From Aestuariivirga sp. (GTDB lineage: Bacteria; Pseudomonadota; Alphaproteobacteria; Rhizobiales; Aestuariivirgaceae): a stretch of 64,000 nucleotides of DNA. Below the pieces are notes generated by a model. The model saw only the letters and a program-made list of their open reading frames with translations, made no database searches and was not told the origin of the DNA. The translations under genes and the position numbers were made by a program. The stretch is taken from the NCBI RefSeq assembly GCF_020252395.1, contig NZ_JADCDB010000021.1:62001-126000 (forward strand). Direction: 5' to 3'. Shown one piece after another: positions 1 through 64,000 of the stretch. Positions within the stretch are counted from its first letter, which is position 1, and every line of letters starts with the position of its first letter.

Positions 1-777
1 CATGCCGCCGAAGCCAACAGAGTTGATGTTGATGACGGCGCAATTGCCGCCGTGCTTCAGCACGAGATCGTGGTTCCTCATCATCACGTCCGGGTCGGCA
101 TGGCTGATGCCGAAGGCATACATGACTTTCTTGCCGGCCTTCTGCTCATGGTCAAGGATCAGCGGCATGATCGCCTTCACGCGCTCCGAGAGCGGCGAAT
201 AGGACGGGCTCGCCAGCTTCTCGTCGTCCTTGATGAAGTCGACGCCGGCCTCGATCAGCTCCTTCACGAGCGCGGCCGTCTCCGGCGGGCGGAGGCCCAG
301 CGCGGGCTTGACGATGGTGCCGATGATCGGGCGGCCCTGAACCCCCGTCAGCCCGCGGCTGCCAGTTATGCCGAACTGCGGGCCGGGGTGCGCGCCCCGG
401 AATTCCTGCGGCAGCTGCATGGCCGTGACCCGAATGCCGGTGAAGCCGCGGATCGACCAGACGCCGCCCATGGTGATGGTCATCAGGGCCGCGAGGTCAG
501 TGCCGATGGCCGCGAAGGGGAAGTCGATATCCGCCTCGGCGCGGTTGAACGGGCCGGGACGATCCGATGGAAAGGAGGGCGTCTTTGTGGGCGGCAGGGG
601 CCGCAACGCCACCATACGCGCCGCCACCCGCGCCTTCAGCTCTTCCGTCTCGCCCGGCACGGGGACGAAGGTGCCGGTCGACTGGTCGGCGGCGATCTTG
701 GCCGCCAGCCTCTCCGGACTTCCATCCGTTTCGATAAGATAGGTGAGGCGGATCATGTGAGGCGGCACGTTGCGCAT
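1..777 (-). CDS. RuBisCO-like protein (form IV-type), C-terminus cut off by window edge
   Basis: The reverse strand reads open from ATG at 777 to the window edge, giving the first 259 residues of a RuBisCO large-chain family protein. The family's active-site region is clear: GTIVKPALGL near residues 153-162 and FIKDDE at 181-186. The carbamylated lysine (K183) and metal ligands D185 and E186 are kept, as is the lysine equivalent to spinach K175 (K157). The residue matching K177 is alanine (A159) and the N123 position is glycine, so it should not fix CO2. Known relatives act on 3-oxo-isoapionate-4-phosphate in apiose/apionate breakdown or in methionine salvage; the first is my preferred guess. 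An internal ATG at 756 is an alternative start; neither has a strong ribosome-binding site. Divergent from the GntR-type regulator, which probably controls it. Confidence 0.85.
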   Translation of the reverse strand, partial: MRNVPPHMIRLTYLIETDGSPERLAAKIAADQSTGTFVPVPGETEELKARVAARMVALRPLPPTKTPSFPSDRPGPFNRAEADIDFPFAAIGTDLAALMTITMGGVWSIRGFTGIRVTAMQLPQEFRGAHPGPQFGITGSRGLTGVQGRPIIGTIVKPALGLRPPETAALVKELIEAGVDFIKDDEKLASPSYSPLSERVKAIMPLILDHEQKAGKKVMYAFGISHADPDVMMRNHDLVLKHGGNCAVININSVGFGGM

Positions 778-797
778 TGGTGAAGAACTGGTATGAT

Positions 798-808
798 GAG
801 TTAAACTC
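798..808. promoter_or_regulatory. Short palindrome between RuBisCO-like gene and GntR regulator
   Basis: The 54-base gap between the two divergent start codons holds GAGTTAAACTC, a palindrome with 5-base arms around one A. A GntR/FCD autoregulatory operator would be expected exactly here. That it is the operator is inference. Confidence 0.35.
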
Positions 809-831
809 AGGTCAAATTAGCAGCCAAAGCG

Positions 832-1542
832 ATGGCGATGCAAACCGAGCGTATCACCCGCCGCAAATTGTCCGACGAGGTGCTGGAGCGCCTGCTGCGG
901 CTGATTTCGAACGGAAACCTCAAGGCGGGCGACGCCATGCCGTCGGAGCGCGAGTTGATGGAGCGCTTCGGGGTGGGCCGGCCGGCAATCCGCGAGGCGA
1001 TGCAGTCGCTGGCCAACATGGGGCTCGTGTCGATCAGCCATGGCGAGAGGGCGCGCGTTCAGGATCTCACCGCGCAGTCAATCATCCGCCAGGTGGACGT
1101 TTCGGCGCACCTCATGCTGCAACGGTCGCCGGATTCGCTCGAGCACCTGAAGCAGGCGCGGCTCTTTTTCGAGCGCGGCATGGTGCGGGAAGCGGCGGTG
1201 AAGGCGACGGCCGAAGACGTGGCGCGGCTGCGCGCCAACGTGGAGGAGCAGCGCGCGGCGCTCGGCAGGGCGGAGGCCTTCATGGAGGCCGACATGCGGC
1301 TTCACACACAGATCGCCGCCATCTCCGGCAACCCGATCTTCGTCTCGGTCAGCGAGGCGATGCTCGGCTGGCTCAAGGCCTATCACACGGAACTGCTGAT
1401 CTGGTCCGGCAAGGAGAATTACACGCTGGCCGAGCACATGGTGATCGTCGACGCCATCGCGAAGGGTGACGCCGATGCCGCGGAGGCCGCGATGGTGCAG
1501 CATCTGCAGCGGTCCAGCGGTTTGTATGGGTTGAAGGGATAG
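832..1542 (+). CDS. GntR family transcriptional regulator, FCD domain (NanR-like)
   Basis: A 236-residue regulator with an N-terminal GntR winged helix (about residues 8-75, including SERELMERFGVGRPAIREAM) and a C-terminal helical FCD ligand domain (about 95-225). The N-terminal RRKLSDEVLERLL segment and the HGERARV wing resemble the NanR branch of FCD regulators. FCD proteins usually bind a carboxylic acid or sugar-acid effector through a metal in the C-terminal domain. It sits divergently 54 bases from the RuBisCO-like gene and is followed by a clean intrinsic terminator, so it is monocistronic. Control of the RuBisCO-like gene is inferred from position; the effector may be a sugar-acid intermediate. 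Confidence 0.9.
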   Translation: MAMQTERITRRKLSDEVLERLLRLISNGNLKAGDAMPSERELMERFGVGRPAIREAMQSLANMGLVSISHGERARVQDLTAQSIIRQVDVSAHLMLQRSPDSLEHLKQARLFFERGMVREAAVKATAEDVARLRANVEEQRAALGRAEAFMEADMRLHTQIAAISGNPIFVSVSEAMLGWLKAYHTELLIWSGKENYTLAEHMVIVDAIAKGDADAAEAAMVQHLQRSSGLYGLKG

Positions 1543-1570
1543 GCGTTCCCAGTCCCCTCCAAACTCATCA

Positions 1571-1599
1571 CACGCGGGCCTGACCCGCGTGTCTTTTTT
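1571..1599 (+). terminator. Intrinsic terminator after the GntR regulator
   Basis: CACGCGGG and CCCGCGTG form an 8-bp perfect GC-rich stem with a 5-base loop, followed directly by TCTTTTTT, 29 bases after the regulator's stop codon. Confidence 0.8.
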
Positions 1600-1610
1600 G
1601 CCGGCAACCA

Positions 1611-1645
1611 TCGGATGCCCGGGACGAGCCCGGGCGTGATGATGG
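1611..1645. repeat. Short dispersed palindrome (GCCCGGG/CCCGGGC type)
   Basis: GCCCGGG at 1617-1623 pairs with CCCGGGC at 1629-1635, followed by GTGATGATGG. This 'GATGCCCGGGA...CCCGGGCGTGATGA' layout resembles short palindromes found in many copies between genes of Rhizobiales genomes. It lies between the convergent regulator and BKACE genes and may also act as a terminator for the latter. Membership in a named repeat family is from memory. Confidence 0.5.
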
Positions 1646-1654
1646 AGTGGGAGA

Positions 1655-2485
1655 CTAAGCTGGAGCCAAGCCCAATATCTCCCGCGCTTCGGCCGCACTC
1701 GCCGCGTGCCGCCCATATTCCGGGCACATCTTTGCCACGCGTGTCACCAGTTCGGCATTCGATGCCGCGAACCTGGTCTCGTCCCAGCGGATGTTGTCTT
1801 CCAATCCCGTGCGGCAGTGGCCGCCGCGTTCGAGGCACCAGCGGTTGACCTCGAGCTGGTGCTTGCCGATGCCGGCGGCCACCCAGGTTGCCTCGGGTGC
1901 GAGTCTCGTCACCTCGTCCACCATGAAGTCGAAGGCCTGGCGCACCACGGGCATGGCGTTCTTGACGCCCATGACGAACTGCACGTGCAGCGGCTTCCTG
2001 AGTACGCCCTCGTCCGCGAGGCGCAGGGCTTGATAGAGCATGGAGAGATCGAAAACCTCGATCTCCGGCTTGACGTTGTATTCCATCATCTTGCCTGCGA
2101 GCTCGCGGACCAGGTCCGGGTGGTTCTCGTAGATGATGGTGGGGAAGTTGCAGGAGCCCGTCGACAGCGAGGCCATGTCGCAGCCCAGATGCAGCATGCC
2201 GCCGCGCTCCGAGCCCTTGCCGGAGCGGCCGCCGGTGGAGAACTGCACGATCATGCCGGGGCAATGCTTGCGCAAGCCTTCGAGCAGCGCCGCGAAGCGG
2301 TCGGGGTCGGAGGTCGGCGTCTGGTCGTCCTTGCGCACATGCACATGCGCGATGCTGGCGCCCGCCTCGAAGGCAGCCTGTGTGGATTCCACCTGCTCGG
2401 CGATGGTGATGGGGACGGCCGGGTTATGCTCCTTGCGTGGAACGGAGCCGGTGATGGCGACGGTGATGATGCACGGCGTGGTCAT
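1655..2485 (-). CDS. Beta-keto acid cleavage enzyme (BKACE, DUF849 family)
   Basis: A 276-residue TIM-barrel protein of the BKACE family, which condenses a beta-keto acid with acetyl-CoA to give acetoacetate and a new CoA ester. The founding member is 3-keto-5-aminohexanoate cleavage enzyme. The zinc site is visible: HVHVRKD gives H47 and H49, and GLEDNIRWDE gives E229. The catalytic arginine is likely in the GIGKHQLEVN region or the C-terminal barrel. Length is normal for the family. The upstream aldo-keto reductase ends 14 bases before this start, so they form an operon. The true beta-keto acid cannot be read from sequence; BKACE subfamilies range over carnitine, lysine and polyol derivatives. 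Confidence 0.9.
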   Translation of the reverse strand: MTTPCIITVAITGSVPRKEHNPAVPITIAEQVESTQAAFEAGASIAHVHVRKDDQTPTSDPDRFAALLEGLRKHCPGMIVQFSTGGRSGKGSERGGMLHLGCDMASLSTGSCNFPTIIYENHPDLVRELAGKMMEYNVKPEIEVFDLSMLYQALRLADEGVLRKPLHVQFVMGVKNAMPVVRQAFDFMVDEVTRLAPEATWVAAGIGKHQLEVNRWCLERGGHCRTGLEDNIRWDETRFAASNAELVTRVAKMCPEYGRHAASAAEAREILGLAPA

Positions 2486-2499
2486 GCCGCGAGCTTACG

Positions 2500-3303
2500 T
2501 CAATCCCAGCTCCGCATCCAAGAGGGATTGATGAGGCGAAGGTTGCGGCTGCCGAGCGCCGAGATAGCGTCCATCTCGTCCGGCGTGAGCGTGAACTCCG
2601 CGGCGCGCAGGTTGGAGGCGGCATTCCCGCGCTTTCGCGTCATGGGGATCGCCGCAACGCCCTGCTGTATGATCCAGCGCAGCACGATCTCGGAGGCCGG
2701 CCGCCGGTGGCGCGCGGCAATCTCCTGCACCACCTTCTCCTCCATGCACTTGCCGCGCGCCAGCGGGCTGTAGGCGGTGATCACCATGTTGAGCTCCCTC
2801 GCCGTGGCGAGCCATGCCGACTGGTCGAGCAGCGGGTGGAATTCGATCTGGTTGCAGATCAGCTTGCCGCCCGCCAGCGCTTGCGCGCGGCGCATCAGGC
2901 GCGGGCTGAAGTTGCTCACCCCCAACTGCTTCGCCATCGCGCGCTCGCCCGCGTGCAGCAGGCGCTCGACGGGACCGTCGATTTCACCATCCGCCGGCGG
3001 CCAGTGGATGAGCAGCAGGTCCGGCGCCGTGCCGAGCTTATCGACCGAACGCTTCACCGAGTCCGCGAAGCGGTCCGCGCCGAGGTTGGACGGATCGACC
3101 TTGGTGACGAGGAAGATGTCGCCGCGCGCGACACCCGAAGCGGCGATGCCGCGGCCAACCTGGGCTTCGTTGCCATACATCTGCGCCGTGTCGACGTGGC
3201 GGATACCCACCTCGAGCGCGGTGGCAACACAGCGTTCTGCCTCCGCGCCCGACAGCGGATAGGTGCCGAGGCCGATGGCCGGAATGCCGTTGAAGCGGTC
3301 CAT
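2500..3303 (-). CDS. Aldo/keto reductase
   Basis: A 267-residue NADPH-dependent AKR with the complete catalytic tetrad D38, Y43, K68 and H100 (HVDTAQMYGNE, LVTKV, LLIHWPP) and the C-terminal cofactor segment AAIPMTRKRGNAASN. It resembles the 2,5-diketo-D-gluconate reductase / YafB branch. I chose ATG 3303 because GGGAGAGAA lies just upstream; an in-frame extension to 3450 lacks AKR similarity. It is the first gene of an operon with the BKACE gene, suggesting reduction of a carbonyl on the same substrate chain, but that link is inferred. The gene is divergent from the hydroxypyruvate-isomerase-like gene. Confidence 0.9.
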   Translation of the reverse strand: MDRFNGIPAIGLGTYPLSGAEAERCVATALEVGIRHVDTAQMYGNEAQVGRGIAASGVARGDIFLVTKVDPSNLGADRFADSVKRSVDKLGTAPDLLLIHWPPADGEIDGPVERLLHAGERAMAKQLGVSNFSPRLMRRAQALAGGKLICNQIEFHPLLDQSAWLATARELNMVITAYSPLARGKCMEEKVVQEIAARHRRPASEIVLRWIIQQGVAAIPMTRKRGNAASNLRAAEFTLTPDEMDAISALGSRNLRLINPSWMRSWD

Positions 3304-3501
3304 GGTTATTCTCTCCCATAGGTCACATTCTGGTATAGCGCGCGGGCAAGGCCTGCAAGGGGAAGAACGGCCAAATCCGCGGCTGTTTGCGCCGGTGGCG
3401 GCGAGGGCTGGCGTTACACTTTCGCCGGCAGCGATTCCACTCGCTTGCACGGTGTTCTAAGGTCTACGCCAATCGCCTGTGAGTCGCAGCGGGGAACGCC
3501 C

Positions 3502-4269
3502 ATGCCGAAATTTGCCGCCAATCTTTCGATGATGTTCACCGAATGGGACTTCCTCGACCGCTTCGCCGCCGCCGCGGACCATGGCTTCACCGCGGTCGAA
3601 TTTCTGTTTCCCTATGCCTTTCGGCCAGAGGACATCGCGCGGCGGCTTGCGGCAGCGGGCCTCACCCAGGCGCTGTTCAACCTGCCGCCGGGCGACTGGG
3701 ACAAGGGCGAGCGGGGCCTTGCCTGCAGGCCGGAGCGCGCGGCGGAATTCAGCGCTTCGCTGGAGAGGGCGATCCCCTATGCCAAGGCCACCGGCGTCAG
3801 GCGCCTGCACCTGATGAGCGGCCTTGGCGACCGCAACGACCCGCATGCGCTCGCGGCCTACAAGGCGGCGATCCGCCATGCCTGCGCCACCGTAGAACTG
3901 TTCGGCATCGACATTCTGATCGAGCCGATCAACGGGCGGGACATGCCAGGCTATTTCCTCAACGACTTCCCCTTCGCGGCCGCCCTCATCAGCAAACTGG
4001 CGTTGCCCAATCTAAAGCTCCAGTTCGACATCTATCATCGCCAGATCCTGCATGGCGACGTGACCGAGGGACTCGGCGCGCTATTGCCGGTCACCGGTCA
4101 TGTGCAGGCCGCCTCGGTGCCGAAGCGCAACGAGCCCGGCACCGGCGAGCTGGACGATGCGCGGATCTTCCGCCACCTCGATCAGCTGGGATATGAAGGC
4201 TACGTGGGCTGCGAATACCGCCCCGCGGCGGGCACCGTGGAAGGGCTTGGCTGGTTCAGGAATGCCTGA
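3502..4269 (+). CDS. Hydroxypyruvate isomerase family protein (Hyi/OtnI-like TIM barrel)
   Basis: A 255-residue AP-endonuclease-2-fold sugar isomerase. The start MPKFAANLSMMFTEW and the segments IEPINGRDMPGYF and QFDIYHRQ are hallmarks of hydroxypyruvate isomerases and 2-oxo-tetronate isomerases (OtnI). The metal-binding and catalytic acids correspond to E141, D176, Q202 and E238. Hyi interconverts hydroxypyruvate and tartronate semialdehyde; OtnI isomerises 2-oxo-tetronate. Sequence alone does not separate them. The ATG at 3502 follows GGGGAACGCC. The 3' end overlaps the DNA glycosylase gene by 8 bases, an unexpected partner for a sugar isomerase. Confidence 0.85.
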   Translation: MPKFAANLSMMFTEWDFLDRFAAAADHGFTAVEFLFPYAFRPEDIARRLAAAGLTQALFNLPPGDWDKGERGLACRPERAAEFSASLERAIPYAKATGVRRLHLMSGLGDRNDPHALAAYKAAIRHACATVELFGIDILIEPINGRDMPGYFLNDFPFAAALISKLALPNLKLQFDIYHRQILHGDVTEGLGALLPVTGHVQAASVPKRNEPGTGELDDARIFRHLDQLGYEGYVGCEYRPAAGTVEGLGWFRNA

Positions 4270-5041
4270 GGGCCACACCATCCACCGCGCCGCGCGTGAC
4301 CAGCGGCCGATGCTGGCGGGCAAGGTGCTTGACGTGTCTTCGCCGCAGGGCCGCTTCATGGAGGGCGCGGCGCAGCTCGATGGCCGGCGCTGCACCGCCA
4401 TCGATGCCTATGGCAAGCACCTGCTCTACCGCTTCGGCGAATTGAGCCTGCACATTCACTTAGGCCTCTTCGGCCGCTTCCGCTGCGCCAAGCGCCCCGC
4501 GGCCGAACCGAAGGGCGAAGTGCGCGTGCGCATGATGAGCGACACGCATGTGGTTGACATCAACGGACCCAACAGCTGCGAGGTGATGGACCCCGCAGAG
4601 GCCGCAGCCCTGGTCCGGCGCATCGGGCCCGACGTGCTGCGGCCCGATGCCGATCCGGAGCGGGCGTGGCAACGCATCTCGCGCAGCCGCAGCTCGGTCG
4701 GGCAGCTCATCATGGACCAGTCGGTGATGGCGGGGATCGGCAACATCTATCGCAGCGAACTTCTTTGGCGCCAGAAGATCCACCCGGACTTGCCGGGCAA
4801 TCGCCTGCCGCGCGAGGCCTTCGACCGCATCTGGGCCGATGCGGCGGACCTGCTGGCGCTGGGAGTCAGGACCAATGCCATCATCACGGTCGACGGCGCG
4901 AAGAAATCGAAGAGCCGCTATGGCGAGCGGGTGAACATCTTCGCCAAGAACGCCTGCCCTGCCTGCGCGGGCAAGATCACCGCTTTCGAGATTGCCGGGA
5001 GGCGCGCCTTCGCCTGCAAGCGCTGCCAGCCGAAGGCTTAG
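4262..5041 (+). CDS. Fpg/Nei family DNA glycosylase/AP lyase (endonuclease VIII-like)
   Basis: A 259-residue base-excision repair enzyme. It starts MPEGHTIHR, so after removal of Met the catalytic proline and the following glutamate (P2, E3) are present, and K52 in AYGKHLLY matches the conserved lysine. The helix-two-turns-helix is around SVMAGIGNIYRSELLW, and a C-terminal zinc finger has C232, C235, C252 and C255. The PEGHTIHR start is typical of Nei rather than Fpg (MutM), so oxidised pyrimidines are the likely substrates. Translation is coupled to the isomerase upstream (8-base overlap). Its end overlaps the convergent BLUF gene by 4 bases. Confidence 0.92.
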   Translation: MPEGHTIHRAARDQRPMLAGKVLDVSSPQGRFMEGAAQLDGRRCTAIDAYGKHLLYRFGELSLHIHLGLFGRFRCAKRPAAEPKGEVRVRMMSDTHVVDINGPNSCEVMDPAEAAALVRRIGPDVLRPDADPERAWQRISRSRSSVGQLIMDQSVMAGIGNIYRSELLWRQKIHPDLPGNRLPREAFDRIWADAADLLALGVRTNAIITVDGAKKSKSRYGERVNIFAKNACPACAGKITAFEIAGRRAFACKRCQPKA

Positions 5042-5466
5042 GTAACGCGCGTGCTGACGGCTGCGGTGGCGACCAGTTCGTCGAGCAGCGCCATGGTGGC
5101 GGAGCCGGAGCCGGCGAAGGGATCGAGCACGGCGCGCTCGCCATATTTCAGCAGCAGGCCGGGATTGACCTTGGAAAGGTCGACGTGGCCCATGGTCCAG
5201 TTGCAGAACTTGCGCTCGCGGATTTCCTCGAAAACCAGGAGCCGCACATGGGTGTGGCGGCCGTCGCGGACGATGGCGTTGTAAAGCTCGCACACCTCGT
5301 CGCGCCCGCCTTCCAGCACCTGAATGAAGACGTCGCCGCTGTAACAAAGGACTCCGGTGATACCGCTCGCCGGGTTGTGGCCGCGCGACTTTTCGAGGAT
5401 GTCCTCCACCATGGAACCGGTGAGGCTCGTGGCGGCACGGCTGGCATAGACACAGCGAACGATCAT
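5038..5466 (-). CDS. BLUF-domain blue-light sensor, stand-alone short protein
   Basis: A 142-residue FAD-binding BLUF photoreceptor. The residues needed for the light reaction are all present with a constant offset of 14 from AppA: Y7, N31, Q49, W90 and M92 (VYASRA, RGHNPASGITG, FIQVLEGG, FCNWTMG). The BLUF fold fills about residues 1-95; residues 96-142 form a short tail with no enzymatic output domain, so signalling would be by protein contact. The ATG at 5466 begins the domain exactly; a longer in-frame extension overlaps folE and is not credible. It lies 8 bases after the folE stop codon, so the two are probably co-transcribed, an unusual pairing. Confidence 0.92.
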   Translation of the reverse strand: MIVRCVYASRAATSLTGSMVEDILEKSRGHNPASGITGVLCYSGDVFIQVLEGGRDEVCELYNAIVRDGRHTHVRLLVFEEIRERKFCNWTMGHVDLSKVNPGLLLKYGERAVLDPFAGSGSATMALLDELVATAAVSTRVT

Positions 5467-5474
5467 CTGGGAAT

Positions 5475-6203
5475 TCAGTCCTTGAGATTGACGAGGGCGA
5501 GGAATTCGCGGCGCAGCGAGGCGTTCTTGAGGAAGGCGCCACGCATCACGCTGTTGATCATCTTGGTGGCGTTGTCCTTCACGCCGCGCCAGTGCATGCA
5601 GAAATGGTCCGCCTCCATCACCACCGCGAGGCCATCGGGCGCCACCTTGCTCATCAGCAAGTCCGCCACCTGGGCGATCGCCTCTTCCTGGATCTGCGGA
5701 CGCGACATGATCCATTCGGCGAGACGGGTGTATTTCGACAACCCGATGAGGTTCGAATGCTCGTTGGGCAGAAGCCCGATCCACAGCCGCCCCATGATCG
5801 GGCAGAAGTGATGGCTGCAGGCGCTTCTCACCGTGATGGGGCCAACGATCATCAGCTCGTTAAGATATTCGGCATTGGGGAACTCGGTGACAGGCGGCTG
5901 GCCCACGTAGCGGCCGCGGAACACCTCGTTCAGATACATCTTGGCGACGCGGCGCGCCGTGCCCTGCGTGTTGTGGTCGTGATCGACGTCGATGACCAGG
6001 CTTTCGAGCACGCCCTGCATCTTGCCCGCAACCTCGTCGAGCAGCGCCTCGAGTTCGCCGGGTTCGATGAAGGCGGAGATGTTGTCATTGGCGAAATAGC
6101 GCTTGTTGGCCTTTTCGACCCGGGCGCGGATCTTGGCGGAGACGGGCCCGGCCTGTCCGTCCTGCTGTGCCTTCGGCGGTTTGTCCATTGCCATCCGATC
6201 CAT
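5475..6203 (-). CDS. folE: GTP cyclohydrolase I (type IA)
   Basis: A 242-residue FolE, converting GTP to 7,8-dihydroneopterin triphosphate, the first step to tetrahydrofolate. Zinc ligands C129, H132 and C202 are seen in SACSHHFCP and ADHFCMHWRG. The core starts near residue 50, preceded by a 45-residue alanine/lysine-rich leader common in alphaproteobacteria. I chose ATG 6203 because CACGGAAGTCCC provides a ribosome-binding site; an upstream in-frame Met at 6269 is less likely. The BLUF sensor follows at 8 bases in the same orientation. Confidence 0.95.
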   Translation of the reverse strand: MDRMAMDKPPKAQQDGQAGPVSAKIRARVEKANKRYFANDNISAFIEPGELEALLDEVAGKMQGVLESLVIDVDHDHNTQGTARRVAKMYLNEVFRGRYVGQPPVTEFPNAEYLNELMIVGPITVRSACSHHFCPIMGRLWIGLLPNEHSNLIGLSKYTRLAEWIMSRPQIQEEAIAQVADLLMSKVAPDGLAVVMEADHFCMHWRGVKDNATKMINSVMRGAFLKNASLRREFLALVNLKD

Positions 6204-6299
6204 ATGGGACTTCCGTGTTGTAGCAGGCCGTTCTGCCCGAGACAACCGAAGGCCATGATCAACCGGCACGCGCGGCGCGGGGCCGTGGACCAGTGGACC

Positions 6300-7355
6300 T
6301 CAGTATCCCGTCATCTCCACATACCCCACGCCCGGATGCGTGCCTTCGATCCGCACCGGCCCTTCCCAATAGGCGACCTGCGTCGCCATCCACGCATCCT
6401 CGTTCACCGGCGCCGTCGTCACCTCGATCCCCTTCGCCGGCAAGGACACCTTCCACCGCACCGGCACGCGGTGGCCCTTCACCTCTGCCCAGGCGAGCGG
6501 GCTTACCTTGAGTGCGCCCGGCAACTGCGGCTCGGGCGTGCCCCCGGCATTGATCCAGGTGGCCGATGTGAAGCCCTCGCCCGCATCGCGCAGGCGGAAG
6601 CCCATCAGTTTCGCGCCACTCGCGAAGTGGAAGGAGAACCAGTCCCAGCCCGTCTGGTCCTTGGCCAGGGGCTGGGAGGACCATTCATGGTCAAACCACG
6701 CCTGCCCCGTCACCGCGATGTCCCTGCCCCCGGCGGCGATGGTGCCCGTCACCGCATAGAAGGGCTGCGAGTAATAATAGCTCGCCTGTCCCTGGGCGGA
6801 CTTCACCGAGTAACCTTCTTCGCCCTGCCGCACGAGCGGCCCATGAGAATCGAGCGTGAGGGCGTAGGAGAAGTCCTCGCCCGCGGCGGTGATGGCGAGT
6901 GCGGAGAGTTCATCCGCCGGCGGCGCGGCGCGGCTTGTCATGCTCCAATCGTCGATCGTTGCGCTGAAGGGCGAAAGCGTCACGCCCGCCTGCCCAACGC
7001 CGCCGCGCGCCACGCGTTCGGCGGAATGATGCCGCTCCGCCGTGGTAATTGCGGCGTGGCCCATCCACAGCTGCGGGCTTTGCCAGCCGGGCTTCTCTTC
7101 CGGCGCCAATGCCGAGCGGAACAGCGTCCACTGCGCGCCATAGTCCTTGCCATCCGCGCCCTTGAGGTTGGCGGTGAGGTACCACCACTCGATGCGATAG
7201 TCCGGATGCGCGCCATGATCCTGCGGGAAGGACAATGCGACGCCCCGCTCCGGCGCCGCAAAGCCCTGCGCATCGCCGCCCAGCCCTGCGAAGCCCTGGG
7301 CCAGTGCGGGCGCCGCCATCATCAGCAGCATCAGGAAGATCGCTCTAACGTTCAT
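6300..7355 (-). CDS. AttH/CrtC-like lipocalin-fold secreted protein
   Basis: A 351-residue protein with a signal peptide (hydrophobic residues 5-17, cleavage after ALA near 19) followed by the double-lipocalin fold of the AttH/CrtC family (carotenoid 1,2-hydratase superfamily). Typical segments are YRIEWWYLTANL, WTLFRSAL and GQAWFDHEW. It overlaps the FtsX-like permease by 11 bases and is the last gene of an ATPase-permease-AttH operon, the same arrangement as attEFGH in Agrobacterium. The trio is common in proteobacteria and probably handles a hydrophobic envelope compound; hydratase activity on carotenoids is not expected here because no carotenoid genes are near. Confidence 0.85.
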   Translation of the reverse strand: MNVRAIFLMLLMMAAPALAQGFAGLGGDAQGFAAPERGVALSFPQDHGAHPDYRIEWWYLTANLKGADGKDYGAQWTLFRSALAPEEKPGWQSPQLWMGHAAITTAERHHSAERVARGGVGQAGVTLSPFSATIDDWSMTSRAAPPADELSALAITAAGEDFSYALTLDSHGPLVRQGEEGYSVKSAQGQASYYYSQPFYAVTGTIAAGGRDIAVTGQAWFDHEWSSQPLAKDQTGWDWFSFHFASGAKLMGFRLRDAGEGFTSATWINAGGTPEPQLPGALKVSPLAWAEVKGHRVPVRWKVSLPAKGIEVTTAPVNEDAWMATQVAYWEGPVRIEGTHPGVGYVEMTGY

Positions 7356-9756
7356 TGGCGAACACCTTCACGAGATCGGCGGGGGAGCGGTGGGTGAGCC
7401 ACAGCGCGGGCAGCAGCGCCGCCAGCACCGCGCTCGCCACCGCGAGAATGAACAGCCGCAGCCAGTCCAGCGGGAAGAGATGCATCGGCAGCAGCCAGCC
7501 GAAGGCCTCGACATTGATGACGGCCAGCAGCATCCAGGCGAGGCCCAGCCCCACCGGCACCGCCGCCAGCATGGTGAATGACGCGAGTGCAGCGCTCCTC
7601 AGGATTTCGAGCAGCGCCAGCTTCCTCAGCGTCAGTCCCGTGGCCCAGACGGGCGCGAGCTGCGCCAGCCGCATGCCGGACAGCGTGAGCAGGCTCGCGA
7701 AGATGGCGAGTCCCGCCACGCCCAGCGTCAGCACGTTGAGTGCCGCCGTCACCGCAAAGGTGCGCTCGAAGACTTTCAGCGAGAAGGCCTTCACCGCCGC
7801 CTGGTTCACCACGTTCTCGGGCGCCAGTCCGAACGCGGCGCGCAAATCCCCTGCCAACTGCGGCGCCCTGTCCGGGGCGATGCGCACGGCATAGCGCAGG
7901 CGGCTGGCATCGGGGAAGAGCTTCACCAGCGCGTCCACGCCGAGGATCACCTGCCCCTTCGGATTGCCATAGTCGGAGAAAACGCCGACCAGCGGCAGGC
8001 TCGCGCTCCCTTCCAACGGAATGACGTCGCCAAGCTTCAGCTTCTGGCGGCGCATCAACTGCTCGTTGGCGAGCACGCCTTCGCCTTTCGCGACGCGGTT
8101 CCATGCATCGGGCACGGACTCCAGCATCGGCCAGTGGTCGCGATAGGTGGCGTGATCGGCCACGCCATAGACCTGCACCGGCTGGCCGGACGTCCGGAGT
8201 TCCGCATTCCAGATCGGCAGCACCGCATCGCTGCGGCGGCTGAGCCAGTCGCGCACCTTCTGCGATTCCTCCAGCGAGCGCGTGGTGACATAGAGTTCCG
8301 GCGCCAGCCGCTGGTCGAGCCAGCCTACGAAGGTCTCGCGGAAGCTCTGCACCATGGTGCCCACCCCGGCATTGGCGGAAAGCGCCAGAAGCAGCGCCAT
8401 CAGCGCCAGCGACAGGCCCGGCAATTGCTGGCGCGTATCGGCCCAGAACCATTGCGCCACCACGCCCCTCGACAGCCTGCCGCCGAGATCCAAGAGCAGC
8501 GACAGCGTCAGCGGCAGGATCAGCGCCGCGCCCAGCAGCATCGCGCCCAGCGCCGCGAAACCCGCAACGAGCCCGGTTCCCAACTGCGCGGCCAGCCATG
8601 CCACAACGAGCAGCAGGAGGCCGCCCACGGCCTGAAGGCGCAGCGCGCTTTCCGAGGCGAGGCTCCAGGCGCGTGGTCTCGCGGGCGCCAGCAGCGGCAT
8701 GGAGGCGATGCGCCACAGCCGCGAGGCCGCCGAGGCCAGCGTGCCCGCCACCGCAATCGCCAGCCCCAACCCCCACACCGAAGGCCGGATTGACAGCGCG
8801 CCCGGCACCTCCGCGCCATAGAGCCCGCGCAGGCTCGCCGCCACATCGGGCAGCAGCAGCGAGGCCACGCCATAGCCCAGCGCCACGCCGGCCAGCCCCG
8901 CGGCGGTGGACAGCACGAGAAGCTCCGCCACCATCAGGGCGATCAGCGCGTTGAGCGGCAGGCCCACCGCGCGCAATGTGCGGATCGCCGGCAGGCGCTG
9001 CTCGAAGGCAAGCCCGATTGCCGAATGCACGATGAAAAGCCCCACCGCGAAGGCGAGGAAGCCGAAGGCCGTGAGGTTGAGGTGAAAGCTGCCGGTGAGG
9101 CGCGAGAGATCGCTCTCCACTGCCGGCGCGCGCCGCACGAGATCCGGCGCCACCGCCGCCAGCGGCCTTGCATGTGGCGGCTGGCGGGGCACAATCAGCA
9201 GGCGCGAGACCTGCCCCGGCGCATCGAGCAATGTCTGCGCGATGCCGATGTCGGTCAGCGCCGTGCCCGGCGGCAGCGCATCGCTGATGCGCAAGGGAGG
9301 CGTATCCATACCCTCCAGCCGCTTCGCCGTCTCGGGCGAAACGATGAACACGCCGGGCGGGGTGATGAAGCGTTGAAGGCCAATGCCGGCCGCGCCCACA
9401 TTCACCTGCGCGGCCTCGGAAGGCAGTGTCACCGGGTCGACGCCCAGAATGCGCAGGCGTTCAGCCCCGAAGCGCTTCTCGCCTTCGATGACGGGCGAGA
9501 CGAGCCAGCCCGCCTTGCGCAGCGCGATGTAGCCGGATTGCGGAAAGCGCGCGCCATCGGCGCGGACGAGCTGCTCCAGCCGGTCCTGCCCCACCACGGC
9601 GGCGGCGCGCGCATAGCTGGCGCGGGCCTCCTCATTGATGGCCTGCACGGCAGACCACAGGGCGGTGGCCAGCGCCAGCCCCGAGAGCAGCATGGCGAAC
9701 TGCAGCTTGTGCCGCCACCAATGCGAGAGGAGAACGGCGAAACCCTGTGCGAGCAT
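7345..9756 (-). CDS. FtsX-like ABC transporter permease
   Basis: An approximately 803-residue membrane protein of the MacB/FtsX class. The first TM helix is at about residues 20-38, followed by a large extracytoplasmic domain, four helices in the middle (about 245-460), a second periplasmic domain and three C-terminal helices, so there are two FtsX domains. I chose ATG 9756 because it overlaps the ATPase stop codon as ATGA; the longer in-frame extension lies within the ATPase gene. The system probably extracts or moves a lipophilic substrate by mechanotransmission together with the ATPase and the lipocalin-like protein. Confidence 0.88.
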   Translation of the reverse strand: MLAQGFAVLLSHWWRHKLQFAMLLSGLALATALWSAVQAINEEARASYARAAAVVGQDRLEQLVRADGARFPQSGYIALRKAGWLVSPVIEGEKRFGAERLRILGVDPVTLPSEAAQVNVGAAGIGLQRFITPPGVFIVSPETAKRLEGMDTPPLRISDALPPGTALTDIGIAQTLLDAPGQVSRLLIVPRQPPHARPLAAVAPDLVRRAPAVESDLSRLTGSFHLNLTAFGFLAFAVGLFIVHSAIGLAFEQRLPAIRTLRAVGLPLNALIALMVAELLVLSTAAGLAGVALGYGVASLLLPDVAASLRGLYGAEVPGALSIRPSVWGLGLAIAVAGTLASAASRLWRIASMPLLAPARPRAWSLASESALRLQAVGGLLLLVVAWLAAQLGTGLVAGFAALGAMLLGAALILPLTLSLLLDLGGRLSRGVVAQWFWADTRQQLPGLSLALMALLLALSANAGVGTMVQSFRETFVGWLDQRLAPELYVTTRSLEESQKVRDWLSRRSDAVLPIWNAELRTSGQPVQVYGVADHATYRDHWPMLESVPDAWNRVAKGEGVLANEQLMRRQKLKLGDVIPLEGSASLPLVGVFSDYGNPKGQVILGVDALVKLFPDASRLRYAVRIAPDRAPQLAGDLRAAFGLAPENVVNQAAVKAFSLKVFERTFAVTAALNVLTLGVAGLAIFASLLTLSGMRLAQLAPVWATGLTLRKLALLEILRSAALASFTMLAAVPVGLGLAWMLLAVINVEAFGWLLPMHLFPLDWLRLFILAVASAVLAALLPALWLTHRSPADLVKVFANER

Positions 9757-10412
9757 CAGGAAAGCTTTCCGGCCGCAAGATGCAGACGCCGCCCGAGGCG
9801 CGACGCAAGCCTCGTTGAGTGCGTCACCATCAGCAGCGCTGCCCCCGTCTCGCGCATCAGCGCCAGCATGAGGTCCAGCACCGCATCCCCCGTCGCCTCG
9901 TCTAGATTGCCGGTGGGCTCGTCGGCAAGGATCAGCCGCGGCCGTCCTGCCAGCGCGCGCCCGATGGCGACACGCTGCTGCTGGCCGCCGGAGAGTTGCT
10001 CGGGGTAGCGGTCGAGGAGGCTCGCCAGCCCCAGCCGCTCCGTCAGGCGCCCGGTCCACGCCGCATCGTATCGGTCTCCTAGCCGCGCCTGGAAGGCCAG
10101 GTTGGCGCGCACATCGAGCGACGGGATGAGGTTAAACTGCTGGAAGACGAGGCCCACGCTCACCCTCCGGAAGGCCGCCAGCTCCTTGTCGCCCAACCGG
10201 GCAATGTCTTTTTCCTCAAAGCGGATCGCGCCTGAATCCGGCCGGTCGAGCCCGCCCGCGAGGTGCAGCAGCGTGCTCTTGCCGCTGCCGGACTCGCCCG
10301 TGAGCGCCAGGCTCTCACCCGCGTCGAGCGCCATGCTCACGCCGCGCAGCACCTGCAGCACGCCTTCGCCGGTGGGGTAAGACTTGCTGACTTCCTGGAG
10401 GGCTAGAAGCAT
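9756..10412 (-). CDS. ABC transporter ATP-binding protein (LolD/MacB type)
   Basis: A 218-residue ATPase with Walker A GESGSGKST, Q-loop FQQFNL, signature LSGGQQQR and Walker B ILADEPTGNLD. The ADEPTGNLD form is typical of ATPases paired with FtsX-like permeases. Two adjacent starts exist, GTG 10415 and ATG 10412; AGGA is better spaced for the ATG. It is first in the operon with the permease and AttH-like gene and divergent from the cupin gene. Confidence 0.92.
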   Translation of the reverse strand: MLLALQEVSKSYPTGEGVLQVLRGVSMALDAGESLALTGESGSGKSTLLHLAGGLDRPDSGAIRFEEKDIARLGDKELAAFRRVSVGLVFQQFNLIPSLDVRANLAFQARLGDRYDAAWTGRLTERLGLASLLDRYPEQLSGGQQQRVAIGRALAGRPRLILADEPTGNLDEATGDAVLDLMLALMRETGAALLMVTHSTRLASRLGRRLHLAAGKLS

Positions 10413-10556
10413 CACGGTTCCTGTTGTCGTGCGCTGTACTTACGCATGAGGCGCGGCTTCGGACCCGTGGTTCCTTGCCGCAAGCATTGCCGGTCCGTCA
10501 CTTCCGCCATCATCCGGCATGGTCTAGTCTTGTGGCATCGACAAGGGGGAATTCCG

Positions 10557-11081
10557 ATGCCGGCCGAGCCAGACCAACACGCGCGCATGCCCTACCAGCT
10601 GCCATTCCCGCCCGATGCGCTGGCCGAGATCGTGGTGCCGGACGCCATTCCCCAGGACGAGCGCTTGTGGGTGCCACAAGCCGAAAATGTGTGGTTCCGC
10701 CCGCTCTGCCTCAATCGCAGCCAGGGCTATTGGATGAACCTGCTGAAGGTGCGGAAGGCCGGCGTTCTCTCCCGCCACCGCCATCCCAATCCGGTGCACG
10801 GCTTCGTGCTCAAGGGCCGCTGGCACTATCTCGAGCATGACTGGGTGGCCACCGCCGGAAGTTATGTCTTCGAGCCGCCGGGCGAGACGCATACGCTGGT
10901 GGTGCCAGACAATGTGGAGGAGATGATCACCCTCTTCCAGGTTCACGGGATCATGTATTACGTCGACCCTTGGGGAAGGAACCTTGGGTATGAGGATGTT
11001 TTCACTAAGATCGACATGTGCCGGGCACATTTCGAGAAGGTGGGGCTGGGAGCGGACTACGTGGTCCGCTTCATCCGATGA
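10557..11081 (+). CDS. Cupin-fold protein of the 2,4'-dihydroxyacetophenone dioxygenase family
   Basis: A 174-residue single-domain cupin. The metal-binding histidines appear in SRHRHPNPVHGF and the later GETHTLV segment, as in 2,4'-dihydroxyacetophenone dioxygenase relatives, which cleave an aryl-acyl C-C bond with non-haem iron. Many relatives have no assigned function. The ATG at 10557 is preceded by AAGGGGGAATTCC. The stop codon overlaps the SDR start as ATGA, so the pair is translationally coupled and likely works on one substrate. Confidence 0.75.
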   Translation: MPAEPDQHARMPYQLPFPPDALAEIVVPDAIPQDERLWVPQAENVWFRPLCLNRSQGYWMNLLKVRKAGVLSRHRHPNPVHGFVLKGRWHYLEHDWVATAGSYVFEPPGETHTLVVPDNVEEMITLFQVHGIMYYVDPWGRNLGYEDVFTKIDMCRAHFEKVGLGADYVVRFIR

Positions 11082-11812
11082 GCATCTGGCCCAGCGGCTG
11101 CTTTGCCGGGAAACAGGTGCTCGTCACCGGTGGCACCTCCGGCATCGGTGCGGCCATCGCAGCGGCTTTTCTCGATGAGGGCGCCATCGTCACCGCCACG
11201 GGTGTCTCGCTCGAAGAGCCAGCGCTGGCGGCCCAGTCCATGCCCGGTCTGCGCACCACCGTGCTGGACGTGCGCAATGCCGCCGATATTGAAAGCCTCG
11301 TCGCCTCGCTTCCCGCGCTCCATAATGTCGTGAACTGCGCCGGCGTCATCAGGCGCGGCGCCGAGCATGATCTGGACGTCTTCGCCGACGTCATTGACAT
11401 CAACCTCACCGGCGCCATGCGCATCTGCACGGCGGCGCGCACCAAGCTCGCGAAAACGAAGGGAACCATCGTCAACACCGCCTCGGTGCTGAGCTTCTTC
11501 GGCGGCGGGCTGGTGCCGGGCTATGCGGCATCGAAGGGTGGTATTGCGCAGCTCACCAAGTCGCTGGCGATTGCCTATGCGCCGGACGGCATCCGCGTCA
11601 ACGCAGTGGCGCCGGGCTGGATCGAAACCCCGCTCACCGCCGCCCTGCGCGAGAACGCCGAGCGCAACGCGTCCATCCTCGCCCGCACGCCCTTGGCGCG
11701 CTGGGGAAAGCCGGAGGATATCGCGGGTGGCGTTCTCTACCTGTCCTCCCCGCTCGCCAGCTTCGTCACCGGCACGGTGCTGGCGATCGACGGCGGGTAT
11801 ATGGCGGCGTGA
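11078..11812 (+). CDS. Short-chain dehydrogenase/reductase
   Basis: A 244-residue classical SDR. The nucleotide motif TGGTSGIG is at 17-24, with NCAG at 86-89, and the catalytic set N109, S136, Y149 and K153 is complete. The C-terminus VTGTVLAIDGGYMAA is typical. A missing acidic residue after strand 2 does not settle NAD versus NADP use. Coupled to the upstream cupin by an ATGA overlap; substrate unknown. Confidence 0.92.
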   Translation: MSIWPSGCFAGKQVLVTGGTSGIGAAIAAAFLDEGAIVTATGVSLEEPALAAQSMPGLRTTVLDVRNAADIESLVASLPALHNVVNCAGVIRRGAEHDLDVFADVIDINLTGAMRICTAARTKLAKTKGTIVNTASVLSFFGGGLVPGYAASKGGIAQLTKSLAIAYAPDGIRVNAVAPGWIETPLTAALRENAERNASILARTPLARWGKPEDIAGGVLYLSSPLASFVTGTVLAIDGGYMAA

Positions 11813-11815
11813 TTC

Positions 11816-11863
11816 GCGGAGGTCTCCGCCCCTGCCCCCGGTCTCAACACCCGCGAGGGGTTT
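11816..11863. terminator. Possible bidirectional terminator between convergent SDR and SorC genes
   Basis: GCGGAG (11816-11821) pairs with CTCCGC (11824-11829), and a second C-rich/G-rich pair ends in GAGGGGTTTTG near 11863. It lies in the 66-base gap between two convergent genes. The hairpins are modest. Confidence 0.4.
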
Positions 11864-11878
11864 TGATTCACGGCGGCC

Positions 11879-12835
11879 TCACGTCTCCAGCAGCAGTTCC
11901 GCCATGGTCTCGTTGGTGATCAGTCCATTGATCAGCTTGCCGCGTATCGCGCCCTTCACCGCGCGCAGGCGCGGAGTTGCCATGGCGACGCCGATCACCT
12001 TTTTTTGCGCCGGCTGGTCCAGCGGCACGCTCAGCACGCGGTCATTGGTGAGGCCCTCGATCAGGGCCCCTTGCGCATCGAAGGCCCAGCCGGTGATCTC
12101 GCCCACCGCGCCTGCGCGCATCAGGGCGCGTATCTCGTCATGGCGCACGAAGCCGTCGCGCAGCAGGGCGGCTGTTTCGTCCACAGTGCCGATGCCGATG
12201 AAGGTGACATCGGCCTGGCGGGCGAGCTCGATCACGTTCCTCAGCGTCTTCTGCGACAACAGCAGCGTCTTTTCATGCACCGTCGGCGCGATGACGGGTA
12301 GCGGCATCGGGTAGTGCGGCGCCTTCACCCGGTCGCCGATGCGGCTCACCACGTCGAACAGCGAAGCCGATCCATCGGGCGCGATGTTTCCGACAAGGGA
12401 GACCATCTTGTGCTGCGGGCAATCCATGGGGCTCACCTGCTCCACCATGGCGCGCAGCATGCGCCCCGTGCCCATGGCACAGATCACCGGGTGCTGGGAG
12501 ACGAGATAACGCTCGAGTTCGGCCGCGGCTGCTTCGGCGACACCCAGCGTGTCGGACGTCGAGGCGGGGTCGGCTGGCGCCACCTCGCACATGATGAGAC
12601 CGTAGACCTGCTTCAGCCGGCCGGAGAGTTCGATGCAGCGGCCGATGGGATGATCGAGCCTCACTTTGATCAGCTTCTCGCTCACCGCGAGCGACACGAG
12701 GCGCTGTGCGGTCTGGCGGGAGACGCCCAGCTTCTTCGCGATCTCGTCCTGCGTGTTGCCGGCGATGTAATAGAGCCAGCCGGCGCGTGCCGCATCGTCG
12801 AGCCTGTCGCTGTCCGCGTCGATCTTCCGGGTCAT
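11879..12835 (-). CDS. SorC/DeoR-family sugar-responsive transcriptional regulator
   Basis: A 318-residue regulator with an N-terminal helix-turn-helix (about 20-55, GNTQDEIAKKLGVSRQTAQRL) and a SorC-type sugar-phosphate-binding domain (about 65-315) with VICAMGTGRML and FIGIGTVDETAALL. The ATG at 12835 has GAAAGGTGA upstream. It follows a HAD phosphatase gene by 23 bases in the same direction. SorC proteins usually sense a phosphorylated sugar or polyol and act on their own neighbourhood, and a HAD phosphatase beside one is a common polyol-locus pattern in alphaproteobacteria. No transporter lies directly next to it. Confidence 0.9.
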   Translation of the reverse strand: MTRKIDADSDRLDDAARAGWLYYIAGNTQDEIAKKLGVSRQTAQRLVSLAVSEKLIKVRLDHPIGRCIELSGRLKQVYGLIMCEVAPADPASTSDTLGVAEAAAAELERYLVSQHPVICAMGTGRMLRAMVEQVSPMDCPQHKMVSLVGNIAPDGSASLFDVVSRIGDRVKAPHYPMPLPVIAPTVHEKTLLLSQKTLRNVIELARQADVTFIGIGTVDETAALLRDGFVRHDEIRALMRAGAVGEITGWAFDAQGALIEGLTNDRVLSVPLDQPAQKKVIGVAMATPRLRAVKGAIRGKLINGLITNETMAELLLET

Positions 12836-12858
12836 GCCGTCACCTTTCAGCGCTACAA

Positions 12859-13545
12859 CTAAGGCGAGGCGGCGGAAGAGGAAAGCCCCAATTCGCGGAA
12901 CGCCGCGCCCAGCTCCGGCATGCCCGCCACCACGCGTTGCGGCGTCACGCCGCCGGGCAGGCGATAGCCCGCCAGCACGTGGCAGCCACCGGCGAAGTGC
13001 CACACCTCCATTCCCGCCGCGAGTCCGCCCCTCACGCCCAGCTCGCTGTCCTCGATTACAAGGCACTGCGCGGGCGCAACGCCCATCCTCGCGGCGGCAT
13101 GCAGGAACAGGTCCGGCGCGGGCTTGCCCCTCGGCACCTCGGATGCCGTGAAGCAACGCCCCTCGAAATAGGAAGCGAGGCCGGACGCGTGCAGCGACAG
13201 CGCCAGCCGCCGCGGGCTCGAACTGGTGGCGAGGCAGAAGGGCACACTGAGCGCCCCCAGCACCTCCGCAACTCCGTCCATCGGCTTCAGCCCGGCCGCG
13301 AGCGCCGCGAACAACCGGTCGCGGTAGCGCGCCTCGAAATCCTCAGGCAGCGGCCGCCCGAAGCGCTCCTTCGCGCGCAGCGCAGCGGCGGCGAAACTGC
13401 GGCCCAGGAAATCGCTGCGGAAGGCCTCTTGCGACAGCGGGAAGCCCTCCTCCGTCATCATGGCCATCAGCACGCCGGCGCTCAGCATCTCGCTGTCGAC
13501 CAGCACGCCGTCGCAATCGAAGATGACGAGCTCCGCCGCGCTCAC
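12859..13545 (-). CDS. HAD-superfamily IA phosphatase / phosphoglucomutase-like hydrolase
   Basis: A 228-residue HAD subfamily IA protein. Motif I is FDCDGVLVDSE (D10, D12), motif II LATSSSPRR, motif III includes GKPAPDLFLHAA, and motif IV is VIEDSELG. Residues 18-85 form the helical cap. The DxDGVLVDSE form is shared by beta-phosphoglucomutases and sugar-phosphate phosphatases. The start is GTG at 13545 with GAGGGC upstream. It sits between an EEP-family gene (7-base gap) and the SorC regulator, suggesting a role in sugar-phosphate metabolism. Confidence 0.88.
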   Translation of the reverse strand: MSAAELVIFDCDGVLVDSEMLSAGVLMAMMTEEGFPLSQEAFRSDFLGRSFAAAALRAKERFGRPLPEDFEARYRDRLFAALAAGLKPMDGVAEVLGALSVPFCLATSSSPRRLALSLHASGLASYFEGRCFTASEVPRGKPAPDLFLHAAARMGVAPAQCLVIEDSELGVRGGLAAGMEVWHFAGGCHVLAGYRLPGGVTPQRVVAGMPELGAAFRELGLSSSAASP

Positions 13546-13552
13546 CGCGCCC

Positions 13553-14398
13553 TCATGCGCCGCCCTGCGCCGCAGCGATGCCGCGGGTGACGCCGATCAC
13601 CGCTCTGACCGGCAGGTGGTCGGAGGCGATGCGCGAGAGTTCCGTCTCCACCGCCTGCATCTCATAGACCGTCACATGCCGGTTGGTCAGCACGCGGTCG
13701 AGCGGCCACAGCGGAAAGCGCGAGGGGAAGCTGGCGATGGTCATGTCGACGTCGGAGAGATGCGGGTCGAACGGCCTCAAGGCCGAGCGCCCGCCGGTTC
13801 GCCACTCGTTGGTGTCGCCCAGCAGGATCACCGCGCGGTCGTCCACCGGGTGCGCCGCATGGAGGATTGCCTCCGCCTGCCGCGCGCGGGAGGACTTTAA
13901 GAGCCCCAGATGCGCGCCGATGATGCGCAGCGGCAGGCCGGAGAATTCGAAATCGACCAGCACCGCGCCGCGCGGCTCGAAGCCCGGCAGCGTCATCTTG
14001 TGGACGTTGGCGACGTTCCCCGCAGTCTCGCGATAGAGGATCACATTGCCATGCCAGCCGTGGCTCAGCTTGCGCGAGCCCTGGTCCAGCACCGAGCGGT
14101 AGCCGCCTTTCTCGTACAGCGCCTTCAAGTCCAGCAGGCCCTTGCGGCTGCCGAAGCGCTGGTCCGCCTCCTGCAGCGCCACGATGTCGGCCCCGAGTTC
14201 CAGCACCACATTCAGAACGCGGCCTGGGTTGAATACGCCATCGGTGCCCACGCATTTGTGCACATTGTAGGAGGCAACCGAAATGGTGAGAGCAGGCTCA
14301 TGCCCGTCATGAGTGGGGCGCTTCTGGCCCTTGGGCGCGGGCTCCCGGCCGGCCGCGTGTGTGAGGTTCCGGCGCAGTGCAGGAACGATATGTTTCAT
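13553..14398 (-). CDS. Endonuclease/exonuclease/phosphatase (EEP) family protein
   Basis: A 281-residue protein with the EEP fold. The metal and catalytic motifs are present: SYNVHKCVG, ALQEAD, GAHLGLL, LLGDTNEW and the terminal SDHLPV. Family members hydrolyse phosphodiesters of DNA, lipids or small molecules; the substrate is not evident. The first 40 residues are basic and poorly conserved, so a later start is possible. First gene of an operon with the HAD phosphatase and SorC regulator. Confidence 0.88.
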   Translation of the reverse strand: MKHIVPALRRNLTHAAGREPAPKGQKRPTHDGHEPALTISVASYNVHKCVGTDGVFNPGRVLNVVLELGADIVALQEADQRFGSRKGLLDLKALYEKGGYRSVLDQGSRKLSHGWHGNVILYRETAGNVANVHKMTLPGFEPRGAVLVDFEFSGLPLRIIGAHLGLLKSSRARQAEAILHAAHPVDDRAVILLGDTNEWRTGGRSALRPFDPHLSDVDMTIASFPSRFPLWPLDRVLTNRHVTVYEMQAVETELSRIASDHLPVRAVIGVTRGIAAAQGGA

Positions 14399-14532
14399 CG
14401 TTTATTCATCCTTGCCATCAGGACCCTGCTCCGTCCCGGATGACATATGTTTCGCAGCCTGACAAGGTGCCTAACCGCCACTGCAGGTTCAAGAGCCTTC
14501 TTGGCGCAATGATGACGGCAGCGGGCCGCGGG

Positions 14533-15906
14533 TCACGCTATCGCCGGGGCTCCCAGCAGCCACAAGCCGAAGCCCGTGTAACCTACCATGCACAGCGCCA
14601 GCGGCAGTTCGAGCCGCATCACGCGCGGCGCGGAGAGCCCCTCCTGCACCGCGGCCGAATGCGCCACGGCCACGCCGATCACGTGGCCGATGACCAGTGC
14701 CGAGGTCTGCGTGGCATAGATCGCGAAGGCGCCCGAGGCCGTGTTCTGGAATGACATTATCACATGCGCATGCCCGATGCCGAGGAGATCGGCGCCGGTT
14801 TCCAAAGGATCGTTCAACGCCAGCAGCAGGTATTGCGACTTCACGATCGTGTCACTCAGATAATGCGCGGCGTGATAGGCGATAGAGATCGGGATCAGCG
14901 AATAGACCAGCCGCCCGCATAATCTCCCCAGCGAATCCGGCTTTCCTGACCATACCCATCCGGCCCACACCGCCGCGAAGAAACCCGCCGCCAGCACGCC
15001 GCTCACTAGCAGGATTCCTGCCGTGTTCGCACCCATCAGCGGCGTGCGGCCGGGATAGTCGAGCGGGTTGATGCCGATCATCGAGAGCCACAGGAAGGTG
15101 TTGGCGAAACCATCGAAGGTGATGGCGCCGAGCGTCAGCAGCACGAAGATGACGCCGCTCACCGGCAGCACGGGAAGCGACAGCAAGCCCGCGCCAGGCC
15201 AGCGCAACCCACCGCGCCCGAAGGGTGCTGCCGCACCGAGCTGGGCGAGGAACACCGCGAAGGGGTCGGCCTTGCCCAGCCAGTCCTTCACGCCGAACAC
15301 CAGCAAGCCCGCAAAACTCACCGCAAGATAGATGCAGACGGCCGCCGCCAGGATCGCCGGGTCCTCGGGCGCGGGCCACACCAGCTGAAACCACGCGAAG
15401 CCGAAAAAGATCAGCACCGCGGGCCAGTATGAGGCCCATGCCGGATAACGCAGCGGCGGCGGGCCCTCCTCGCGTCCGAAGCGCCCCGTCAGCAGCGCGT
15501 GAGGCCCGGTGAAGGGATTGAGCGCCTCCCACAGATTGCCGAACAGCGGATGCAGCATCACGATCCCCACCCACCACAGCGTCCAGATGGCGAGCGGCAA
15601 CAGGTTCTCGACCGGGTCGCGCGGCCCTGCGAAGCCCAGCACGATCAGTCCGCCAAGCATGAGCGCCGAGATCAGGCTCACCCCTTGCGCCACGGCCGGC
15701 CACAGCGGCAGCACGGGCGGCGGGGCCTTCATGGCCAGCCGCGGCAGCAGCGTGACGGCGATGAAGGAGACGAGCACGGCGGCGGCACCGCCCGCGATCA
15801 CCCAGCCCGTCGGCAGCAGCATCACGAAACCGCGCCCCGCGGCATGGGCGAAGGCGGGCAGCGTGAAGAGGCAAAGCGCGGCAAGGGCGAGGACCAGCCG
15901 ACGCAT
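14533..15906 (-). CDS. Polytopic membrane protein, FedB-like ('fenitrothion hydrolase' family label)
   Basis: A 457-residue integral membrane protein with about 11 hydrophobic helices. Residues 1-22 look like a signal segment ending in AFAHA, followed by a short loop and the first helix at about 33-55. Segments such as WWVGIVMLHPLFGNLWEALNP and YPAWASYWPAVLIFF match a membrane family often labelled fenitrothion hydrolase after FedB. That label rests on one organism and does not establish hydrolase activity here. The start ATG 15906 lies 2 bases after the livF stop, so the gene ends the LIV-type ABC operon. It may assist transport or act on the imported compound. Confidence 0.7.
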   Translation of the reverse strand: MRRLVLALAALCLFTLPAFAHAAGRGFVMLLPTGWVIAGGAAAVLVSFIAVTLLPRLAMKAPPPVLPLWPAVAQGVSLISALMLGGLIVLGFAGPRDPVENLLPLAIWTLWWVGIVMLHPLFGNLWEALNPFTGPHALLTGRFGREEGPPPLRYPAWASYWPAVLIFFGFAWFQLVWPAPEDPAILAAAVCIYLAVSFAGLLVFGVKDWLGKADPFAVFLAQLGAAAPFGRGGLRWPGAGLLSLPVLPVSGVIFVLLTLGAITFDGFANTFLWLSMIGINPLDYPGRTPLMGANTAGILLVSGVLAAGFFAAVWAGWVWSGKPDSLGRLCGRLVYSLIPISIAYHAAHYLSDTIVKSQYLLLALNDPLETGADLLGIGHAHVIMSFQNTASGAFAIYATQTSALVIGHVIGVAVAHSAAVQEGLSAPRVMRLELPLALCMVGYTGFGLWLLGAPAIA

Positions 15907-15908
15907 GA

Positions 15909-16604
15909 TCAAATTCCCACGTAGCGGTCGATGAGCGCGCGGTCCTTGGCGAGGTCCGCCGCACTCTCGAGCCCCGTGACGCGGCCGTTCTCGACGAAGG
16001 CCACGCGGTCGGCAACCGGCAGCACCGCATCGACGCGCTGCTCCACCAGCAGCGTCGTAACGCCATGTTCTTTGAGGTCCAGCACGGATTGCCGGATACG
16101 CGCGATCATCGCGGGCATCAGGCCCTCGGTGGGTTCGTCGAGCAGCAGCAATTTCGGTGCAATGCAAAGCGCGCGCGCCATGGCCAGCATCTGCTGTTCA
16201 CCGCCGCTCATGGTGCCAGCGCGCTGGGTCAGGCGGTCCTTCAACAGCGGGAACAGGCTCAGCACATGTTCCAGAACCTCCGGTCCCGAATTGCGCGTCA
16301 TCAACCCGACGCGCAGGTTCTCCATCACGGTCAATTCCGAGAACAGCCGCCGCCCCTGCGGCACATAGCCCACGCCATGGCGCGGAACCTCATGCGCCGG
16401 CAGGCTCGAAAGCTCCGTGCCGTCGAGCACGATCGACCCGCCACGCGCCGGAACGAGCCCCATGATGGCCTTGAGCGCCGTGGTCTTGCCCGCCCCATTG
16501 CGCCCGAGCAGGCACAGGATCTCGCCCTTCCCGGCGGCAAGCGAGAAGGAGCGCAGCACCTGCGCCTGTCCATAGAAACAGTCGACGCCACACATCTCGA
16601 ACAT
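15909..16604 (-). CDS. livF: LIV-type ABC transporter ATP-binding protein (LivF-like)
   Basis: A 231-residue ATPase with Walker A GRNGAGKTT, the LivF-typical GVGYVPQGRRLF, signature MSGGEQQM and Walker B LLLDEPTEGL. It ends with the LivF-style DRYVGI. The start overlaps the livG stop codon by 1 base. Forms the second ATPase of a branched-chain amino-acid/amide-type importer; in alphaproteobacteria these systems also import aromatic acids and other carboxylates, so the symbol marks the family, not leucine specificity. Confidence 0.93.
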   Translation of the reverse strand: MFEMCGVDCFYGQAQVLRSFSLAAGKGEILCLLGRNGAGKTTALKAIMGLVPARGGSIVLDGTELSSLPAHEVPRHGVGYVPQGRRLFSELTVMENLRVGLMTRNSGPEVLEHVLSLFPLLKDRLTQRAGTMSGGEQQMLAMARALCIAPKLLLLDEPTEGLMPAMIARIRQSVLDLKEHGVTTLLVEQRVDAVLPVADRVAFVENGRVTGLESAADLAKDRALIDRYVGI

Positions 16605-17299
16605 TAGCCGGTTCCCAGATAGGCAGCCTGCACGGACGGATTGGCGCGGACCTCCTCCGGCGTCCCCTCGGCGAGGATCATGCCGCGGTCCAGCACGGTG
16701 ATTCGGCTGGCGAGTTCCATGACGAGTGGCATGTTGTGCTCGATCAGCAGCACCGTCCCGTCCTTCGCCAAATCGCGCACCAGGCCGATGAAATCAACGA
16801 TCTCGGCATCGGAGAGGCCCTGCGTGGGCTCGTCGAGAATGAGCAGCTTCGGCTTCAGCGCCAGGCCCATCGCCACTTCCAGCAGGCGCTGGTGGCCGTA
16901 GGCCAGTGTCCCGGCGATCTGCGAGGCGCGACCCGCCAGCCCAACCCGCTCCAGCGGCTCGAGGCTCGCCCTGCCGCCAGGCTGGTGCGCAGCGAGCGCC
17001 ACGTTCTCAGCCACCGAGAGGTTCTGGTAGATCGAGGTGATCTGGAAGGTATAGGCAATACCCTTTTGCACGCGGCGGAAAGCGCGAAGAGCCGTGATGT
17101 CATCGCCCTCGAACAGGATTGTCCCGGCACTGGGTGCGATGCGGCCGGATATGAGGCTCACGAATGTGGTCTTGCCCGCGCCATTGGGCCCGATCACGGC
17201 GCGCACCTCGCCCTTCTCGACGCGGAAGTCGACACCGCTCACGGCCTTGAGCCCGCCGAAGCTCTTCGACAGCCCACGCGTTTCGAGCAGCACCGTCAT
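16604..17299 (-). CDS. livG: LIV-type ABC transporter ATP-binding protein (LivG-like)
   Basis: A 231-residue ATPase with Walker A GPNGAGKTT, the LivG-typical RVQKGIAYTFQITSIYQNLSV, a weak signature region LAYGHQRLLEVAMGLALKP and Walker B LLILDEPTQGL. I chose ATG 17299, which overlaps the livM stop as ATGA; ATG 17308 three codons upstream is equally possible. Middle gene of the six-gene LIV operon. Confidence 0.92.
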   Translation of the reverse strand: MTVLLETRGLSKSFGGLKAVSGVDFRVEKGEVRAVIGPNGAGKTTFVSLISGRIAPSAGTILFEGDDITALRAFRRVQKGIAYTFQITSIYQNLSVAENVALAAHQPGGRASLEPLERVGLAGRASQIAGTLAYGHQRLLEVAMGLALKPKLLILDEPTQGLSDAEIVDFIGLVRDLAKDGTVLLIEHNMPLVMELASRITVLDRGMILAEGTPEEVRANPSVQAAYLGTG

Positions 17300-18246
17300 G
17301 GCAGCCATCGCCAGTATCGCTGCCGCAATGTGCCGAGAATCCCCTTGGGAAAGAACAGCACCAGCAGGATGAGCGCCACGCCGACGAAGAGAAGACTGGC
17401 CGAGGTGAAGCCAGACGCGAAATCGACGAGCAGGAACATCAGCGCCGTGCCCAGAACCGGACCCAGTACGGTGGCGGCCCCGCCCAGCAGCGTCCAGAGC
17501 AGCGGGTGGATCGAATACTGGATCGAGGCCAGTGTGGAGCCCGCATAGGCGAAGAGCAGCGCATAGGCCGCACCCGATACGGCCGCGAAGCTCCCCGACA
17601 GCACGAAGGCAATGAGCTTGTAGCGCTTCACGTCATAACCCAGCATCGCTGTGCGGCTCTCGTTCTCGCGGATCGCCACCAGCACGTGGCCGATCTTCGA
17701 GCGCACGGCGATCAGACACAGGACAATCGCCACCGCGAGGAAGGCCAGGGCGATGTTATAACGCAGCACCGGGTCCGCGAGGTTCATAGGCACGCCGAAC
17801 AGCGGGAACATGCGCTGGCCGTCCTTGATGACGATGCCCTCGTCTCCGCGCGTGATATCGCCGAAATAAAGTACCGCGAGGAAGGCGGCCTGGCTGAACA
17901 TCAGCGTCACGATCATGAAGGCCACCCCGCTTGCCCTGAGCGCGACGAAGCCGATCACGATGGAGACGATGACGCCACAGAAGGTAGCGAACAGAAAGGC
18001 CTCCGGCGCCGCCATGCCGAGCCGCGTGACGCCCAGAGCTGCGCCGTAAAGCCCGGTGGCGAAGAACATCGCATGGCCGAGGCTCAGCAGCCCCGCATAG
18101 CCGAACAGGATGTTGTAGCCCAGCGCATAGACCGCCAGCACCATGATGCGGGTGATGGTCAGCACCGCATAGTCGCTCGCCACGAACTGGGCGAGGAACA
18201 GCGCCACGATCACCGCGCCATGCAGAGCCACGATGCGCGCGGTCAT
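17296..18246 (-). CDS. livM: LIV-type ABC transporter permease (LivM-like)
   Basis: A 316-residue inner-membrane permease with about nine helices and the LivM hallmarks NILFGYAGLLSLGHAMFF and the cytoplasmic coupling loop AIRENESRTAMLGYDVKRYK. The start ATG 18246 overlaps the livH stop. The C-terminus LFFPKGILGTLRQRY fits the family. Pairs with LivH to form the channel. Confidence 0.93.
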   Translation of the reverse strand: MTARIVALHGAVIVALFLAQFVASDYAVLTITRIMVLAVYALGYNILFGYAGLLSLGHAMFFATGLYGAALGVTRLGMAAPEAFLFATFCGVIVSIVIGFVALRASGVAFMIVTLMFSQAAFLAVLYFGDITRGDEGIVIKDGQRMFPLFGVPMNLADPVLRYNIALAFLAVAIVLCLIAVRSKIGHVLVAIRENESRTAMLGYDVKRYKLIAFVLSGSFAAVSGAAYALLFAYAGSTLASIQYSIHPLLWTLLGGAATVLGPVLGTALMFLLVDFASGFTSASLLFVGVALILLVLFFPKGILGTLRQRYWRWLP

Positions 18247-19124
18247 CGGGCCGGAACCCCGAACAGGCCTTGCGGCCGGAACACCAGAACCAGCGCCACG
18301 GCGAGTGTCGCGATGATCGAGGCCAGTGTCGGCGAGAAGAAAATGGAGATCACGCCATCGCTCAAGCCGATGATGACGGCGGCAATAACGCTGCCCTTGA
18401 TCGAGCCCAGCCCGCCGATGATGACGACAATGAAGCTCATCAGAAGGGGATCGAGCCCCATCAGGTAATGCGCCTGCTGGATGGGCACGATCAGCACCGC
18501 GGCGATGGCGACGAGCGCCGCCCCCGCCACGAAGACAGCGGAATATACCTGGTTCACCGGAATGCCGAAGGCCGTCGCCGTCTCGCGGTCGAACTGGGTG
18601 ACGCGCATGATGAGGCCGAGCTTGGTCTTTGCCAGCACCCACCACACGCCGAGCAGCAGCGCCACGGAGGCCACCACCACGAACAGCTTGTAACCCGAGA
18701 AACCGAACCACGGCAGTGCGATGCGATAGCTGAAGGGCGCCGGCACCGCCTTGGCATCGGCGCCGAACACGCTGAGCGCCAATTGCTGGATCACGAACAT
18801 CAGCCCGATGGTGGCGACGATGGTTGCCTCGGGGTCATAGTTGATCCGCCGCAGCAGCAGACGCTCGGTCACAAAGGCCAGCGCACCCACCAGCAAGGGC
18901 GCCACGATCAGCGCCGCGAGGAAGCCCACCGCCGGCCCGCCCGGCGCCATTTTCGCCACGAACCAGGCCAGCATGGCGCCCAGCATGAAGAATTCGCCAT
19001 GCGCCACGTTGACGACGCGCATGACGCCGAAGACCAGCGACAGGCCCAGCGCCGAGAGCGCGAGGACGGCAGCGGCCACCGTGCCTTCGAGAAGGGCGAG
19101 CAGGAGGTGCGGGAAGAAGGCCAA
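18243..19124 (-). CDS. livH: LIV-type ABC transporter permease (LivH-like)
   Basis: A 293-residue permease with about eight helices. ALGLSLVFGVMRVVNVAHGEFF near the N-terminus and GGLGSIKGSVIAAVIIGL near the C-terminus are the LivH signatures. Sixty bases separate it from the substrate-binding protein gene upstream, a gap that holds a hairpin. The 3' end overlaps livM by 4 bases. Confidence 0.93.
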   Translation of the reverse strand: MAFFPHLLLALLEGTVAAAVLALSALGLSLVFGVMRVVNVAHGEFFMLGAMLAWFVAKMAPGGPAVGFLAALIVAPLLVGALAFVTERLLLRRINYDPEATIVATIGLMFVIQQLALSVFGADAKAVPAPFSYRIALPWFGFSGYKLFVVVASVALLLGVWWVLAKTKLGLIMRVTQFDRETATAFGIPVNQVYSAVFVAGAALVAIAAVLIVPIQQAHYLMGLDPLLMSFIVVIIGGLGSIKGSVIAAVIIGLSDGVISIFFSPTLASIIATLAVALVLVFRPQGLFGVPAR

Positions 19125-19142
19125 GCTTTACGCCGTGCGCGA

Positions 19143-19174
19143 GGAAAAGGATGGCCGGGGCAACGCCCGGCCAT
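19143..19174 (-). terminator. Hairpin between the substrate-binding gene and livH, likely attenuating
   Basis: ATGGCCGGG (19151-19159) pairs with CCCGGCCAT (19166-19174), a 9-bp perfect stem with a 6-base loop. Read in the direction of transcription it is followed by CCTTTTCC. Partial termination here would make more binding protein than permease, a usual arrangement in ABC importers. Confidence 0.65.
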
Positions 19175-19184
19175 GATGACCGTA

Positions 19185-20489
19185 TCAGAGAGGCATCGCC
19201 GTATAGTCGGCCTCGGGCTCGTACATGCCTTCCTCAATGGTCGTGCGATAGACCAGTTCGCCCACGCCGCCCTTCACCTGGGTGATGTTCTGGTGGCCGA
19301 AGACCTGGTGGATCTTGCCGTTGAAGACCTTGTCGCCCTGCGGGTGCTCGTTGCCCTCGGGAATGGTGGTGATGGCTTCCGCGGCCTCGATGAGCTTGGC
19401 GCGATCATCCGGCCCCTTGTAGCCCGCCGCCTCCATCGCCTGCTTGATGATGTAGAGCGTCTCCCAGCAGCCGAACATGTGGGAATAGGTCGAAACATCG
19501 TTGGGGTCGGACACGCTCGAACCATACTGGTCAACGCCCACCTTGCCGCGATAGAAGGTGTCGGCGTCGGCCGGCTTGGCGCCGGCATTACGCGGATACG
19601 CCTCCCAGAAATAGGAACCCTCGAGGAATTCGAGGCCCGGACTCTTGAGGCTCACTGCCTCGAGGCTGTCGATGAAGCCGAAGAGCGGCGGGTGGTTCGA
19701 GCCATAGAACTCGCCCAGTTCCTTGACGAAGGTCAGCACCGCGGGACCCACCATCACGTGGTAGATCACTTCGGTGCCGGACGGGATCTGCGCGAAGTAG
19801 CGCGAGAACGAGGTTTCGGTCGGCGGAATGGGGATCAGCGCATTCACCTCGCCGCCTTGCGCCTTGATGGCGGCGGAGAAATAATCGCGGTGGTCATAGC
19901 CGAAGGCAAAGTCCGGGAAGATCATGGTGACCTTCTTGCCCAGGTTCTTGGCGATCCACGGCGCCATGGAGATGACCTGGCTCCGCACATCGGTGATGCC
20001 CGGCTGGAAAGTGTAGCGGTTGAGCTTGCCGGACGCCACGTGATGGCCCTCGGACACGACGAAATAAGGGATCTTCAATTCGCCGGCGCGCGGCGCGGAG
20101 CCCATCACCACATGACTGAACAGCGTGCCGAAGGCGACGTCGCATTTGTGCTGCGTGGCGAATTTCTCGACGACTTCAGCACCGCGGCCGGGGTCTGTCG
20201 CATCGTCCTCGGCGACGATCTCGACCGGCCGGCCGCCGATGCCGCCCGCCTCGTTGATGAGTTTCACCGCGGCATTGGTGGTCTGCTCATACCACTTTCC
20301 GTAGGCAGCGCCGATACCTGTCTTGTGCACCTGGAAGCCAATGCGGATGGGTTCGGAAGATTGCGCCTGCGCATAGCGCATGAAGCCAGGCCCCATCGTC
20401 GCGGCAGCAGCACCCGCGCCTGCAAGCTTCAGGGCGGAGCGGCGCGAGATGAGCTTCTTGTCAGGCACGATCAGCTTACGTTCCGGCAT
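19185..20489 (-). CDS. LIV-type ABC transporter substrate-binding protein, Tat-type signal
   Basis: A 434-residue periplasmic binding protein of the Leu/Ile/Val-binding (type I) family. The leader has RR at 16-17 in ISRRSALKLAGAG and a likely cleavage after AQA near residue 42, pointing to Tat export. The mature protein begins PIRIGFQVHKTGIG. The ATG at 20489 has GGAGGAAATC upstream. Its ligand is unknown; the neighbouring 6-hydroxynicotinate-reductase and molybdenum hydroxylase genes suggest a nitrogen heteroaromatic acid, which is inference. It heads the LIV operon. Confidence 0.92.
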   Translation of the reverse strand: MPERKLIVPDKKLISRRSALKLAGAGAAAATMGPGFMRYAQAQSSEPIRIGFQVHKTGIGAAYGKWYEQTTNAAVKLINEAGGIGGRPVEIVAEDDATDPGRGAEVVEKFATQHKCDVAFGTLFSHVVMGSAPRAGELKIPYFVVSEGHHVASGKLNRYTFQPGITDVRSQVISMAPWIAKNLGKKVTMIFPDFAFGYDHRDYFSAAIKAQGGEVNALIPIPPTETSFSRYFAQIPSGTEVIYHVMVGPAVLTFVKELGEFYGSNHPPLFGFIDSLEAVSLKSPGLEFLEGSYFWEAYPRNAGAKPADADTFYRGKVGVDQYGSSVSDPNDVSTYSHMFGCWETLYIIKQAMEAAGYKGPDDRAKLIEAAEAITTIPEGNEHPQGDKVFNGKIHQVFGHQNITQVKGGVGELVYRTTIEEGMYEPEADYTAMPL

Positions 20490-20582
20490 GATTTCCTCCA
20501 GTGATGTGTTTGCCCCCAAGGGGGTCCGGTCTGACGCCGGGCAGGATCATATCAAAAGAAACGCGGGCGGATAGGGGCTTGC

Positions 20583-21026
20583 TCAGCCAATGCGTTTCAG
20601 CAATTCCACCAATCGGCGGCGCTCGGCGGCGTCCAGCGGCTTCAGCGTTTCGGCTGTTATGGCGGTTGCGGCGGGAGCGCCGCGTTCCACCGCCGCGAGC
20701 CCAATGCGGGTGATCGACACGCGCATGCGCCGTGCATCGTCGGGGTCGGGGGAGACGGCCACAAAACCGCGCTTCAGCAGGCGGTCGACGACCCCCTTGA
20801 TGGTGGCGGCATCCATGGCCGTTTCGCGGCCGAGCAGGTTCTGGGAGAGCGACTCGAATTCGGCAAGCTTCACCAGGGCGGCCCATTGCGTGGGCGTCAG
20901 GTCGTCGGTGATGCGGCCGGCGAAGATCGCGGCGTGGCGCTGAGCCGCACGGCGCAGATGAAAGCCCACCTGATCTTCGAGGCGGTAGCCGCCAAGGGCG
21001 GCCGCCTTCGCTCGCGCCCCGGCCAT
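20583..21026 (-). CDS. MarR family transcriptional regulator
   Basis: A 147-residue MarR-type winged-helix dimer. The recognition helix region is AMDAATIKGVVDRLLKRG and the wing is VAVSPDPDDARRMRVSIT. It follows the ferredoxin reductase gene by 3 bases on the same strand and lies between that gene and the LIV transporter operon. MarR regulators of aromatic pathways often release DNA on binding a CoA ester or aromatic acid. The palindrome at 21827-21842 is a candidate binding site. Confidence 0.92.
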   Translation of the reverse strand: MAGARAKAAALGGYRLEDQVGFHLRRAAQRHAAIFAGRITDDLTPTQWAALVKLAEFESLSQNLLGRETAMDAATIKGVVDRLLKRGFVAVSPDPDDARRMRVSITRIGLAAVERGAPAATAITAETLKPLDAAERRRLVELLKRIG

Positions 21027-21029
21027 GGC

Positions 21030-21803
21030 CTATTTCTCCACGAAGGCTTTTTCGATGACGTAGCTGCCCGGCCCGTTGCTTGAACCCTCGCTGAAGCTCA
21101 TGCCCTTCAACAGGCCCACGATGTCGGCGAGGAAGGCAGGGCTTCCGCAGATCATCACCCGGTCATACACGGCATCGACGGGCGGAAGCCCCAAATCCTG
21201 AGCCATCTTGCCGTTGCCCATCAGCAGCGTGATGCGGCCACGGTTGCGGAAATCCTCGCGCGTCACGGTCGGGTAATAGAGCAGCTTGGCGCGCACCAGT
21301 TCACCCAGCAACTCGTCGTTCGGCAGATGGTTCTCGATCTCGCCGGCATAGGCCAGTTCCGCCACGGTGCGGCAGCCATGGACGAGGATCACCTTCTCGA
21401 AACGTTCATAGACGGCGGGGTCCTTCACCAGGCTCATGAAGGGCGCAAGCCCCGTGCCCGTGCCGAGGAGATAGAGGTTGCGGCCCGGCAGCAGGTTATC
21501 GAGCAGCAGTGTGCCCGTCGGTTTCTTTCCCACAAGGATCTTGTCGCCCACCTGGATGTGCTGGAGCTTGGAGGTGAGCGGACCATCCGGCACCTTGATC
21601 GAGAGGAACTCAAGCTCGTCGGCGTAGTTCGGGCTTACCAGCGAATAAGCGCGCAGCAGCGGCTTGCCGTTCACCTCGAGGCCGATCATCGTGAATTGGC
21701 CGTTCTCGTAACGGAAGGCTGGCGAACGGGTGGTCTTGAAGCTGAACAGCCGGTCGGTCCAGTGGTGGACGCTCAGCACTTCTTCCTCGTACAACGCACT
21801 CAT
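21030..21803 (-). CDS. fpr: Ferredoxin-NADP+ reductase
   Basis: A 257-residue flavoprotein of the bacterial Fpr class. FAD contacts are in LLRAYSLVSP and the NADPH region in LLGTGTGLAPFMSL and VMICGSPAF; the C-terminus SYVIEKAFVEK is typical of the subclass that stacks on FAD through an extended tail. Divergent from the 6-hydroxynicotinate-reductase-like gene, which carries an Fe-S motif and would need a low-potential donor, so this reductase probably supplies electrons through ferredoxin. Co-transcribed with MarR. Confidence 0.93.
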   Translation of the reverse strand: MSALYEEEVLSVHHWTDRLFSFKTTRSPAFRYENGQFTMIGLEVNGKPLLRAYSLVSPNYADELEFLSIKVPDGPLTSKLQHIQVGDKILVGKKPTGTLLLDNLLPGRNLYLLGTGTGLAPFMSLVKDPAVYERFEKVILVHGCRTVAELAYAGEIENHLPNDELLGELVRAKLLYYPTVTREDFRNRGRITLLMGNGKMAQDLGLPPVDAVYDRVMICGSPAFLADIVGLLKGMSFSEGSSNGPGSYVIEKAFVEK

Positions 21804-21826
21804 GGGCTGCCCCGTCCTGAAATTTG

Positions 21827-21842
21827 TTTGTATACATACAAA
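21827..21842. promoter_or_regulatory. Palindromic operator candidate between fpr and the reductase gene
   Basis: TTTGTAT and ATACAAA flank AC, a perfect 7-bp inverted repeat in the 96-base divergent gap. Its size and AT-rich nature fit a MarR or GntR dimer site. Position suggests control of both divergent transcripts by the nearby MarR protein. Confidence 0.55.
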
Positions 21843-21899
21843 AAATATGGGATCATAGGAGTCCTGTCAACAGCCGTTTCGCAGTTGCGAAGGATTGCC

Positions 21900-23318
21900 A
21901 TGGACACCCTGACGGACAAGATCCGCTGCGATGCCTGCCCCGTGCTCTGCTACATCCGGGAGGGCATGTTGGGTGCCTGCGACCGCTATGCCAACAAGGG
22001 CGGGGTGCTGACCCGTGTCGACCCCCACGTGCTGCTGGAGCGCACGGTGCAGAAAGGCGGCAGCCTGGCGCCCTTCCTCCCCGCCTCGCAGGACTGGGAC
22101 GGCCGCGTGGTGCGCGAGCCTGAAACCTTCGTCACTGCCGTCGGTGCGGGCACCACATACCCCGACTACAAACCCGCGCCCTTCATCGTCTCCTCGGAGG
22201 TTGATGGCGTCGACATGGTCACCGTGGTGACGGAGGGCATCTTCAGCTACTGCGGCCTCAAGGTGAAGATCGACACCGACCGCCACCTCGGCGCGGAGAC
22301 CGCCGCCGTGCGCGTCGATGGCGAGCAGATCGGCCATGTCACCACTGCTGAATACGGCTCGCAGATGCTCTCGCTCGGCGGCGTGCGCCACCTCACGGGC
22401 GGTTCCAAGAAGGAGGGCCGCGTCACCTGCGAGGCCATGCTGGCGCTTGCCAATTGCAAGCCTGTGGAAGTCTGCGTCGATGGTGGCGCCACGCTCATCA
22501 TCGAGGCGGGCAAGGCGCCGATCATCAATGGCGTCAAGGAAGAGCGCATGCGGGTGGGCTGCGGCTCCGCCACCATCGGCATGTTCGCGAAACAATGGAT
22601 GGGCCTCGTCGATGAGGTCGTCGTGGTGGACGACCACATCACCGGCGTCCTCTCGGAGCACCAGGCCGGCAAGTTCCTTGGGCTTCCGGACACCGGCATC
22701 AAGATGAGGGGCCACCGCTCCACGCCGGGCCGCTACTTCAAGGTGGCGCAGCCCGGCGCCGGATGGGGCGGCACCGACCTCACCGACCCACTCGCCATCC
22801 TCAAGCCCTTCGACCCGAAGGAGGCATGGCCGGGCCTGCGGCTGCTGATGGTCTCCACCACGGGCGAGCATTACGCCTACTTCGAACTCGATGGGGCGCT
22901 GGCCCCTATCGAGAAGGACCTGCCGCCGGCGCTGAAGCTCTCTATCGACCGCATCCAGGAAAACTGCGAGCCGGCCCTGTCCTCCGTTCTCTTCATGGCG
23001 GGCGCCGGCGGCTCGCTGCGCGCCGGCGTCACCGAGAACCCTGTGCGTCTGACGCAATCGGTGAAGCAGGCCGTCACCCGCGTCACCGCCGGCGGTGCGC
23101 CCTGCTACGTCTGGCCCGGCGGCGGCATCACCTACATGGTGGATGTCACCACGCTCCCGGAGAATGCCTTCGGGTCGGTGCCCACGCCCGCCCTCGTCGC
23201 CCCCATCGAGTTCACCATGACGAAGACTGCTTACGGGTCGCTCGGCGGCCACATGAACGAGCTGCGCGCGCTGGCCGACATTATACGCGACGGCACGAAG
23301 AAGCGCATCGCCGTCTGA
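21900..23318 (+). CDS. 6-hydroxynicotinate reductase-like Fe-S protein
   Basis: A 472-residue protein that I match to 6-hydroxynicotinate reductases, which reduce 6-hydroxynicotinate to 1,4,5,6-tetrahydro-6-oxonicotinate with ferredoxin as donor. The N-terminus has four cysteines, C10, C13, C17 and C27 (RCDACPVLC... GACDRY), consistent with a [4Fe-4S] cluster. The rest is glycine-rich and contains VGCGSATIG and HRSTPGRYF. The ATG at 21900 has AAGGATTGCC upstream. Neighbours fit the role: a ferredoxin reductase, a molybdenum hydroxylase that could make 6-hydroxynicotinate, and a MarR regulator. The downstream ring-opening genes of the known pathway are not seen here, so the substrate is not certain. 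Confidence 0.7.
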   Translation: MDTLTDKIRCDACPVLCYIREGMLGACDRYANKGGVLTRVDPHVLLERTVQKGGSLAPFLPASQDWDGRVVREPETFVTAVGAGTTYPDYKPAPFIVSSEVDGVDMVTVVTEGIFSYCGLKVKIDTDRHLGAETAAVRVDGEQIGHVTTAEYGSQMLSLGGVRHLTGGSKKEGRVTCEAMLALANCKPVEVCVDGGATLIIEAGKAPIINGVKEERMRVGCGSATIGMFAKQWMGLVDEVVVVDDHITGVLSEHQAGKFLGLPDTGIKMRGHRSTPGRYFKVAQPGAGWGGTDLTDPLAILKPFDPKEAWPGLRLLMVSTTGEHYAYFELDGALAPIEKDLPPALKLSIDRIQENCEPALSSVLFMAGAGGSLRAGVTENPVRLTQSVKQAVTRVTAGGAPCYVWPGGGITYMVDVTTLPENAFGSVPTPALVAPIEFTMTKTAYGSLGGHMNELRALADIIRDGTKKRIAV

Positions 23319-23505
23319 GGCGCGAAGGGCCGATCGTTCAAATGTAATCGATTTGCTCAGCAGGCCCTAACCACCCGCCCAGCTGCCACTTGCCCGTTTC
23401 GTCAGGAAACCGTCAGCTTGACCCATCTAATTGGCAGCCGAGACGAGAGGTTGCACCGCCGCAGCCGGTCCGGTGCGGCACGGCGAAACGAAGGGACAGG
23501 CATTG

Positions 23506-23961
23506 ATGGCGCAGATTTCATTCAAACTGAACGGCGTGGCGAAGACCGTCACGGTCGACTCACCGGAAACGCCTCTGCTCTGGGTGCTGCGCGACCAGCT
23601 CGGCCTCACCGGAACCAAATATGGCTGCGGCATTGAGGTCTGCGGCGCCTGCACCGTGCTCATCAATGGTGAGCCTGAGAAATCCTGCGACGCATCCATC
23701 GGCGAAGTGGCGGGCAAGTCGGTGATGACCATCGAGGCCCTCAAGACCGATCCGCTGGGCGCCAGGCTGCAGGCGGCCTGGCTCGAGCACCAGGTGCCGC
23801 AATGCGGCTTCTGCCAGTCCGGCATGCTGATGGCGGCTTTCGGGCGCCTCAAGGCCGGCGAGTCGCGCGCCTCGACCGCATCCTCGCTCTCCAACATCTG
23901 CCAGTGCGGCACCTTCCAGCGCATGAAGGAGGCAATCCTCGGCCTCCCCGGCGTCGCCTGA
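23506..23961 (+). CDS. Molybdenum hydroxylase, [2Fe-2S] subunit (IorA/NicA-like)
   Basis: A 151-residue iron-sulfur subunit of the xanthine dehydrogenase family. C41, C46, C49 and C61 form the plant-type [2Fe-2S] site; C100, C103, C132 and C134 form the second cluster near the molybdenum. Length and spacing are those of isoquinoline 1-oxidoreductase alpha and nicotinate hydroxylase small subunits. The ATG at 23506 follows GAAGGGACAGGC. The large subunit starts 24 bases downstream. No separate FAD subunit is present, so electrons probably leave to a cytochrome or quinone. Confidence 0.92.
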   Translation: MAQISFKLNGVAKTVTVDSPETPLLWVLRDQLGLTGTKYGCGIEVCGACTVLINGEPEKSCDASIGEVAGKSVMTIEALKTDPLGARLQAAWLEHQVPQCGFCQSGMLMAAFGRLKAGESRASTASSLSNICQCGTFQRMKEAILGLPGVA

Positions 23962-23985
23962 ACCACCCCAGCGGGAGATCACACC

Positions 23986-26139
23986 ATGTCCGCCAAGCGC
24001 ACCACTGACACAATGGTCCTCGACCGCCGTAGCTTTCTCGGGGGCGCGGCTGCCGCCGTCCTGATGCCGGTCACGCTCGGCTTCGCCGCCGGGCGGGCCG
24101 ATGCCGCCGCCGCGGTCGGCGCCTATATCCGCATCGACGCCTCGAACACTGTGACGCTCATCACCGGCCAGACCGAAATGGGCCAGGGCATCGGCAGCGG
24201 ACTTGCCCAGATCATGGCCGAGGAACTGATGCTGGACTGGGCGCAGGTGCGCTTCGAACATGCCCCCGTCAACCCCGCGCTCTATGGCTTGCCCGGTTGG
24301 GGCCTGCAGCTCACCGGCGGCTCGACCTCCACCATGATGTGGTACGCGCCGCTGCGCAGTGCCTCCGCCATCGCGGCCTGGCGGCTGCGCGCCGCGGCCG
24401 CCCTCACCTTCGGCGGCCTGGTGGAGCAATGGACTCTCGTCGCCGGGGGCAATGTGAAGCACGCGAGCTACGGCGTCAAAACCTTCGCCTCGGTCCTCGG
24501 CAAGGTGGCCAGCACGCCCGTCCCGGGCAGCGCGCCCTTTGCCGGCACCAAGCGCATCGTCGGCCAGCGGGTGCGCCGCATCGACCTCGCGGCCAAGGTG
24601 GACGGCTCGGCCAAGTTCGGCATGGACGTTATGCTGCCGGGCATGGTCTTCGCCAGCGTGGTTCATTGCCCCGCCCTCACCGGCACGGTGAAGAGCTGCC
24701 CCACCAGGGCCAGCGGCGCGCTGGCCGTGGTCAATCTCGGGAACGCCGTGGGCGTGGTGGCCAGCAACACATGGAACGCCATGCGCATCGCCAGTACGTT
24801 GCAGTCCAAGATCACCTGGACACTGCCCGCCAACCCCGCCTTGCTCGATTCCGGCTCCCTCGCTAGCGCCGCGCAGGCGCTGCAGGCGGCGGCCACCCCC
24901 GCCAACCTGAAGGTCTTCGAAACCGCCGGCAGCCCCGATGGCAAAACCGGCACGATCGACGCCACCTATATCGCTCCCTTCCTCGCCCATGCCTGCATGG
25001 AGGTGATGAACGCCACCGTGTCAGTCACCAAGACCAACGGCGCAGTCACACTGGTAGAATTGTGGCTGCCGACCCAGGGCCAGAGCTTCGTGCCGGGCAC
25101 CGTGCGCAGCGTGCCGGGCCTCGCCAACCTCGCCGACGCGCAGATCAAGGTCAATTCCATGCTCTGCGGCGGCGGCTTCGGCCGCAAGATCGAGCAGGAC
25201 TACGTGCTGCAGGCTGTGAAGCTGGCGCTCACCGTGGGCAAGCCCGTCAAGCTCACGTGGTCGCGGCCGCAGGACTTCAAGAACGACAAATACCGCCCCT
25301 ATGCCTCGATGCGCGTACGCCTCGGCGGCGACGCCAATGGCATCGGCGGCCTCGTCTACCGTAACGTGTCGGCCTCGATCAGCTTCCAGCAAGGCGCCAA
25401 CCCGGAGGACACGGGCGCCGTGGCGGGCGCGGTGAAGCTGCCCTATGCCATTGCCAACCGCCGCATCGAATTCGCGCCGCTGCCCACCGCGATCCCGCTT
25501 GGCTACTGGCGCTCGGTTGGCGAATCCTACAACACCTTCGCCATCGAGAGCGCCATCGACGAACTGGCGCTGGCGCTGAACCAGGACCCAATCGACTACC
25601 GCCTGCGTATGCTCGGCGCCGACCCGCGCGCTAGCCGCGTGCTGCAGACGCTGAAGGCCTCGCCGCGATACACGGGCATGGCGGCGGCAAAGCGCGGGGC
25701 CGCTTTTCTCAAGGGCTTCAACAGCTATGTGGCGCTGGCACTCGAGATCGCGCCCGACAATGGCTCGCGAATCCGGGTGACGAAGGCGCATTATGTTATC
25801 GACTGCGGCCTCGTCATCAACCCGGATGCGGTCGAGGCGCAAATGCAGGGCGGCCTCGCCCACGGCCTCTATTCCGCGCTCTACAACCGCGTGACCTTTG
25901 CCAACGGCGTGCCGCAGGTGCAGAATTTCTCCAATTACCGCGTGCTCACCGCGCGCGACATGCCGCAGGTGACGGTCGACATCATCGAGGGCGATCCCAC
26001 CACTACAATGCCGGGCGGCGTGGGCGAAACCGGCGTGCCCTGCGTGGCGCCCGCCCTCGCCAATGCCTATCACCGCCTGAGCGGCACAAGGGTGCGGGAG
26101 CTTCCCTTCTACCCCGGCGCCACAATGTCGGAAGACTGA
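23986..26139 (+). CDS. Molybdenum hydroxylase, molybdopterin-binding large subunit (IorB-like), Tat-exported
   Basis: A 717-residue two-domain large subunit of the isoquinoline 1-oxidoreductase beta / aldehyde dehydrogenase class. A Tat signal is present (DRRSFLGG with RR at 14-15, hydrophobic stretch to about 40). TGQTEMGQGIGSGLAQ, the cofactor-binding CGGGFGRK near residue 394 and the C-terminal GVGETGVP with the essential glutamate near 679 are all intact. With the small subunit it hydroxylates an N-heteroaromatic ring or oxidises an aldehyde in the periplasm. Gene context points to nicotinate or a similar ring. It lacks the C-terminal cytochrome domain found in Pseudomonas NicB. Confidence 0.88.
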   Translation: MSAKRTTDTMVLDRRSFLGGAAAAVLMPVTLGFAAGRADAAAAVGAYIRIDASNTVTLITGQTEMGQGIGSGLAQIMAEELMLDWAQVRFEHAPVNPALYGLPGWGLQLTGGSTSTMMWYAPLRSASAIAAWRLRAAAALTFGGLVEQWTLVAGGNVKHASYGVKTFASVLGKVASTPVPGSAPFAGTKRIVGQRVRRIDLAAKVDGSAKFGMDVMLPGMVFASVVHCPALTGTVKSCPTRASGALAVVNLGNAVGVVASNTWNAMRIASTLQSKITWTLPANPALLDSGSLASAAQALQAAATPANLKVFETAGSPDGKTGTIDATYIAPFLAHACMEVMNATVSVTKTNGAVTLVELWLPTQGQSFVPGTVRSVPGLANLADAQIKVNSMLCGGGFGRKIEQDYVLQAVKLALTVGKPVKLTWSRPQDFKNDKYRPYASMRVRLGGDANGIGGLVYRNVSASISFQQGANPEDTGAVAGAVKLPYAIANRRIEFAPLPTAIPLGYWRSVGESYNTFAIESAIDELALALNQDPIDYRLRMLGADPRASRVLQTLKASPRYTGMAAAKRGAAFLKGFNSYVALALEIAPDNGSRIRVTKAHYVIDCGLVINPDAVEAQMQGGLAHGLYSALYNRVTFANGVPQVQNFSNYRVLTARDMPQVTVDIIEGDPTTTMPGGVGETGVPCVAPALANAYHRLSGTRVRELPFYPGATMSED

Positions 26140-26181
26140 CCGGGGGACCGGGGGACCGGAACCCGCTCGCGCTGCGCGCGC

Positions 26182-26382
26182 TCAGGGCGCCTCGGCCGGC
26201 GGCAGCACATCGACATTGACCGCCAGCACCACTGCCACCACCGCCCCGCCGATCACCAGCCCGTTCTTGCCCAAGCGATTCTTCCCGAGGCCATGTTTCA
26301 AACGGCGCGACACTCCTAATTGCGGAGCAGACGTGTCATCATCGCAAGACGCGCGCACCGCCCCTCTTGCGAAGCTTGACAC
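26182..26382 (-). CDS. Small hypothetical ORF with hydrophobic C-terminal half (doubtful)
   Basis: A possible 66-residue protein with a basic middle (RRLKHGLGKNRLGKNG) and a single hydrophobic stretch (LVIGGAVVAVVLAVNVDVL). No ribosome-binding site stands out, and it would overlap the promoter region of the sialidase-fold gene. Otherwise the 310-base gap between 26139 and 26450 holds a GC-rich direct duplication (CCGGGGGA twice near 26140-26156). Confidence 0.25.
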   Translation of the reverse strand: MSSFARGAVRASCDDDTSAPQLGVSRRLKHGLGKNRLGKNGLVIGGAVVAVVLAVNVDVLPPAEAP

Positions 26383-26408
26383 AAATTTGATGCAACTTAA
26401 CGTATAGT
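26376..26408 (+). promoter_or_regulatory. Possible promoter upstream of the sialidase-fold gene
   Basis: A perfect TTGACA (26376-26381) lies in an AT-rich stretch 69 bases before the start codon. The best -10 candidates (ACGTAT at 26400 or TATAGT at 26403) give spacers of 18 or 21, so only the first is well placed. Confidence 0.35.
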
Positions 26409-26449
26409 TTGATAGCGTTACAGAATGAATACCTCACGGAGCCCGCAAA

Positions 26450-28054
26450 ATGACTTGCTTCCCGCGCCCTCTTGCACTGCCAGCCGCCCTCTCCGCACTG
26501 GTGCTGGCTGCCGCCAGCCTGCCGGCGTCGGCAGGCACCCCCGCCCCGGTGAGCGGCCCCAGCCCATTCGCCGCCTGCAAGATCAGGGGCGAGAAGGGCA
26601 AGAACTACCTCAATGCCGTGGTGGAGCCGTGGGTTGACGTTCACCCAACCGATTCCACGCGCCTCGTGGCGGCCTGGCAGCAGGACCGCTGGAGCAATGG
26701 CGGTTCCCGGGGCATCGTTTCGGCCAATTCCACCGACGGCGGCGCGAACTGGACCAGGGTGGTCGTGCCCGGCATCAACAAGTGTTCCGGCGGCACGGGA
26801 GACTTCGCCTATAACCGCGCCAGCGACCCCTGGACGGCCATTTCGCCCAACGGCAACGCCTATGTGATGAGCCTCACCTTCACGGATCCCGTAGGCAATA
26901 AGCCGGGCGTCAACGCCATGCTGGTCAATCGCTCCACCGACGGCGGCGCCACTTGGGGCAACCCCACCGTGCTGAGGCGCGACACCGACCCCACAATCTT
27001 CAACGACAAGAACGCCATCACCGCCGACCCGGCGGATTCGCGCTATGTCTATGCAGTCTGGGACCAGTTGAAGGGCGGCGTGGACGCCGATGGCGGGGAG
27101 GGGGCTGGCGGCGCAGCCGGCGTGGCCGGCGCGCCTGACGGCTACCCAGACGGGGTGGTGATTGCCCGCGAGCGCTTGCGCGCCAAAATGGCCGCAAAGG
27201 CCAGCGGTATGACGCCCGCCACAAGCGCCTCCACCTTCGGCCCTACCTTCTTCACGCGGACCATCGATTCCGGCCAGACTTGGGAAACTGCCAGGATCAT
27301 CTATGATCCCGGAGCCAATGCCCAGACGATCGCCAATCAGGCCGTGGTGCTGAACAATGGGGATGTGCTGGTGTTCTTCACCGACATCCCAGAAACCGGC
27401 CCCGTCAAGATCCGCTACGTCAAGTCGACCGACCATGGCGCCAGTTTCGGCGCGCCCGTCGATGCCGCGGCGATCAATGGCAGCCTCACCGGCACCATCA
27501 CGCCCGACCGCAAGAAATCGGTGCGCGACGGAAGTATTCTCTTCGATGTCGCCTATGACCGCAACAGTGGCCGGCTCTATCTGACCTGGCAGGACACTGG
27601 CGGCGGCGGCGTCGAACGGGTCGCCTTCGCGATGTCGTCCAACTCCGGCGCCAGCTGGTCGCCGCCGGCGATTGTCAACAAGACACCGCCCAGTCCCGAC
27701 AAGTACCGCACGCAGGCCTTCGTGCCCTCGATCGCGGTCGATGGCAATTCCCGCGTCGTCATCACTTACTATGATTTCCGCAACGATCCGCCCAGGAGCA
27801 GGAGTAAGGAATTGGCCGACTACTGGGCCATTTCCTGTATGCCCAGCGAGGCGGATTGCCGTTCGGCCGGAAGCTGGGGCAACGAGACGCGCCTCACCTC
27901 AACCTCCTTCAACATGCTGAATGCTCCCTATGCCAATGGCCTTTTCGTGGGGGATTACCAGGGCCTCGTCAGCCAACCCGCCAGACTCCGCGCTGTCTTC
28001 GGCATTGCGACCAAGCTGAACAAGACGAGCATCGTGACCAGCGTTGTTCCCTGA
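26450..28054 (+). CDS. Secreted BNR/Asp-box beta-propeller protein (sialidase superfamily fold)
   Basis: A 534-residue exported protein: signal peptide with cleavage after ASA near residue 27, then a six-bladed-propeller-type sequence. Asp-box motifs (SxDxGxxW/F) occur as STDGGANW, STDGGATW, TIDSGQTW, STDHGASF and SSNSGASW. The sialidase catalytic arginine triad cannot be confirmed, and many such proteins are not sialidases. A low-complexity Gly/Ala insert lies around residues 206-226. It stands alone, with its own promoter candidate and no carbohydrate genes beside it. Function unknown. Confidence 0.75.
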   Translation: MTCFPRPLALPAALSALVLAAASLPASAGTPAPVSGPSPFAACKIRGEKGKNYLNAVVEPWVDVHPTDSTRLVAAWQQDRWSNGGSRGIVSANSTDGGANWTRVVVPGINKCSGGTGDFAYNRASDPWTAISPNGNAYVMSLTFTDPVGNKPGVNAMLVNRSTDGGATWGNPTVLRRDTDPTIFNDKNAITADPADSRYVYAVWDQLKGGVDADGGEGAGGAAGVAGAPDGYPDGVVIARERLRAKMAAKASGMTPATSASTFGPTFFTRTIDSGQTWETARIIYDPGANAQTIANQAVVLNNGDVLVFFTDIPETGPVKIRYVKSTDHGASFGAPVDAAAINGSLTGTITPDRKKSVRDGSILFDVAYDRNSGRLYLTWQDTGGGGVERVAFAMSSNSGASWSPPAIVNKTPPSPDKYRTQAFVPSIAVDGNSRVVITYYDFRNDPPRSRSKELADYWAISCMPSEADCRSAGSWGNETRLTSTSFNMLNAPYANGLFVGDYQGLVSQPARLRAVFGIATKLNKTSIVTSVVP

Positions 28055-28188
28055 CACGTTGCCTCCCTGCGCGTCTTTATCTTTCCCATCCCTCCCACAC
28101 GTGTGTATAGACGGGGAGATGGCGGGAGTGCTTGCCAGGTAGGGCAATCACGTGCATTCCGGCGCCATAACTCCGGAGTGCCGTGTTC

Positions 28189-29442
28189 ATGTTCACGCCC
28201 GCCCTACTCGATACTGTCCGCGCCCGTTTCGCGCATGTCGAGGCCTGCCCCTTCTCCGGGCCCCGCGTGTTTTTCGAGAATGCCGGGGGCGCCCTCACAC
28301 TGAAGTCGGTGGTGGAGACCTCCGCGCTCTATGCCGCCATCCCCGACAATCAGGGCCGCGACAACCCGGCGTCCAAGGCCCTGATGGCGGCGATCGACAA
28401 GGCCAAGGCCGACATGCGGCTGTTTTTCAATGCTTTTTCCGGGCAGGTCTTTGTGGGCGAGAGCGGCACCGAAGTGCTGTTCCGCCTCGTCCGCACGGCA
28501 GCGCTGGGTGCGGCCCCCGGCGGTATCCTGCTGTCGACGACACTGGAGCACCCCGCCTCGCGCAGCGCCATGGCGCGCTGGGCGGAGGTGACGGGACGTG
28601 CCCATGTGCTTGTGCCGCATGAAGATGCCACAGGATGCGTCGAGGCTGCCGCCTATGCACGCTACATCACGCCGGATGTCCGCGTCGCCACCCTCGTCCA
28701 CACCTCGCCGGTCACCGGTATGACCGTGGATGCCGGCGCCATCGCTGCAGCCATCCGCAAGGTATCGCCTGATTGCTTCATCATCGTCGATGGCATCCAG
28801 CATGCGAGCCATGGGGCAGTGGACATTGCCGCCCTCGGCATCGATGGCTATGCGATTTCGCCCTACAAGGTGTTCTCGCGCCACGGCTATGGCGTGGGCT
28901 GGGCGTCGGACCGTCTCACGGCCTGCACGAAGGAAACCGTCATTGGCGGCCCCGCGACCAGCTGGGAGATGGGCACGCGCGACACGGGGAGCTATGCCAC
29001 CTTCTCCGACGTCGTCACCTACTTCGACTGGCTCGGCAGTCACTTCACCAAGAGCGATGACCGCCGCGCCCGCCTCGAGGCCGCGGCGCAGGCCATCCAC
29101 GGTCACGAGCATATGCTCGCTGAGGCCATGGTCAACGGCACCGGTAACCTGCGGGGACTGAAGGACATTCCCGGCCTCCACATCATCGGCGGGGCGGATA
29201 ATGCTCGGCGCGAGGGCGTCGTTTCGGTATGGCTCGAGGGCATCACCAGCGAGGAGGTGGTCAGCTTCCTCAACGGCCGCGGCATCCGCACCCACACCCG
29301 CAAGGCTGACCATTACAGCGGCAATGTGCTGGCCCCGATGGGCCTCAAGGACTGCATCCGCATTTCCTTCAGCCATTACAATTCGCCGGCCGAGGTGGGG
29401 CAGTTCCTCACCGCAATCGACGAGTTCACCTCCGCCCGGTGA
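28189..29442 (+). CDS. Class V aminotransferase / cysteine desulfurase-like PLP enzyme
   Basis: A 417-residue fold-type I PLP protein. K227 in ISPYKVFSRHG is the cofactor lysine; D201 and Q204 in VDGIQHASHG bind the pyridine ring and phenol oxygen; HTSPVTGM is a substrate-side segment. The cysteine-desulfurase active-site cysteine loop is not evident, so transamination, lyase or isomerase chemistry is as likely as desulfuration. GTG at 28183 is better spaced from GGAG than the ATG at 28189, so the start is uncertain by two codons. An amidohydrolase follows at 37 bases; together they probably handle one amino compound. Confidence 0.8.
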   Translation: MFTPALLDTVRARFAHVEACPFSGPRVFFENAGGALTLKSVVETSALYAAIPDNQGRDNPASKALMAAIDKAKADMRLFFNAFSGQVFVGESGTEVLFRLVRTAALGAAPGGILLSTTLEHPASRSAMARWAEVTGRAHVLVPHEDATGCVEAAAYARYITPDVRVATLVHTSPVTGMTVDAGAIAAAIRKVSPDCFIIVDGIQHASHGAVDIAALGIDGYAISPYKVFSRHGYGVGWASDRLTACTKETVIGGPATSWEMGTRDTGSYATFSDVVTYFDWLGSHFTKSDDRRARLEAAAQAIHGHEHMLAEAMVNGTGNLRGLKDIPGLHIIGGADNARREGVVSVWLEGITSEEVVSFLNGRGIRTHTRKADHYSGNVLAPMGLKDCIRISFSHYNSPAEVGQFLTAIDEFTSAR

Positions 29443-29479
29443 TGGGCTAGCCTGCCCGGAGCAACCGGGACGGAGCGCC

Positions 29480-30331
29480 ATGATCGATTTTCCCATCACC
29501 GATACCCATGTCCACCTGCTCGACACCTCCAAGTTCAAGTATGGCTGGGCGAGCGGCGCGCCCAAACTGGGGCGCGACTGGACGATCCACGATCTCGAAC
29601 AGGCGGCCAAACCCTATGTCATTGAAAACATGGTCTTCGTCGAGGTCGACGTCGACTATCCCCAGCACATGGAAGAGGCCGCGTGGGTGCAGGAGTTGGC
29701 CCGCAGCGACTTGCGGCTCAAAGGCTGTGTCGCCTCCCTGCCGCTCGAAGAGGGGCTGAAGCTCGAGGCCGATCTCGAAAAGCTCTCCCGCTTGCCCGTC
29801 GTGCGCGGCATCCGCCGTCTCATCCAGAACAAGTCCGACCCCGAATTCGTGTTGCGTCCGGACTTCATTGCAGCAACAAAACTACTGCCTAAGTATAACT
29901 TTAGCTTCGATATTTGCATTTACCATCATCAGTTCGGCAACGTCATCGAGTTCGTCCGCCACTGCCCCGAGGTGTCTTTCATCCTCGACCATATCGGCAA
30001 GCCAGGCATCAAGGACGGTCTGATGGAACCGTGGAAGCGACACATCCGCGAGCTCTCGCAACTGCCCAATGTGATGTGCAAGCTCTCTGGCCTAACCACC
30101 GAAGCTGACCACGAAAACTGGAACCGCGAACAGCTGCGGCCCTACATCGACCACGTCATCGGCAGCTTCGGGTTCGACCGCATCATGTATGGTGGCGACT
30201 GGCCGGTGGCGGAGCTGGCAGGAAAATATACCGATTGGATTCAGGTGCTTGACTGGGCAACCGCGGGCTGCACTCCCGAAGAAAAGCGCAAGCTGTTCCG
30301 CGACAATGGGAGACGGGCCTACCGGCTCTGA
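29480..30331 (+). CDS. Amidohydrolase family 2 protein (fucono-lactonase/PDC-hydrolase-like)
   Basis: A 283-residue TIM-barrel metal-dependent hydrolase of the amidohydrolase-2 (COG3618) group. H10 and H12 in DTHVHLLD are the strand-1 metal ligands, ILDHIGKP carries the strand-6 histidine, and YGGDWPV carries the strand-8 aspartate. Members hydrolyse lactones (L-fucono-, L-rhamnono-lactone) or 2-pyrone-4,6-dicarboxylate. Preceded by GACGGAGCGCC. It ends exactly where the convergent membrane-protein gene ends. Confidence 0.85.
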   Translation: MIDFPITDTHVHLLDTSKFKYGWASGAPKLGRDWTIHDLEQAAKPYVIENMVFVEVDVDYPQHMEEAAWVQELARSDLRLKGCVASLPLEEGLKLEADLEKLSRLPVVRGIRRLIQNKSDPEFVLRPDFIAATKLLPKYNFSFDICIYHHQFGNVIEFVRHCPEVSFILDHIGKPGIKDGLMEPWKRHIRELSQLPNVMCKLSGLTTEADHENWNREQLRPYIDHVIGSFGFDRIMYGGDWPVAELAGKYTDWIQVLDWATAGCTPEEKRKLFRDNGRRAYRL

Positions 30332-31090
30332 TCAGTTCGACGGCGGCGGCGATGCGAGGGTTACGTCCTTGCCGGTGCAGATGGGCGGCAAGTCCTTGTC
30401 GCCGAACCAAATTTCGAAGGTGTTGGGGCGCACTTTCCTGGCGCCGTCCCAGATCTTGGTGAGGTTGACCACCTGGATGTCGAAGCCGATGTTGCGGAGC
30501 CATTCGGCAATGGCCTCGGCCTTCGGCACGTCATGGTCGTTCATGGCGCGGATTTCATTCACCTTTCCGTCCCACTTCGCCATGGCGATGGAGGGCACGG
30601 TGATGGCGGCTCCATCATTGTCCTTGAGGCCAGTCAACAGCTTCGAGAAACAGGCGCGCTGCTGCTCGTTGAGAACATTGACGAAAACCCGAGACGGCAG
30701 GCGCTCGACCGCTTCTTTGAAGACGGCCTGAACATTGGCGTTGGACTGCGCCGCCTTGGTCAGCGCGCGCTCCATGGCGGGCAGCAGCTGCGGGTCGGAG
30801 GCGTTGTTGGCATAGTCAAGCTGAGCCGCCACGAACTCGACCGGCACCTTGTCGTTCTTCAGCAGGTACTCGAACATGGCGATGCCGTATTTCTGGCGCT
30901 CCGGCTTGTTGTCCGAGACCAGATCGATCATCGTCTTCAAATCATTCACATTCTGCTGCCAGCGGGTGTAGTAGAGGCCCATCCCGGCAATGGTCAGCGG
31001 GATCATGATGGTGGCCGTCATCTGCAGCATGATGTCACGCCAGGCGCGGGCGCGCTCGCGGATCTCGGATGCCTTCTGCGATTCAGCCAT
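30332..31090 (-). CDS. Hypothetical single-pass membrane protein next to xsc
   Basis: A 252-residue protein I do not recognise. Residues 1-18 are charged and polar, a single transmembrane helix spans about 24-41 (TATIMIPLTIAGMGLYY), and the rest is a soluble helical domain of about 200 residues ending in a section with two cysteines (C160-region and ICTGKD). No signal peptide. ATG 31090 follows AGGGATCACC. It lies 90 bases downstream of xsc on the same strand and could be co-transcribed. Any link to sulfonate metabolism is only positional. Confidence 0.7.
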   Translation of the reverse strand: MAESQKASEIRERARAWRDIMLQMTATIMIPLTIAGMGLYYTRWQQNVNDLKTMIDLVSDNKPERQKYGIAMFEYLLKNDKVPVEFVAAQLDYANNASDPQLLPAMERALTKAAQSNANVQAVFKEAVERLPSRVFVNVLNEQQRACFSKLLTGLKDNDGAAITVPSIAMAKWDGKVNEIRAMNDHDVPKAEAIAEWLRNIGFDIQVVNLTKIWDGARKVRPNTFEIWFGDKDLPPICTGKDVTLASPPPSN

Positions 31091-31180
31091 GGTGATCCCT
31101 GATATTCCCGGCCGCCGTAACACCAAGCCATTGCAGCGAAAACGTGACGGAACCCCGACTCCTGGGCTCCGGCCACAGGC

Positions 31181-32956
31181 TTACACGGTTTGCGGGCGCA
31201 TGTCCTTGGCGTCAATGCCGGCGACCGCGACCGGCTTCTTCATGGCGTCGCGGCGGAAGGGCTCGCCCAGTTCCTGGTTGATCATCGCCTCGATCAGCGT
31301 GGTCTTGCCGTGCTTCATCTGGTCCTCGACCGCCTTGGCGAGGGCATCGCGCAACTCGTCCATGGTATAGGCGGCAACTCCTTGAAGTCCGCAGGCTTTT
31401 GCAATGCCGGCGTAGCTCACCTGTGTGTCGAGTTCGGTGCCCACGAAATTGTCGTCATACCAGAGGGTCGAGTTGCGCTTCTCGGCGCCCCACTGGTAGT
31501 TCCGGAACACGACCTGGGTGATGGCCGGCCATTCCTTGCGGCCAATGGCGGTCAATTCCGTCACCGCGATGCCGAAGGCGCCGTCACCGGAGAAGCCCAC
31601 GACCGGCACGCCGGGACAGGCGATCTTGGCGCCGACGACCGATGGCAGGCCGTAGCCGCAGGGGCCAAAAAGGCCTGGCGCCAGATACTTACGGCCCTGC
31701 TCGAAGGTCGGGTAGGCGTTGCCGATGGCGCAGTTGTTGCCGATGTCGGAGGAGATGATGGCCTCCTTGGGCAGCGCCGCCTGGATGGCGCGCCAGGCCA
31801 TGCGCGGGCTCATCCAGCCGGGCTTGGCCTTGCGGGCACGCTCGTTCCAGGTGGTGCCCGGATCGTCGTCCTCGTGGTCCATGGAGGAGAGCTGCTGGGC
31901 CCAGCGCGACTTGGTCTGGGCGATCAGGTTCTTGCGCTCTTCCCGGCCGGAGTCGCCGGCGGAGGGGGACAGCTTGGCCAGGATACCTTCCGCCACCTTC
32001 TTGGAATCGCCCACGATTCCGACCGTGACCTTCTTGGTGAGGCCGATGCGGTTGGGGTTGATGTCGACCTGGATGACTCGTGCCTCCTTGGGCCAGTAGT
32101 CCAGGCCATAACCGGGGAGGGTCGAGAAAGGGTTGAGGCGGGTGCCGAGTGCGAGCACCACGTCGGCCCGGCCGATCAGTTCCATGGCGGCCCTGGAGCC
32201 GTTGTAGCCGAGCGGACCGGCGAAGAGCGGGTGCGAGCCCGGGAAGGCATCATTGTGCTGGTAGCCCACACAGACCGGGGCAGAGAGCCGCTCGGCCAGC
32301 GCCTTCGACGCTGGAATGGCATTGCCGAGGACGACGCCCGCGCCATTGAGGATGACCGGAAACTTGGCCTCCGACAACTGCTTAGCGGCAGCCGCAATAG
32401 CGTCCTCACCGCCCGACGGGCGCTCGAAGACGACAACGGCGGGAAGCTCGATGTCGATGACCTGGGTCCAGAAATCGCGCGGCATGTTGATCTGGGCCGG
32501 GGCCGAGAGGCGCTTGGCGTTCATGATGACGCGGTTGAGGACCTCCGCCACGCGGGAAGCGTCACGCACCTCCTCCTGGTAGCCCACCATGTCCTTGAAC
32601 AGGTCCATCTGCTCCACTTCCTGAAAGCCGCCCTGGCCGATGGTCTTGTTGGCGGCCTGAGGCGTGACCAGGAGGAGTGGTGTGTGGTTCCAATAGGCTG
32701 TTTTTACAGCGGTAACGAAGTTGGTGATGCCCGGGCCGTTCTGGGCGATTATCATGCTCATCTTGCCCGACGCCCGGGTGTAGCCGTCGGCCATCATGCC
32801 GCCGGAGCCTTCGTGGGCGCAGTCCCAGAAGGTGATGCCGGCCTTGGGGAAGAGGTCCGAGATCGGCATGAAGGCGGAGCCGATGATGCCGAAGGCATGC
32901 TCGATGCCGTGCATCTGGAGAACCTTGACGAAAGCCTCTTCGGTGGTCATGCGCAT
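31181..32956 (-). CDS. xsc: Sulfoacetaldehyde acetyltransferase
   Basis: A 591-residue TPP enzyme that converts sulfoacetaldehyde plus phosphate into sulfite and acetyl phosphate, the desulfonating step of taurine and related sulfonate breakdown. E49 in CAHEGSGGMMADGY activates TPP; the TPP-binding GDG motif (GFSGDGAFGIAV) is in the C-terminal domain. The start MRMTTEEAFVKVLQMHGIEHAFG matches Xsc closely. I chose ATG 32956 with CGAGGACTGA upstream; a long in-frame extension to 33529 crosses repeats and is not protein-like. Unlike common layouts no phosphate acetyltransferase or tauR gene is adjacent, so acetyl phosphate must be used by an enzyme encoded elsewhere. Confidence 0.93.
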   Translation of the reverse strand: MRMTTEEAFVKVLQMHGIEHAFGIIGSAFMPISDLFPKAGITFWDCAHEGSGGMMADGYTRASGKMSMIIAQNGPGITNFVTAVKTAYWNHTPLLLVTPQAANKTIGQGGFQEVEQMDLFKDMVGYQEEVRDASRVAEVLNRVIMNAKRLSAPAQINMPRDFWTQVIDIELPAVVVFERPSGGEDAIAAAAKQLSEAKFPVILNGAGVVLGNAIPASKALAERLSAPVCVGYQHNDAFPGSHPLFAGPLGYNGSRAAMELIGRADVVLALGTRLNPFSTLPGYGLDYWPKEARVIQVDINPNRIGLTKKVTVGIVGDSKKVAEGILAKLSPSAGDSGREERKNLIAQTKSRWAQQLSSMDHEDDDPGTTWNERARKAKPGWMSPRMAWRAIQAALPKEAIISSDIGNNCAIGNAYPTFEQGRKYLAPGLFGPCGYGLPSVVGAKIACPGVPVVGFSGDGAFGIAVTELTAIGRKEWPAITQVVFRNYQWGAEKRNSTLWYDDNFVGTELDTQVSYAGIAKACGLQGVAAYTMDELRDALAKAVEDQMKHGKTTLIEAMINQELGEPFRRDAMKKPVAVAGIDAKDMRPQTV

Positions 32957-33156
32957 GGGGTCAGTCCTCGCGTGAAATCGGGTTGGGTGCCTTCTAGCGC
33001 CACCGTCCACCTGGAGCCTAGAACCAGAGGGCGGGGACACCGGGGTCCATAACCGGGGAGATCGGGTGATGCAAATGCGGTGCTGCGTGTTGCCGGCGGA
33101 CGCTTTTTGGGATGCAAAAGCGTTGTCGCCGTTGACACGGCTCCGGCGCGCACGGT

Positions 33157-33258
33157 GCAACCGCGGAGGGTTGCGAAATTTTGTTGCGCGACGCGGGAAG
33201 CCGGGATGCGGACACGAAAGGGACATAATTGGGCAAGCGTTGCGGAATTTTGTTGCCC
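33157..33258. promoter_or_regulatory. Two 17-base direct repeats upstream of xsc
   Basis: TTGCGAAATTTTGTTGC at 33171-33187 recurs at 33240-33256 as TTGCGGAATTTTGTTGC, 16 of 17 bases identical and 69 bases apart. Each is next to inverted partners (GCAACC before the first; GGGCAA at 33231 paired with TTGCCC at 33253). Paired regulator sites for xsc or for the divergent Sel1 gene are plausible; the style recalls Lrp/AsnC sites. Confidence 0.45.
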
Positions 33259-33282
33259 AACCAGGCGGCCACACACTCCCTG

Positions 33283-33365
33283 CCGTCAGCCCGGCGAAAG
33301 CTGGGATCCAGCTCTCCGCAGGGCCGATGCCCGAAGCTGGACCCCAGCTTTCGCTGGGGTGACGG
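33283..33365. repeat. 83-base imperfect inverted repeat (intergenic repeat unit)
   Basis: Left arm CCGTCAGCCCGGCGAAAGCT continuing to 33312 pairs with a right arm 33336-33365 that ends TTTCGCTGGGGTGACGG. The core CGAAAGCTGGG recurs in a fragment at 42783-42810, so this is a dispersed intergenic element. Apart from this and the direct repeats, the 530-base gap 32957-33485 shows no gene. Confidence 0.7.
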
Positions 33366-33485
33366 TTCTTTGGTAAGAGACTGGCCCTATTGCCCTGCCC
33401 CGCCCCCTGGCCTAGAGGTGAAGTCGCGTCGATGCCGTCACCGGGTCCGCTTGGGGCCGGCGCGATCTTGCACAGGAGTTTTCCG

Positions 33486-34112
33486 ATGACCTTCGATCTG
33501 CGCGCCGGCGGCCTGGCGCTTGCCATCATGGCCGCCTCGAGCGGTCTGGCCTGGGCCGATGCCTATCAGGACGGGCTCACCGCCTTCCAGGGCGAGGACT
33601 ATGCCAAGGCGCTGTCGCTGCTGCTGCCCTATGCCAAGGATGGCAATGCGGAAGCCGCCTACCTCATCGGCGAAATGTATGGGCCGCGCAGCTGGGGCCA
33701 GAAGGGCGAGAACCGCAACGGCGTGGAGCTGGACAACAAACAGGCCATCTTCTGGTGGGGCGAAGCCGCCAAGACGGGCAATGTGGAAGCCCAGCTGAGG
33801 CTCGGCTGGTGGCTGATGAAGGGCCAGGACGTGGTGAAACAGGACGAGGCGGCGGGCATGAACTGGCTGCTGCTGGCGGCGAACCAGGGCGAGCCGCAGG
33901 CCCAGTACGAGGTGGGGCTTGCCTATTGGAAGGGCCGCGGCGTGAAGCCGGACCCGATCGCCGCCTACATGTGGCTCGACCTCTGCGCCAACGAGCCGGG
34001 CTTCGACAATGCCGCCAGTTACCGCGACCAGATCGCCCAGGGCATGACGGAAGACCAGGTGAAGCAGGCCAGGCTGATGGTGCAGGCCTTCACGCCGAAG
34101 ATCGCGAAGTAA
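33486..34112 (+). CDS. Sel1-repeat (TPR-like) secreted protein
   Basis: A 208-residue protein with a signal peptide (cleavage after AWA near 24) and about four Sel1-like repeats: YAKALSLLLPYAKDGNAEAA, a repeat around QAIFWWGEAAKTGNVEAQ, one around EAAGMNWLLLAANQGEPQAQ, and a last one around DPIAAYMWLDLCANE. Sel1 repeats mediate protein contacts, often in envelope or signalling complexes. ATG 33486 follows CAGGAGTTTTCCG. The stop codon overlaps the start of a 30-residue membrane peptide. Confidence 0.85.
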   Translation: MTFDLRAGGLALAIMAASSGLAWADAYQDGLTAFQGEDYAKALSLLLPYAKDGNAEAAYLIGEMYGPRSWGQKGENRNGVELDNKQAIFWWGEAAKTGNVEAQLRLGWWLMKGQDVVKQDEAAGMNWLLLAANQGEPQAQYEVGLAYWKGRGVKPDPIAAYMWLDLCANEPGFDNAASYRDQIAQGMTEDQVKQARLMVQAFTPKIAK

Positions 34113-34204
34113 TGATCCTGCATCAGTTCACCGCCAGGCACTGGGTGATCGCCTGCATCATCATCCTGATCGCGGTGGGAGCGTTTGCGGCGAGCTGGGC
34201 GTAA
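34112..34204 (+). CDS. 30-residue single-TM membrane peptide overlapping the Sel1 gene
   Basis: ATG at 34112 shares one base with the Sel1 gene's TAA stop, in the TAATG coupling arrangement. The product, MILHQFTARHW followed by VIACIIILIAVGAFAASWA, has a short amphipathic head with two histidines and one transmembrane helix. Translation coupling makes expression plausible. No homologue is recognised; it could be a membrane anchor partner for the exported Sel1 protein. Confidence 0.45.
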   Translation: MILHQFTARHWVIACIIILIAVGAFAASWA

Positions 34205-34330
34205 TCATCTTCTCCAGCGCCAGCGGGAGAAGACCCCGCTGCGATCAGCAGCGGGAGATGAGGGGGAGTGAAGCCTGCTGCTGGTGACTGCCTGACTTCC
34301 CCTCACTGGCCCCAACTGCGTTGGGGCGTT

Positions 34331-34351
34331 CTCTCCCGCTTTGCGGGAGAG
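34331..34351. terminator. Hairpin between convergent genes
   Basis: CTCTCCCGC (34331-34339) pairs with GCGGGAGAG (34343-34351) around TTT, a 9-bp perfect stem in the gap between the convergent membrane-peptide and methyltransferase genes. A second stem, CAGCGGG/CCCGCTG at 34221-34241, lies nearby. Neither has a strong T-run. Confidence 0.5.
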
Positions 34352-34366
34352 ATTGTTGTGGGGGGC

Positions 34367-35482
34367 TCAGGGCAGCGCCGGTGTGCGATAGAGAGAGACC
34401 CGCAGGCCGCCGTTGAGGACGGGCGGCGCGATAGGAAGAAATGGCAGCGCCGTGGCCCGCGCCAGCGCGGCATCGGCGGTGATGAGGCCCACGCGCCAGC
34501 CGGAGAAGCGCTGCTTCAGCACCTTTCCCAGCGCGCCGTAGAGCGCGAACAAGGGTTTCTTGTCGCCGATGCGCGCGCCATAGGGCGGGTTGACGATGAC
34601 GAGGCCGGGCGGGCCTTGCGGGGCCACGAGATCGCTCACCGATTGCTGCCTGAATTGCGTGAAGGCGGAGACGCCGGCGCGCTTCGCGTTCTCCGTTGCC
34701 ATGCGGATGGCGCCCGCATCGCGGTCGCTGCCGAAGAAGGTGAAGGTTGGCTGGCGGGGCGAGGCTGCTGCCTTCATCGAGTCCCACATCGCGGCATCGA
34801 AGGTGGCGAGCTTCTCGAAGGCGAAGGACCGCGTGCGGCCGGGAGCGAGATGAGCCGCGATCTCCGCGGCCTCGATGACGAAGGTGCCGGAGCCGCACAT
34901 CGGGTCCACCACCGGCTCATCTCCGGTGAAGCCGCATTGGCGCAGGAAGAGAGCCGCGAGCGTTTCACGCAAGGGCGCCTTGCCCACGCCCGCCTTGTGG
35001 CCGCGCTTGTGCAGCGACTCTCCCGAGCTGTCGATGCTCAGCGTGCACAGATCGTCCTCGATGCGGGCCTTGACGATCACCTCCGCATCGTCACGGAGCG
35101 GTGCGTCGAACTCCTCCGCGATGGCGCGCGCGATGCGCTGGACCACCGCGCCCGAATGATAGATCTTCGAGCGTGAGCAGCTGGCCTCGACGCGCACCGG
35201 AACATCCTTGCGCAATACATTGCCCCAGGGAAATGCACGCGCCAGCCGGTCGAGCTCCGCCAGATGCTGGACGCGGAAGGACCCGATGCGGGCCAGCACA
35301 TGGCCGCAGCCGCGAAGCACGAGATTGGCGCGCCACACGTCCTTCCACGCGCCCTTGATCATGACGCCGGCCGCCACCTGTTTTGCGGCCTTGAAGCGGT
35401 GCTGGCGCACTTCCTCGTAAAGTGCTGCCTCAAGCCCGGGCGGGGCCATGAGGAAGATGTCGAAGTCTGGGGGCGTGGCCAT
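34367..35482 (-). CDS. THUMP-domain SAM-dependent RNA methyltransferase (RlmL/Trm14-like)
   Basis: A 371-residue class I methyltransferase. An N-terminal THUMP RNA-binding region (about 1-165, starting FDIFLMAPPGLEAALYEEV) is followed by the Rossmann domain with the SAM motif DPMCGSGTFVIEAA near 195-208 and the N6-adenine/N2-guanine type catalytic motif NPPYGARIG near 302. It resembles the N-terminal half of RlmL (23S rRNA m2G2445) and archaeal/eukaryal Trm14/TRMT11-type tRNA enzymes. Monocistronic; target base not assignable. Confidence 0.9.
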   Translation of the reverse strand: MATPPDFDIFLMAPPGLEAALYEEVRQHRFKAAKQVAAGVMIKGAWKDVWRANLVLRGCGHVLARIGSFRVQHLAELDRLARAFPWGNVLRKDVPVRVEASCSRSKIYHSGAVVQRIARAIAEEFDAPLRDDAEVIVKARIEDDLCTLSIDSSGESLHKRGHKAGVGKAPLRETLAALFLRQCGFTGDEPVVDPMCGSGTFVIEAAEIAAHLAPGRTRSFAFEKLATFDAAMWDSMKAAASPRQPTFTFFGSDRDAGAIRMATENAKRAGVSAFTQFRQQSVSDLVAPQGPPGLVIVNPPYGARIGDKKPLFALYGALGKVLKQRFSGWRVGLITADAALARATALPFLPIAPPVLNGGLRVSLYRTPALP

Positions 35483-35551
35483 GCCGAGCGCTTATCGCGA
35501 AAGCCCCGGCGGGGCGACTGTTTTTCAAATGGGATTGAACGGGCAGCTGCG

Positions 35552-36304
35552 TCAATCGCGGGGCGGCAACCCTAGCATGCGGCGCATGTGGGCGAGGATC
35601 AGGCCGCGGCCGCGCGCGCCCGTTTCGGCAGAGGCGTCATGGGCGCTGGCGGTGTACCAGCGCTCGGTGTCGCGTTTTTCCATGTCCACCGCCTCCGGGC
35701 ACAGGGCGAGCATCAGCGAGGTCTCGCCCTCGCCCGCGTGGTCGAAGGGATATTGGTCGATGGTCTCGCGCGTCATGAGGGGGTGGATCTTGATCCAGTT
35801 GAAGGGATCGCTGCCCCACGCCTGGTGGGCGTAGTAACCCGCCATCTTCGCATCGCCCCACCAGCCTTCGCCGCGCGTCTTCTCGAGGAAGGCAAAGATC
35901 GCCTGGCGGGCGCCGAATTTGAAGGCAAGATCAGTGGGCATGCCGGTGGCGAAATTCTCCGTCTGGTGATGGATGAAGGCATGGATGTTGCGGAAGCCGA
36001 CGCGCATGAGACCGGTGAACAGCTCGCGCGCGAAGAGATGAAGGGCAGTCGAATCGACCTGCACCGAACCGGTGCCCTCCGGCGGCTCCACCGCATAGCT
36101 CGCCGCGCCATAATAGAAGGGCGGCAGAATGACGATTTCGGCCTCCTGTTCGAGGAGGTCCAGCGCGCGGGTGACGGCCAGCGTATCCATGCCGACGGCC
36201 ATATGCTCGCCGTGATATTCGAGCACGCCCAAGGGCAGGACGACGGGTGTATTGGCCGCGATCGCCGCGCGGATCTGGTGGGGGAGCATCATTTCATAGC
36301 GCAT
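35552..36304 (-). CDS. Creatininase family protein
   Basis: A 250-residue metal-dependent amidohydrolase of the creatininase fold. The first metal motif is GVLEYHGEHMAVGMD (E29, H31, H34, D40), and the later HAGEGETSLMLAL supplies the second metal-binding glutamate. The family includes creatinine amidohydrolase, MftE peptidases and formamide hydrolases. ATG 36304 has AAAGGATTTCC upstream. It is divergent from the sugar ABC-transporter ATPase, so it may share its promoter region, but a functional link is not established. Confidence 0.85.
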   Translation of the reverse strand: MRYEMMLPHQIRAAIAANTPVVLPLGVLEYHGEHMAVGMDTLAVTRALDLLEQEAEIVILPPFYYGAASYAVEPPEGTGSVQVDSTALHLFARELFTGLMRVGFRNIHAFIHHQTENFATGMPTDLAFKFGARQAIFAFLEKTRGEGWWGDAKMAGYYAHQAWGSDPFNWIKIHPLMTRETIDQYPFDHAGEGETSLMLALCPEAVDMEKRDTERWYTASAHDASAETGARGRGLILAHMRRMLGLPPRD

Positions 36305-36411
36305 GGAAATCCTTTGGCGAGGAAGCACTCGACGGAGTGGAAAAGCTGCCCTAGTCTCCGCCCTCGGCAAGCGGGGCGCAAGACCCCAGGCAGGTTCAAG
36401 GGGGGCGTGAC

Positions 36412-37470
<1,059 letters not shown>

Positions 37471-37475
37471 GAGAG

Positions 37476-37563
37476 GAGCGAATAGCGAATAGTGGGTGAG
37501 GCACAGTGTTCGATATTTCATCTCCGGGATTTGAAAACCCTATTCGCTACCCGCTATTCGCTC
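37476..37563. repeat. Inverted repeat of GCGAATAG units
   Basis: GAGCGAATAGCGAATAGTGG (37476-37495) is mirrored by CCCTATTCGCTACCCGCTAT through to CTC at 37562, with a loop of about 42 bases. Small GCGAATAG/CTATTCGC units of this kind recur between genes in Rhizobiales. It could end the ATPase transcript. The rest of the 312-base gap holds the promoter described next. Confidence 0.55.
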
Positions 37564-37645
37564 CCAACCCCGCCGCTTGTGCGCCGCACATATTGCGGTG
37601 CACGACAAGTTGACCGCGGCGTGCCTGTTTCGCGCTTGCGCTTCG

Positions 37646-37673
37646 TTGACTTTGCAAATCGCTGTTGCATAGT
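37646..37673 (+). promoter_or_regulatory. Promoter and operator candidate for the sugar-binding-protein operon
   Basis: TTGACT (37646-37651) and CATAGT (37668-37673) are spaced 16 bases. Inside the spacer TGCAA (37653-37657) and TTGCA (37665-37669) form an inverted repeat, the place a LacI-type repressor would bind. The start codon is 109 bases downstream. Confidence 0.45.
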
Positions 37674-37781
37674 CGGCGCGGCGTTCCACCACGATCCCTG
37701 TGAGCCTCATGAAAAAAGCGAGGCAGCCGGGAGAGATATCGCAACAACCTGCAACGGACGCTCCAGGGAGGACCCGAACTC

Positions 37782-39428
37782 ATGAGAATCGATCTCTACA
37801 ACTACATGCTGAGCCGCCGCGCCATGCTGAAGGGCGCGGCCGGTGCGGCCGCCATGGCCGCCGTGGGCGGCCCGGCGCTGAACGTCTCCACCGCTTTCGC
37901 GCAGGACGACATTCGCGCCGCCATCCTGAAAATCCCCGGCGTGGGCAAGGGCCAGCCGACGGATGCCGACTGGCAGAAGGTCGGCGAGATGACCCTTGGG
38001 CCGACGAAGCAGAACGTGCAGGAAGGCGAGTTCAAGGGCGTCGAACTGTCGTTCATGGGCCTCAACAACCAGAACGTCCATAACGTGCTGTTCCGCGGCC
38101 TGTCCAAGGCCTGGGCGGACTACACCGGCGCCACCATCAACTGGATCGACCTGGCGCAGGCCGACTATAACGCGCGCCTGCAACAGTCGATCGCCACCGG
38201 CACGGTGGACTTCGACGTCATTGAAATGGGCGCCCCCTTCGAGGGCGACGTCTGCGGCAAGGGCCTTGCCTCCGAGATGCCGGACTGGGTCAAGAAGCAG
38301 ATCGACATGGATGACTATGTCGGTTACCTCAAGGCCCCCGTCGGCACCTGGGACGGCAAGACCTATCGCGTCTCCTGCGACGGCGACTGCCATAACTTCA
38401 ACTACCGTTCCGACGTGTTCGAGAACGCGGCGCTTGCCGAGGAGTGGAAGAAGGCTGGCGGCCAGGGCGACTGGAAGGCGCCGCGCACGTGGCAGGAGGT
38501 CAATGCCGCGACCAAGTTCCTGAAAGGCAAGCAGATCGACGGCCAGGACCTTTATGGCTATCTCGATCCGGCCAAGGGCTGGGGCGGCTTCGGCTTCTAC
38601 TTCCTCGGAAGCCGCGCCACGGCTTACGTGAAGCACCCCGACTCCAAGGCCTTCCTGTTCGAACCGGACACGATGAAGCCGATGGTCAACAACCCCGGCT
38701 GGGTGCGCGCCATCCAAGACGTGCTGGACTGCCTGCCCTTCGAGCCGGCCGACCAGCTCAACGCCGACCCCGGCACCACGGGCTTCCAGCAGTTCCTCGC
38801 CGGCACGGGCTCCATGCTCTCCTGGTGGGGCGACATCGGCTCGAACGTCAACACCAATGACAGCTCCGTCATCCAGGGCAAGACGGCCTTCGACATTCTG
38901 CCCGGCTCGCCGGATGTCTATAACCATGCCGCCGGCAAGTGGGAGACGCTCGCGTCGGGACCGAACTACGCGCCGAACATGGCCTATATCGGCTGGGGCA
39001 TCTATGTGATGGCCCGCGTCGATGCCGACCCGAAGAAGCAGAAGGCAGCCTGGTCGCTTGCGGCTCACTTGGGCGGCAAGGACATCTCGCTGTGGATGGC
39101 GGCCTATCCGTCGGGCTTCCAGCCCTACCGCCAGAGCCACTTCAACATTCCGGAGTGGGTGGGGGCGGGCTATGACGAGAAGTTCATCGCGAACTACCTC
39201 GCCTCGCAGGCCAATTCCTACAACCACCCGAATGCCGCGATCGAGCCGCGCATCCCCGGCATCTTCCAGTATTATTCGGAAGCCGAGGATATTCTCTCCA
39301 ACATCTACGCCGGCAAGATGACGGCGCAGGCGGGCGCCGACGCCATCGCCGCCGCCTGGGAGAAGCGCACCGACCAGCTCGGCCGCGACAACCAGATCAA
39401 GCTCTACAAGAAGTCGCTCGGCATGTAA
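37782..39428 (+). CDS. ABC transporter sugar substrate-binding protein, Tat-type signal
   Basis: A 548-residue extracellular solute-binding protein of the COG1653 type, longer than the usual 410-450. The leader MRIDLYNYMLSRRAMLKGA has RR at 12-13 and cleavage is likely after AFA near 40. The region GSMLSWWGDIGSN and the C-terminal AAWEKRTDQLG fit carbohydrate/polyol binders. A strong terminator-like hairpin follows, which would favour high expression relative to the permeases. Substrate not assignable. Confidence 0.88.
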   Translation: MRIDLYNYMLSRRAMLKGAAGAAAMAAVGGPALNVSTAFAQDDIRAAILKIPGVGKGQPTDADWQKVGEMTLGPTKQNVQEGEFKGVELSFMGLNNQNVHNVLFRGLSKAWADYTGATINWIDLAQADYNARLQQSIATGTVDFDVIEMGAPFEGDVCGKGLASEMPDWVKKQIDMDDYVGYLKAPVGTWDGKTYRVSCDGDCHNFNYRSDVFENAALAEEWKKAGGQGDWKAPRTWQEVNAATKFLKGKQIDGQDLYGYLDPAKGWGGFGFYFLGSRATAYVKHPDSKAFLFEPDTMKPMVNNPGWVRAIQDVLDCLPFEPADQLNADPGTTGFQQFLAGTGSMLSWWGDIGSNVNTNDSSVIQGKTAFDILPGSPDVYNHAAGKWETLASGPNYAPNMAYIGWGIYVMARVDADPKKQKAAWSLAAHLGGKDISLWMAAYPSGFQPYRQSHFNIPEWVGAGYDEKFIANYLASQANSYNHPNAAIEPRIPGIFQYYSEAEDILSNIYAGKMTAQAGADAIAAAWEKRTDQLGRDNQIKLYKKSLGM

Positions 39429-39440
39429 GCCACGCGAGGG

Positions 39441-39474
39441 GGCCGGCAGCGCGCCATGCTGCCGGCCCTTTTTC
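39441..39474 (+). terminator. Intrinsic (partial) terminator between binding protein and permease genes
   Basis: GGCCGGCAGC (39441-39450) pairs perfectly with GCTGCCGGCC (39458-39467) around a 7-base loop, followed by CTTTTTC. It lies inside the operon, so readthrough must occur for the permeases. Confidence 0.8.
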
Positions 39475-39503
39475 ATTTCTCGGAAGGACCTTTTTTCCGC
39501 TCC

Positions 39504-40613
39504 ATGACCTCTTCCGCCGCAGCCACGGGCCACGAGGCCGTCGCACAGCATGTCCCGCCCGGACGCCAACGGCTGGGGAGCCTGCTGATCCGCGGGGCGA
39601 CGCTGCTGCTCTGTGCGATTGCGGCCGTGCAGCTTCTCTATGTGACGGGATATTTTTCCTGGGGCTTTTCCAACTGGCAGCCTGTGTTTCTGGCCTATAT
39701 CGCGTGGAGTATCGCCTTCTGCTGGGGTTTGGTGCTGCGCGACGGGGAGGCAGGCTGGCGCGCCGTATTCGTGCTGCCCGCCGTGTTCTTCACGCTCGCC
39801 CTCGTCATCTTCCCCACATTTTTCGGATTCTACATCGCCTTCTCCGACTGGAACCTGCAATCGGCCGGCGGGCGCAGCTTCAACGGGCTGGCCAATTTCT
39901 GGCAGCTGATCGCCGATCCCTATTTCTGGAACGCGCTCGGCAACATGGTGTTCTATGTGGCGACCGTGATCGTGCAGTACGCGATCGCCTTCGGCCTTGC
40001 CATGCTGCTCAACGCCGACATCAAGGCGCAGAAGTTCTTCCGCGTCGCCTTCCTGCTGCCATTCATGCTCTCTCCCGTTGCGGTGAGCTGGATGATCGGC
40101 AAGTCGATGCTGGAATACCGCTTCGGCCCCGTCACCAACCTGCTGCGCTGGCTCGGCTGGGAACAGCCCACACTGCTGACCACGCCCTGGCTCGCCAAGA
40201 CGACGATCGCGCTGATGGATGCCTGGGTGTGGATCCCCTTCATGATGATCATGATCCTGGCCGGCCTGCAGGCGCTCCCCAAGGACGTGCAGGAGGCGGC
40301 AAAAGTCGACGGCGCCACCGGCTGGCAGGGCTTCTGGCAGATCACATTCCCGCTGATGCTGCCGGTCTCGGTCACCACCATCGTGCTGCGCATCATCTTC
40401 CAGCTGAAGCTTGCCGACATCGTGATCAACACCACATCCGGCGGTCCGGGCGGGGCCACCGACACGATCTCGAGCTATATCTTCCGCGTCTACAAGGACC
40501 GCTCCAACGTCGGCTATGGCACGATGATCGCCGAGGTCTATCTGATCCTCATCATCATCTTCGTGGCGCTGCTGCTGAAGTTCACCAGCCGCTACATGCA
40601 GAGGGCAACGTGA
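39504..40613 (+). CDS. Sugar ABC transporter permease (MalF/UgpA type, extended N-terminus)
   Basis: A 369-residue permease with the EAA loop EAAKVDGATGWQGFWQITFP. Two extra N-terminal helices (about 25-50 and 58-77) precede the six core helices. ATG 39504 lies after CGGAAGGACC at a longish distance; no better start is seen. Its stop overlaps the start of the second permease. Confidence 0.9.
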   Translation: MTSSAAATGHEAVAQHVPPGRQRLGSLLIRGATLLLCAIAAVQLLYVTGYFSWGFSNWQPVFLAYIAWSIAFCWGLVLRDGEAGWRAVFVLPAVFFTLALVIFPTFFGFYIAFSDWNLQSAGGRSFNGLANFWQLIADPYFWNALGNMVFYVATVIVQYAIAFGLAMLLNADIKAQKFFRVAFLLPFMLSPVAVSWMIGKSMLEYRFGPVTNLLRWLGWEQPTLLTTPWLAKTTIALMDAWVWIPFMMIMILAGLQALPKDVQEAAKVDGATGWQGFWQITFPLMLPVSVTTIVLRIIFQLKLADIVINTTSGGPGGATDTISSYIFRVYKDRSNVGYGTMIAEVYLILIIIFVALLLKFTSRYMQRAT

Positions 40614-41482
40614 TGCCCCATGCCCTGAAGCGCATCCTCATCTATGCGGCGCTGATCCTGTGGACGATCATTGCGCTGTTCCCGATTTTCTGGACCTTCT
40701 CCACCACCTTCAAGGTGGCGAAAGACGTGCAGATGGGCAACATCATCCCCTGGGTGGACTACAAGCCCAACTGGCTGGGCCTGCGCGCCATCGGGCTTTC
40801 GCCCGACACGATCTTCACCGAGTCGACGCCCCGCGCCGAATTCATCAAGCGCTTCTGGAACTCGATCCAGGCCTCGGTGGGGGCTTCAATCCTGGCGCTG
40901 ATCCTGGGCTCCATGGCGGCCTATGGCCTGAGCCGCTTCTCCTACCGCTGGAAGATCTGGAAGAACCGCGACATCTCGTTCTTCTTCCTCTCCCAGCTCA
41001 TCCTGCCGCCCGTGGTCCTCGCGATGCCCTTCCTCGTGCTCTACAAGGAGCTCGCACTCCTCGACTCCATGGTGGGGCTGATCCTCATCTACACGCTGTC
41101 GGTGCTGCCCATCGTGATCTGGATCATGAAGGATCAGTTCGACACCATTCCGCAGGAGCTGGAACAGGCGGCCCTGGTCGACGGCTGCTCCACCTGGGGC
41201 GCCTTCTTCCGCATTATCCTGCCCATCGCATTGCCAGGCATGGTGGCGGCCTTCATCCTCTCCGTCATCCTGTGCTGGAACGAGTATTTCTTCGCCGCGC
41301 TGCTGACCTCGAGCTACGCCAAGACGCTGCCGGTGATGGTGGCGAGCCAGACGGGCTCCCAGGGCATCTCGTGGTGGTCGATGGCCGCACTGTCGTCCGC
41401 CGCCATCCTGCCGCTGATCGTCATCGGCGTGTTCCTCGAGCGCTACATCGTGAAAGGGCTGACCTCGGGGTCGGTGAAGTAG
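40613..41482 (+). CDS. Sugar ABC transporter permease (MalG/UgpE type)
   Basis: A 289-residue permease with six helices and the EAA loop EQAALVDGCSTWGAFFRIILP, and the family's C-terminal ERYIVKGLTSGSVK. It overlaps the first permease by one base (TGATG). Last gene of the importer operon; it converges on the AhpD-like gene with a 6-base gap. Confidence 0.92.
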   Translation: MPHALKRILIYAALILWTIIALFPIFWTFSTTFKVAKDVQMGNIIPWVDYKPNWLGLRAIGLSPDTIFTESTPRAEFIKRFWNSIQASVGASILALILGSMAAYGLSRFSYRWKIWKNRDISFFFLSQLILPPVVLAMPFLVLYKELALLDSMVGLILIYTLSVLPIVIWIMKDQFDTIPQELEQAALVDGCSTWGAFFRIILPIALPGMVAAFILSVILCWNEYFFAALLTSSYAKTLPVMVASQTGSQGISWWSMAALSSAAILPLIVIGVFLERYIVKGLTSGSVK

Positions 41483-41488
41483 GCCGCC

Positions 41489-41884
41489 TTACGCCTTGAA
41501 GCGGCCGTCCGGTTCCACCTGCAGCGCATGGGCCAGCGCGTTGGTCTGGCTGGCCAGCGCCACCACGCGCAGGAGCTCCGCGTGCTGGCCCGGCGTCATG
41601 CCCCTGGCGCGTGCCGCTGCCGTGTGGGAGTGGACGCAGTAGCTGCAGCCATTGACGGTGGAGACCGCCACATAGATCAGCTCCTTCACCAGCGGGTCCA
41701 GCTCGCCCGGCGCCATTACCTCCTGCACGCGCTCCCAGGTGGATTTGAGAAGGGCCGGGTCATGCGCGAGCGCGCGCCAGAAATTGTTGACGTAATCCGT
41801 GTTGCGCCTCGCGCGGATGTCGTCGAAGACGGCGCGGGCTTCCGCCCCCACCGCCTCGTCGTCGAGCAAGGGAAGCGTTGCCAT
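41489..41884 (-). CDS. AhpD-like carboxymuconolactone decarboxylase/peroxidase family protein
   Basis: A 131-residue all-helical protein with the AhpD active-site set E68, C80, C83 and H87 (GCSYCVHSHTAAA). The CxxC form suggests thiol peroxidase activity rather than lactone decarboxylation. Its start overlaps the stop of the Tat-exported cyclase gene, so they are co-transcribed. Confidence 0.88.
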   Translation of the reverse strand: MATLPLLDDEAVGAEARAVFDDIRARRNTDYVNNFWRALAHDPALLKSTWERVQEVMAPGELDPLVKELIYVAVSTVNGCSYCVHSHTAAARARGMTPGQHAELLRVVALASQTNALAHALQVEPDGRFKA

Positions 41885-42699
41885 CAGAAGGCCGCCATCA
41901 CGCGCGCCGGGCCACCGGTGCCACCGCGGTGCTTGGGCGCGCCCACGAAGATGGTGGCGCCCTTCACCGGCAGGAGATCAAGATTGGCGACATTCTCGAT
42001 GCCATAGCGCCCGCCGGGCAGCCAGGTATTGTGCACGGCGAAATCCTGCGAGTTGCCGGGATCGAGCGACAGCGTGTCGACCGCGATGGCCGCGGCGCCG
42101 GCCTCCGCCAGGAGTTCCACCGCCTCCTTCGAGAAGCCGGGGAAGGCGAACTTGCCATCGGGCAGCGTGCGGTAGCTGGGGTCACCCACCCTGGCGGACC
42201 AGCCGGAATTCATGGCGACGCAGGCGCCCTTGGGGAGCGCGCCATTGGCCGAAACCCAGGCCTCGATATCCGCCTTGCTCACCATGGCGTTGGGATCCTC
42301 CTTCGCCTTGGCCTTGATGTCGACGATGCAGAGCGGGCAGACGAGGTTTTCCGGCGCGAGATCCGCAACCGATGTGCCATCGGCCGTGAAATGCAGCGGC
42401 GCATCGATGTGGGTGCCCGAATGCTCGAAGATGGTGAGCTTGAAGATGGTGTAGCCGTTGGTCTTGAAGTCCTCGACCTTCTCCATGGCGATGCCGGGCT
42501 TGCCATCGAAGGTGGGGAACTTGTCGTCGAAGGTGTGGGTGAGGTCGACGACCTTGCCCGAACTCTGCGCCAGCGTTTCCCGCGCGCTCACGGCGCTGGC
42601 GGCGAGTGCCGCAACCCCCGCCGCCGCCGAGCGCGCGAGGAAGGACCGGCGTGACTGGGCCTGCTGCCGCACGCCCTCGATGATACAGGCATTGCACAT
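41884..42699 (-). CDS. Cyclase-family (kynurenine formamidase-like) metal hydrolase with Tat signal
   Basis: A 271-residue protein with the cyclase motif HSGTHIDAPLHF (H93, H97, D99, H103), shared by KynB-type formamidases and isatin hydrolases. A Tat leader is present: QSRRSFLARSAAAG with RR at 17-18 and cleavage around TLAQS. I chose ATG 42699 with GGAGAAACACC upstream. Export suggests action on an extracellular amide or lactone. It forms a two-gene operon with the AhpD-like gene. This is a distant paralogue of the isatin-hydrolase-like gene at 59414. Confidence 0.85.
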   Translation of the reverse strand: MCNACIIEGVRQQAQSRRSFLARSAAAGVAALAASAVSARETLAQSSGKVVDLTHTFDDKFPTFDGKPGIAMEKVEDFKTNGYTIFKLTIFEHSGTHIDAPLHFTADGTSVADLAPENLVCPLCIVDIKAKAKEDPNAMVSKADIEAWVSANGALPKGACVAMNSGWSARVGDPSYRTLPDGKFAFPGFSKEAVELLAEAGAAAIAVDTLSLDPGNSQDFAVHNTWLPGGRYGIENVANLDLLPVKGATIFVGAPKHRGGTGGPARVMAAF

Positions 42700-42782
42700 G
42701 GTGTTTCTCCGTTGATGGACCAAGATTAAACTAGGTCAGGACTGGGGCGGTGGCAACGGGTTCACGCCCCTCCCCTCCCATT

Positions 42783-42810
42783 CGTCATTCCAGCGAAAGC
42801 TGGGACGACG
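42783..42810. repeat. Fragment of the 33283-33365 intergenic repeat
   Basis: CGTCATTCCAGCGAAAGCTG continues GGACGACG, sharing the CAGCGAAAGCTGGG core with the larger inverted repeat near 33.3 kb. It lies between the FGGY kinase and the cyclase gene. Confidence 0.5.
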
Positions 42811-42823
42811 GAACATCGAGGCT

Positions 42824-44305
42824 TCAAAGAAACCCCTTCGTCGCCGGATAGAGACCGCGGAACACGGCGTGCTGGCGGTCGTACATGGCCTTGAGCTCCG
42901 GCCTGGGCGTGATCGACGAGGCCACGGGGTTCCAGTTCTCGATGTCCGCGGGCGTCACATCGCCCAGCGCCAGCGCCGCGAGGAAGGCGTCGCCGTATGA
43001 CGCGCCGATGGTCTTCTGGCGCAGCACCTGGGTGCTGCCGGTGATGTCGGAGGTGGCTTGCCCCCACACGCGGTTCTTCGTGCCGCCGCCCACGGCATAG
43101 ACAATCCGCGGAGCCTGGCCCGCTTCCGCATAGGTTTCGAATACATGGCGCGTGCCATGGGCGATGCCTTCGAGCACGGCGCGGAACATGTCGCCGCGAT
43201 CATGCGTGAGGTCGAGACCGAAGAGGATGCCCCTGGCCTTCGTGTCATGGATGGGCGTGCGCTCGCCGGAGAAGTACGGCAGCAGCACGAGGCCCTTGGC
43301 GCCGGGGGGCGAGGCTTCCGCCTCTTTTGCCAGTTCGATCACCGCCGTCTCGCGCGGCAGGTCCTTTGCAAAATTGCCGCGGAACCAGTGGGTGAGCGTG
43401 CCGCTGGTCGAGAGGCCCGCCATGGAGCCATGCTGACCGGGGAACAGCCATGGCGCATACCACAGCCGCCCATCGCGCACGCGGCTCCCGGTGATGAGGA
43501 TGATGAAGATGGTGGAGCCATACATCAGCATCAGGTCGCCAGCGTTGAGCACGCCGACGCTGACGGCCTCGGCTGCCGCATCGATGGTGCCGGCGATGAC
43601 GGGCGTTCCCTCCGCGAGGCCGGTCTCGGCTGCGGCCCTGGTGGTGACGTGACCGGCGATTTCGGTGGTCCACATCAGCTCCGGCAGCTGCTCCATGGCG
43701 ATGATGCCGGGGGCGAGTTCGCCGCTCCAGCCCTGCCTGTCGACCAGGTAGAAGGGGCTGAAATTGCCCGCCGAATAATGGTCGATGGTGTAGCGCCCGG
43801 TGAGGCGGTGAACGAGGAAGGAGCTGGAGTTGAGGATCTTGCGGGTCTTCGCGAAGACCTCCGGCCGGTTGCGCTTGAGCCACAGCATCTTGGGGCCGAC
43901 GGCCTGAGAGGTGAGCGCGTTGCCGCAGCGTTCGAGGATGACGTCCGCGCCGATCTGGCGCGTAAGCTCTTCGATCTCCCGCGCGGCGCGCGTGTCGACG
44001 CCATAGAGCACGGCGTTCATCAGCGGGCTGCCCGCCTCATCGACCGGCAGCATGCAGGGGCCGATGCCGCTGGCGCCGATGCCGGCGACGGAAGAGGGCG
44101 CGATGCCGCTGTCAGCCAGCATCTTCCGCGTCACATGAACGAAATCGCCCCACCAGTCCTGCTCGGCGTCATGCTCGGCCCAGCCGGGCTGCGGCACCTG
44201 CATCCTGTGGGCGCGCGCCGCCTGCGCCACGATCTCGCCGGTGGCGGAGACGATGACGCCCTTGGTTTCGAAGGTGCCGATATCGACGCCGAGATAGTGT
44301 TTCAT
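42824..44305 (-). CDS. FGGY-family carbohydrate kinase (xylulokinase-like)
   Basis: A 493-residue kinase with the FGGY N-terminal phosphate loop GVDIGTFETKGVIV, the catalytic aspartate in GTIDAAAEAVSVG (about D243), and the ATP-binding GGGTKNRVWGQATSDITG. Xylulokinase-like, but FGGY substrate choice cannot be read reliably. The start overlaps the stop of the M42 peptidase gene by 4 bases, so the two are coupled. Part of the carbohydrate locus. Confidence 0.9.
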   Translation of the reverse strand: MKHYLGVDIGTFETKGVIVSATGEIVAQAARAHRMQVPQPGWAEHDAEQDWWGDFVHVTRKMLADSGIAPSSVAGIGASGIGPCMLPVDEAGSPLMNAVLYGVDTRAAREIEELTRQIGADVILERCGNALTSQAVGPKMLWLKRNRPEVFAKTRKILNSSSFLVHRLTGRYTIDHYSAGNFSPFYLVDRQGWSGELAPGIIAMEQLPELMWTTEIAGHVTTRAAAETGLAEGTPVIAGTIDAAAEAVSVGVLNAGDLMLMYGSTIFIILITGSRVRDGRLWYAPWLFPGQHGSMAGLSTSGTLTHWFRGNFAKDLPRETAVIELAKEAEASPPGAKGLVLLPYFSGERTPIHDTKARGILFGLDLTHDRGDMFRAVLEGIAHGTRHVFETYAEAGQAPRIVYAVGGGTKNRVWGQATSDITGSTQVLRQKTIGASYGDAFLAALALGDVTPADIENWNPVASSITPRPELKAMYDRQHAVFRGLYPATKGFL

Positions 44306-45399
44306 GCGATGTAATCGTCGCGGTCGAGCGAGAAGCGCGTGCCGATGCGCCGCAGCGCGGCGATGAGCAGCTTCGCCAGGCTTTCGAGGTCGGCGAGGTC
44401 GCAGACTTCGAGTGCAGAGTGCGTGTAGCGGGCGGGAAAGCCCATGTCGATCGCGGCCACGCCTTTGCCCACGAGCTGCACATAGGACGTCTCGGTCAAG
44501 GCGCCGATGTGGGCGGAGCGCTGCAGGGTGATGTTCTCCTGGTCCGCCGTCTGCTGGAACAGCTGCACGAGGGCGGGATGCGGGATGCAGCCGTTGAGCG
44601 TGCCGCGGCCGTGGAAGCTGAACATGCTCATCACCGGCCCGGCGCCAAGGCGCACGTCGCCGCGCTGGCCCATGTCCGGCGTATCGGTGGCGAGCGCCAG
44701 ATCGAGCTGGATGCAGATATCAGGCTGCAGCACCTGGGCGGCCGTCACCGCGCCACGCAGGTTGAATTCCTCCAGCACCGAGAAGACGAGGTGCACCGTG
44801 GGCAGCACGTCCTTCGCGGCACGCGCCAGCTCCAGCAGCACGGCGCAGGCGGCGCGGTCATCGACCGAGGTGCCGCCGATGCGGCCACCCGCCAGTTCGA
44901 CAAAGTTGGGCGCATAGACGATGGGTGTTCCGACATTGATGCCCGCTGCAAGCGCCTCCCCGGCACTGGCAAAGCCGCAGTCGATGTAGAGCTCCTGATA
45001 GGGCACCACGCGGTATTTCTCCTCCGGCGTGGTGGCGTGATGGCTCTTGTTGGCGATGATGCCAGGGAGCGTGCGCCCGCCGCCCACCGACAGAAGCACC
45101 TCCTGTGCCGCCAGCGCCCGCTCCGGCACGCCGCCCACCCGCTCGGCCCGGATGAGGCCCGAGGCCTCGATCTTGCGGACGATGAGGCCCAGCTGGTCCA
45201 TGTGGGCGATGAGCATGACGGAGGGCAGGCTGGTATCGCCCTCGACGGTGGCGATGAGGTTGCCCAGCATGTCGGCGCGGGACTCGATGCCGAGCTTCGA
45301 GAGCTCGCCCCTGATGTAGCGCCTGACCGGGCCTTCGAAACCGGAGAGCCCGGGGATCATCATCAGCTCCCTGGTCCAGCGCTTGATCCGCTCCTGCAT
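44302..45399 (-). CDS. M42 family metallopeptidase (glutamyl aminopeptidase/endoglucanase family)
   Basis: A 365-residue dinuclear metal hydrolase of the M42 family. AHMDQLGLIVR carries the first metal histidine and aspartate, GTSVDDRAACAVLLELA the bridging aspartate, and FSVLEEFNLRGAV the catalytic glutamate pair. Family members are tetrahedral aminopeptidases, some older annotated as endoglucanases. ATG 45399 is the likely start; a GTG at 45408 is better spaced from AAAGGGAAC. Its place before a sugar kinase in a sugar locus is odd; it might remove an amino acid or acyl group from a sugar conjugate. Confidence 0.88.
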   Translation of the reverse strand: MQERIKRWTRELMMIPGLSGFEGPVRRYIRGELSKLGIESRADMLGNLIATVEGDTSLPSVMLIAHMDQLGLIVRKIEASGLIRAERVGGVPERALAAQEVLLSVGGGRTLPGIIANKSHHATTPEEKYRVVPYQELYIDCGFASAGEALAAGINVGTPIVYAPNFVELAGGRIGGTSVDDRAACAVLLELARAAKDVLPTVHLVFSVLEEFNLRGAVTAAQVLQPDICIQLDLALATDTPDMGQRGDVRLGAGPVMSMFSFHGRGTLNGCIPHPALVQLFQQTADQENITLQRSAHIGALTETSYVQLVGKGVAAIDMGFPARYTHSALEVCDLADLESLAKLLIAALRRIGTRFSLDRDDYIA

Positions 45400-45417
45400 G
45401 GCTGCCACGTTCCCTTT

Positions 45418-45436
45418 CAATTCCTCGCCTGAATTG
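45418..45436. promoter_or_regulatory. Operator candidate in divergent sugar promoter
   Basis: CAATTC (45418-45423) and GAATTG (45431-45436) form an inverted repeat with a 7-base spacer in the 77-base gap between the divergent M42 and isomerase genes. Confidence 0.4.
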
Positions 45437-45476
45437 GTAACGGAAGGGCACACCCGCCGCAAGCCAAGAGGCCCCC

Positions 45477-46475
45477 GTGACTGCCGAGAAGACCCGCTTC
45501 GCCTATGCCACGAGGCTCAACGGCTTCAGGGCCGATGCCGCGTCGGTGTGGCCCGGCCGCAACCGCATCACCGCGCTGGACCTGATCGAGCGCGCCGCCA
45601 CGGTGCCGGGGCTGTCCGCCGTGGACTTCAACTTTCCGGACCACCTCGAGGGAACCACCGCGAAGGACATCCGCGCCAAGCTGGACAGCCTGGGCATCAG
45701 TCTCAATGGCTTCGCCATGCGTTACTACTCCGACCCCGGATTCAAGAAGGGGGCGCTGACCCACCCCGACAAGGCGCTGCGGGCCAAGGCGCTGGACCTG
45801 ACGCTGCGCGGGCTCGATGCGCTGGCGGAAGCCGGCGGCGGCCTGATGACGCTGTGGCTGGGCCAGGACGGCTTCGACTATGCGTTCCAGGCCGATTACC
45901 TGCGCCTGTGGGACGAGACTGCGGAGGCACTTTCGGCGATCGCCGCGCATAACCCGGCCATCGACATTTCCATCGAATACAAGCCCAACGAGCCGCGCGC
46001 CTTCTCGCTGCTGCCCGATGTCGCCACCACGCTGCTCATGGTGTCCGACGTGGGGGCAAAGAACATGGGCGTGACGCTCGACTTCGCCCATGTGCTTTAT
46101 GCCGGCGAGATGCCGGCCTATGCAGCGGCGCTGATCCACCGGCGCAGCCGGTTGCTGGGCGTGCACCTCAATGACGGCTATGCCAAGCGCGACGATGGCC
46201 TTGTGGCCGGCAGCGTGCATGTGATCCAGACGCTGGAGCTGCTCTATACGCTGGAAAAGCTCGGCTATCGCAATGCCATCTATTTCGACACCTTCCCCGA
46301 TGCGGTGGGGCTCGACCCGGTGGCCGAATGCTCGGCCAACATCTCCGCCGTCGAAGGCATGTGCCGCGTGCTCGACCGCCTGCGCGGCAATGCAGCGCTC
46401 GATCAAGCAATTGCGGCGCAGGACGCGGTGGCGAGCCAGCGCATCCTGCAGTCGGCCTTGTATGGTGGCGCATGA
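45477..46475 (+). CDS. TIM-barrel sugar isomerase/epimerase
   Basis: A 332-residue xylose-isomerase-like TIM barrel. Putative metal ligands lie in SIEYKPNEPRAF (Glu), TLDFAHVLYAGE (Asp/His), GVHLNDGYAKRDD (His/Asp) and YFDTFPD (Asp), matching the layout of L-rhamnose isomerase / D-tagatose epimerase relatives. The start is GTG at 45477 after CAAGAGGCCCCC. Its stop overlaps the PfkB kinase start as ATGA, implying an isomerase-kinase pair for a ketose/aldose. Substrate unknown. Confidence 0.88.
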   Translation: MTAEKTRFAYATRLNGFRADAASVWPGRNRITALDLIERAATVPGLSAVDFNFPDHLEGTTAKDIRAKLDSLGISLNGFAMRYYSDPGFKKGALTHPDKALRAKALDLTLRGLDALAEAGGGLMTLWLGQDGFDYAFQADYLRLWDETAEALSAIAAHNPAIDISIEYKPNEPRAFSLLPDVATTLLMVSDVGAKNMGVTLDFAHVLYAGEMPAYAAALIHRRSRLLGVHLNDGYAKRDDGLVAGSVHVIQTLELLYTLEKLGYRNAIYFDTFPDAVGLDPVAECSANISAVEGMCRVLDRLRGNAALDQAIAAQDAVASQRILQSALYGGA

Positions 46476-47326
46476 TCGACGTCGCCGTCGCCGGCAGCCT
46501 GCACCTCGACATCATGGTGGCGGCCCCGCGCCTGCCGGGGCGTGACGAGACGCTGATCGGATCGTCGTGGCATTACAAATGCGGCGGCAAGGGCGGCAAC
46601 CAGGCGGTGGCCGCGGCGCGCTTCGGCGCACGGACAGCGTTTGGCGGCCAGACAGGCGCGGATGATTTCGGCGAGCGCCTGCGGGCCAACCTGGTGGCGG
46701 CGGGGGTGGACATCGCGCATGTCGGCATCGATGCCGCGCAAGGCAGCGGCATGAGCGTCGCCATCAGCGAGGCGGGTGGCGAATATGGCGCGGTGGTGGT
46801 GTCTGGCGCCAATCTCACCATCGATGCCGGCAGCGTGGCGGCGCGATGGGCGCCGCTGTGGGACGCGAAGGTGCTGCTGCTGCAAAACGAAATCCCGGAG
46901 CCGGTGAGCCTTGCCGCGGCACAGGCGGTGAAGGCAAGGGGCGGACGCGTGGTGCTCAACGCCGCGCCGGCGCGAAAAATGTCCGCGGCGTTCCTCGCCC
47001 TTGCCGATGTGCTGGTGGTGAACCGCGTCGAGGCCGCCATGCTGTCGGGCGCTGAGGACTTGGCGCAGGCGCTCGCCTTGCTGCATGCGCCCAGCCGCGA
47101 CGTGGTGCTGACGCGCGGCGGCGACGGGTTGATGCTGATGACGCGCGATGGGTCTCGCGTGGATGTCCCCGCCCTGCCCGTCAAACTGGTTTCCAGCCAT
47201 GGCGCGGGTGACTGCTTCTGCGGCGCTTTGGCCGCGCGGCTGGCGGCGGGGGACGGGATCGAGGCTGCTTGCAGGTTTGCAACAGAGGCGGCAGGCCGGT
47301 TCGTGTCGGCGGTGCAATCACCCTAG
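46472..47326 (+). CDS. PfkB family carbohydrate kinase (ribokinase-like)
   Basis: A 284-residue ribokinase-fold protein. The sugar-binding YKCGGKGGNQAVAAARFGA is close to ribokinase, and the anion-hole/catalytic motif is SHGAGDCFCGAL with the base aspartate near residue 246. Coupled to the isomerase by a 4-base overlap. With the RbsD/FucU-type mutarotase convergent to it, the set suggests a pentose or deoxyhexose route in which the isomerised sugar is phosphorylated. Confidence 0.9.
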   Translation: MIDVAVAGSLHLDIMVAAPRLPGRDETLIGSSWHYKCGGKGGNQAVAAARFGARTAFGGQTGADDFGERLRANLVAAGVDIAHVGIDAAQGSGMSVAISEAGGEYGAVVVSGANLTIDAGSVAARWAPLWDAKVLLLQNEIPEPVSLAAAQAVKARGGRVVLNAAPARKMSAAFLALADVLVVNRVEAAMLSGAEDLAQALALLHAPSRDVVLTRGGDGLMLMTRDGSRVDVPALPVKLVSSHGAGDCFCGALAARLAAGDGIEAACRFATEAAGRFVSAVQSP

Positions 47327-47378
47327 GCCCGTTTCGTCTTCTCCCGCTTCTTCAGCGGCAGAGGACACTCAGGGCTTC

Positions 47379-47831
47379 TCATCTTCCGTCGAAAATCACG
47401 CCCATGGTGAACAGGAAGCAGCCGTAGGGGCGGAACTCGCTGGTGCGCACCACGCAAAAACCCTTCTTGGCGGCTTCGTAGAAGGCGAAGCGCTCCAGCG
47501 CCTCCATGCCAACGTCGCGGCCTTCCGCGTCCTTCGCGATCTGGTGGACTTCCGCCTGCATCGGCAGCAGCTTCTCCGGATCGCCCACCACCTGCATGCG
47601 CGAGACGGGATCGGGGATGAAGTCGTCGAGCGGCATCACCGAGAGGATGGCGCGGGCGGCCTGCGGAATATCAAGGCCGGGCAGTTCGATGAGCTTGCCG
47701 GTGGAGGTATGCCGCGCCACGTCATGGGCGGGGAAGTTCCGGTCCACCAGCACCAGGCGCTCGGCATGGCCCATGGAGGCGAGGCACCACAGGAGATCGG
47801 GGCTGAGGGTGGACGGAATATTCCTGAGCAT
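47379..47831 (-). CDS. RbsD/FucU family sugar mutarotase
   Basis: A 150-residue protein of the RbsD/FucU fold, which interconverts sugar anomers. MGHAERLVLVDRNFPAHD is the family's active-site strand with H22, and FRPYGCFLFTMGVIF the C-terminal one. It is closer to FucU than RbsD in length. It lies 15 bases downstream of the thiolase gene on the same strand, so it could be read from the aromatic-CoA operon, while its function fits the ribokinase gene it converges on. Confidence 0.85.
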   Translation of the reverse strand: MLRNIPSTLSPDLLWCLASMGHAERLVLVDRNFPAHDVARHTSTGKLIELPGLDIPQAARAILSVMPLDDFIPDPVSRMQVVGDPEKLLPMQAEVHQIAKDAEGRDVGMEALERFAFYEAAKKGFCVVRTSEFRPYGCFLFTMGVIFDGR

Positions 47832-47846
47832 GCGCCATGGTGCCGT

Positions 47847-49046
47847 TCAAACCCGGGCGAGCGCAAGCGAAATTCCCTGCCCCACGCCCACGCACATGGT
47901 GGCAAGCGCCAGCTTGTGCCCACCGAGGCTCAGGTCCAGCGCCGCCGTGCCGGCAAGCCGCGCGCCCGACATGCCGAGCGGGTGGCCCAGTGCTATGGCC
48001 CCGCCATTGGGGTTCACATGCGGCGCATCATCGGCAAGGCCGAGCTGGCGTTGCACCGCGAGCGCCTGCGCGGCGAAAGCCTCGTTGAGCTCAATGACGC
48101 CGAACCGATCGGCCTTGAGGCCGAGACGCGCGCAGAGCTTCTGCGTGGCGGGCACCGGCCCCAGCCCCATGATGCGCGGCGCAAGGCCCGCTGTGGCCGC
48201 ACCCAGGATGCGCGCCAGCGGCTGCAGACCATGACGCTTCACCGCTGCTTCCGAGGCGATGATGAGCGCGGCCGCGCCGTCATTGACGCCCGAGGCATTG
48301 CCCGCCGTCACGCTGCCGCCTTGCCGGAAGGGTGTTGGAAGCTTTGCCAGGGACTCGAGGCTGGTGGCGCGCGGGTGCTCGTCCTTGTCGAAGATGACCG
48401 GGTCGCCCTTGCGCTGCGGGACGGTGACCGGCGTGATCTCGCGGGCGAAGCGGCCATTGCCTTGTGCGGCCAGCGCGCGCGTCTGCGAACGGAGTGCGAA
48501 GGCATCCTGATCGGCGCGCGAGATGGCGCAGCCGGCGGCGACGTTCTCCGCCGTCTCGGGCATGGAGTCGATGCCGTATTGCGCCTTGATCACGGGATTG
48601 ACGAAGCGCCAGCCGATGGTTGTGTCATGGATCTCGGCATGGCGCGAGAAGGCCTCGGTGGCTTTGGGCATCACGAAGGGTGCGCGCGACATGGATTCGA
48701 CACCGCCCGCGATGGCGAGATCGATCTCGCCAGCCTTGATGGCGCGCGCGGCCATGGCGACAGCGTCCATGCCGGAGCCGCAGAGTCTATTGACGGTGAC
48801 GCCAGGCACGCTCTCGGGCAGGCCCGACAGCAGCACCGCCATGCGCGCCACGTTGCGATTGTCCTCGCCTGCCTGGTTGGCGCAGCCGAGGATCACCTCG
48901 TCCACCGCCGTCCAGTCGAGCGAGGCGTGCTTCTGAATCAGCGCCTTGATGGAGATCGCCGCGAGGTCATCCGTGCGCACCGAGGACAGCGCGCCGCCGA
49001 AGCGGCCGATGGGTGTGCGCAGGTAATCGCAGATGAAGGCGTCCAT
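47847..49046 (-). CDS. Acetyl-CoA acyltransferase (PcaF/PaaJ-like thiolase)
   Basis: A 399-residue degradative thiolase. C89 (NRLCGSGMDA) is the acyl-carrying cysteine, H355 (GHPLGMSG) and C385 (MCVGVGQG) complete the active site. The N-terminus DAFICDYLRTPIGRFGGALS is that of beta-ketoadipyl-CoA thiolases. It would perform the last thiolysis of the ring-derived dicarboxylic CoA ester to succinyl- or glutaryl-type products plus acetyl-CoA. ATG 49046 has GAAAGGACATTTC upstream. Third gene of an operon with hydratase and dehydrogenase. Confidence 0.92.
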   Translation of the reverse strand: MDAFICDYLRTPIGRFGGALSSVRTDDLAAISIKALIQKHASLDWTAVDEVILGCANQAGEDNRNVARMAVLLSGLPESVPGVTVNRLCGSGMDAVAMAARAIKAGEIDLAIAGGVESMSRAPFVMPKATEAFSRHAEIHDTTIGWRFVNPVIKAQYGIDSMPETAENVAAGCAISRADQDAFALRSQTRALAAQGNGRFAREITPVTVPQRKGDPVIFDKDEHPRATSLESLAKLPTPFRQGGSVTAGNASGVNDGAAALIIASEAAVKRHGLQPLARILGAATAGLAPRIMGLGPVPATQKLCARLGLKADRFGVIELNEAFAAQALAVQRQLGLADDAPHVNPNGGAIALGHPLGMSGARLAGTAALDLSLGGHKLALATMCVGVGQGISLALARV

Positions 49047-49057
49047 GAAATGTCCTT

Positions 49058-50191
49058 TCAGCCGCCGATGCGTGGCGCGAGCGCGGGGCTTGGCGTGTAG
49101 CGGCCCTTGAGATGTGCAGGCGCGGCGGACTCGCATGCGGTGAGCGTTGAGAGGATTGCGGCGGCCCCGTGACTGCGGGCCGACTCGAAGGGGCCGCGCG
49201 GGAAGTTGAGGCCGAGCTTCAAGGCCGTGTCGATGTCGTCCGGTGCGAGACCGCTCTCCTGCGCGAGGAAGGCCGCCTCGTTGGCGAGCGCCGCCTCGAT
49301 GCGGCGCGCGATCGCCTGCCAGTCGGCAGGCGCTTCACCGGGCGTTGCGGGGTGGAGAAAGCCCCGGCCGGACTTGCGGCCGAGATGGCCCTGCTCCACC
49401 TGTTTCACGAGCGCGTCGAAGACGTGGTAGCGCGGGTGGCCAGCCATCGCCGCCGACAGCCCGCGCGTGGCGGCGAGGTTGATGTCGGCGCCGATCAGGT
49501 CGATGAGGCTGAAGGGGCCCAGCCTGTATCCCGCCTTCAGCATGGCGGAATCGATGCCGGAGGCGGAGCGCCCTTCCTCCAGCATCGCCAGCGCCTCGCC
49601 ATAGTAAGGCCTGGCACAGCGGTTGACGATGAAGCCCGGCGTATCGCGGCAGGCAATCACCGTCTTGCCGGCGGCTTGCGTAAGGCTGCGCGCCAGTTCG
49701 GTGGCTTCATCCGATGCGCCCTGCGGCACGGCGAGCTCGACGAGCTTCATGACAGGCGCGGGATTGAAGAAGTGCAATCCGATGCCGCGCGCCGGACGGG
49801 CGAGCCTGGCCATGATAGCGGCGACGGAAAGGGAGGAGGTGTTCGTGGCCAGCACTGTCTCCGCTGACACATGGCGCTCCACCTCGGCGAACAGCGCCTG
49901 CTTGACGGCAAGGTCTTCCACCACCGCCTCGATCACCAGCCGCGCCTTGCTCAGTTCAGCCATGTCATCCGTGACGGTGAGGTTGCCGAGCGTCGCATCT
50001 CGCTCTGCCTCGGGCAGCTTGCCAGCCTTCACCCGCGCATCAAGCGACTGTGCAAGCCGGTCCTTCGCGGACTCGCGCGCGGCTGCAACGGCGTCGAATG
50101 CGATCACCCGGCGCCCGGCCTCAGCATAGAGCTGGGCGATGCCGAGACCCATGGTGCCCAGGCCCAGCACGGCGATGACGGGCTTGGTCAT
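49058..50191 (-). CDS. 3-hydroxyacyl-CoA dehydrogenase
   Basis: A 377-residue NAD-dependent dehydrogenase. The Rossmann motif is LGLGTMGLGIAQ near residues 9-20, followed by the catalytic HFFNPAPVMKLVE and ACRDTPGFIVNR segments; a second C-terminal helical domain (about 290-377) follows. PaaH-like in the N-terminal part. Overlaps the enoyl-CoA hydratase stop as ATGA. It oxidises the 3-hydroxyacyl-CoA made by the hydratase before thiolysis. Confidence 0.92.
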   Translation of the reverse strand: MTKPVIAVLGLGTMGLGIAQLYAEAGRRVIAFDAVAAARESAKDRLAQSLDARVKAGKLPEAERDATLGNLTVTDDMAELSKARLVIEAVVEDLAVKQALFAEVERHVSAETVLATNTSSLSVAAIMARLARPARGIGLHFFNPAPVMKLVELAVPQGASDEATELARSLTQAAGKTVIACRDTPGFIVNRCARPYYGEALAMLEEGRSASGIDSAMLKAGYRLGPFSLIDLIGADINLAATRGLSAAMAGHPRYHVFDALVKQVEQGHLGRKSGRGFLHPATPGEAPADWQAIARRIEAALANEAAFLAQESGLAPDDIDTALKLGLNFPRGPFESARSHGAAAILSTLTACESAAPAHLKGRYTPSPALAPRIGG

Positions 50192-50946
50192 TGACTCTTG
50201 AACTCCGGCTTGCGCTTCTCGCGGAACGCGGCGATGCCTTCTGTCTTGTCGGCGCTGTCGAGAAGCTTTTCGAACAGCGTGCGCTCCAGCGTGAGGGCCG
50301 CGGGGTTATCATCGCCATTAACCAGCGCGCGCTTGGCGGCCTGCAGCGCCAGCGGCGCGCGGGTTGCGAGTTTGGCCGCCAGCTTCTCACCCTCGGGGAT
50401 GGCCGAACCTTCGCTCTTCCACGCCGCGATGCCCCAGGCCTCCGCCGTGGCGGCATCGATGATCTCGCCCGTCAGCACCATGCGGCTGGCGCGCGCCCGG
50501 CCGGCGAGCGACATGAGGCGCTGGCCGCCGCCGGCACCCGGAATGAGGCCAAGGTTGGTTTCCGGCAGGCCGAAGCGCGCCGTCTCGCCGGCGATGACCA
50601 GGTCCGACATGAGGGCGAGCTCGAAGCCGCCGCCCAGGGCGAAGCCATCGACGGCAGCGATCAGCGGCTTGCGGAAGCCGCGGATCGTCTGCCAGTGCGC
50701 CTTGCGCGGGTCAGCCGCACCTTCCGCACGGGTCTTGTGCTCGATTTCGCCGATGTCCGCCCCGGCGGCGAAGTTGCCCTCCGCCCCGCAGAGCAGCACG
50801 GCGCGGCAGGAGGCGTTCGCCGCCGCCCCCATCAGCGCCGCGGCGAGCTGGCTCAACAGTTCCGTGTTCAGCGCATTGCGGGCGGCGGGGCGGTTGAGCG
50901 TCAGCTTCAGCCAGCCTTCATGGCGGTCGATCAGCAGGTCATCCAT
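50188..50946 (-). CDS. Enoyl-CoA hydratase (crotonase family, complete active site)
   Basis: A 252-residue crotonase. Both catalytic glutamates are present: E109 in GFALGGGFELAL and E129 in FGLPETNLGLIPGAGG, and the oxyanion-hole segment is NFAAGADIGE. First gene of the beta-oxidation operon (hydratase, dehydrogenase, thiolase) and divergent from the fused monooxygenase/reductase; the shared 112-base region holds a strong palindrome. Confidence 0.93.
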   Translation of the reverse strand: MDDLLIDRHEGWLKLTLNRPAARNALNTELLSQLAAALMGAAANASCRAVLLCGAEGNFAAGADIGEIEHKTRAEGAADPRKAHWQTIRGFRKPLIAAVDGFALGGGFELALMSDLVIAGETARFGLPETNLGLIPGAGGGQRLMSLAGRARASRMVLTGEIIDAATAEAWGIAAWKSEGSAIPEGEKLAAKLATRAPLALQAAKRALVNGDDNPAALTLERTLFEKLLDSADKTEGIAAFREKRKPEFKSQ

Positions 50947-50973
50947 GCCCGCATGATGCCCGCGCGTGGAGAA

Positions 50974-51004
50974 ATTTCAAGTTCGAATATTTTGAACTTG
51001 AAAT
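50974..51004. promoter_or_regulatory. 11-bp-arm palindromic operator in divergent aromatic-CoA promoter
   Basis: ATTTCAAGTTC (50974-50984) and GAACTTGAAAT (50994-51004) are perfect inverted arms around the AT-rich GAATATTTT. It sits in the 112-base gap between the divergent hydratase and monooxygenase genes. Size and symmetry fit a MarR dimer site; the MarR gene at 53341 is the natural candidate. Confidence 0.75.
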
Positions 51005-51058
51005 ACTACCGGCGCCATGCCAGCCTCCCAATGCCCTGCAGTCCCGGGAGATTTTCGC

Positions 51059-53344
51059 ATGCGCATTCTGTGTCTCGGCGGCGGCCCCGCCGGCCTTTAT
51101 TTCGCGATCTCGATGAAGCTGCGCGACCCGGCGCATCAGGTGACGGTGCTGGAGCGGAACCGCGCCAATGACACTTTCGGCTGGGGCGTCGTCCTCTCCG
51201 ACGATGCCCTCTCCCGCATGCAGAAGAACGACCCCAAGAGCACCGGCGCCATCCGCAGCCATTTCGCCTATTGGGATGACATCGCGGTGGTGCACAACGG
51301 CCAGCGCACCGTCTCCGGCGGCCACGGCTTCGCCGGCATTGGCCGCAAGCAGATGCTGATCCTGCTGCAGGCGCGGGCCCGCGAGCTGGGCGTCGACCTG
51401 CAATTCCAGACCGAGTTCAAGTCGGCGGCGGAATACGCCAAGGACCATGACCTGGTGGTCGCCTGCGACGGCATCAACTCGCTGGTGCGCACGGAATTCG
51501 CCGAGGTGTTCAAGCCCGATATCGACATGCGGCTGTGCAAGTTCATCTGGCTCGGCACGCACCAGAAATTCGACGATGCTTTCACCTTCATCTTCGAGCA
51601 AACCGCGCACGGCTGGGTCTGGGCGCATGTCTACCAGTTCGATGCCGATACCGCGACCTTCATCGTCGAATGCCTGCCCGGGACGTGGAGCCGCTGGGGC
51701 TTCGCGGAGATGTCGAAGGAAGAGACCGTCGCCACCTGCGAGACGATCTTCGCCAAGCACTTAGGCGGCCATGCGCTGATGTCGAATGCCGCGCACCTGC
51801 GCGGTTCCGCGGTGTGGATGCAGTTCCCGCGCGTTATCTGCGAGCGCTGGTATCACAACAATGTCGTGCTGATGGGCGATGCGGCGGCGACGGGGCATTT
51901 CTCCATCGGCTCCGGATCGCGTCTCGCCTTCGACAGCGCGATTGCGCTGGCGGACTACCTGCACTCGGAACCCACGATGGAGCAGGCCTTCCAGCGCTAT
52001 CAGGACGAGCGGCGCGTCGAGGTGCTGCGCTTGCAGTCCGCCGCGCGCAACAGCCTCGAATGGTTCGAGCAGGTGGAGCGCTACCTCGATCTGCCGCCCT
52101 TGCAATTCGCCTATTCGCTGCTGACGCGAAGCCAGCGCATCAGCCACGAGAACCTGCGCCTGCGCGACCCGCAGTGGCTGCGCGCGGCGGAGGACTGGTT
52201 CCAGGAACAGGCCGGTGGTAGCAAGGGCCGTGCGCCGATGTTCGCGCCCTTCCGGCTGCGCAACATGCAGCTCAAGAACCGCCTCGTCGTCTCGCCCATG
52301 GCGCAATACAAGGCCGTGGATGGCTGCCCCACCGACTGGCACTTCGTGCATTACGCCGAGCGCGCCAAGGGCGGCGCCGGTCTGGTCTATACCGAGATGG
52401 CCTGCGTGTCGCCTGAGGGCCGCATCACGCCCGGCTGCCCCGGGCTTTATGCGCCGGAGCATGAGGCGCAGTGGTCGCGTCTCGCCGATTTCGTGCATGC
52501 CGAGACCACGGCGAAGATCTGCTGCCAGATCGGCCATGCGGGCCGCAAGGCCTCGGTGCAGGCGCCGTGGGAGGATGACGAGATGCCGCTGGTGACGGGC
52601 GGCTGGGAGACGATCGCCCCGTCCGCCATCGCCTGGTCGCCGAAACACAAGGCGCCGCGCGAGATGACGCGCGCCGACATGGATAAGGTGACGGCGCAGT
52701 TCGTGGCGGCGACAGAAATGGCGAAGCGCGCGGGCTTCGACATGGTGGAACTCCACGCCGCACACGGCTACCTGATCTCAAGCTTCATCTCGCCCACGTC
52801 GAACCGCCGCACGGATGAATATGGCGGCAGCCTCGAGAACCGCATGCGCTGGCCGCTCGAGGTGTTCCGCGCCATGCGCAAGGCGTGGGGCGAGGCTAGC
52901 CCCATGTCGGTGCGCATCTCCGCCAATGACTGGGTGGGGGCCGACGGCATCACGCCGGGCGATGCCGTGGAGGTGGCCAAGCTGTTCCACGCGGCGGGGG
53001 CGGACATCATCGATGTTTCCGCCGGCCAGACCAGCATCGCGGCAAAGCCCGTCTATGGCCGCATGTTCCAGACGCCGTTCAGCGACCGCATCCGCAACGA
53101 GGCTGACATTGCCACCATGGCGGTGGGCAACATCACCGAGGCCGACCAGGTGAACTCCATCCTGCTCGCTGGCCGCGCCGATCTCGTCTGCCTCGCCCGC
53201 CCGCATCTGGCGGACCCCTACTGGACGCTGCATGCGGCGGTTCAGATGGGGGACGAGGCGAGCGAGTGGCCAGCCCCCTATCGCGCCGGGCGCGACCAGG
53301 CCTTCCGCCTGCGCGGGAAATCTGCTGAGGCGATCCGCGTATGA
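51059..53344 (+). CDS. 2-aminobenzoyl-CoA monooxygenase/reductase-type fusion (salicylyl-CoA 5-hydroxylase/oxidoreductase family)
   Basis: A 761-residue two-domain flavoprotein. The N-terminal half (1 to about 385) is an aromatic-ring flavin monooxygenase with [10 protein letters not shown] at 7-16, [11 protein letters not shown] and [14 protein letters not shown] near 274. The C-terminal half (about 391-761) is an old-yellow-enzyme with [22 protein letters not shown] and [14 protein letters not shown]. This fusion matches 2-aminobenzoyl-CoA monooxygenase/reductase of Azoarcus evansii, which hydroxylates and then reduces the ring of the CoA thioester; relatives are annotated as bifunctional salicylyl-CoA 5-hydroxylase/oxidoreductase. 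ATG 51059 has GGGAGATTTTCGC upstream. RidA and beta-oxidation genes alongside favour the amino substrate. Confidence 0.9.
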
Positions 53345-53796
53345 ACGCACCCGATACGGATCCGCTCTCCAAGCGCCGCCTGAAGATGTGGATCAGGCTC
53401 TTGGGCGTCGCACGCGCCGCAGAGAGCAGCCTTCGCGAATATCTCCGCGTCGAGCACGGCACCACGCTGCCGCGCTTCGACGTGATGGCGGCCCTTTATC
53501 GCCGCCGCGACGGCGCCACCATGTCGGAGCTGAGCCGCATGCTGCTTGTCTCCAACGGCAATGCCACGGCGGTGGTGGACCGGCTGGAGAAGGACGGGCT
53601 GGTGCGCCGCACGGCCTCCGAAACCGACCGCCGCACCGTCCATGTGGCGCTGACACCCGAAGGCCTGCGCCAGTTCGAGCGGCTCGCGGCGGACCACGAG
53701 CGCGAGATCAACACGCTGTTTGCCGGCCTGAGCGACAGTGACGTCGAGCAGGTCACCGCGCTGCTGAAGCGCATGAGCAAGGGAGACAAGCCATGA
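53341..53796 (+). CDS. MarR family transcriptional regulator of the aromatic-CoA cluster
   Basis: A 151-residue MarR protein with the recognition region [29 protein letters not shown] and the wing [19 protein letters not shown] (residue spans about 58-105). It overlaps both neighbours as ATGA and so is translated with the pathway genes. It probably represses the divergent promoter via the palindrome at 50974-51004 and is released by a CoA-ester intermediate, as for known MarR regulators of aromatic-CoA pathways; this is inference. Confidence 0.9.
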
Positions 53797-54605
53797 CGAC
53801 GCTTGCCGCTTATCAGCCGCAGCATTTCCTGTGGGAGGTGACGGATCGCGTCGCCACCATCCGCCTCAACCGCCCGGACCGCAAGAACCCGCTCACCTTC
53901 GAAAGCTATGCCGAGCTGCGCGATACCTTCCGCAGCCTCGCCTCTGCCGAGGACGTGGACGTCGTGGTTTTCGCCTCCAATGGCGGCAACTTCTGTTCCG
54001 GCGGCGACGTGCATGACATTATCGGGCCGCTGATCGGCCTCGACATGAAGGGCCTGCTCGCCTTCACGCGTATGACGGGTGATCTGGTCAAGGCGATGAT
54101 CTCCTGCGGCAAGCCGATCATCGCAGCGGTTGATGGCGTGTGCGTGGGCGCGGGCGCCATCGTCGCCATGGCCTCCGACCTGCGCCTTGCGACGCCGGAG
54201 GCCAAGGCGGCCTTCCTCTTCACCCGCGTGGGCCTTGCCGGCTGCGACATGGGCGCCTGCGCCATTCTCCCGCGCATCATCGGCCAGGGCCGCGCCGCGG
54301 AACTGCTCTATACCGGCCGCGTGATGACGGCGGCGGAGGGCGAGCGCTGGGGCTTCTGGAACGCGCTGCATGATGCGGCGTCACTGGAGGCGGAAGCAAT
54401 GAAGCTCGCGCGCGCCATCGCCGCGGGCCCCACCTTCGCGCATGGCATGACCAAGACGCAGCTGAACCAGGAATGGAACATGGGGCTGGAACAGGCGATC
54501 GAGGCGGAGGCCCAGGCGCAGGCCATCTGCATGCAGACGAAGGATTTCGGGCGCGCCTACCGGGCTTTCGTGGCCAGGCAGAAACCCGTGTTCGAGGGGA
54601 ACTGA
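53793..54605 (+). CDS. Crotonase-fold protein lacking both hydratase glutamates
   Basis: A 270-residue enoyl-CoA hydratase superfamily member. The oxyanion-hole region ([22 protein letters not shown]) is kept, but aligning to crotonase puts I123 and R145 where the two catalytic glutamates should be. D152 in [11 protein letters not shown] may take a catalytic role, as an aspartate does in other superfamily branches. Hydrolase, ring-opening or isomerase chemistry is therefore more likely than simple hydration. It is coupled to MarR (ATGA overlap) and followed one base later by the acyl-CoA dehydrogenase. Confidence 0.88.
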
Positions 54606-54606
54606 C

Positions 54607-55746
54607 ATGGGTGACACCAGCTATCTCGACTGGCCCTTCTTCGAGCCGCGCCACCGGGCTCTGGCGGTGGAGCTCCATGGCTGGTGCAAGGAACACCTGA
54701 CGGGACATCATGCCGATGTGGATGCAGCCTGCCGCTCGCATGTGAGGAAGCTCGGCGCTTCGGGCTGGCTCAAATACACGGGCGCTGGCGATGGCGAAAA
54801 GCTCGACGTGCGCACGCTGTGCCTGATCCGCGAGATCATCGCGCAATATGACGGGCTCGCTGAATTCTCATTCGCCATGCAGGGCCTCGGCATGGGAGCG
54901 GTGACGCTGTTCGGCACGCCCGAGCAGAAGCAGTGGCTGGCCCGCACGCGCAGCGGCGAAGCCATCGCCGGCTTCGCCATCACCGAGCCCGAAGCGGGCT
55001 CCGATGCGGCGGCAACGAAGATGACGGCCACCCGCGTGCAGGGCGGCTTCGTGCTGAACGGCGAGAAGACCTATATTTCCAACGGCGGCATCGCCGATGT
55101 CTATGCCGTCTTCGCCCGCACCGGCGAGGCGCCCGGCGCCAAGGGGCTCTCGGCGTTTCTGGTGCCCGCCGACACGAAGGGCCTCACGGTGGCCGGGCGC
55201 ATCGACGTGATGGCGCCGCATCCCCTCGCCCTGCTGAACTTCGAAAATGTCGAAATCCCCGAGGGCGCGCTCATCGGCAAGCCGGGGGATGGATTCAAGA
55301 TCGCCATGTCGGTGCTCGACGTCTTCCGCTCCACCGTGGGCGCCGCCGCTGTCGGCTTCGCGCGCCGCGCGCTGGATGAAACGCTGGCGCGGGTGAAGGC
55401 GCGCAAGGTGGGTGGGGCACCACTCGCCGAGCTTCAGATGGTGCAGGGCCACATTGCCGACATGGCGCTCGACATCGATGCCTCGGCATTGCTCGTCTAC
55501 CGCGCCGCCTGGACCAAAGACATGGGGCAACCGCGCATCACGCGCGAGGCCTCCATGGCCAAGCTCAATGCGACGGAGGCCGCTCAGCGCGTCATCGACA
55601 TGGCGGTGCAGCTCCATGGTGGCGATGGCGTGAAGCACGGCGCCGTGGTCGAGCGTCTCTACCGTGAAATCCGCGCGTTGCGCATCTATGAGGGGGCGAG
55701 CGACGTGCAGCGCGTGATCATCGCCCGCGCCGTGCTGGGAGGCTGA
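54607..55746 (+). CDS. Acyl-CoA dehydrogenase
   Basis: A 379-residue FAD flavoenzyme of the acyl-CoA dehydrogenase family. FAITEPEAGSDAAATKM and GEKTYISNGGIADVY are the FAD and substrate segments, and the C-terminal IYEGASDVQR carries the catalytic-base glutamate E362. It would introduce or remove a double bond in the CoA-bound ring or its ring-opened product. Starts one base after the crotonase stop; RidA follows in 2 bases. Confidence 0.92.
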   Translation: MGDTSYLDWPFFEPRHRALAVELHGWCKEHLTGHHADVDAACRSHVRKLGASGWLKYTGAGDGEKLDVRTLCLIREIIAQYDGLAEFSFAMQGLGMGAVTLFGTPEQKQWLARTRSGEAIAGFAITEPEAGSDAAATKMTATRVQGGFVLNGEKTYISNGGIADVYAVFARTGEAPGAKGLSAFLVPADTKGLTVAGRIDVMAPHPLALLNFENVEIPEGALIGKPGDGFKIAMSVLDVFRSTVGAAAVGFARRALDETLARVKARKVGGAPLAELQMVQGHIADMALDIDASALLVYRAAWTKDMGQPRITREASMAKLNATEAAQRVIDMAVQLHGGDGVKHGAVVERLYREIRALRIYEGASDVQRVIIARAVLGG

Positions 55747-55748
55747 GC

Positions 55749-56159
55749 ATGACCGGATCGCCGCATGAATTCCTCCACCCGCGCGACTGGAAGCCGGCGC
55801 TGGGCTATGCCAATGGTGTCGCCGCCTCGGGCCGCATGATCTTCTGCGGCGGCCTCATCGGCTGGAATGCCCAGCAGGAATTCGAGTCCGACGACTTCAT
55901 CGACCAGGTGGCGCAGACGCTGAGGAACATCGTGGCAGTCTTGGCGGAGGCGGGCGCCGGGCCGGAGCACATCGTGCGACTCACCTGGTATGTGACCGAC
56001 AAGCAGGAATATCTGGCGCGGCTGAAGGAGCTGGGCCGCGTCTACCGCGAGATCATCGGCAAGCACTTCCCCGCCATGGCGCTGGTGCAGGTGGCGGCGC
56101 TCGTCGAGGACCGCGCCAAGGTGGAGATCGAGGCAACGGCGGTGGTCCCGCAGGCCTAG
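55749..56159 (+). CDS. RidA family enamine/imine deaminase
   Basis: A 136-residue member of the RidA/YjgF/Rid family with the usual signature IVRLTWYVTDKQEYLARL and FPAMALVQVAALVED. RidA enzymes hydrolyse reactive enamines and imines to ketones plus ammonia. In this cluster a natural substrate is the enamine formed when the 2-aminobenzoyl-CoA ring is reduced, which would account for release of the amino nitrogen. Last gene of the monooxygenase operon. Confidence 0.9.
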   Translation: MTGSPHEFLHPRDWKPALGYANGVAASGRMIFCGGLIGWNAQQEFESDDFIDQVAQTLRNIVAVLAEAGAGPEHIVRLTWYVTDKQEYLARLKELGRVYREIIGKHFPAMALVQVAALVEDRAKVEIEATAVVPQA

Positions 56160-56160
56160 C

Positions 56161-56202
56161 CGCATGTTCCGATGAGATGGAATCATCTCATCGGAACATG
56201 CG
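56161..56202. repeat. Perfect palindrome with 19-bp arms
   Basis: CGCATGTTCCGATGAGATG (56161-56179) pairs perfectly with 56184-56202 around GAAT. It begins 1 base after the RidA stop codon and may end that transcript as well as belong to a dispersed repeat family. Confidence 0.7.
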
Positions 56203-56217
56203 CCAGATCAAAAGCTT

Positions 56218-56265
56218 GAGCATGATCTTATCGCAAAAGTGGTTCCACTTTTGCGGATCATGCTC
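56218..56265. repeat. Rhizobiales-type intergenic palindrome (AGCATGATC/GATCATGCT)
   Basis: GAGCATGATC (56218-56227) pairs with GATCATGCTC (56256-56265), enclosing a second stem GCAAAAGTGG/CCACTTTTGC. This combined outer and inner stem is a familiar dispersed repeat of Rhizobiales genomes. Confidence 0.65.
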
Positions 56266-56266
56266 T

Positions 56267-56313
56267 AGAGCATCGTGCGAGCAAGTGGAATCGCTTGCGA
56301 AGCGAAAGATGCT
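56267..56313. repeat. Imperfect palindrome (AGAGCATC/GATGCTCC)
   Basis: AGAGCATC near 56267 pairs with GATGCTC near 56307-56313, enclosing GCAAG...CTTGC. Third member of the palindrome cluster. Confidence 0.5.
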
Positions 56314-56341
56314 CCAGAGTCAAAAGCTGGCGCAACTTTAC

Positions 56342-56369
56342 GCCCTCAAGTGCGAATGCACTTGAGGGC
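56342..56369. repeat. Perfect palindrome with 12-bp arms before the thioesterase gene end
   Basis: GCCCTCAAGTGC (56342-56353) pairs with GCACTTGAGGGC (56358-56369) around GAAT, the same loop as the first palindrome. It lies 8 bases from the thioesterase stop codon and can terminate that gene's transcript. The gap 56160-56377 contains only these palindromes. Confidence 0.65.
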
Positions 56370-56377
56370 CCGTTGCG

Positions 56378-56830
56378 CTAGCCGCGCTTCACCGGCTGGT
56401 GCGGATTGGCGTCTTCGTCCTTCGGCAGAAAGCTCATCAGCTTGGCGCGCACATCGTCGGGCCAGCTCATCGACGTGTGCTTGTCCAGCCAGCTGGCGGC
56501 CAGAACCTGATTGACCGTCCAACGCAATTCATCGCCGCACCAGATTTCATGGTCGAGCGCCACCGAGGAGCGGCCCACCTTTTTCACCGTGACGCGGAAG
56601 GTGAGCTTGTCGCCGAAGAAGGAGGGCTTGGAGAAATTGCAGGTGAGGTGCACCGTGGGCGTGCCCCAGCGCTCCTTCCAGATGATCTCGTGCCAGGGAT
56701 AGCCGATCCAGGTCCAGAACTCCTCCACCACGCCGTTGAGCAGGTTGAGATAGGACGGGTAATAGGCGGTGCCCGAGATATCGCAGTCGCCGAAGCGGAG
56801 CATGCGGTCGGTGGTGAAGCTGACAGCCAT
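56378..56830 (-). CDS. Acyl-CoA thioesterase, 4-hydroxybenzoyl-CoA thioesterase type
   Basis: A 150-residue hot-dog-fold thioesterase. RFGDCDISGTAYYPSYLNLLN contains the catalytic aspartate of the 4-hydroxybenzoyl-CoA thioesterase (4HBT) group. The size is that of a single-domain enzyme. ATG 56830 starts the fold; longer in-frame extensions are not conserved-looking. It could release an aromatic acid from CoA when the pathway stalls. It is 79 bases downstream of the exported VOC gene on the same strand. Confidence 0.88.
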   Translation of the reverse strand: MAVSFTTDRMLRFGDCDISGTAYYPSYLNLLNGVVEEFWTWIGYPWHEIIWKERWGTPTVHLTCNFSKPSFFGDKLTFRVTVKKVGRSSVALDHEIWCGDELRWTVNQVLAASWLDKHTSMSWPDDVRAKLMSFLPKDEDANPHQPVKRG

Positions 56831-56909
56831 GGCGGGGTCCCGAATGTGAAGAGCCGGGCATGCTGCCATGCCCAGCCCGACTGTAACATGGGCTATCGTA
56901 AACGCCAGC

Positions 56910-57500
56910 TTACTTGGCCGGGTCCTTCGGCGACCACAGCACCGGGCCACCGTCTTTCTCATAGGCCATACCGCTGGGATAGGTGATGGCCTCGAGCTGC
57001 AGGCCCCAGGGCGACTGGAAATAAAGGATGGCCTGTCCGGCGGCGGGCCCCTGGTCCACCGGCAGCGGACCCAGACGCGTGGCGACACCCTTCTCGTCGA
57101 GGAAGGCCTTCGCCGCCTTGATGTCATCGACATAGAAGGCGATGTGGAAGGCGCCGATGTCGCTGTTCTTCTGGTTCAGCGTGCGCTGGTCTGGCGCCTT
57201 GTACTTGAACAGCTCGATGTTGGAGCCGAAGCCGCAGCGCATCATGGTGATCTGCTCGATGACGGCCTTGGAGTCGACGCCCAAGAGGTCGGTCATGAAG
57301 GTGCCCTTGTCATCGGCGAAGGGGCCGAAGGACATGGCCTTCTGGCAGCCGAGGATGTCGCTGAAGAAAGTGACGGCCTGGTCCATGTCAGGCACGGTGA
57401 TGCCGGTGTGGTCATGCCCGCGCATGCCGGGCATGGCAGCGTGGGCGGCAGAGAGGCTCAGCAGCAGCGCAGAGGCTGCCAGCAGGGCGCGCTTCATCAT
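56910..57500 (-). CDS. Exported VOC (glyoxalase/bleomycin-resistance fold) protein
   Basis: A 196-residue protein with a signal peptide (MKRALLAASALLLSLSAAHA, cleavage near 22) and one vicinal-oxygen-chelate domain. HDHTGITVPD supplies a metal-type histidine, FHIAFYVDDI a second, and the GLQLEAITYP end a glutamate, as in methylmalonyl-CoA epimerase and ring-cleaving dioxygenase relatives. VOC proteins are usually cytoplasmic, so export is notable. The double ATG at 57500/57497 follows GGAGGAACC. Divergent from the first phytoene-desaturase-like gene. Confidence 0.82.
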   Translation of the reverse strand: MMKRALLAASALLLSLSAAHAAMPGMRGHDHTGITVPDMDQAVTFFSDILGCQKAMSFGPFADDKGTFMTDLLGVDSKAVIEQITMMRCGFGSNIELFKYKAPDQRTLNQKNSDIGAFHIAFYVDDIKAAKAFLDEKGVATRLGPLPVDQGPAAGQAILYFQSPWGLQLEAITYPSGMAYEKDGGPVLWSPKDPAK

Positions 57501-57571
57501 GGGTGGTTCCTCCAATCGGTGGCCGGCCGGCTTATCTGCAGGCTCGCCGGCAATTCGGACACAAAACATCC

Positions 57572-57650
57572 ATTTGCACAAGATTGATTCTGCAATAACC
57601 TGAATTATGTGCAGTGCAATATGGCGTTTCCATGCACTTGCACGAAATTT
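57572..57650. promoter_or_regulatory. TTGCAC-rich divergent regulatory region
   Basis: TTGCACAA (57574), its reverse complement GTGCAA (57614-57619) and TTGCACGAAAT (57638) occur within 80 bases of the 208-base gap between the divergent VOC and flavoprotein genes. Half-sites of a dimeric regulator such as the MarR at 61795 are plausible. Confidence 0.35.
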
Positions 57651-57708
57651 CGGATTGACCCTCCAGGCCCGCTGTTGGAAGCTTCGCGCAAAGGACGGAG
57701 CATCCGGC

Positions 57709-59289
57709 ATGGCGACTTCCACATTCGATGCGGCGATCATCGGCGCGGGCCATAATGGGCTGTCCGCCGCGATCCACCTCGCCAAGCGCGGATGGCATGT
57801 CGGCGTCTTCGAGGCGAAGGCGGAGGCCGGCGGTGCGGTGAAGACGCGTGAGGTGACGCTGCCCGGTTTCCGGCACGACCTCGCCGCCATGAATCTCTCG
57901 ATGTTTGCGGGCTCGCCCTTCCTGCGCGAGCATGGCGAGGGGCTTGGCCGCCACGGCCTCGCCTTTGCGCCTGCCGCGCATTGCTTCGCCTCGGTATTCC
58001 CGGACCGCACATGGTTCGGCGTGTCGAAGGACGCTCGCCTCACCATGGCGCGGCTCAATGCGCTGGACCCGGGCGATGCGGAGGCCTGGGACGCGATGAT
58101 GCAGCGCTTCGGCAAGGACGCGCCGCATATCTTCGGGCTGCTCGGCAATGTCATGCCCTCCTGGGCCATGGCAAAGCTGATCTACAAGGCCTGGCGCGAG
58201 AACGGCACGGCCTGGACGCTGGACATGCTGCGCTTCCTCACCATGTCAACGCGCAGCTGGGCCGACATGCATTTCCGCAATGACAAGGTGAAGGCAACGC
58301 TCGCCGCCTGGGGCCTGCATCTCGACTTTCCGCCGGATGTTTCGGGCGGTGCGCTGTTTCCCTATCTCGAGTCGATGACCAACCAGGCCTTCGGCATGGC
58401 GATCGGCCAAGGCGGAGCCGGCATGATGATCCGTGCGCTGACGGGTTATCTGAAGGAGCTGGGTGGCGAGCTTCACCTCGATGCGCCGGTGGCGGAGGTC
58501 ATCCAATCCGCCGGCAGCGCCAGCGGCATCAGGCTCGCCAATGGCCGGACCATCACGGCGCGCCGGGCGGTGATTGCCAATGTCACGCCGCACGTGCTGT
58601 TCGGCAAGCTGCTGCCCAATGGCACGGGCAAGCCTGCGGTGGACGCCAAGTTCAAGGCCTTCCGCCCCGGTCCCGGCACCATGATGGTGCACCTCGCCAT
58701 GGACGGGCTGCCGGACTGGGCGGCGGGAGCCGAACTCAAGGACTTCGCCTATGTCCACATCGCGCCCGGCTTCGCCTACATGAACCGTGCCTATGGGGAG
58801 GCGATGGACGGGTTGCTGCCGGAGAAGCCCGTGCTGGTCGTGGGCCAGCCGACCGCTGTCGATAAATCCCGCGCGCCCGCGGGCAAGCATATCCTCTGGG
58901 TCCAGGTGCGCGTGCTGCCGAAGCTCGTGAAGGGCGATGCGGCGGGCCTCATCAAGGGCACGCAGTGGGCCGCAATCAAGGAGGCTTACGCCGACCGCGT
59001 TGTCTCCATCATCGAGGACTTTGCGCCGGGCACGCGGGCGAAGATCCTCGGCAGTGCGGTGTTCTCACCGGATGATCTCGAAGACGAAAATCCCTGCCTC
59101 GCTGGCGGCGACAATCTCTCGGGCAGCCACCAGCTGGACCAGAATTTTCTGTTCCGCCCCGTGGCCGGTTACTCGCGCTACAAGATGCCGCTGGAGCGCC
59201 TCTACATGTGCGGCGCCGCCACCTGGCCGGGGGCCGGCACGGGGGCGGGCTCGGGCTATCTGCTGGCCAAGATGCTGGGCGGCGGCTGA
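57709..59289 (+). CDS. Phytoene desaturase-like FAD oxidoreductase 1
   Basis: A 526-residue NAD(P)/FAD-dependent amine-oxidase-fold protein (COG1233). The dinucleotide motif is IIGAGHNGLSAAIHLAKRG at about 9-27, and the C-terminal FAD segment is YMCGAATWPGAGTGAGSGYLL. No carotenoid genes are nearby. Relatives outside carotenoid synthesis oxidise assorted hydrophobic or aromatic molecules. ATG 57709 lies after AAAGGACGGAG. With the second copy at 60224 it brackets the isatin-hydrolase-like gene, so it may oxidise an oxindole-type precursor; this is a guess. Confidence 0.85.
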   Translation: MATSTFDAAIIGAGHNGLSAAIHLAKRGWHVGVFEAKAEAGGAVKTREVTLPGFRHDLAAMNLSMFAGSPFLREHGEGLGRHGLAFAPAAHCFASVFPDRTWFGVSKDARLTMARLNALDPGDAEAWDAMMQRFGKDAPHIFGLLGNVMPSWAMAKLIYKAWRENGTAWTLDMLRFLTMSTRSWADMHFRNDKVKATLAAWGLHLDFPPDVSGGALFPYLESMTNQAFGMAIGQGGAGMMIRALTGYLKELGGELHLDAPVAEVIQSAGSASGIRLANGRTITARRAVIANVTPHVLFGKLLPNGTGKPAVDAKFKAFRPGPGTMMVHLAMDGLPDWAAGAELKDFAYVHIAPGFAYMNRAYGEAMDGLLPEKPVLVVGQPTAVDKSRAPAGKHILWVQVRVLPKLVKGDAAGLIKGTQWAAIKEAYADRVVSIIEDFAPGTRAKILGSAVFSPDDLEDENPCLAGGDNLSGSHQLDQNFLFRPVAGYSRYKMPLERLYMCGAATWPGAGTGAGSGYLLAKMLGGG

Positions 59290-59325
59290 TCTGTGCCCGC
59301 GCATGGATCATGTTGTTGCGATTGC

Positions 59326-59367
59326 GAAAACGCGAGGCCTCGGGCCCGTCCCGATGCTTGCGTTTTC
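59326..59367. repeat. Hairpin between flavoprotein and isatin-hydrolase-like genes
   Basis: GAAAACGC (59326-59333) pairs with GCGTTTTC (59360-59367) with further internal GC pairing. It lies 37 to 78 bases after the flavoprotein stop. It may limit readthrough or shield the transcript end. Confidence 0.4.
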
Positions 59368-59413
59368 ATGGGAATGAAATAGCTTCCGGCCATCAACCAA
59401 CGAGGAAAAGCCC

Positions 59414-60196
59414 ATGTCCAACCCCGTCACCGAACTTGCTTCCGCGCTGCTGTCGGGCCGCGTCGAGGTGGTCGATCTCACCGCCGTGCTCGGCCCCGAG
59501 ACGCCGCTGATCAAGCTGCCGCCGCAGATTGGCCTCAACACGCCGCAGGTCGAAATCCACACCATTTCGCATTATGACGACAAGGGTCCCTTCTGGGCCT
59601 GGAACTGGCTGAAGCTGGGCGAGCATTCGGGCACGCATTTCGATGCGCCGCAGCACTGGATCACCGGCAAGGACTATCCGGATGGCGCCACCGACACGAT
59701 CCCCGCGCGGAACTTCGTCGGCCCCGTCAACGTCATCGACTGCAGCGCCGAAGTGGCGAAGAACCCCGACTTCCTCTTGACCGTCGATCACATCAAGGCC
59801 TGGGAAGCCAAGCACGGCGAGATCGAGAAGGGCTCCTGGGTCGTGATGCGCACCGACTGGTATAAGCGCAATGGCAGCGAGAAGGACTTCCTCAACGCCG
59901 ACGAGACCGGCCCGCACTCGCCGGGGCCGACGGCCGAGGCGATCCAGTACCTGATCGACAAGGGCATCATGGGCTGGGGCTCCGAGACGGTGGGCACCGA
60001 TGCGGGCTCCGCTGGCGGCATGACCCCGCCCTTCCCCGCCCATAATCTGATGCACAAGAACAACCGCTACGGCCTCGCCTCGCTGTGCAACCTTGACAAG
60101 CTGCCGGCCAAGGGGGCCGTCATCATTGCCGCACCCTTGAAGATCAAGCATGGCACGGGCAGCCCGCTGCGCGTTCTGGCGCTGGTGGGCAAGTAA
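59414..60196 (+). CDS. Isatin hydrolase-like cyclase-family enzyme
   Basis: A 260-residue cytoplasmic metal hydrolase of the cyclase (KynB) superfamily. The metal motif HSGTHFDAPQHW gives H71, H75, D77 and H81, and the preceding PFWAWNWLKLGE matches isatin hydrolases, which open isatin to isatinate with manganese. The nearby 2-aminobenzoyl-CoA-type monooxygenase and indolepyruvate-type oxidoreductase support an indole-derived substrate. ATG 59414 follows CGAGGAAAAGCCC. An alternative is another lactam or lactone hydrolase of the same fold. Confidence 0.75.
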   Translation: MSNPVTELASALLSGRVEVVDLTAVLGPETPLIKLPPQIGLNTPQVEIHTISHYDDKGPFWAWNWLKLGEHSGTHFDAPQHWITGKDYPDGATDTIPARNFVGPVNVIDCSAEVAKNPDFLLTVDHIKAWEAKHGEIEKGSWVVMRTDWYKRNGSEKDFLNADETGPHSPGPTAEAIQYLIDKGIMGWGSETVGTDAGSAGGMTPPFPAHNLMHKNNRYGLASLCNLDKLPAKGAVIIAAPLKIKHGTGSPLRVLALVGK

Positions 60197-60223
60197 GACG
60201 CAAGGCAAGAGAAGGAACGCGGC

Positions 60224-61798
60224 ATGGCCGACTATGTGATCGCCGGCAGCGGCATCAACGCGCTCGTCGCCGCGTCCCTTCTCGCTCTCAAGGGCCGCAA
60301 GGTTCTGGTGCTGGAACGCAATGCCGTGACGGGCGGCTGCATGCGCACGGAAGAGGCGACGGCGCCCGGCTTCACGCATGACGTGATGGCGACGACCTTC
60401 GTGCTGTTCCTGCTGTCGCCGGCCTATGCCGCACTCGGCAAGGAGCTGGAGAAGCGCGGGCTTTCCTTCGCGCATCCGGACATCCCCACGGGCGTGCTCC
60501 GCCCGGATGGTTCGCACCTCGTGCTGACGCGCGACCGGGCAAAGAACATCGCGGCCTTCAACGCCCTGGCCGAGGGCGATGGCGCGCAATATGCCGCCGA
60601 CATGGATGCGCTGGGCGCCAATGCGCCCTTCCTCTTCGCGCTGCTGGGCGGCAAGCTGTGGTCCTGGGACATGGCGAAACTGGTGGCGCGCGAGGCGTGG
60701 AAGCGCGGGCCGGCTGGACTTTCCGCCTTCTTCGGCGCGGCGCTGATCCCGGCGCGGCGCTGGCTGCAGCCCTATTACAAGTCCGACCGCTTCCACGCGC
60801 TGATGGCGCCCTGGGTGCTGCATTGCGGGCTGGGGCCCGAGAGCACCTATTCCGGCCAGATGGCCAAGGTAATCGCCTTCGCGCTGGAAGCCGCGGGCGC
60901 GCCCATCGTCAAGGGCGGTGCGCGGACTATCATCACGGCTTTCGAGCAGCTGATCCGCGACCATGGCGGCGAGATCCGCACCGGAGCCGACGTGGCGGAG
61001 GTGACTGTCGACGAGGCGGGCCGCGCCACCGGCGTGGTGCTGGCTTCGGGGGAGCGCATCGCGGCAGCCGAGGGCGTGATCTGCTCCATGACGCCCAACC
61101 AGCTCTATGGACGCTTGCTGAAGAACTGGCCCGGCGCCGCCCCACAGCGCGAGGAGACGCGCGGCTTCGTCTATGGCAAGGGCAACATGCAGATCCACTA
61201 CGCGCTGAAGGCGCCCCCGCAGTGGAAAGACCCGGAGCTTGCGAAGGTGGCGCTGCTGCATCTCACCCCCGGCCTCGACGGCGTGTCCAAGGCGGTGAAC
61301 GAGGCGGAGCGCGGCATGCTGCCGGCGGAACCAACCATCTGCCTCGGCCAGCCGGCAAGCTTCGACCCCTCGCGCGCGCCCGCAGGCCGGGCAATCCTGT
61401 GGCTGCAGCTGCCCGAATGCCCCCGCCACATCAAGGGCGATGCCACAGGCGAGATTGCGGCTCCCGCCGACGGCCGCTGGACGGAAGCTGTGCGCGAGGC
61501 CTATGCGGACCGCATCGAGGCGATCCTTGCCCGGCATATTCCCGATTTCAAATCACTGGTGCTGGCCCGGCGCTGCTATTCGCCCGCCGATCTCGAGGCG
61601 ATGAACGTCAATCTCGTGGGCGGCGATCCCTATGGCGGGGCCTGCACCATCGACCAGTTCTTCCTGTGGCGGCCGCTGCGCGGGCTCAAGAACCATGAGA
61701 CCCCGGTGAAGCGCCTGTGGCAGATCGGCGCTTCCACGCATCCGGGCCCCGGCCTTGGTGGAGGCTCCGGTTTCCTGCTGGCCTCGTCGCTGAAATGA
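60224..61798 (+). CDS. Phytoene desaturase-like FAD oxidoreductase 2
   Basis: A 524-residue paralogue of the 57709 protein. The FAD motif is IAGSGINALVAASLLALKG, and the C-terminal segment is LWQIGASTHPGPGLGGGSGFLL. Both proteins share the NxTPxxLxGxLL-type and SRAPAGxxILWxQ segments, so they are related but diverged, possibly forming a heteromer. It follows the isatin-hydrolase-like gene by 27 bases and overlaps the MarR start as ATGA. Confidence 0.85.
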   Translation: MADYVIAGSGINALVAASLLALKGRKVLVLERNAVTGGCMRTEEATAPGFTHDVMATTFVLFLLSPAYAALGKELEKRGLSFAHPDIPTGVLRPDGSHLVLTRDRAKNIAAFNALAEGDGAQYAADMDALGANAPFLFALLGGKLWSWDMAKLVAREAWKRGPAGLSAFFGAALIPARRWLQPYYKSDRFHALMAPWVLHCGLGPESTYSGQMAKVIAFALEAAGAPIVKGGARTIITAFEQLIRDHGGEIRTGADVAEVTVDEAGRATGVVLASGERIAAAEGVICSMTPNQLYGRLLKNWPGAAPQREETRGFVYGKGNMQIHYALKAPPQWKDPELAKVALLHLTPGLDGVSKAVNEAERGMLPAEPTICLGQPASFDPSRAPAGRAILWLQLPECPRHIKGDATGEIAAPADGRWTEAVREAYADRIEAILARHIPDFKSLVLARRCYSPADLEAMNVNLVGGDPYGGACTIDQFFLWRPLRGLKNHETPVKRLWQIGASTHPGPGLGGGSGFLLASSLK

Positions 61799-62316
61799 CG
61801 CGCGACCTCGCCTTCCTCAGCGGCGTGCTGCACCGCGAGGCAGATGGCGACACCTCGCTCCCGTCGCTGGCCGAGATTGGGCTCAATTACTTCGTGCCCT
61901 ATCTCATCAACCGCATTGCGGCGACATGGAATGCCGGTCTTGCGGGGGAGCTCCGCAAGTTCGGCCTCACCACGCCGCAGATGCGGGCACTCGCGGTGCT
62001 CGGCATCAATTCCGGCCTTACCATCAACGAGCTCTCGACGCTGACGGTCACCGAGCAGTCCACCATGAGCCGAACGCTCGATACGCTCGAGGCCCGTGGC
62101 TTCGTCGGCCGCCGCCCGCGGGCGAGCGACCTGCGCGTGCGCGAAATCGAGATCACCGCGGCGGGCCGGGAGGCCTTCGATGCCTTCTGGCCGGTGATGT
62201 TCCAGCACTACGATCAAATGTTCCGCGGCATCGGCGAGGAGGAGTTCTCGCAGCTTGTGGCGACATTGCAGAAAGTGCTGCGGAATATCAGGCTGTCTGG
62301 CGAGACCGAGGGGTGA
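61795..62316 (+). CDS. MarR family transcriptional regulator
   Basis: A 173-residue MarR protein with a longer N-terminus (about 40 residues before the first dimerisation helix). DNA-binding region: LTINELSTLTVTEQSTMSRT followed by the wing RRPRASDLRVREIEIT. Coupled to the upstream flavoprotein by an ATGA overlap and convergent to the oxidoreductase beta gene with a 4-base gap. Probably regulates the flavoprotein/isatin-hydrolase operon and perhaps the adjacent oxidoreductase. Confidence 0.9.
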   Translation: MTRDLAFLSGVLHREADGDTSLPSLAEIGLNYFVPYLINRIAATWNAGLAGELRKFGLTTPQMRALAVLGINSGLTINELSTLTVTEQSTMSRTLDTLEARGFVGRRPRASDLRVREIEITAAGREAFDAFWPVMFQHYDQMFRGIGEEEFSQLVATLQKVLRNIRLSGETEG

Positions 62317-62320
62317 CGTC

Positions 62321-63844
62321 TTAAAGCTCGCGCAGCGTTTTCAGCGCGCCGTCGAGCGCGTCGCCGTTCTCGTCCTTCAGCGCCGCGGAGATCAGCCGGT
62401 CCATCCATGCGCCGCCGTCAGCGCGGGCTTCGAGCAGCGGCGCGGCTGACAGCACGCGGTCGAACTTCGAAAGCCCGCGGGCATGGGTGTCGGAATAGCC
62501 CTTGATGAGGCGGCGCGCTGCGAGGATGGCGCGGGCGAGGCCGTAATTGTTAGGCAGCGTGCGCGTGGCGAGACCGAGCCAGGCTTCCATGTGGCGCATC
62601 TCAGCCTCGTGGCGCAGCAGCTTGCGGCGGAAGCGGCGCAGGCCCGCCACAATGTGAAACTGCAGGAAGCCCCGGACGGAATGCGTGCGGATGCGCCGGT
62701 CGCGGTTCACCAGCCAGTCGATGCGGGCCATCCAGGCGCGACTCGCCATAACTTTACGGCCCCATGCCGCAGGCAGCAGGCTCACCACCTCATCGCCGCG
62801 CGGATGCACGAATTCGGTGAGTTGCAGCGGGTCCTCCCCCGCCTTCATCTCGGTGGCGATGCGCGCGAAGCGGGCGGAGCGGATCTTGAGGTCGGCCACG
62901 CCGATCACGTCGTCATAGGCCATGGCATTGGCGACATGCTTCGCCGCGGCGGCGGTGAAAGCGAAGCCATGGGCTTCGCCGCCCTGAGCCCCATCGAGGC
63001 CACGCAGTGCTTCCAGCCGCGACAGATATTCATCGCCATAGGCGAGGTCCTGATAGTCGATGCAACGCTTGAGGCCGGCGAGCGCCGCCGTCTGCGCCGG
63101 CGCCGGCAGTGCACGGACGCGGGCGAGGCGCCGGTCGAGTTCGGCTGCGCCCAGCGTGTCCGGGATTCCCTGCACCTTCTTGCGTGAGATGCGCGCCTCC
63201 GGCAGTTCGTTCACCGTCGCGCGTGCGAAGCCCTCGGCAAAGCCCTTGAGCGAGGCCTTCACGCCGCGCCCGCCTTCCGAGATCACCGCCTCGAAACTCG
63301 CCCGGCCGAAGGGCAGCGCACCGGAACCTGCCAGCGCGCCAAATAGGGGTGCGGAGATCACTGTGCCTGACTCACGCGCCGCCTCGTCCTTGTCGAAGGC
63401 GATGACGCGCCGCGCCGCGATGCCGGCGGCGGCATTCACCGCCTGCGGGTCGGCAATCGACTCGCCGGGCTTTTCCTTTTCCGCCACGGCATAGGCGCGG
63501 TGGGTGGAGGTGATGAGCAGTGTCCGATCCGGCGTGACGAGGCCGCGCAGGATGGAGCGGCCAGCCTCCATCAGCTCCGCCGCGATGACGATATCGACAT
63601 CGCCCGGTGACGGCATCAGCGCCAGCACGGGCGCGCGGCCATCCTTCGGCGGCAGCATCTCGATGTAATAGAGCGTGGCGCCGGTGCGCTGGGCGACGCC
63701 GGGCACGGAGGTCGACTGGGCGTGCCAGCCATTGGCCTCCGCCACCGAGACGATCCAGTCCGACAGCACGCCGCCGCCCTGGCCGCCCATGGCGAGAATG
63801 GCGATCGTCAGCGGTTTGTCGCGCGGGATCGAGGCGTCGAACAT
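62321..63844 (-). CDS. iorB: Indolepyruvate-type 2-oxoacid:ferredoxin oxidoreductase, beta subunit (long form)
   Basis: A 507-residue protein. Residues 1-200 are the 2-oxoacid ferredoxin oxidoreductase gamma domain (AILAMGGQGGGVLSDWI; GDVDIVIAAELMEAGRS), the piece found in IorB. A C-terminal region of about 300 residues, rich in arginine and helix, is typical of the long beta-family form in proteobacteria. Together with the alpha subunit it converts an aryl-pyruvate-type 2-oxo acid plus CoA to acyl-CoA and reduced ferredoxin. The start overlaps the alpha-subunit stop as ATGA. Substrate here may be indolepyruvate or, as proposed in the findings, isatinate. Confidence 0.85.
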   Translation of the reverse strand: MFDASIPRDKPLTIAILAMGGQGGGVLSDWIVSVAEANGWHAQSTSVPGVAQRTGATLYYIEMLPPKDGRAPVLALMPSPGDVDIVIAAELMEAGRSILRGLVTPDRTLLITSTHRAYAVAEKEKPGESIADPQAVNAAAGIAARRVIAFDKDEAARESGTVISAPLFGALAGSGALPFGRASFEAVISEGGRGVKASLKGFAEGFARATVNELPEARISRKKVQGIPDTLGAAELDRRLARVRALPAPAQTAALAGLKRCIDYQDLAYGDEYLSRLEALRGLDGAQGGEAHGFAFTAAAAKHVANAMAYDDVIGVADLKIRSARFARIATEMKAGEDPLQLTEFVHPRGDEVVSLLPAAWGRKVMASRAWMARIDWLVNRDRRIRTHSVRGFLQFHIVAGLRRFRRKLLRHEAEMRHMEAWLGLATRTLPNNYGLARAILAARRLIKGYSDTHARGLSKFDRVLSAAPLLEARADGGAWMDRLISAALKDENGDALDGALKTLREL

Positions 63845-64000
63845 CAGGCCTCAACCCGCGCGAAGAGGTGGCGGCCACGCTCACGCCGGCGCTGCAGGAA
63901 GGAGATGACATTGGCACGCAGCTTCGCCTTGAAGCGCACCCAGCCGCTCGCATTGCGCAGCACGTCTGCGCGGTAGAAGGACGGGCAGAGGATCGCGGCC
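63844..64000 (-). CDS. iorA: Indolepyruvate-type oxidoreductase alpha subunit, C-terminal 51 residues only
   Basis: The reverse strand reads open from the window edge to TGA at 63844-63846. The fragment, ILCPSFYRADVLRNASGW and then FLQRRRERGRHLFARVEA, contains a cysteine-serine-phenylalanine-tyrosine segment and a basic tail as found at the end of long indolepyruvate ferredoxin oxidoreductase alpha chains. Identity rests on this and on the ATGA-coupled beta subunit. Confidence 0.6.
   Translation of the reverse strand, partial: AAILCPSFYRADVLRNASGWVRFKAKLRANVISFLQRRRERGRHLFARVEA

Follow-up and report, generated by a model that had tools for sequence, protein, structure and literature searches.

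An Aestuariivirga isatin gene cluster in which an IorAB-type oxidoreductase may convert isatinate directly to 2-aminobenzoyl-CoA

How might isatin carbon enter the 2-aminobenzoyl-CoA pathway in a bacterium that carries no recognizable 2-aminobenzoate-CoA ligase? This question is raised by a gene cluster of Aestuariivirga sp. (assembly GCF_020252395.1, contig NZ_JADCDB010000021.1), which occupies positions 47,847 to 64,000 of the 64,000-nt stretch of DNA analyzed here (contig positions 62,001 to 126,000; "the window"). Isatinate is 2-aminophenylglyoxylate, a 2-oxo acid, and a preliminary description of the window had proposed that an IorAB-like oxidoreductase may convert it directly to the CoA ester. 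The gene families and coordinates on which that proposal was built were borne out by NCBIfam and Pfam profile matches and by structure-sequence matches (Table 1).

Table 1. Genes of the cluster in window numbering, with profile and structure matches
Feature	Position	Strand	Evidence
3-Oxoadipyl-CoA-type thiolase (PcaF-like)	47847..49052	-	NF006551 704 bits, cut-off 605
3-Hydroxyacyl-CoA dehydrogenase	49058..50191	-	family-level assignment; NF006124 356 bits, under its cut-off of 508
Enoyl-CoA hydratase, PaaF-like	50188..50946	-	NF007239 highest at 267 bits, under its cut-off of 371
2-Aminobenzoyl-CoA monooxygenase/reductase-type fusion (FAD hydroxylase + OYE-like reductase)	51059..53344	+	NF006101 1255 bits, cut-off 1078
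MarR-family regulator 1, fusion module	53341..53796	+	MarR-type matches, all below cut-off; position after fusion gene is the usual one in class loci
Enoyl-CoA hydratase, fusion module	53793..54605	+	NF006107 483 bits, cut-off 330
Acyl-CoA dehydrogenase, fusion module	54607..55746	+	family level, all matches below cut-off
RidA-family protein	55749..56159	+	family-level assignment; TIGR00004 65 bits, under its cut-off of 106
4HBT-type thioesterase (start inferred)	56378..56824	-	PF13279 above cut-off
Glyoxalase-fold protein (start and signal peptide inferred by eye)	56910..57500	-	PF13669, PF00903 above cut-off
FOX1, CrtI/CrtO-like FAD oxidoreductase	57703..59289	+	TIGR02734 122 bits, below cut-off 238; kept beside IH in relatives
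Isatin hydrolase (IH), LaIHB ortholog	59414..60196	+	4j0n match of 427 bits; residues for metal binding and catalysis kept versus 5nnb
FOX2, CrtI/CrtO-like FAD oxidoreductase	60224..61798	+	TIGR02734 105 bits, below cut-off 238; kept in relatives
MarR-family regulator 2	61795..62316	+	Pfam MarR; nearest solved chains 3cjn 126 bits, 7kym 89 bits
IorB-like subunit (POR domain + DUF6537)	62321..63844	-	NF006179 649 bits, cut-off 348; PF01558, PF20169
IorA 3' end (TPP-type subunit, Cys-rich ferredoxin-like end)	63844..64000	-	whole gene 63844-66006 (L006:844-3006); TIGR03336 281 bits, below cut-off 651

The cyclase gene (PF04199, 133 bits) is of the isatin hydrolase type, as originally described, and its sole NCBIfam match is to arylformamidase at 33 bits. 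Judging from the match to PDB entry 4j0n, its product is an ortholog of LaIHB, the crystallized isatin hydrolase of Roseibium (Labrenzia) aggregatum. When aligned to 5nnb and counted by eye, it conserves all six residues to which roles are given in LaIHA numbering, namely, the Mn ligands His69, His73, and Asp75 together with His79, Asp193, and His207 (PMC6117287). The LaIHB neighborhood, FOX1-IH-FOX2-MarR-IorA-IorB, matches that of the window's cluster, although R. aggregatum showed no fusion gene at 10 kb or less from IorB. Instead, that genome (G594) carries a fusion gene ~3 kb from a ligase, away from the LaIHB cluster. Chains 3cjn and 7kym, the structures nearest to MarR-family regulator 2, do not identify its ligand.

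The fusion protein combines a VioD-like half (residues 1 to 358) with an OYE-like half (residues 393 to 742) and passes the cut-off of NF006101, which NCBIfam names salicylyl-CoA 5-hydroxylase/oxidoreductase; these two enzyme regions agree with the monooxygenase/reductase type first assigned. From the fusion, RidA, and the gene context, we infer that its substrate would be 2-aminobenzoyl-CoA. The complete beta-oxidation set and the RidA protein noted earlier were likewise recovered, both at family level. The 2-aminobenzoyl-CoA pathway is associated with Azoarcus evansii, and it has the fusion monooxygenase/reductase and the beta-oxidation set in common with the window's cluster. The available text of PMC6221969 names a ligase and a monooxygenase/reductase in this pathway, whereas no 2-aminobenzoate-CoA ligase was found in the window's genome. 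Many related modules have the gene order fusion-MarR-ECH-ACAD-ligase-RidA; in the window, the ligase is missing from its place after the acyl-CoA dehydrogenase.

This absence extends beyond the cluster. PF00501 had no match on the window's contig, which upheld the statement that the window lacks a ligase gene. The genome scored 100% complete, and none of its 10 AMP-binding genes matched a 2-aminobenzoate-CoA ligase or exceeded the TIGR02262 cut-off of 375 (best score 198 among the matches listed, any other being at most ~218). All 16 candidates were also scored for kinship to the usual module ligase, and no relative was found in the genome.

The IorAB pair attributed to the window is only partly within it: IorB is complete, but all except the last 157 bases of IorA lie beyond the edge. 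IorB passes the cut-off of its IorB-like subfamily (PRK08312), and seven C-terminal cysteines of IorA (positions 622 to 674, Fe-S clusters) are invariant in 104/104 aligned sequences. The subunits are homologous to those of indolepyruvate:ferredoxin oxidoreductase, but they miss the curated equivalog cut-offs for that enzyme (TIGR03336, 281 versus 651; TIGR03334, 28 versus 205.8), and the substrate proposed here is a different one. Compared from its description, phenylglyoxylate:acceptor oxidoreductase carries out the chemistry proposed for IorAB (aroyl-formate plus CoA to aroyl-CoA plus CO2); it consists of several subunits and differs in type from the two-gene IorAB enzymes. A direct link would be a plausible variant of known chemistry. 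A separate IorA clade for isatin clusters was rejected, as gene contexts were interleaved in the tree; hence, the substrate cannot be set by phylogeny alone.

Since the oxidoreductase lies beside isatin and 2-aminobenzoyl-CoA genes in a genome with no recognizable ligase, it may make the link between them directly. We consider it fairly probable, from gene content and context, that the cluster serves isatin catabolism as a unit, in which IorAB turns isatinate into 2-aminobenzoyl-CoA. FOX1 and FOX2 would oxidize an oxindole-type precursor to isatin, and IH would open the isatin ring to give isatinate. IorAB would then decarboxylate isatinate oxidatively with CoA, yielding 2-aminobenzoyl-CoA and CO2 and passing electrons to ferredoxin, a role suggested by context. 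The fusion enzyme would dearomatize 2-aminobenzoyl-CoA, with RidA and beta-oxidation enzymes completing the final steps. An ATP-dependent 2-aminobenzoate-CoA ligase would be required only where free anthranilate enters, for example, from kynureninase.

We examined how these genes are distributed in an order set of 199 genomes, scoring the fusion gene as linked when within 40 kb of IorB or IH and the ligase as nearby when at most 15 kb from that gene. IorB was present in 22/22 genomes with IH versus 37/199 overall, and the fusion enzyme in 22/22 versus 61/199. Given that every IH genome has both, the association of IH, IorB, and the fusion enzyme is not chance. A ligase was nearby in 1/9 linked versus 43/52 unlinked genomes (P = 6e-5) and, when counted by family, in 1/6 versus 16/20 (P = 0.01). 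The neighborhood comparison suggested earlier supports co-occurrence of the three families, but the absence of the ligase is incomplete: it is kept close by in 5/12 further resolved linked modules and in 6/21 resolved linked modules overall. In G579, the ligase lies inside the IH-IorAB cluster, and in L074, L075, and L077, an AMP-binding gene adjoins IorA, the one in L075 scoring above the benzoate-CoA ligase cut-off.

The class set comprised 73 places in 70/385 genomes; 66 of the 72 outside the window's own genome were examined, with six short or cut matches left out. Uncut class loci without IorB or IH (n = 49) held a ligase in 31 cases and none in 18, whereas the three uncut loci with IorB or IH held none. 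Seventeen of the 18 ligase-free unlinked loci encode fusion enzymes of <58% identity, which perhaps act on other substrates; at fusion identities of at least 58%, 20/21 uncut loci without IorB or IH had the ligase. In two of the three linked loci (G357 and G227), IorB is distant (37 and 32%), and a ligase is found elsewhere in the genome.

Strict replacement, with IorAB present and the ligase absent, was rejected: 47/58 chosen genomes have a ligase somewhere. A weaker form survived, in which the ligase leaves the fusion-gene module that is linked to IorAB or IH. In Planktotalea arctica, the IorAB-linked module contains a truncated ligase, and an intact one is located elsewhere in the genome. 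Six linked order genomes carry a ligase apart from the fusion gene. It lies within 1.5 kb of kynureninase in three (G050, G069, and G136), beside tryptophan dioxygenase in one (G068), and beside neither in two (G010 and G112). In G029, G093, G188, and G194, ligase, kynureninase, and fusion gene are near one another. Kynureninase is incomplete as an explanation of ligase retention, because the window's genome encodes it without a ligase. Tryptophan dioxygenase is the better fit: of the 22 IH genomes, a ligase was present in 16/17 with this enzyme and 2/5 without it (P = 0.02; weak PF03301 matches of ~1e-20 in G085 and G105 were counted as absent), and PF03301 had no match in the window's genome.

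Direct conversion is partly supported. Some of the genomes compared were reached via this cluster, and relatives among them do not count as independent. The ligase-free complete genome, the separation of ligases from linked modules, the proximity of some to kynureninase or tryptophan dioxygenase, and the one broken ligase favor it; the many genomes with both IorAB and ligase and the linked modules that keep it do not. In addition, IH is absent from 15/37 order genomes with IorB, 14 of which have the fusion enzyme; in these genomes, IorAB may act on a different substrate.

A related arrangement is found in the iad auxin locus of Variovorax and Bradyrhizobium. According to the available portions of PMC9613470 and PMC12633357, this locus shares with the window IorA and IorB homologs, MarR, and an amidase annotated as kynurenine formamidase, and isatin and isatinic acid are intermediates, as we propose for the window's cluster. 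That text assigns no role to IadA or IadB. The two loci differ in that the window has two CrtI-like FAD enzymes instead of a Rieske oxygenase. Rieske oxygenase genes accompany IorAB in 14/116 loci; PF00848 had no match on the window's contig, so there is no IadDE next to this IorAB. The genome's three PF00848 proteins, on C24 and C6, match GbcA at 129 to 152 bits, below the cut-off of 670.

IorAB could instead work upstream as an oxidoreductase of indolepyruvate (arylpyruvate), yielding indoleacetyl-CoA, with isatinate converted to free anthranilate by another enzyme and activated by an unrecognized ligase or CoA-transferase. The family name and the TIGR03336 match speak for this, as do two broad-type acyl-CoA synthetases encoded by the genome (NF006020, 941 bits; NF004674, 873 bits; both above cut-off). 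We nevertheless regard it as unlikely: the TIGR03336 score is below cut-off, TIGR03334 is missed as well, and the absence of the ligase from IorAB/IH-linked modules is left unexplained. Moreover, in the available text of PMC9613470, homologs of IorAB are used as markers exclusive to the iad (isatin-route) auxin operon, which acts on indoleacetate rather than on indolepyruvate. We think it improbable that the product of isatinate decarboxylation by IorAB is free anthranilate or 2-aminobenzaldehyde rather than a CoA ester. In favor of such a product, and against direct conversion, Variovorax overexpressing iadC-K2 accumulates C8H7NO3 and C7H7NO and makes anthranilate, the production of which is restored by iadC-K2 alone (available text of PMC12633357). 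By its name, however, this construct omits iadA and iadB, which go unmentioned in the main text available, so these compounds need not be IorAB products. Free anthranilate would also meet no recognized ligase or dioxygenase reaching a curated cut-off in the window's genome, where three Rieske alpha subunits were rejected as anthranilate dioxygenases (best score, 103 versus 672). The broken ligase in a related module might suggest a pathway that has lost its ligase and is decaying or receives the CoA ester from elsewhere, but this is very doubtful given that 12/12 tested genes of the cluster are intact and have dN values much lower than dS relative to Aestuariivirga litoralis, and that FOX1-IH-FOX2 adjoins IorB in 51/116 loci.

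No published description of a direct IorAB link was found in the open-access literature searched, consistent with the earlier view that it is undescribed, and the accessible parts of the bacterial indole and auxin degradation literature examined assign no gene to the step after isatinate. If IorAB does make 2-aminobenzoyl-CoA, the isatin route would feed the hybrid anthraniloyl-CoA pathway directly, saving the ATP of the ligase and gaining reduced ferredoxin. More tentatively, since the balance is slightly against so broad a reading, this type of IorAB could be a general CoA-acylating isatinate:ferredoxin oxidoreductase, acting in alphaproteobacterial isatin clusters and, as IadAB, in iad loci. 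Indole and auxin breakdown would then arrive at 2-aminobenzoyl-CoA with no ATP spent, and the anthranilate seen in auxin degraders would partly be a by-product in strains or constructs that lack IorAB. Such a role would provide a function for IadA and IadB, which mark the auxin degradation operons of root bacteria.

The gene families that the preliminary description had assigned to the cluster were confirmed against NCBIfam and Pfam. IorB of the 2-oxoacid:ferredoxin oxidoreductase-type pair IorAB lies whole in the window, but only the last 157 bases of IorA do, its start being ~2 kb outside. The window covers bases 62001 to 126000 of a contig of 159 kb; the genome measures 3.49 Mb (completeness score, 100%), and the named records nearest to its IorB are from Aestuariivirga litoralis (88%), a MAG labelled Rhizobium sp. 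Q54 (85%), and an Aestuariivirga MAG (75%). Relative to A. litoralis, dN/dS was roughly 0.06 to 0.19 for the 12 cluster genes tested, which argues that the pathway is under maintenance.

Features of the window and of the loci compared with it (unprefixed coordinates are those of the window; L, locus; G000:C25, window's own genome)
Feature	Location	Remarks
2-Aminobenzoyl-CoA monooxygenase/reductase-type fusion gene	51059-53344	
FOX1, CrtI/CrtO-like FAD oxidoreductase	57703-59289	
Isatin hydrolase (IH), LaIHB type	59414-60196	
FOX2, CrtI/CrtO-like FAD oxidoreductase	60224-61798	
Thioesterase and glyoxalase-fold protein		Separate isatin part from fusion part; Pfam
Peptide/nickel-type ABC transporter	past IorA	Binding protein by profile match, below cut-offs; remaining genes by eye
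Second PF04199 protein	41884-42723 (-)	Near solved cyclase 8f9x (280 bits); Tat-like leader and adjoining apparent sugar-type ABC transporter genes by eye
Three-domain TPP enzyme (PF02776, PF00205, PF02775)	31181-33529 (-)	No domain before residue 194 of the mechanical ORF; actual start codon therefore probably farther inside
Kynureninase and adjacent PF04199 gene	G000:C25:54347-56007	Genome without tryptophan dioxygenase match
StyA-like flavin monooxygenase and flavin reductase relative	L107:11702-13442	Also L091, L110, L111, L152, L160; adjoin isatin cluster
Stand-alone homolog of the fusion's hydroxylase half, AMP-binding protein, and IorAB	L075:4042-10803	Also L074, L077; TRAP transporter genes near
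Module ligase	L164:4022-5641	
Broken ligase, Planktotalea arctica	L150:11983-13152	Frame of 389 residues

The window's cyclase aligned with LaIHB (4j0n) at 427 bits and with LaIHA at 320 bits, and it keeps the Mn ligands and catalytic residues of isatin hydrolase named in PMC6117287. An exact copy of a 50-residue stretch of 4j0n is present in L095 and in L093 (R. aggregatum IAM 12614), where the matching protein is the IH of a cluster with the order ABC-FOX1-IH-FOX2-MarR2-IorA-IorB (MarR2 being a regulator), indicating that the biochemically known isatin hydrolase belongs to this cluster type. We compared 116 IorB-centred loci, consisting of 36 of the 39 places in a set of 199 genomes of the order (own genome set apart, two short ones left out) and 80 of 306 further loci; some genomes occur twice, and some loci end at contig ends. 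IH of at least 60% identity was flanked by the paired FOX genes in 51 loci and occurred without both in 4, while 3 loci had IH of 45 to 60% identity and 58 had no IH within the stretch examined. FOX1 and FOX2 match characterised families only weakly, which makes them candidate oxidases of a new kind acting on oxindole or indoxyl.

The oxygenases found near IorAB differ among loci. Relatives of the L107 StyA-like flavin monooxygenase (205 bits, under the StyA cut-off of 550) were found in 6 of the 51 loci with IH and both FOX genes, all 6 also carrying a relative of its flavin reductase, which suggests indole as the starting substrate there. Rieske oxygenase genes occurred in 14 of the 116 loci, 2 of which also had IH. 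In the isatin-route auxin-degradation (iad) locus, according to PMC12633357, iadC-K2 restores anthranilate, and strains overexpressing it accumulate C8H7NO3 and C7H7NO; the former is the formula that PMC8383072 gives for isatinic acid. Judging from the gene names, iadA and iadB would be absent from the iadC-K2 constructs. IorAB is thus common to loci with differing oxygenases, in all of which the pathway would pass through isatin or isatinate as a late intermediate.

The proposal that IorAB turns isatinate and CoA directly into 2-aminobenzoyl-CoA, bypassing free anthranilate and 2-aminobenzoate-CoA ligase, drew on the lack of a ligase gene in the window, and this held for the whole 159-kb contig, where a Pfam search gave no AMP-binding match. 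The genome has 10 AMP-binding genes, with best matches to acetate, malonyl, and propionate-like ligases, two acyl-CoA synthetases, an acetoacetate ligase, a FadD7-like protein, a fatty acyl-AMP ligase, an acyl-ACP phospholipid acyltransferase, and an adenylation protein (the propionate-like, FadD7-like, acyltransferase, and adenylation assignments being below cut-off). None of the 10 reached the benzoate-CoA ligase cut-off (TIGR02262, 375), but this cut-off alone is an unsafe test, since the module ligase of L164 itself scores 367 bits, just short of it. Many loci from the same taxonomic class show the order fusion-MarR-hydratase-dehydrogenase-ligase. Relatives of the L164 ligase group at about 48 to 80% identity, whereas proteins of the window's genome reach at most 30%, and a direct search of that genome for the module ligase, with all 16 candidates scored, gave no match at E values up to 1e-90. 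Tryptophan dioxygenase likewise had no match in this genome.

Across the 199 genomes of the order, IorB was present in 37, the fusion gene in 61, the ligase in 57, and IH in 22. All 22 IH genomes had IorB, and the fusion gene occurred in 36 of 37 genomes with IorB versus 25 of 162 without it. Among fusion-bearing genomes, the ligase was absent from 4 of 22 with IH (G000, the window's own; G085; G105; and G183) versus 1 of 39 without IH (G176, 75% complete), and from 4 of 21 versus 0 of 33 at completeness of at least 90% (P = 0.02); this search scored at most 7 candidates per genome, the basis of the absence in G085 and G183, while all candidates were scored for G000 and G105. In nine genomes from six families, the fusion gene was linked to IorB or IH, at a distance of no more than 40 kb. 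The ligase lay within 15 kb of the fusion gene in 1 of these nine (G071; 1 of 8 without the window's own genome) versus 43 of 52 unlinked genomes (P = 6e-5), or in 1 of 6 linked versus 16 of 20 unlinked families (P = 0.01), although contig breaks weaken part of the results placing the ligase away from the fusion gene.

Counter-evidence came from outside the order set. Among 12 linked modules resolved in a further set of genomes, reached mostly via IorB (G581, G589, and G591 left out), the ligase was within 6 kb in 5 (G580, G583, G587, G588, and G590), not within 6 kb in 6 (G398, G582, G585, G586, G592, and G593), and broken in 1 (G584). In G579, the ligase belongs to the IH-IorAB cluster, and a separate contig carries the fusion gene. 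No ligase match was found in 11 of 58 chosen genomes, albeit with G389 (64%) and G487 (78%) incomplete, G612 also without the fusion enzyme, the fusion gene of G589 a fragment, and the absence in G600, G612, and G615 applying to the 25 candidates scored in each. IH was also absent from 15 of the 37 order genomes with IorB, some of which have TRAP transporter genes near IorAB, and an AMP-binding gene adjoins IorA in L074, L075, and L077 (of the benzoate-CoA-ligase family in L075). These observations imply that keto acids other than isatinate may also be substrates of IorAB, and the last three loci perhaps represent a different aryl-CoA pathway in which IorAB takes part.

Of the nine linked order genomes, six have the ligase apart from the fusion gene: no more than 1.5 kb from kynureninase in G050, G069, and G136, adjoining tryptophan dioxygenase in A. 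litoralis (G068), where 31 kb separate it from the fusion gene, and beside neither in G010 and G112. The ligase is also beside kynureninase in L239 and L240, in G181 (on another contig than the fusion gene), and in G171, where it may be off the fusion contig but contig ends limit placement; in G029, G093, G188, and G194, it adjoins kynureninase, yet the fusion gene is also near. G105 has no ligase and only a weak tryptophan dioxygenase match, whereas its genus mates G069 and G136 have the dioxygenase, kynureninase, and ligase together. In P. arctica (G584), the module linked to IH and IorAB contains a broken ligase that tracks the normal protein no further than residue 320 and diverges in what we take to be the ATP-binding motif; a second fusion gene accompanied by a full-length ligase is present elsewhere in the genome. 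The placement of the ligase near kynureninase or tryptophan dioxygenase, together with the joint absence of ligase and dioxygenase from the window's genome, suggests two doors into one pathway, with anthranilate entering via the ligase and isatinate via IorAB.

Phenylglyoxylate oxidoreductase provides a precedent for oxidative decarboxylation of a keto acid with a ring-attached carbonyl, and all 104 sequences in the alignment retain the seven cysteines at the C-terminal end of IorA. Gene content, orthology, conserved residues, the missing ligase, and the linkage statistics are direct observations; the chemistry of FOX1 and FOX2, the compound on which IorAB acts, the role of ferredoxin as acceptor, and the sequence of reactions are all predicted. 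No proposal of an isatinate oxidoreductase or a ligase bypass was found in the portions of the open-access literature available, most subscription journals lying outside this scope. The enzyme families are known, and it is the putative connection between them that would be new.
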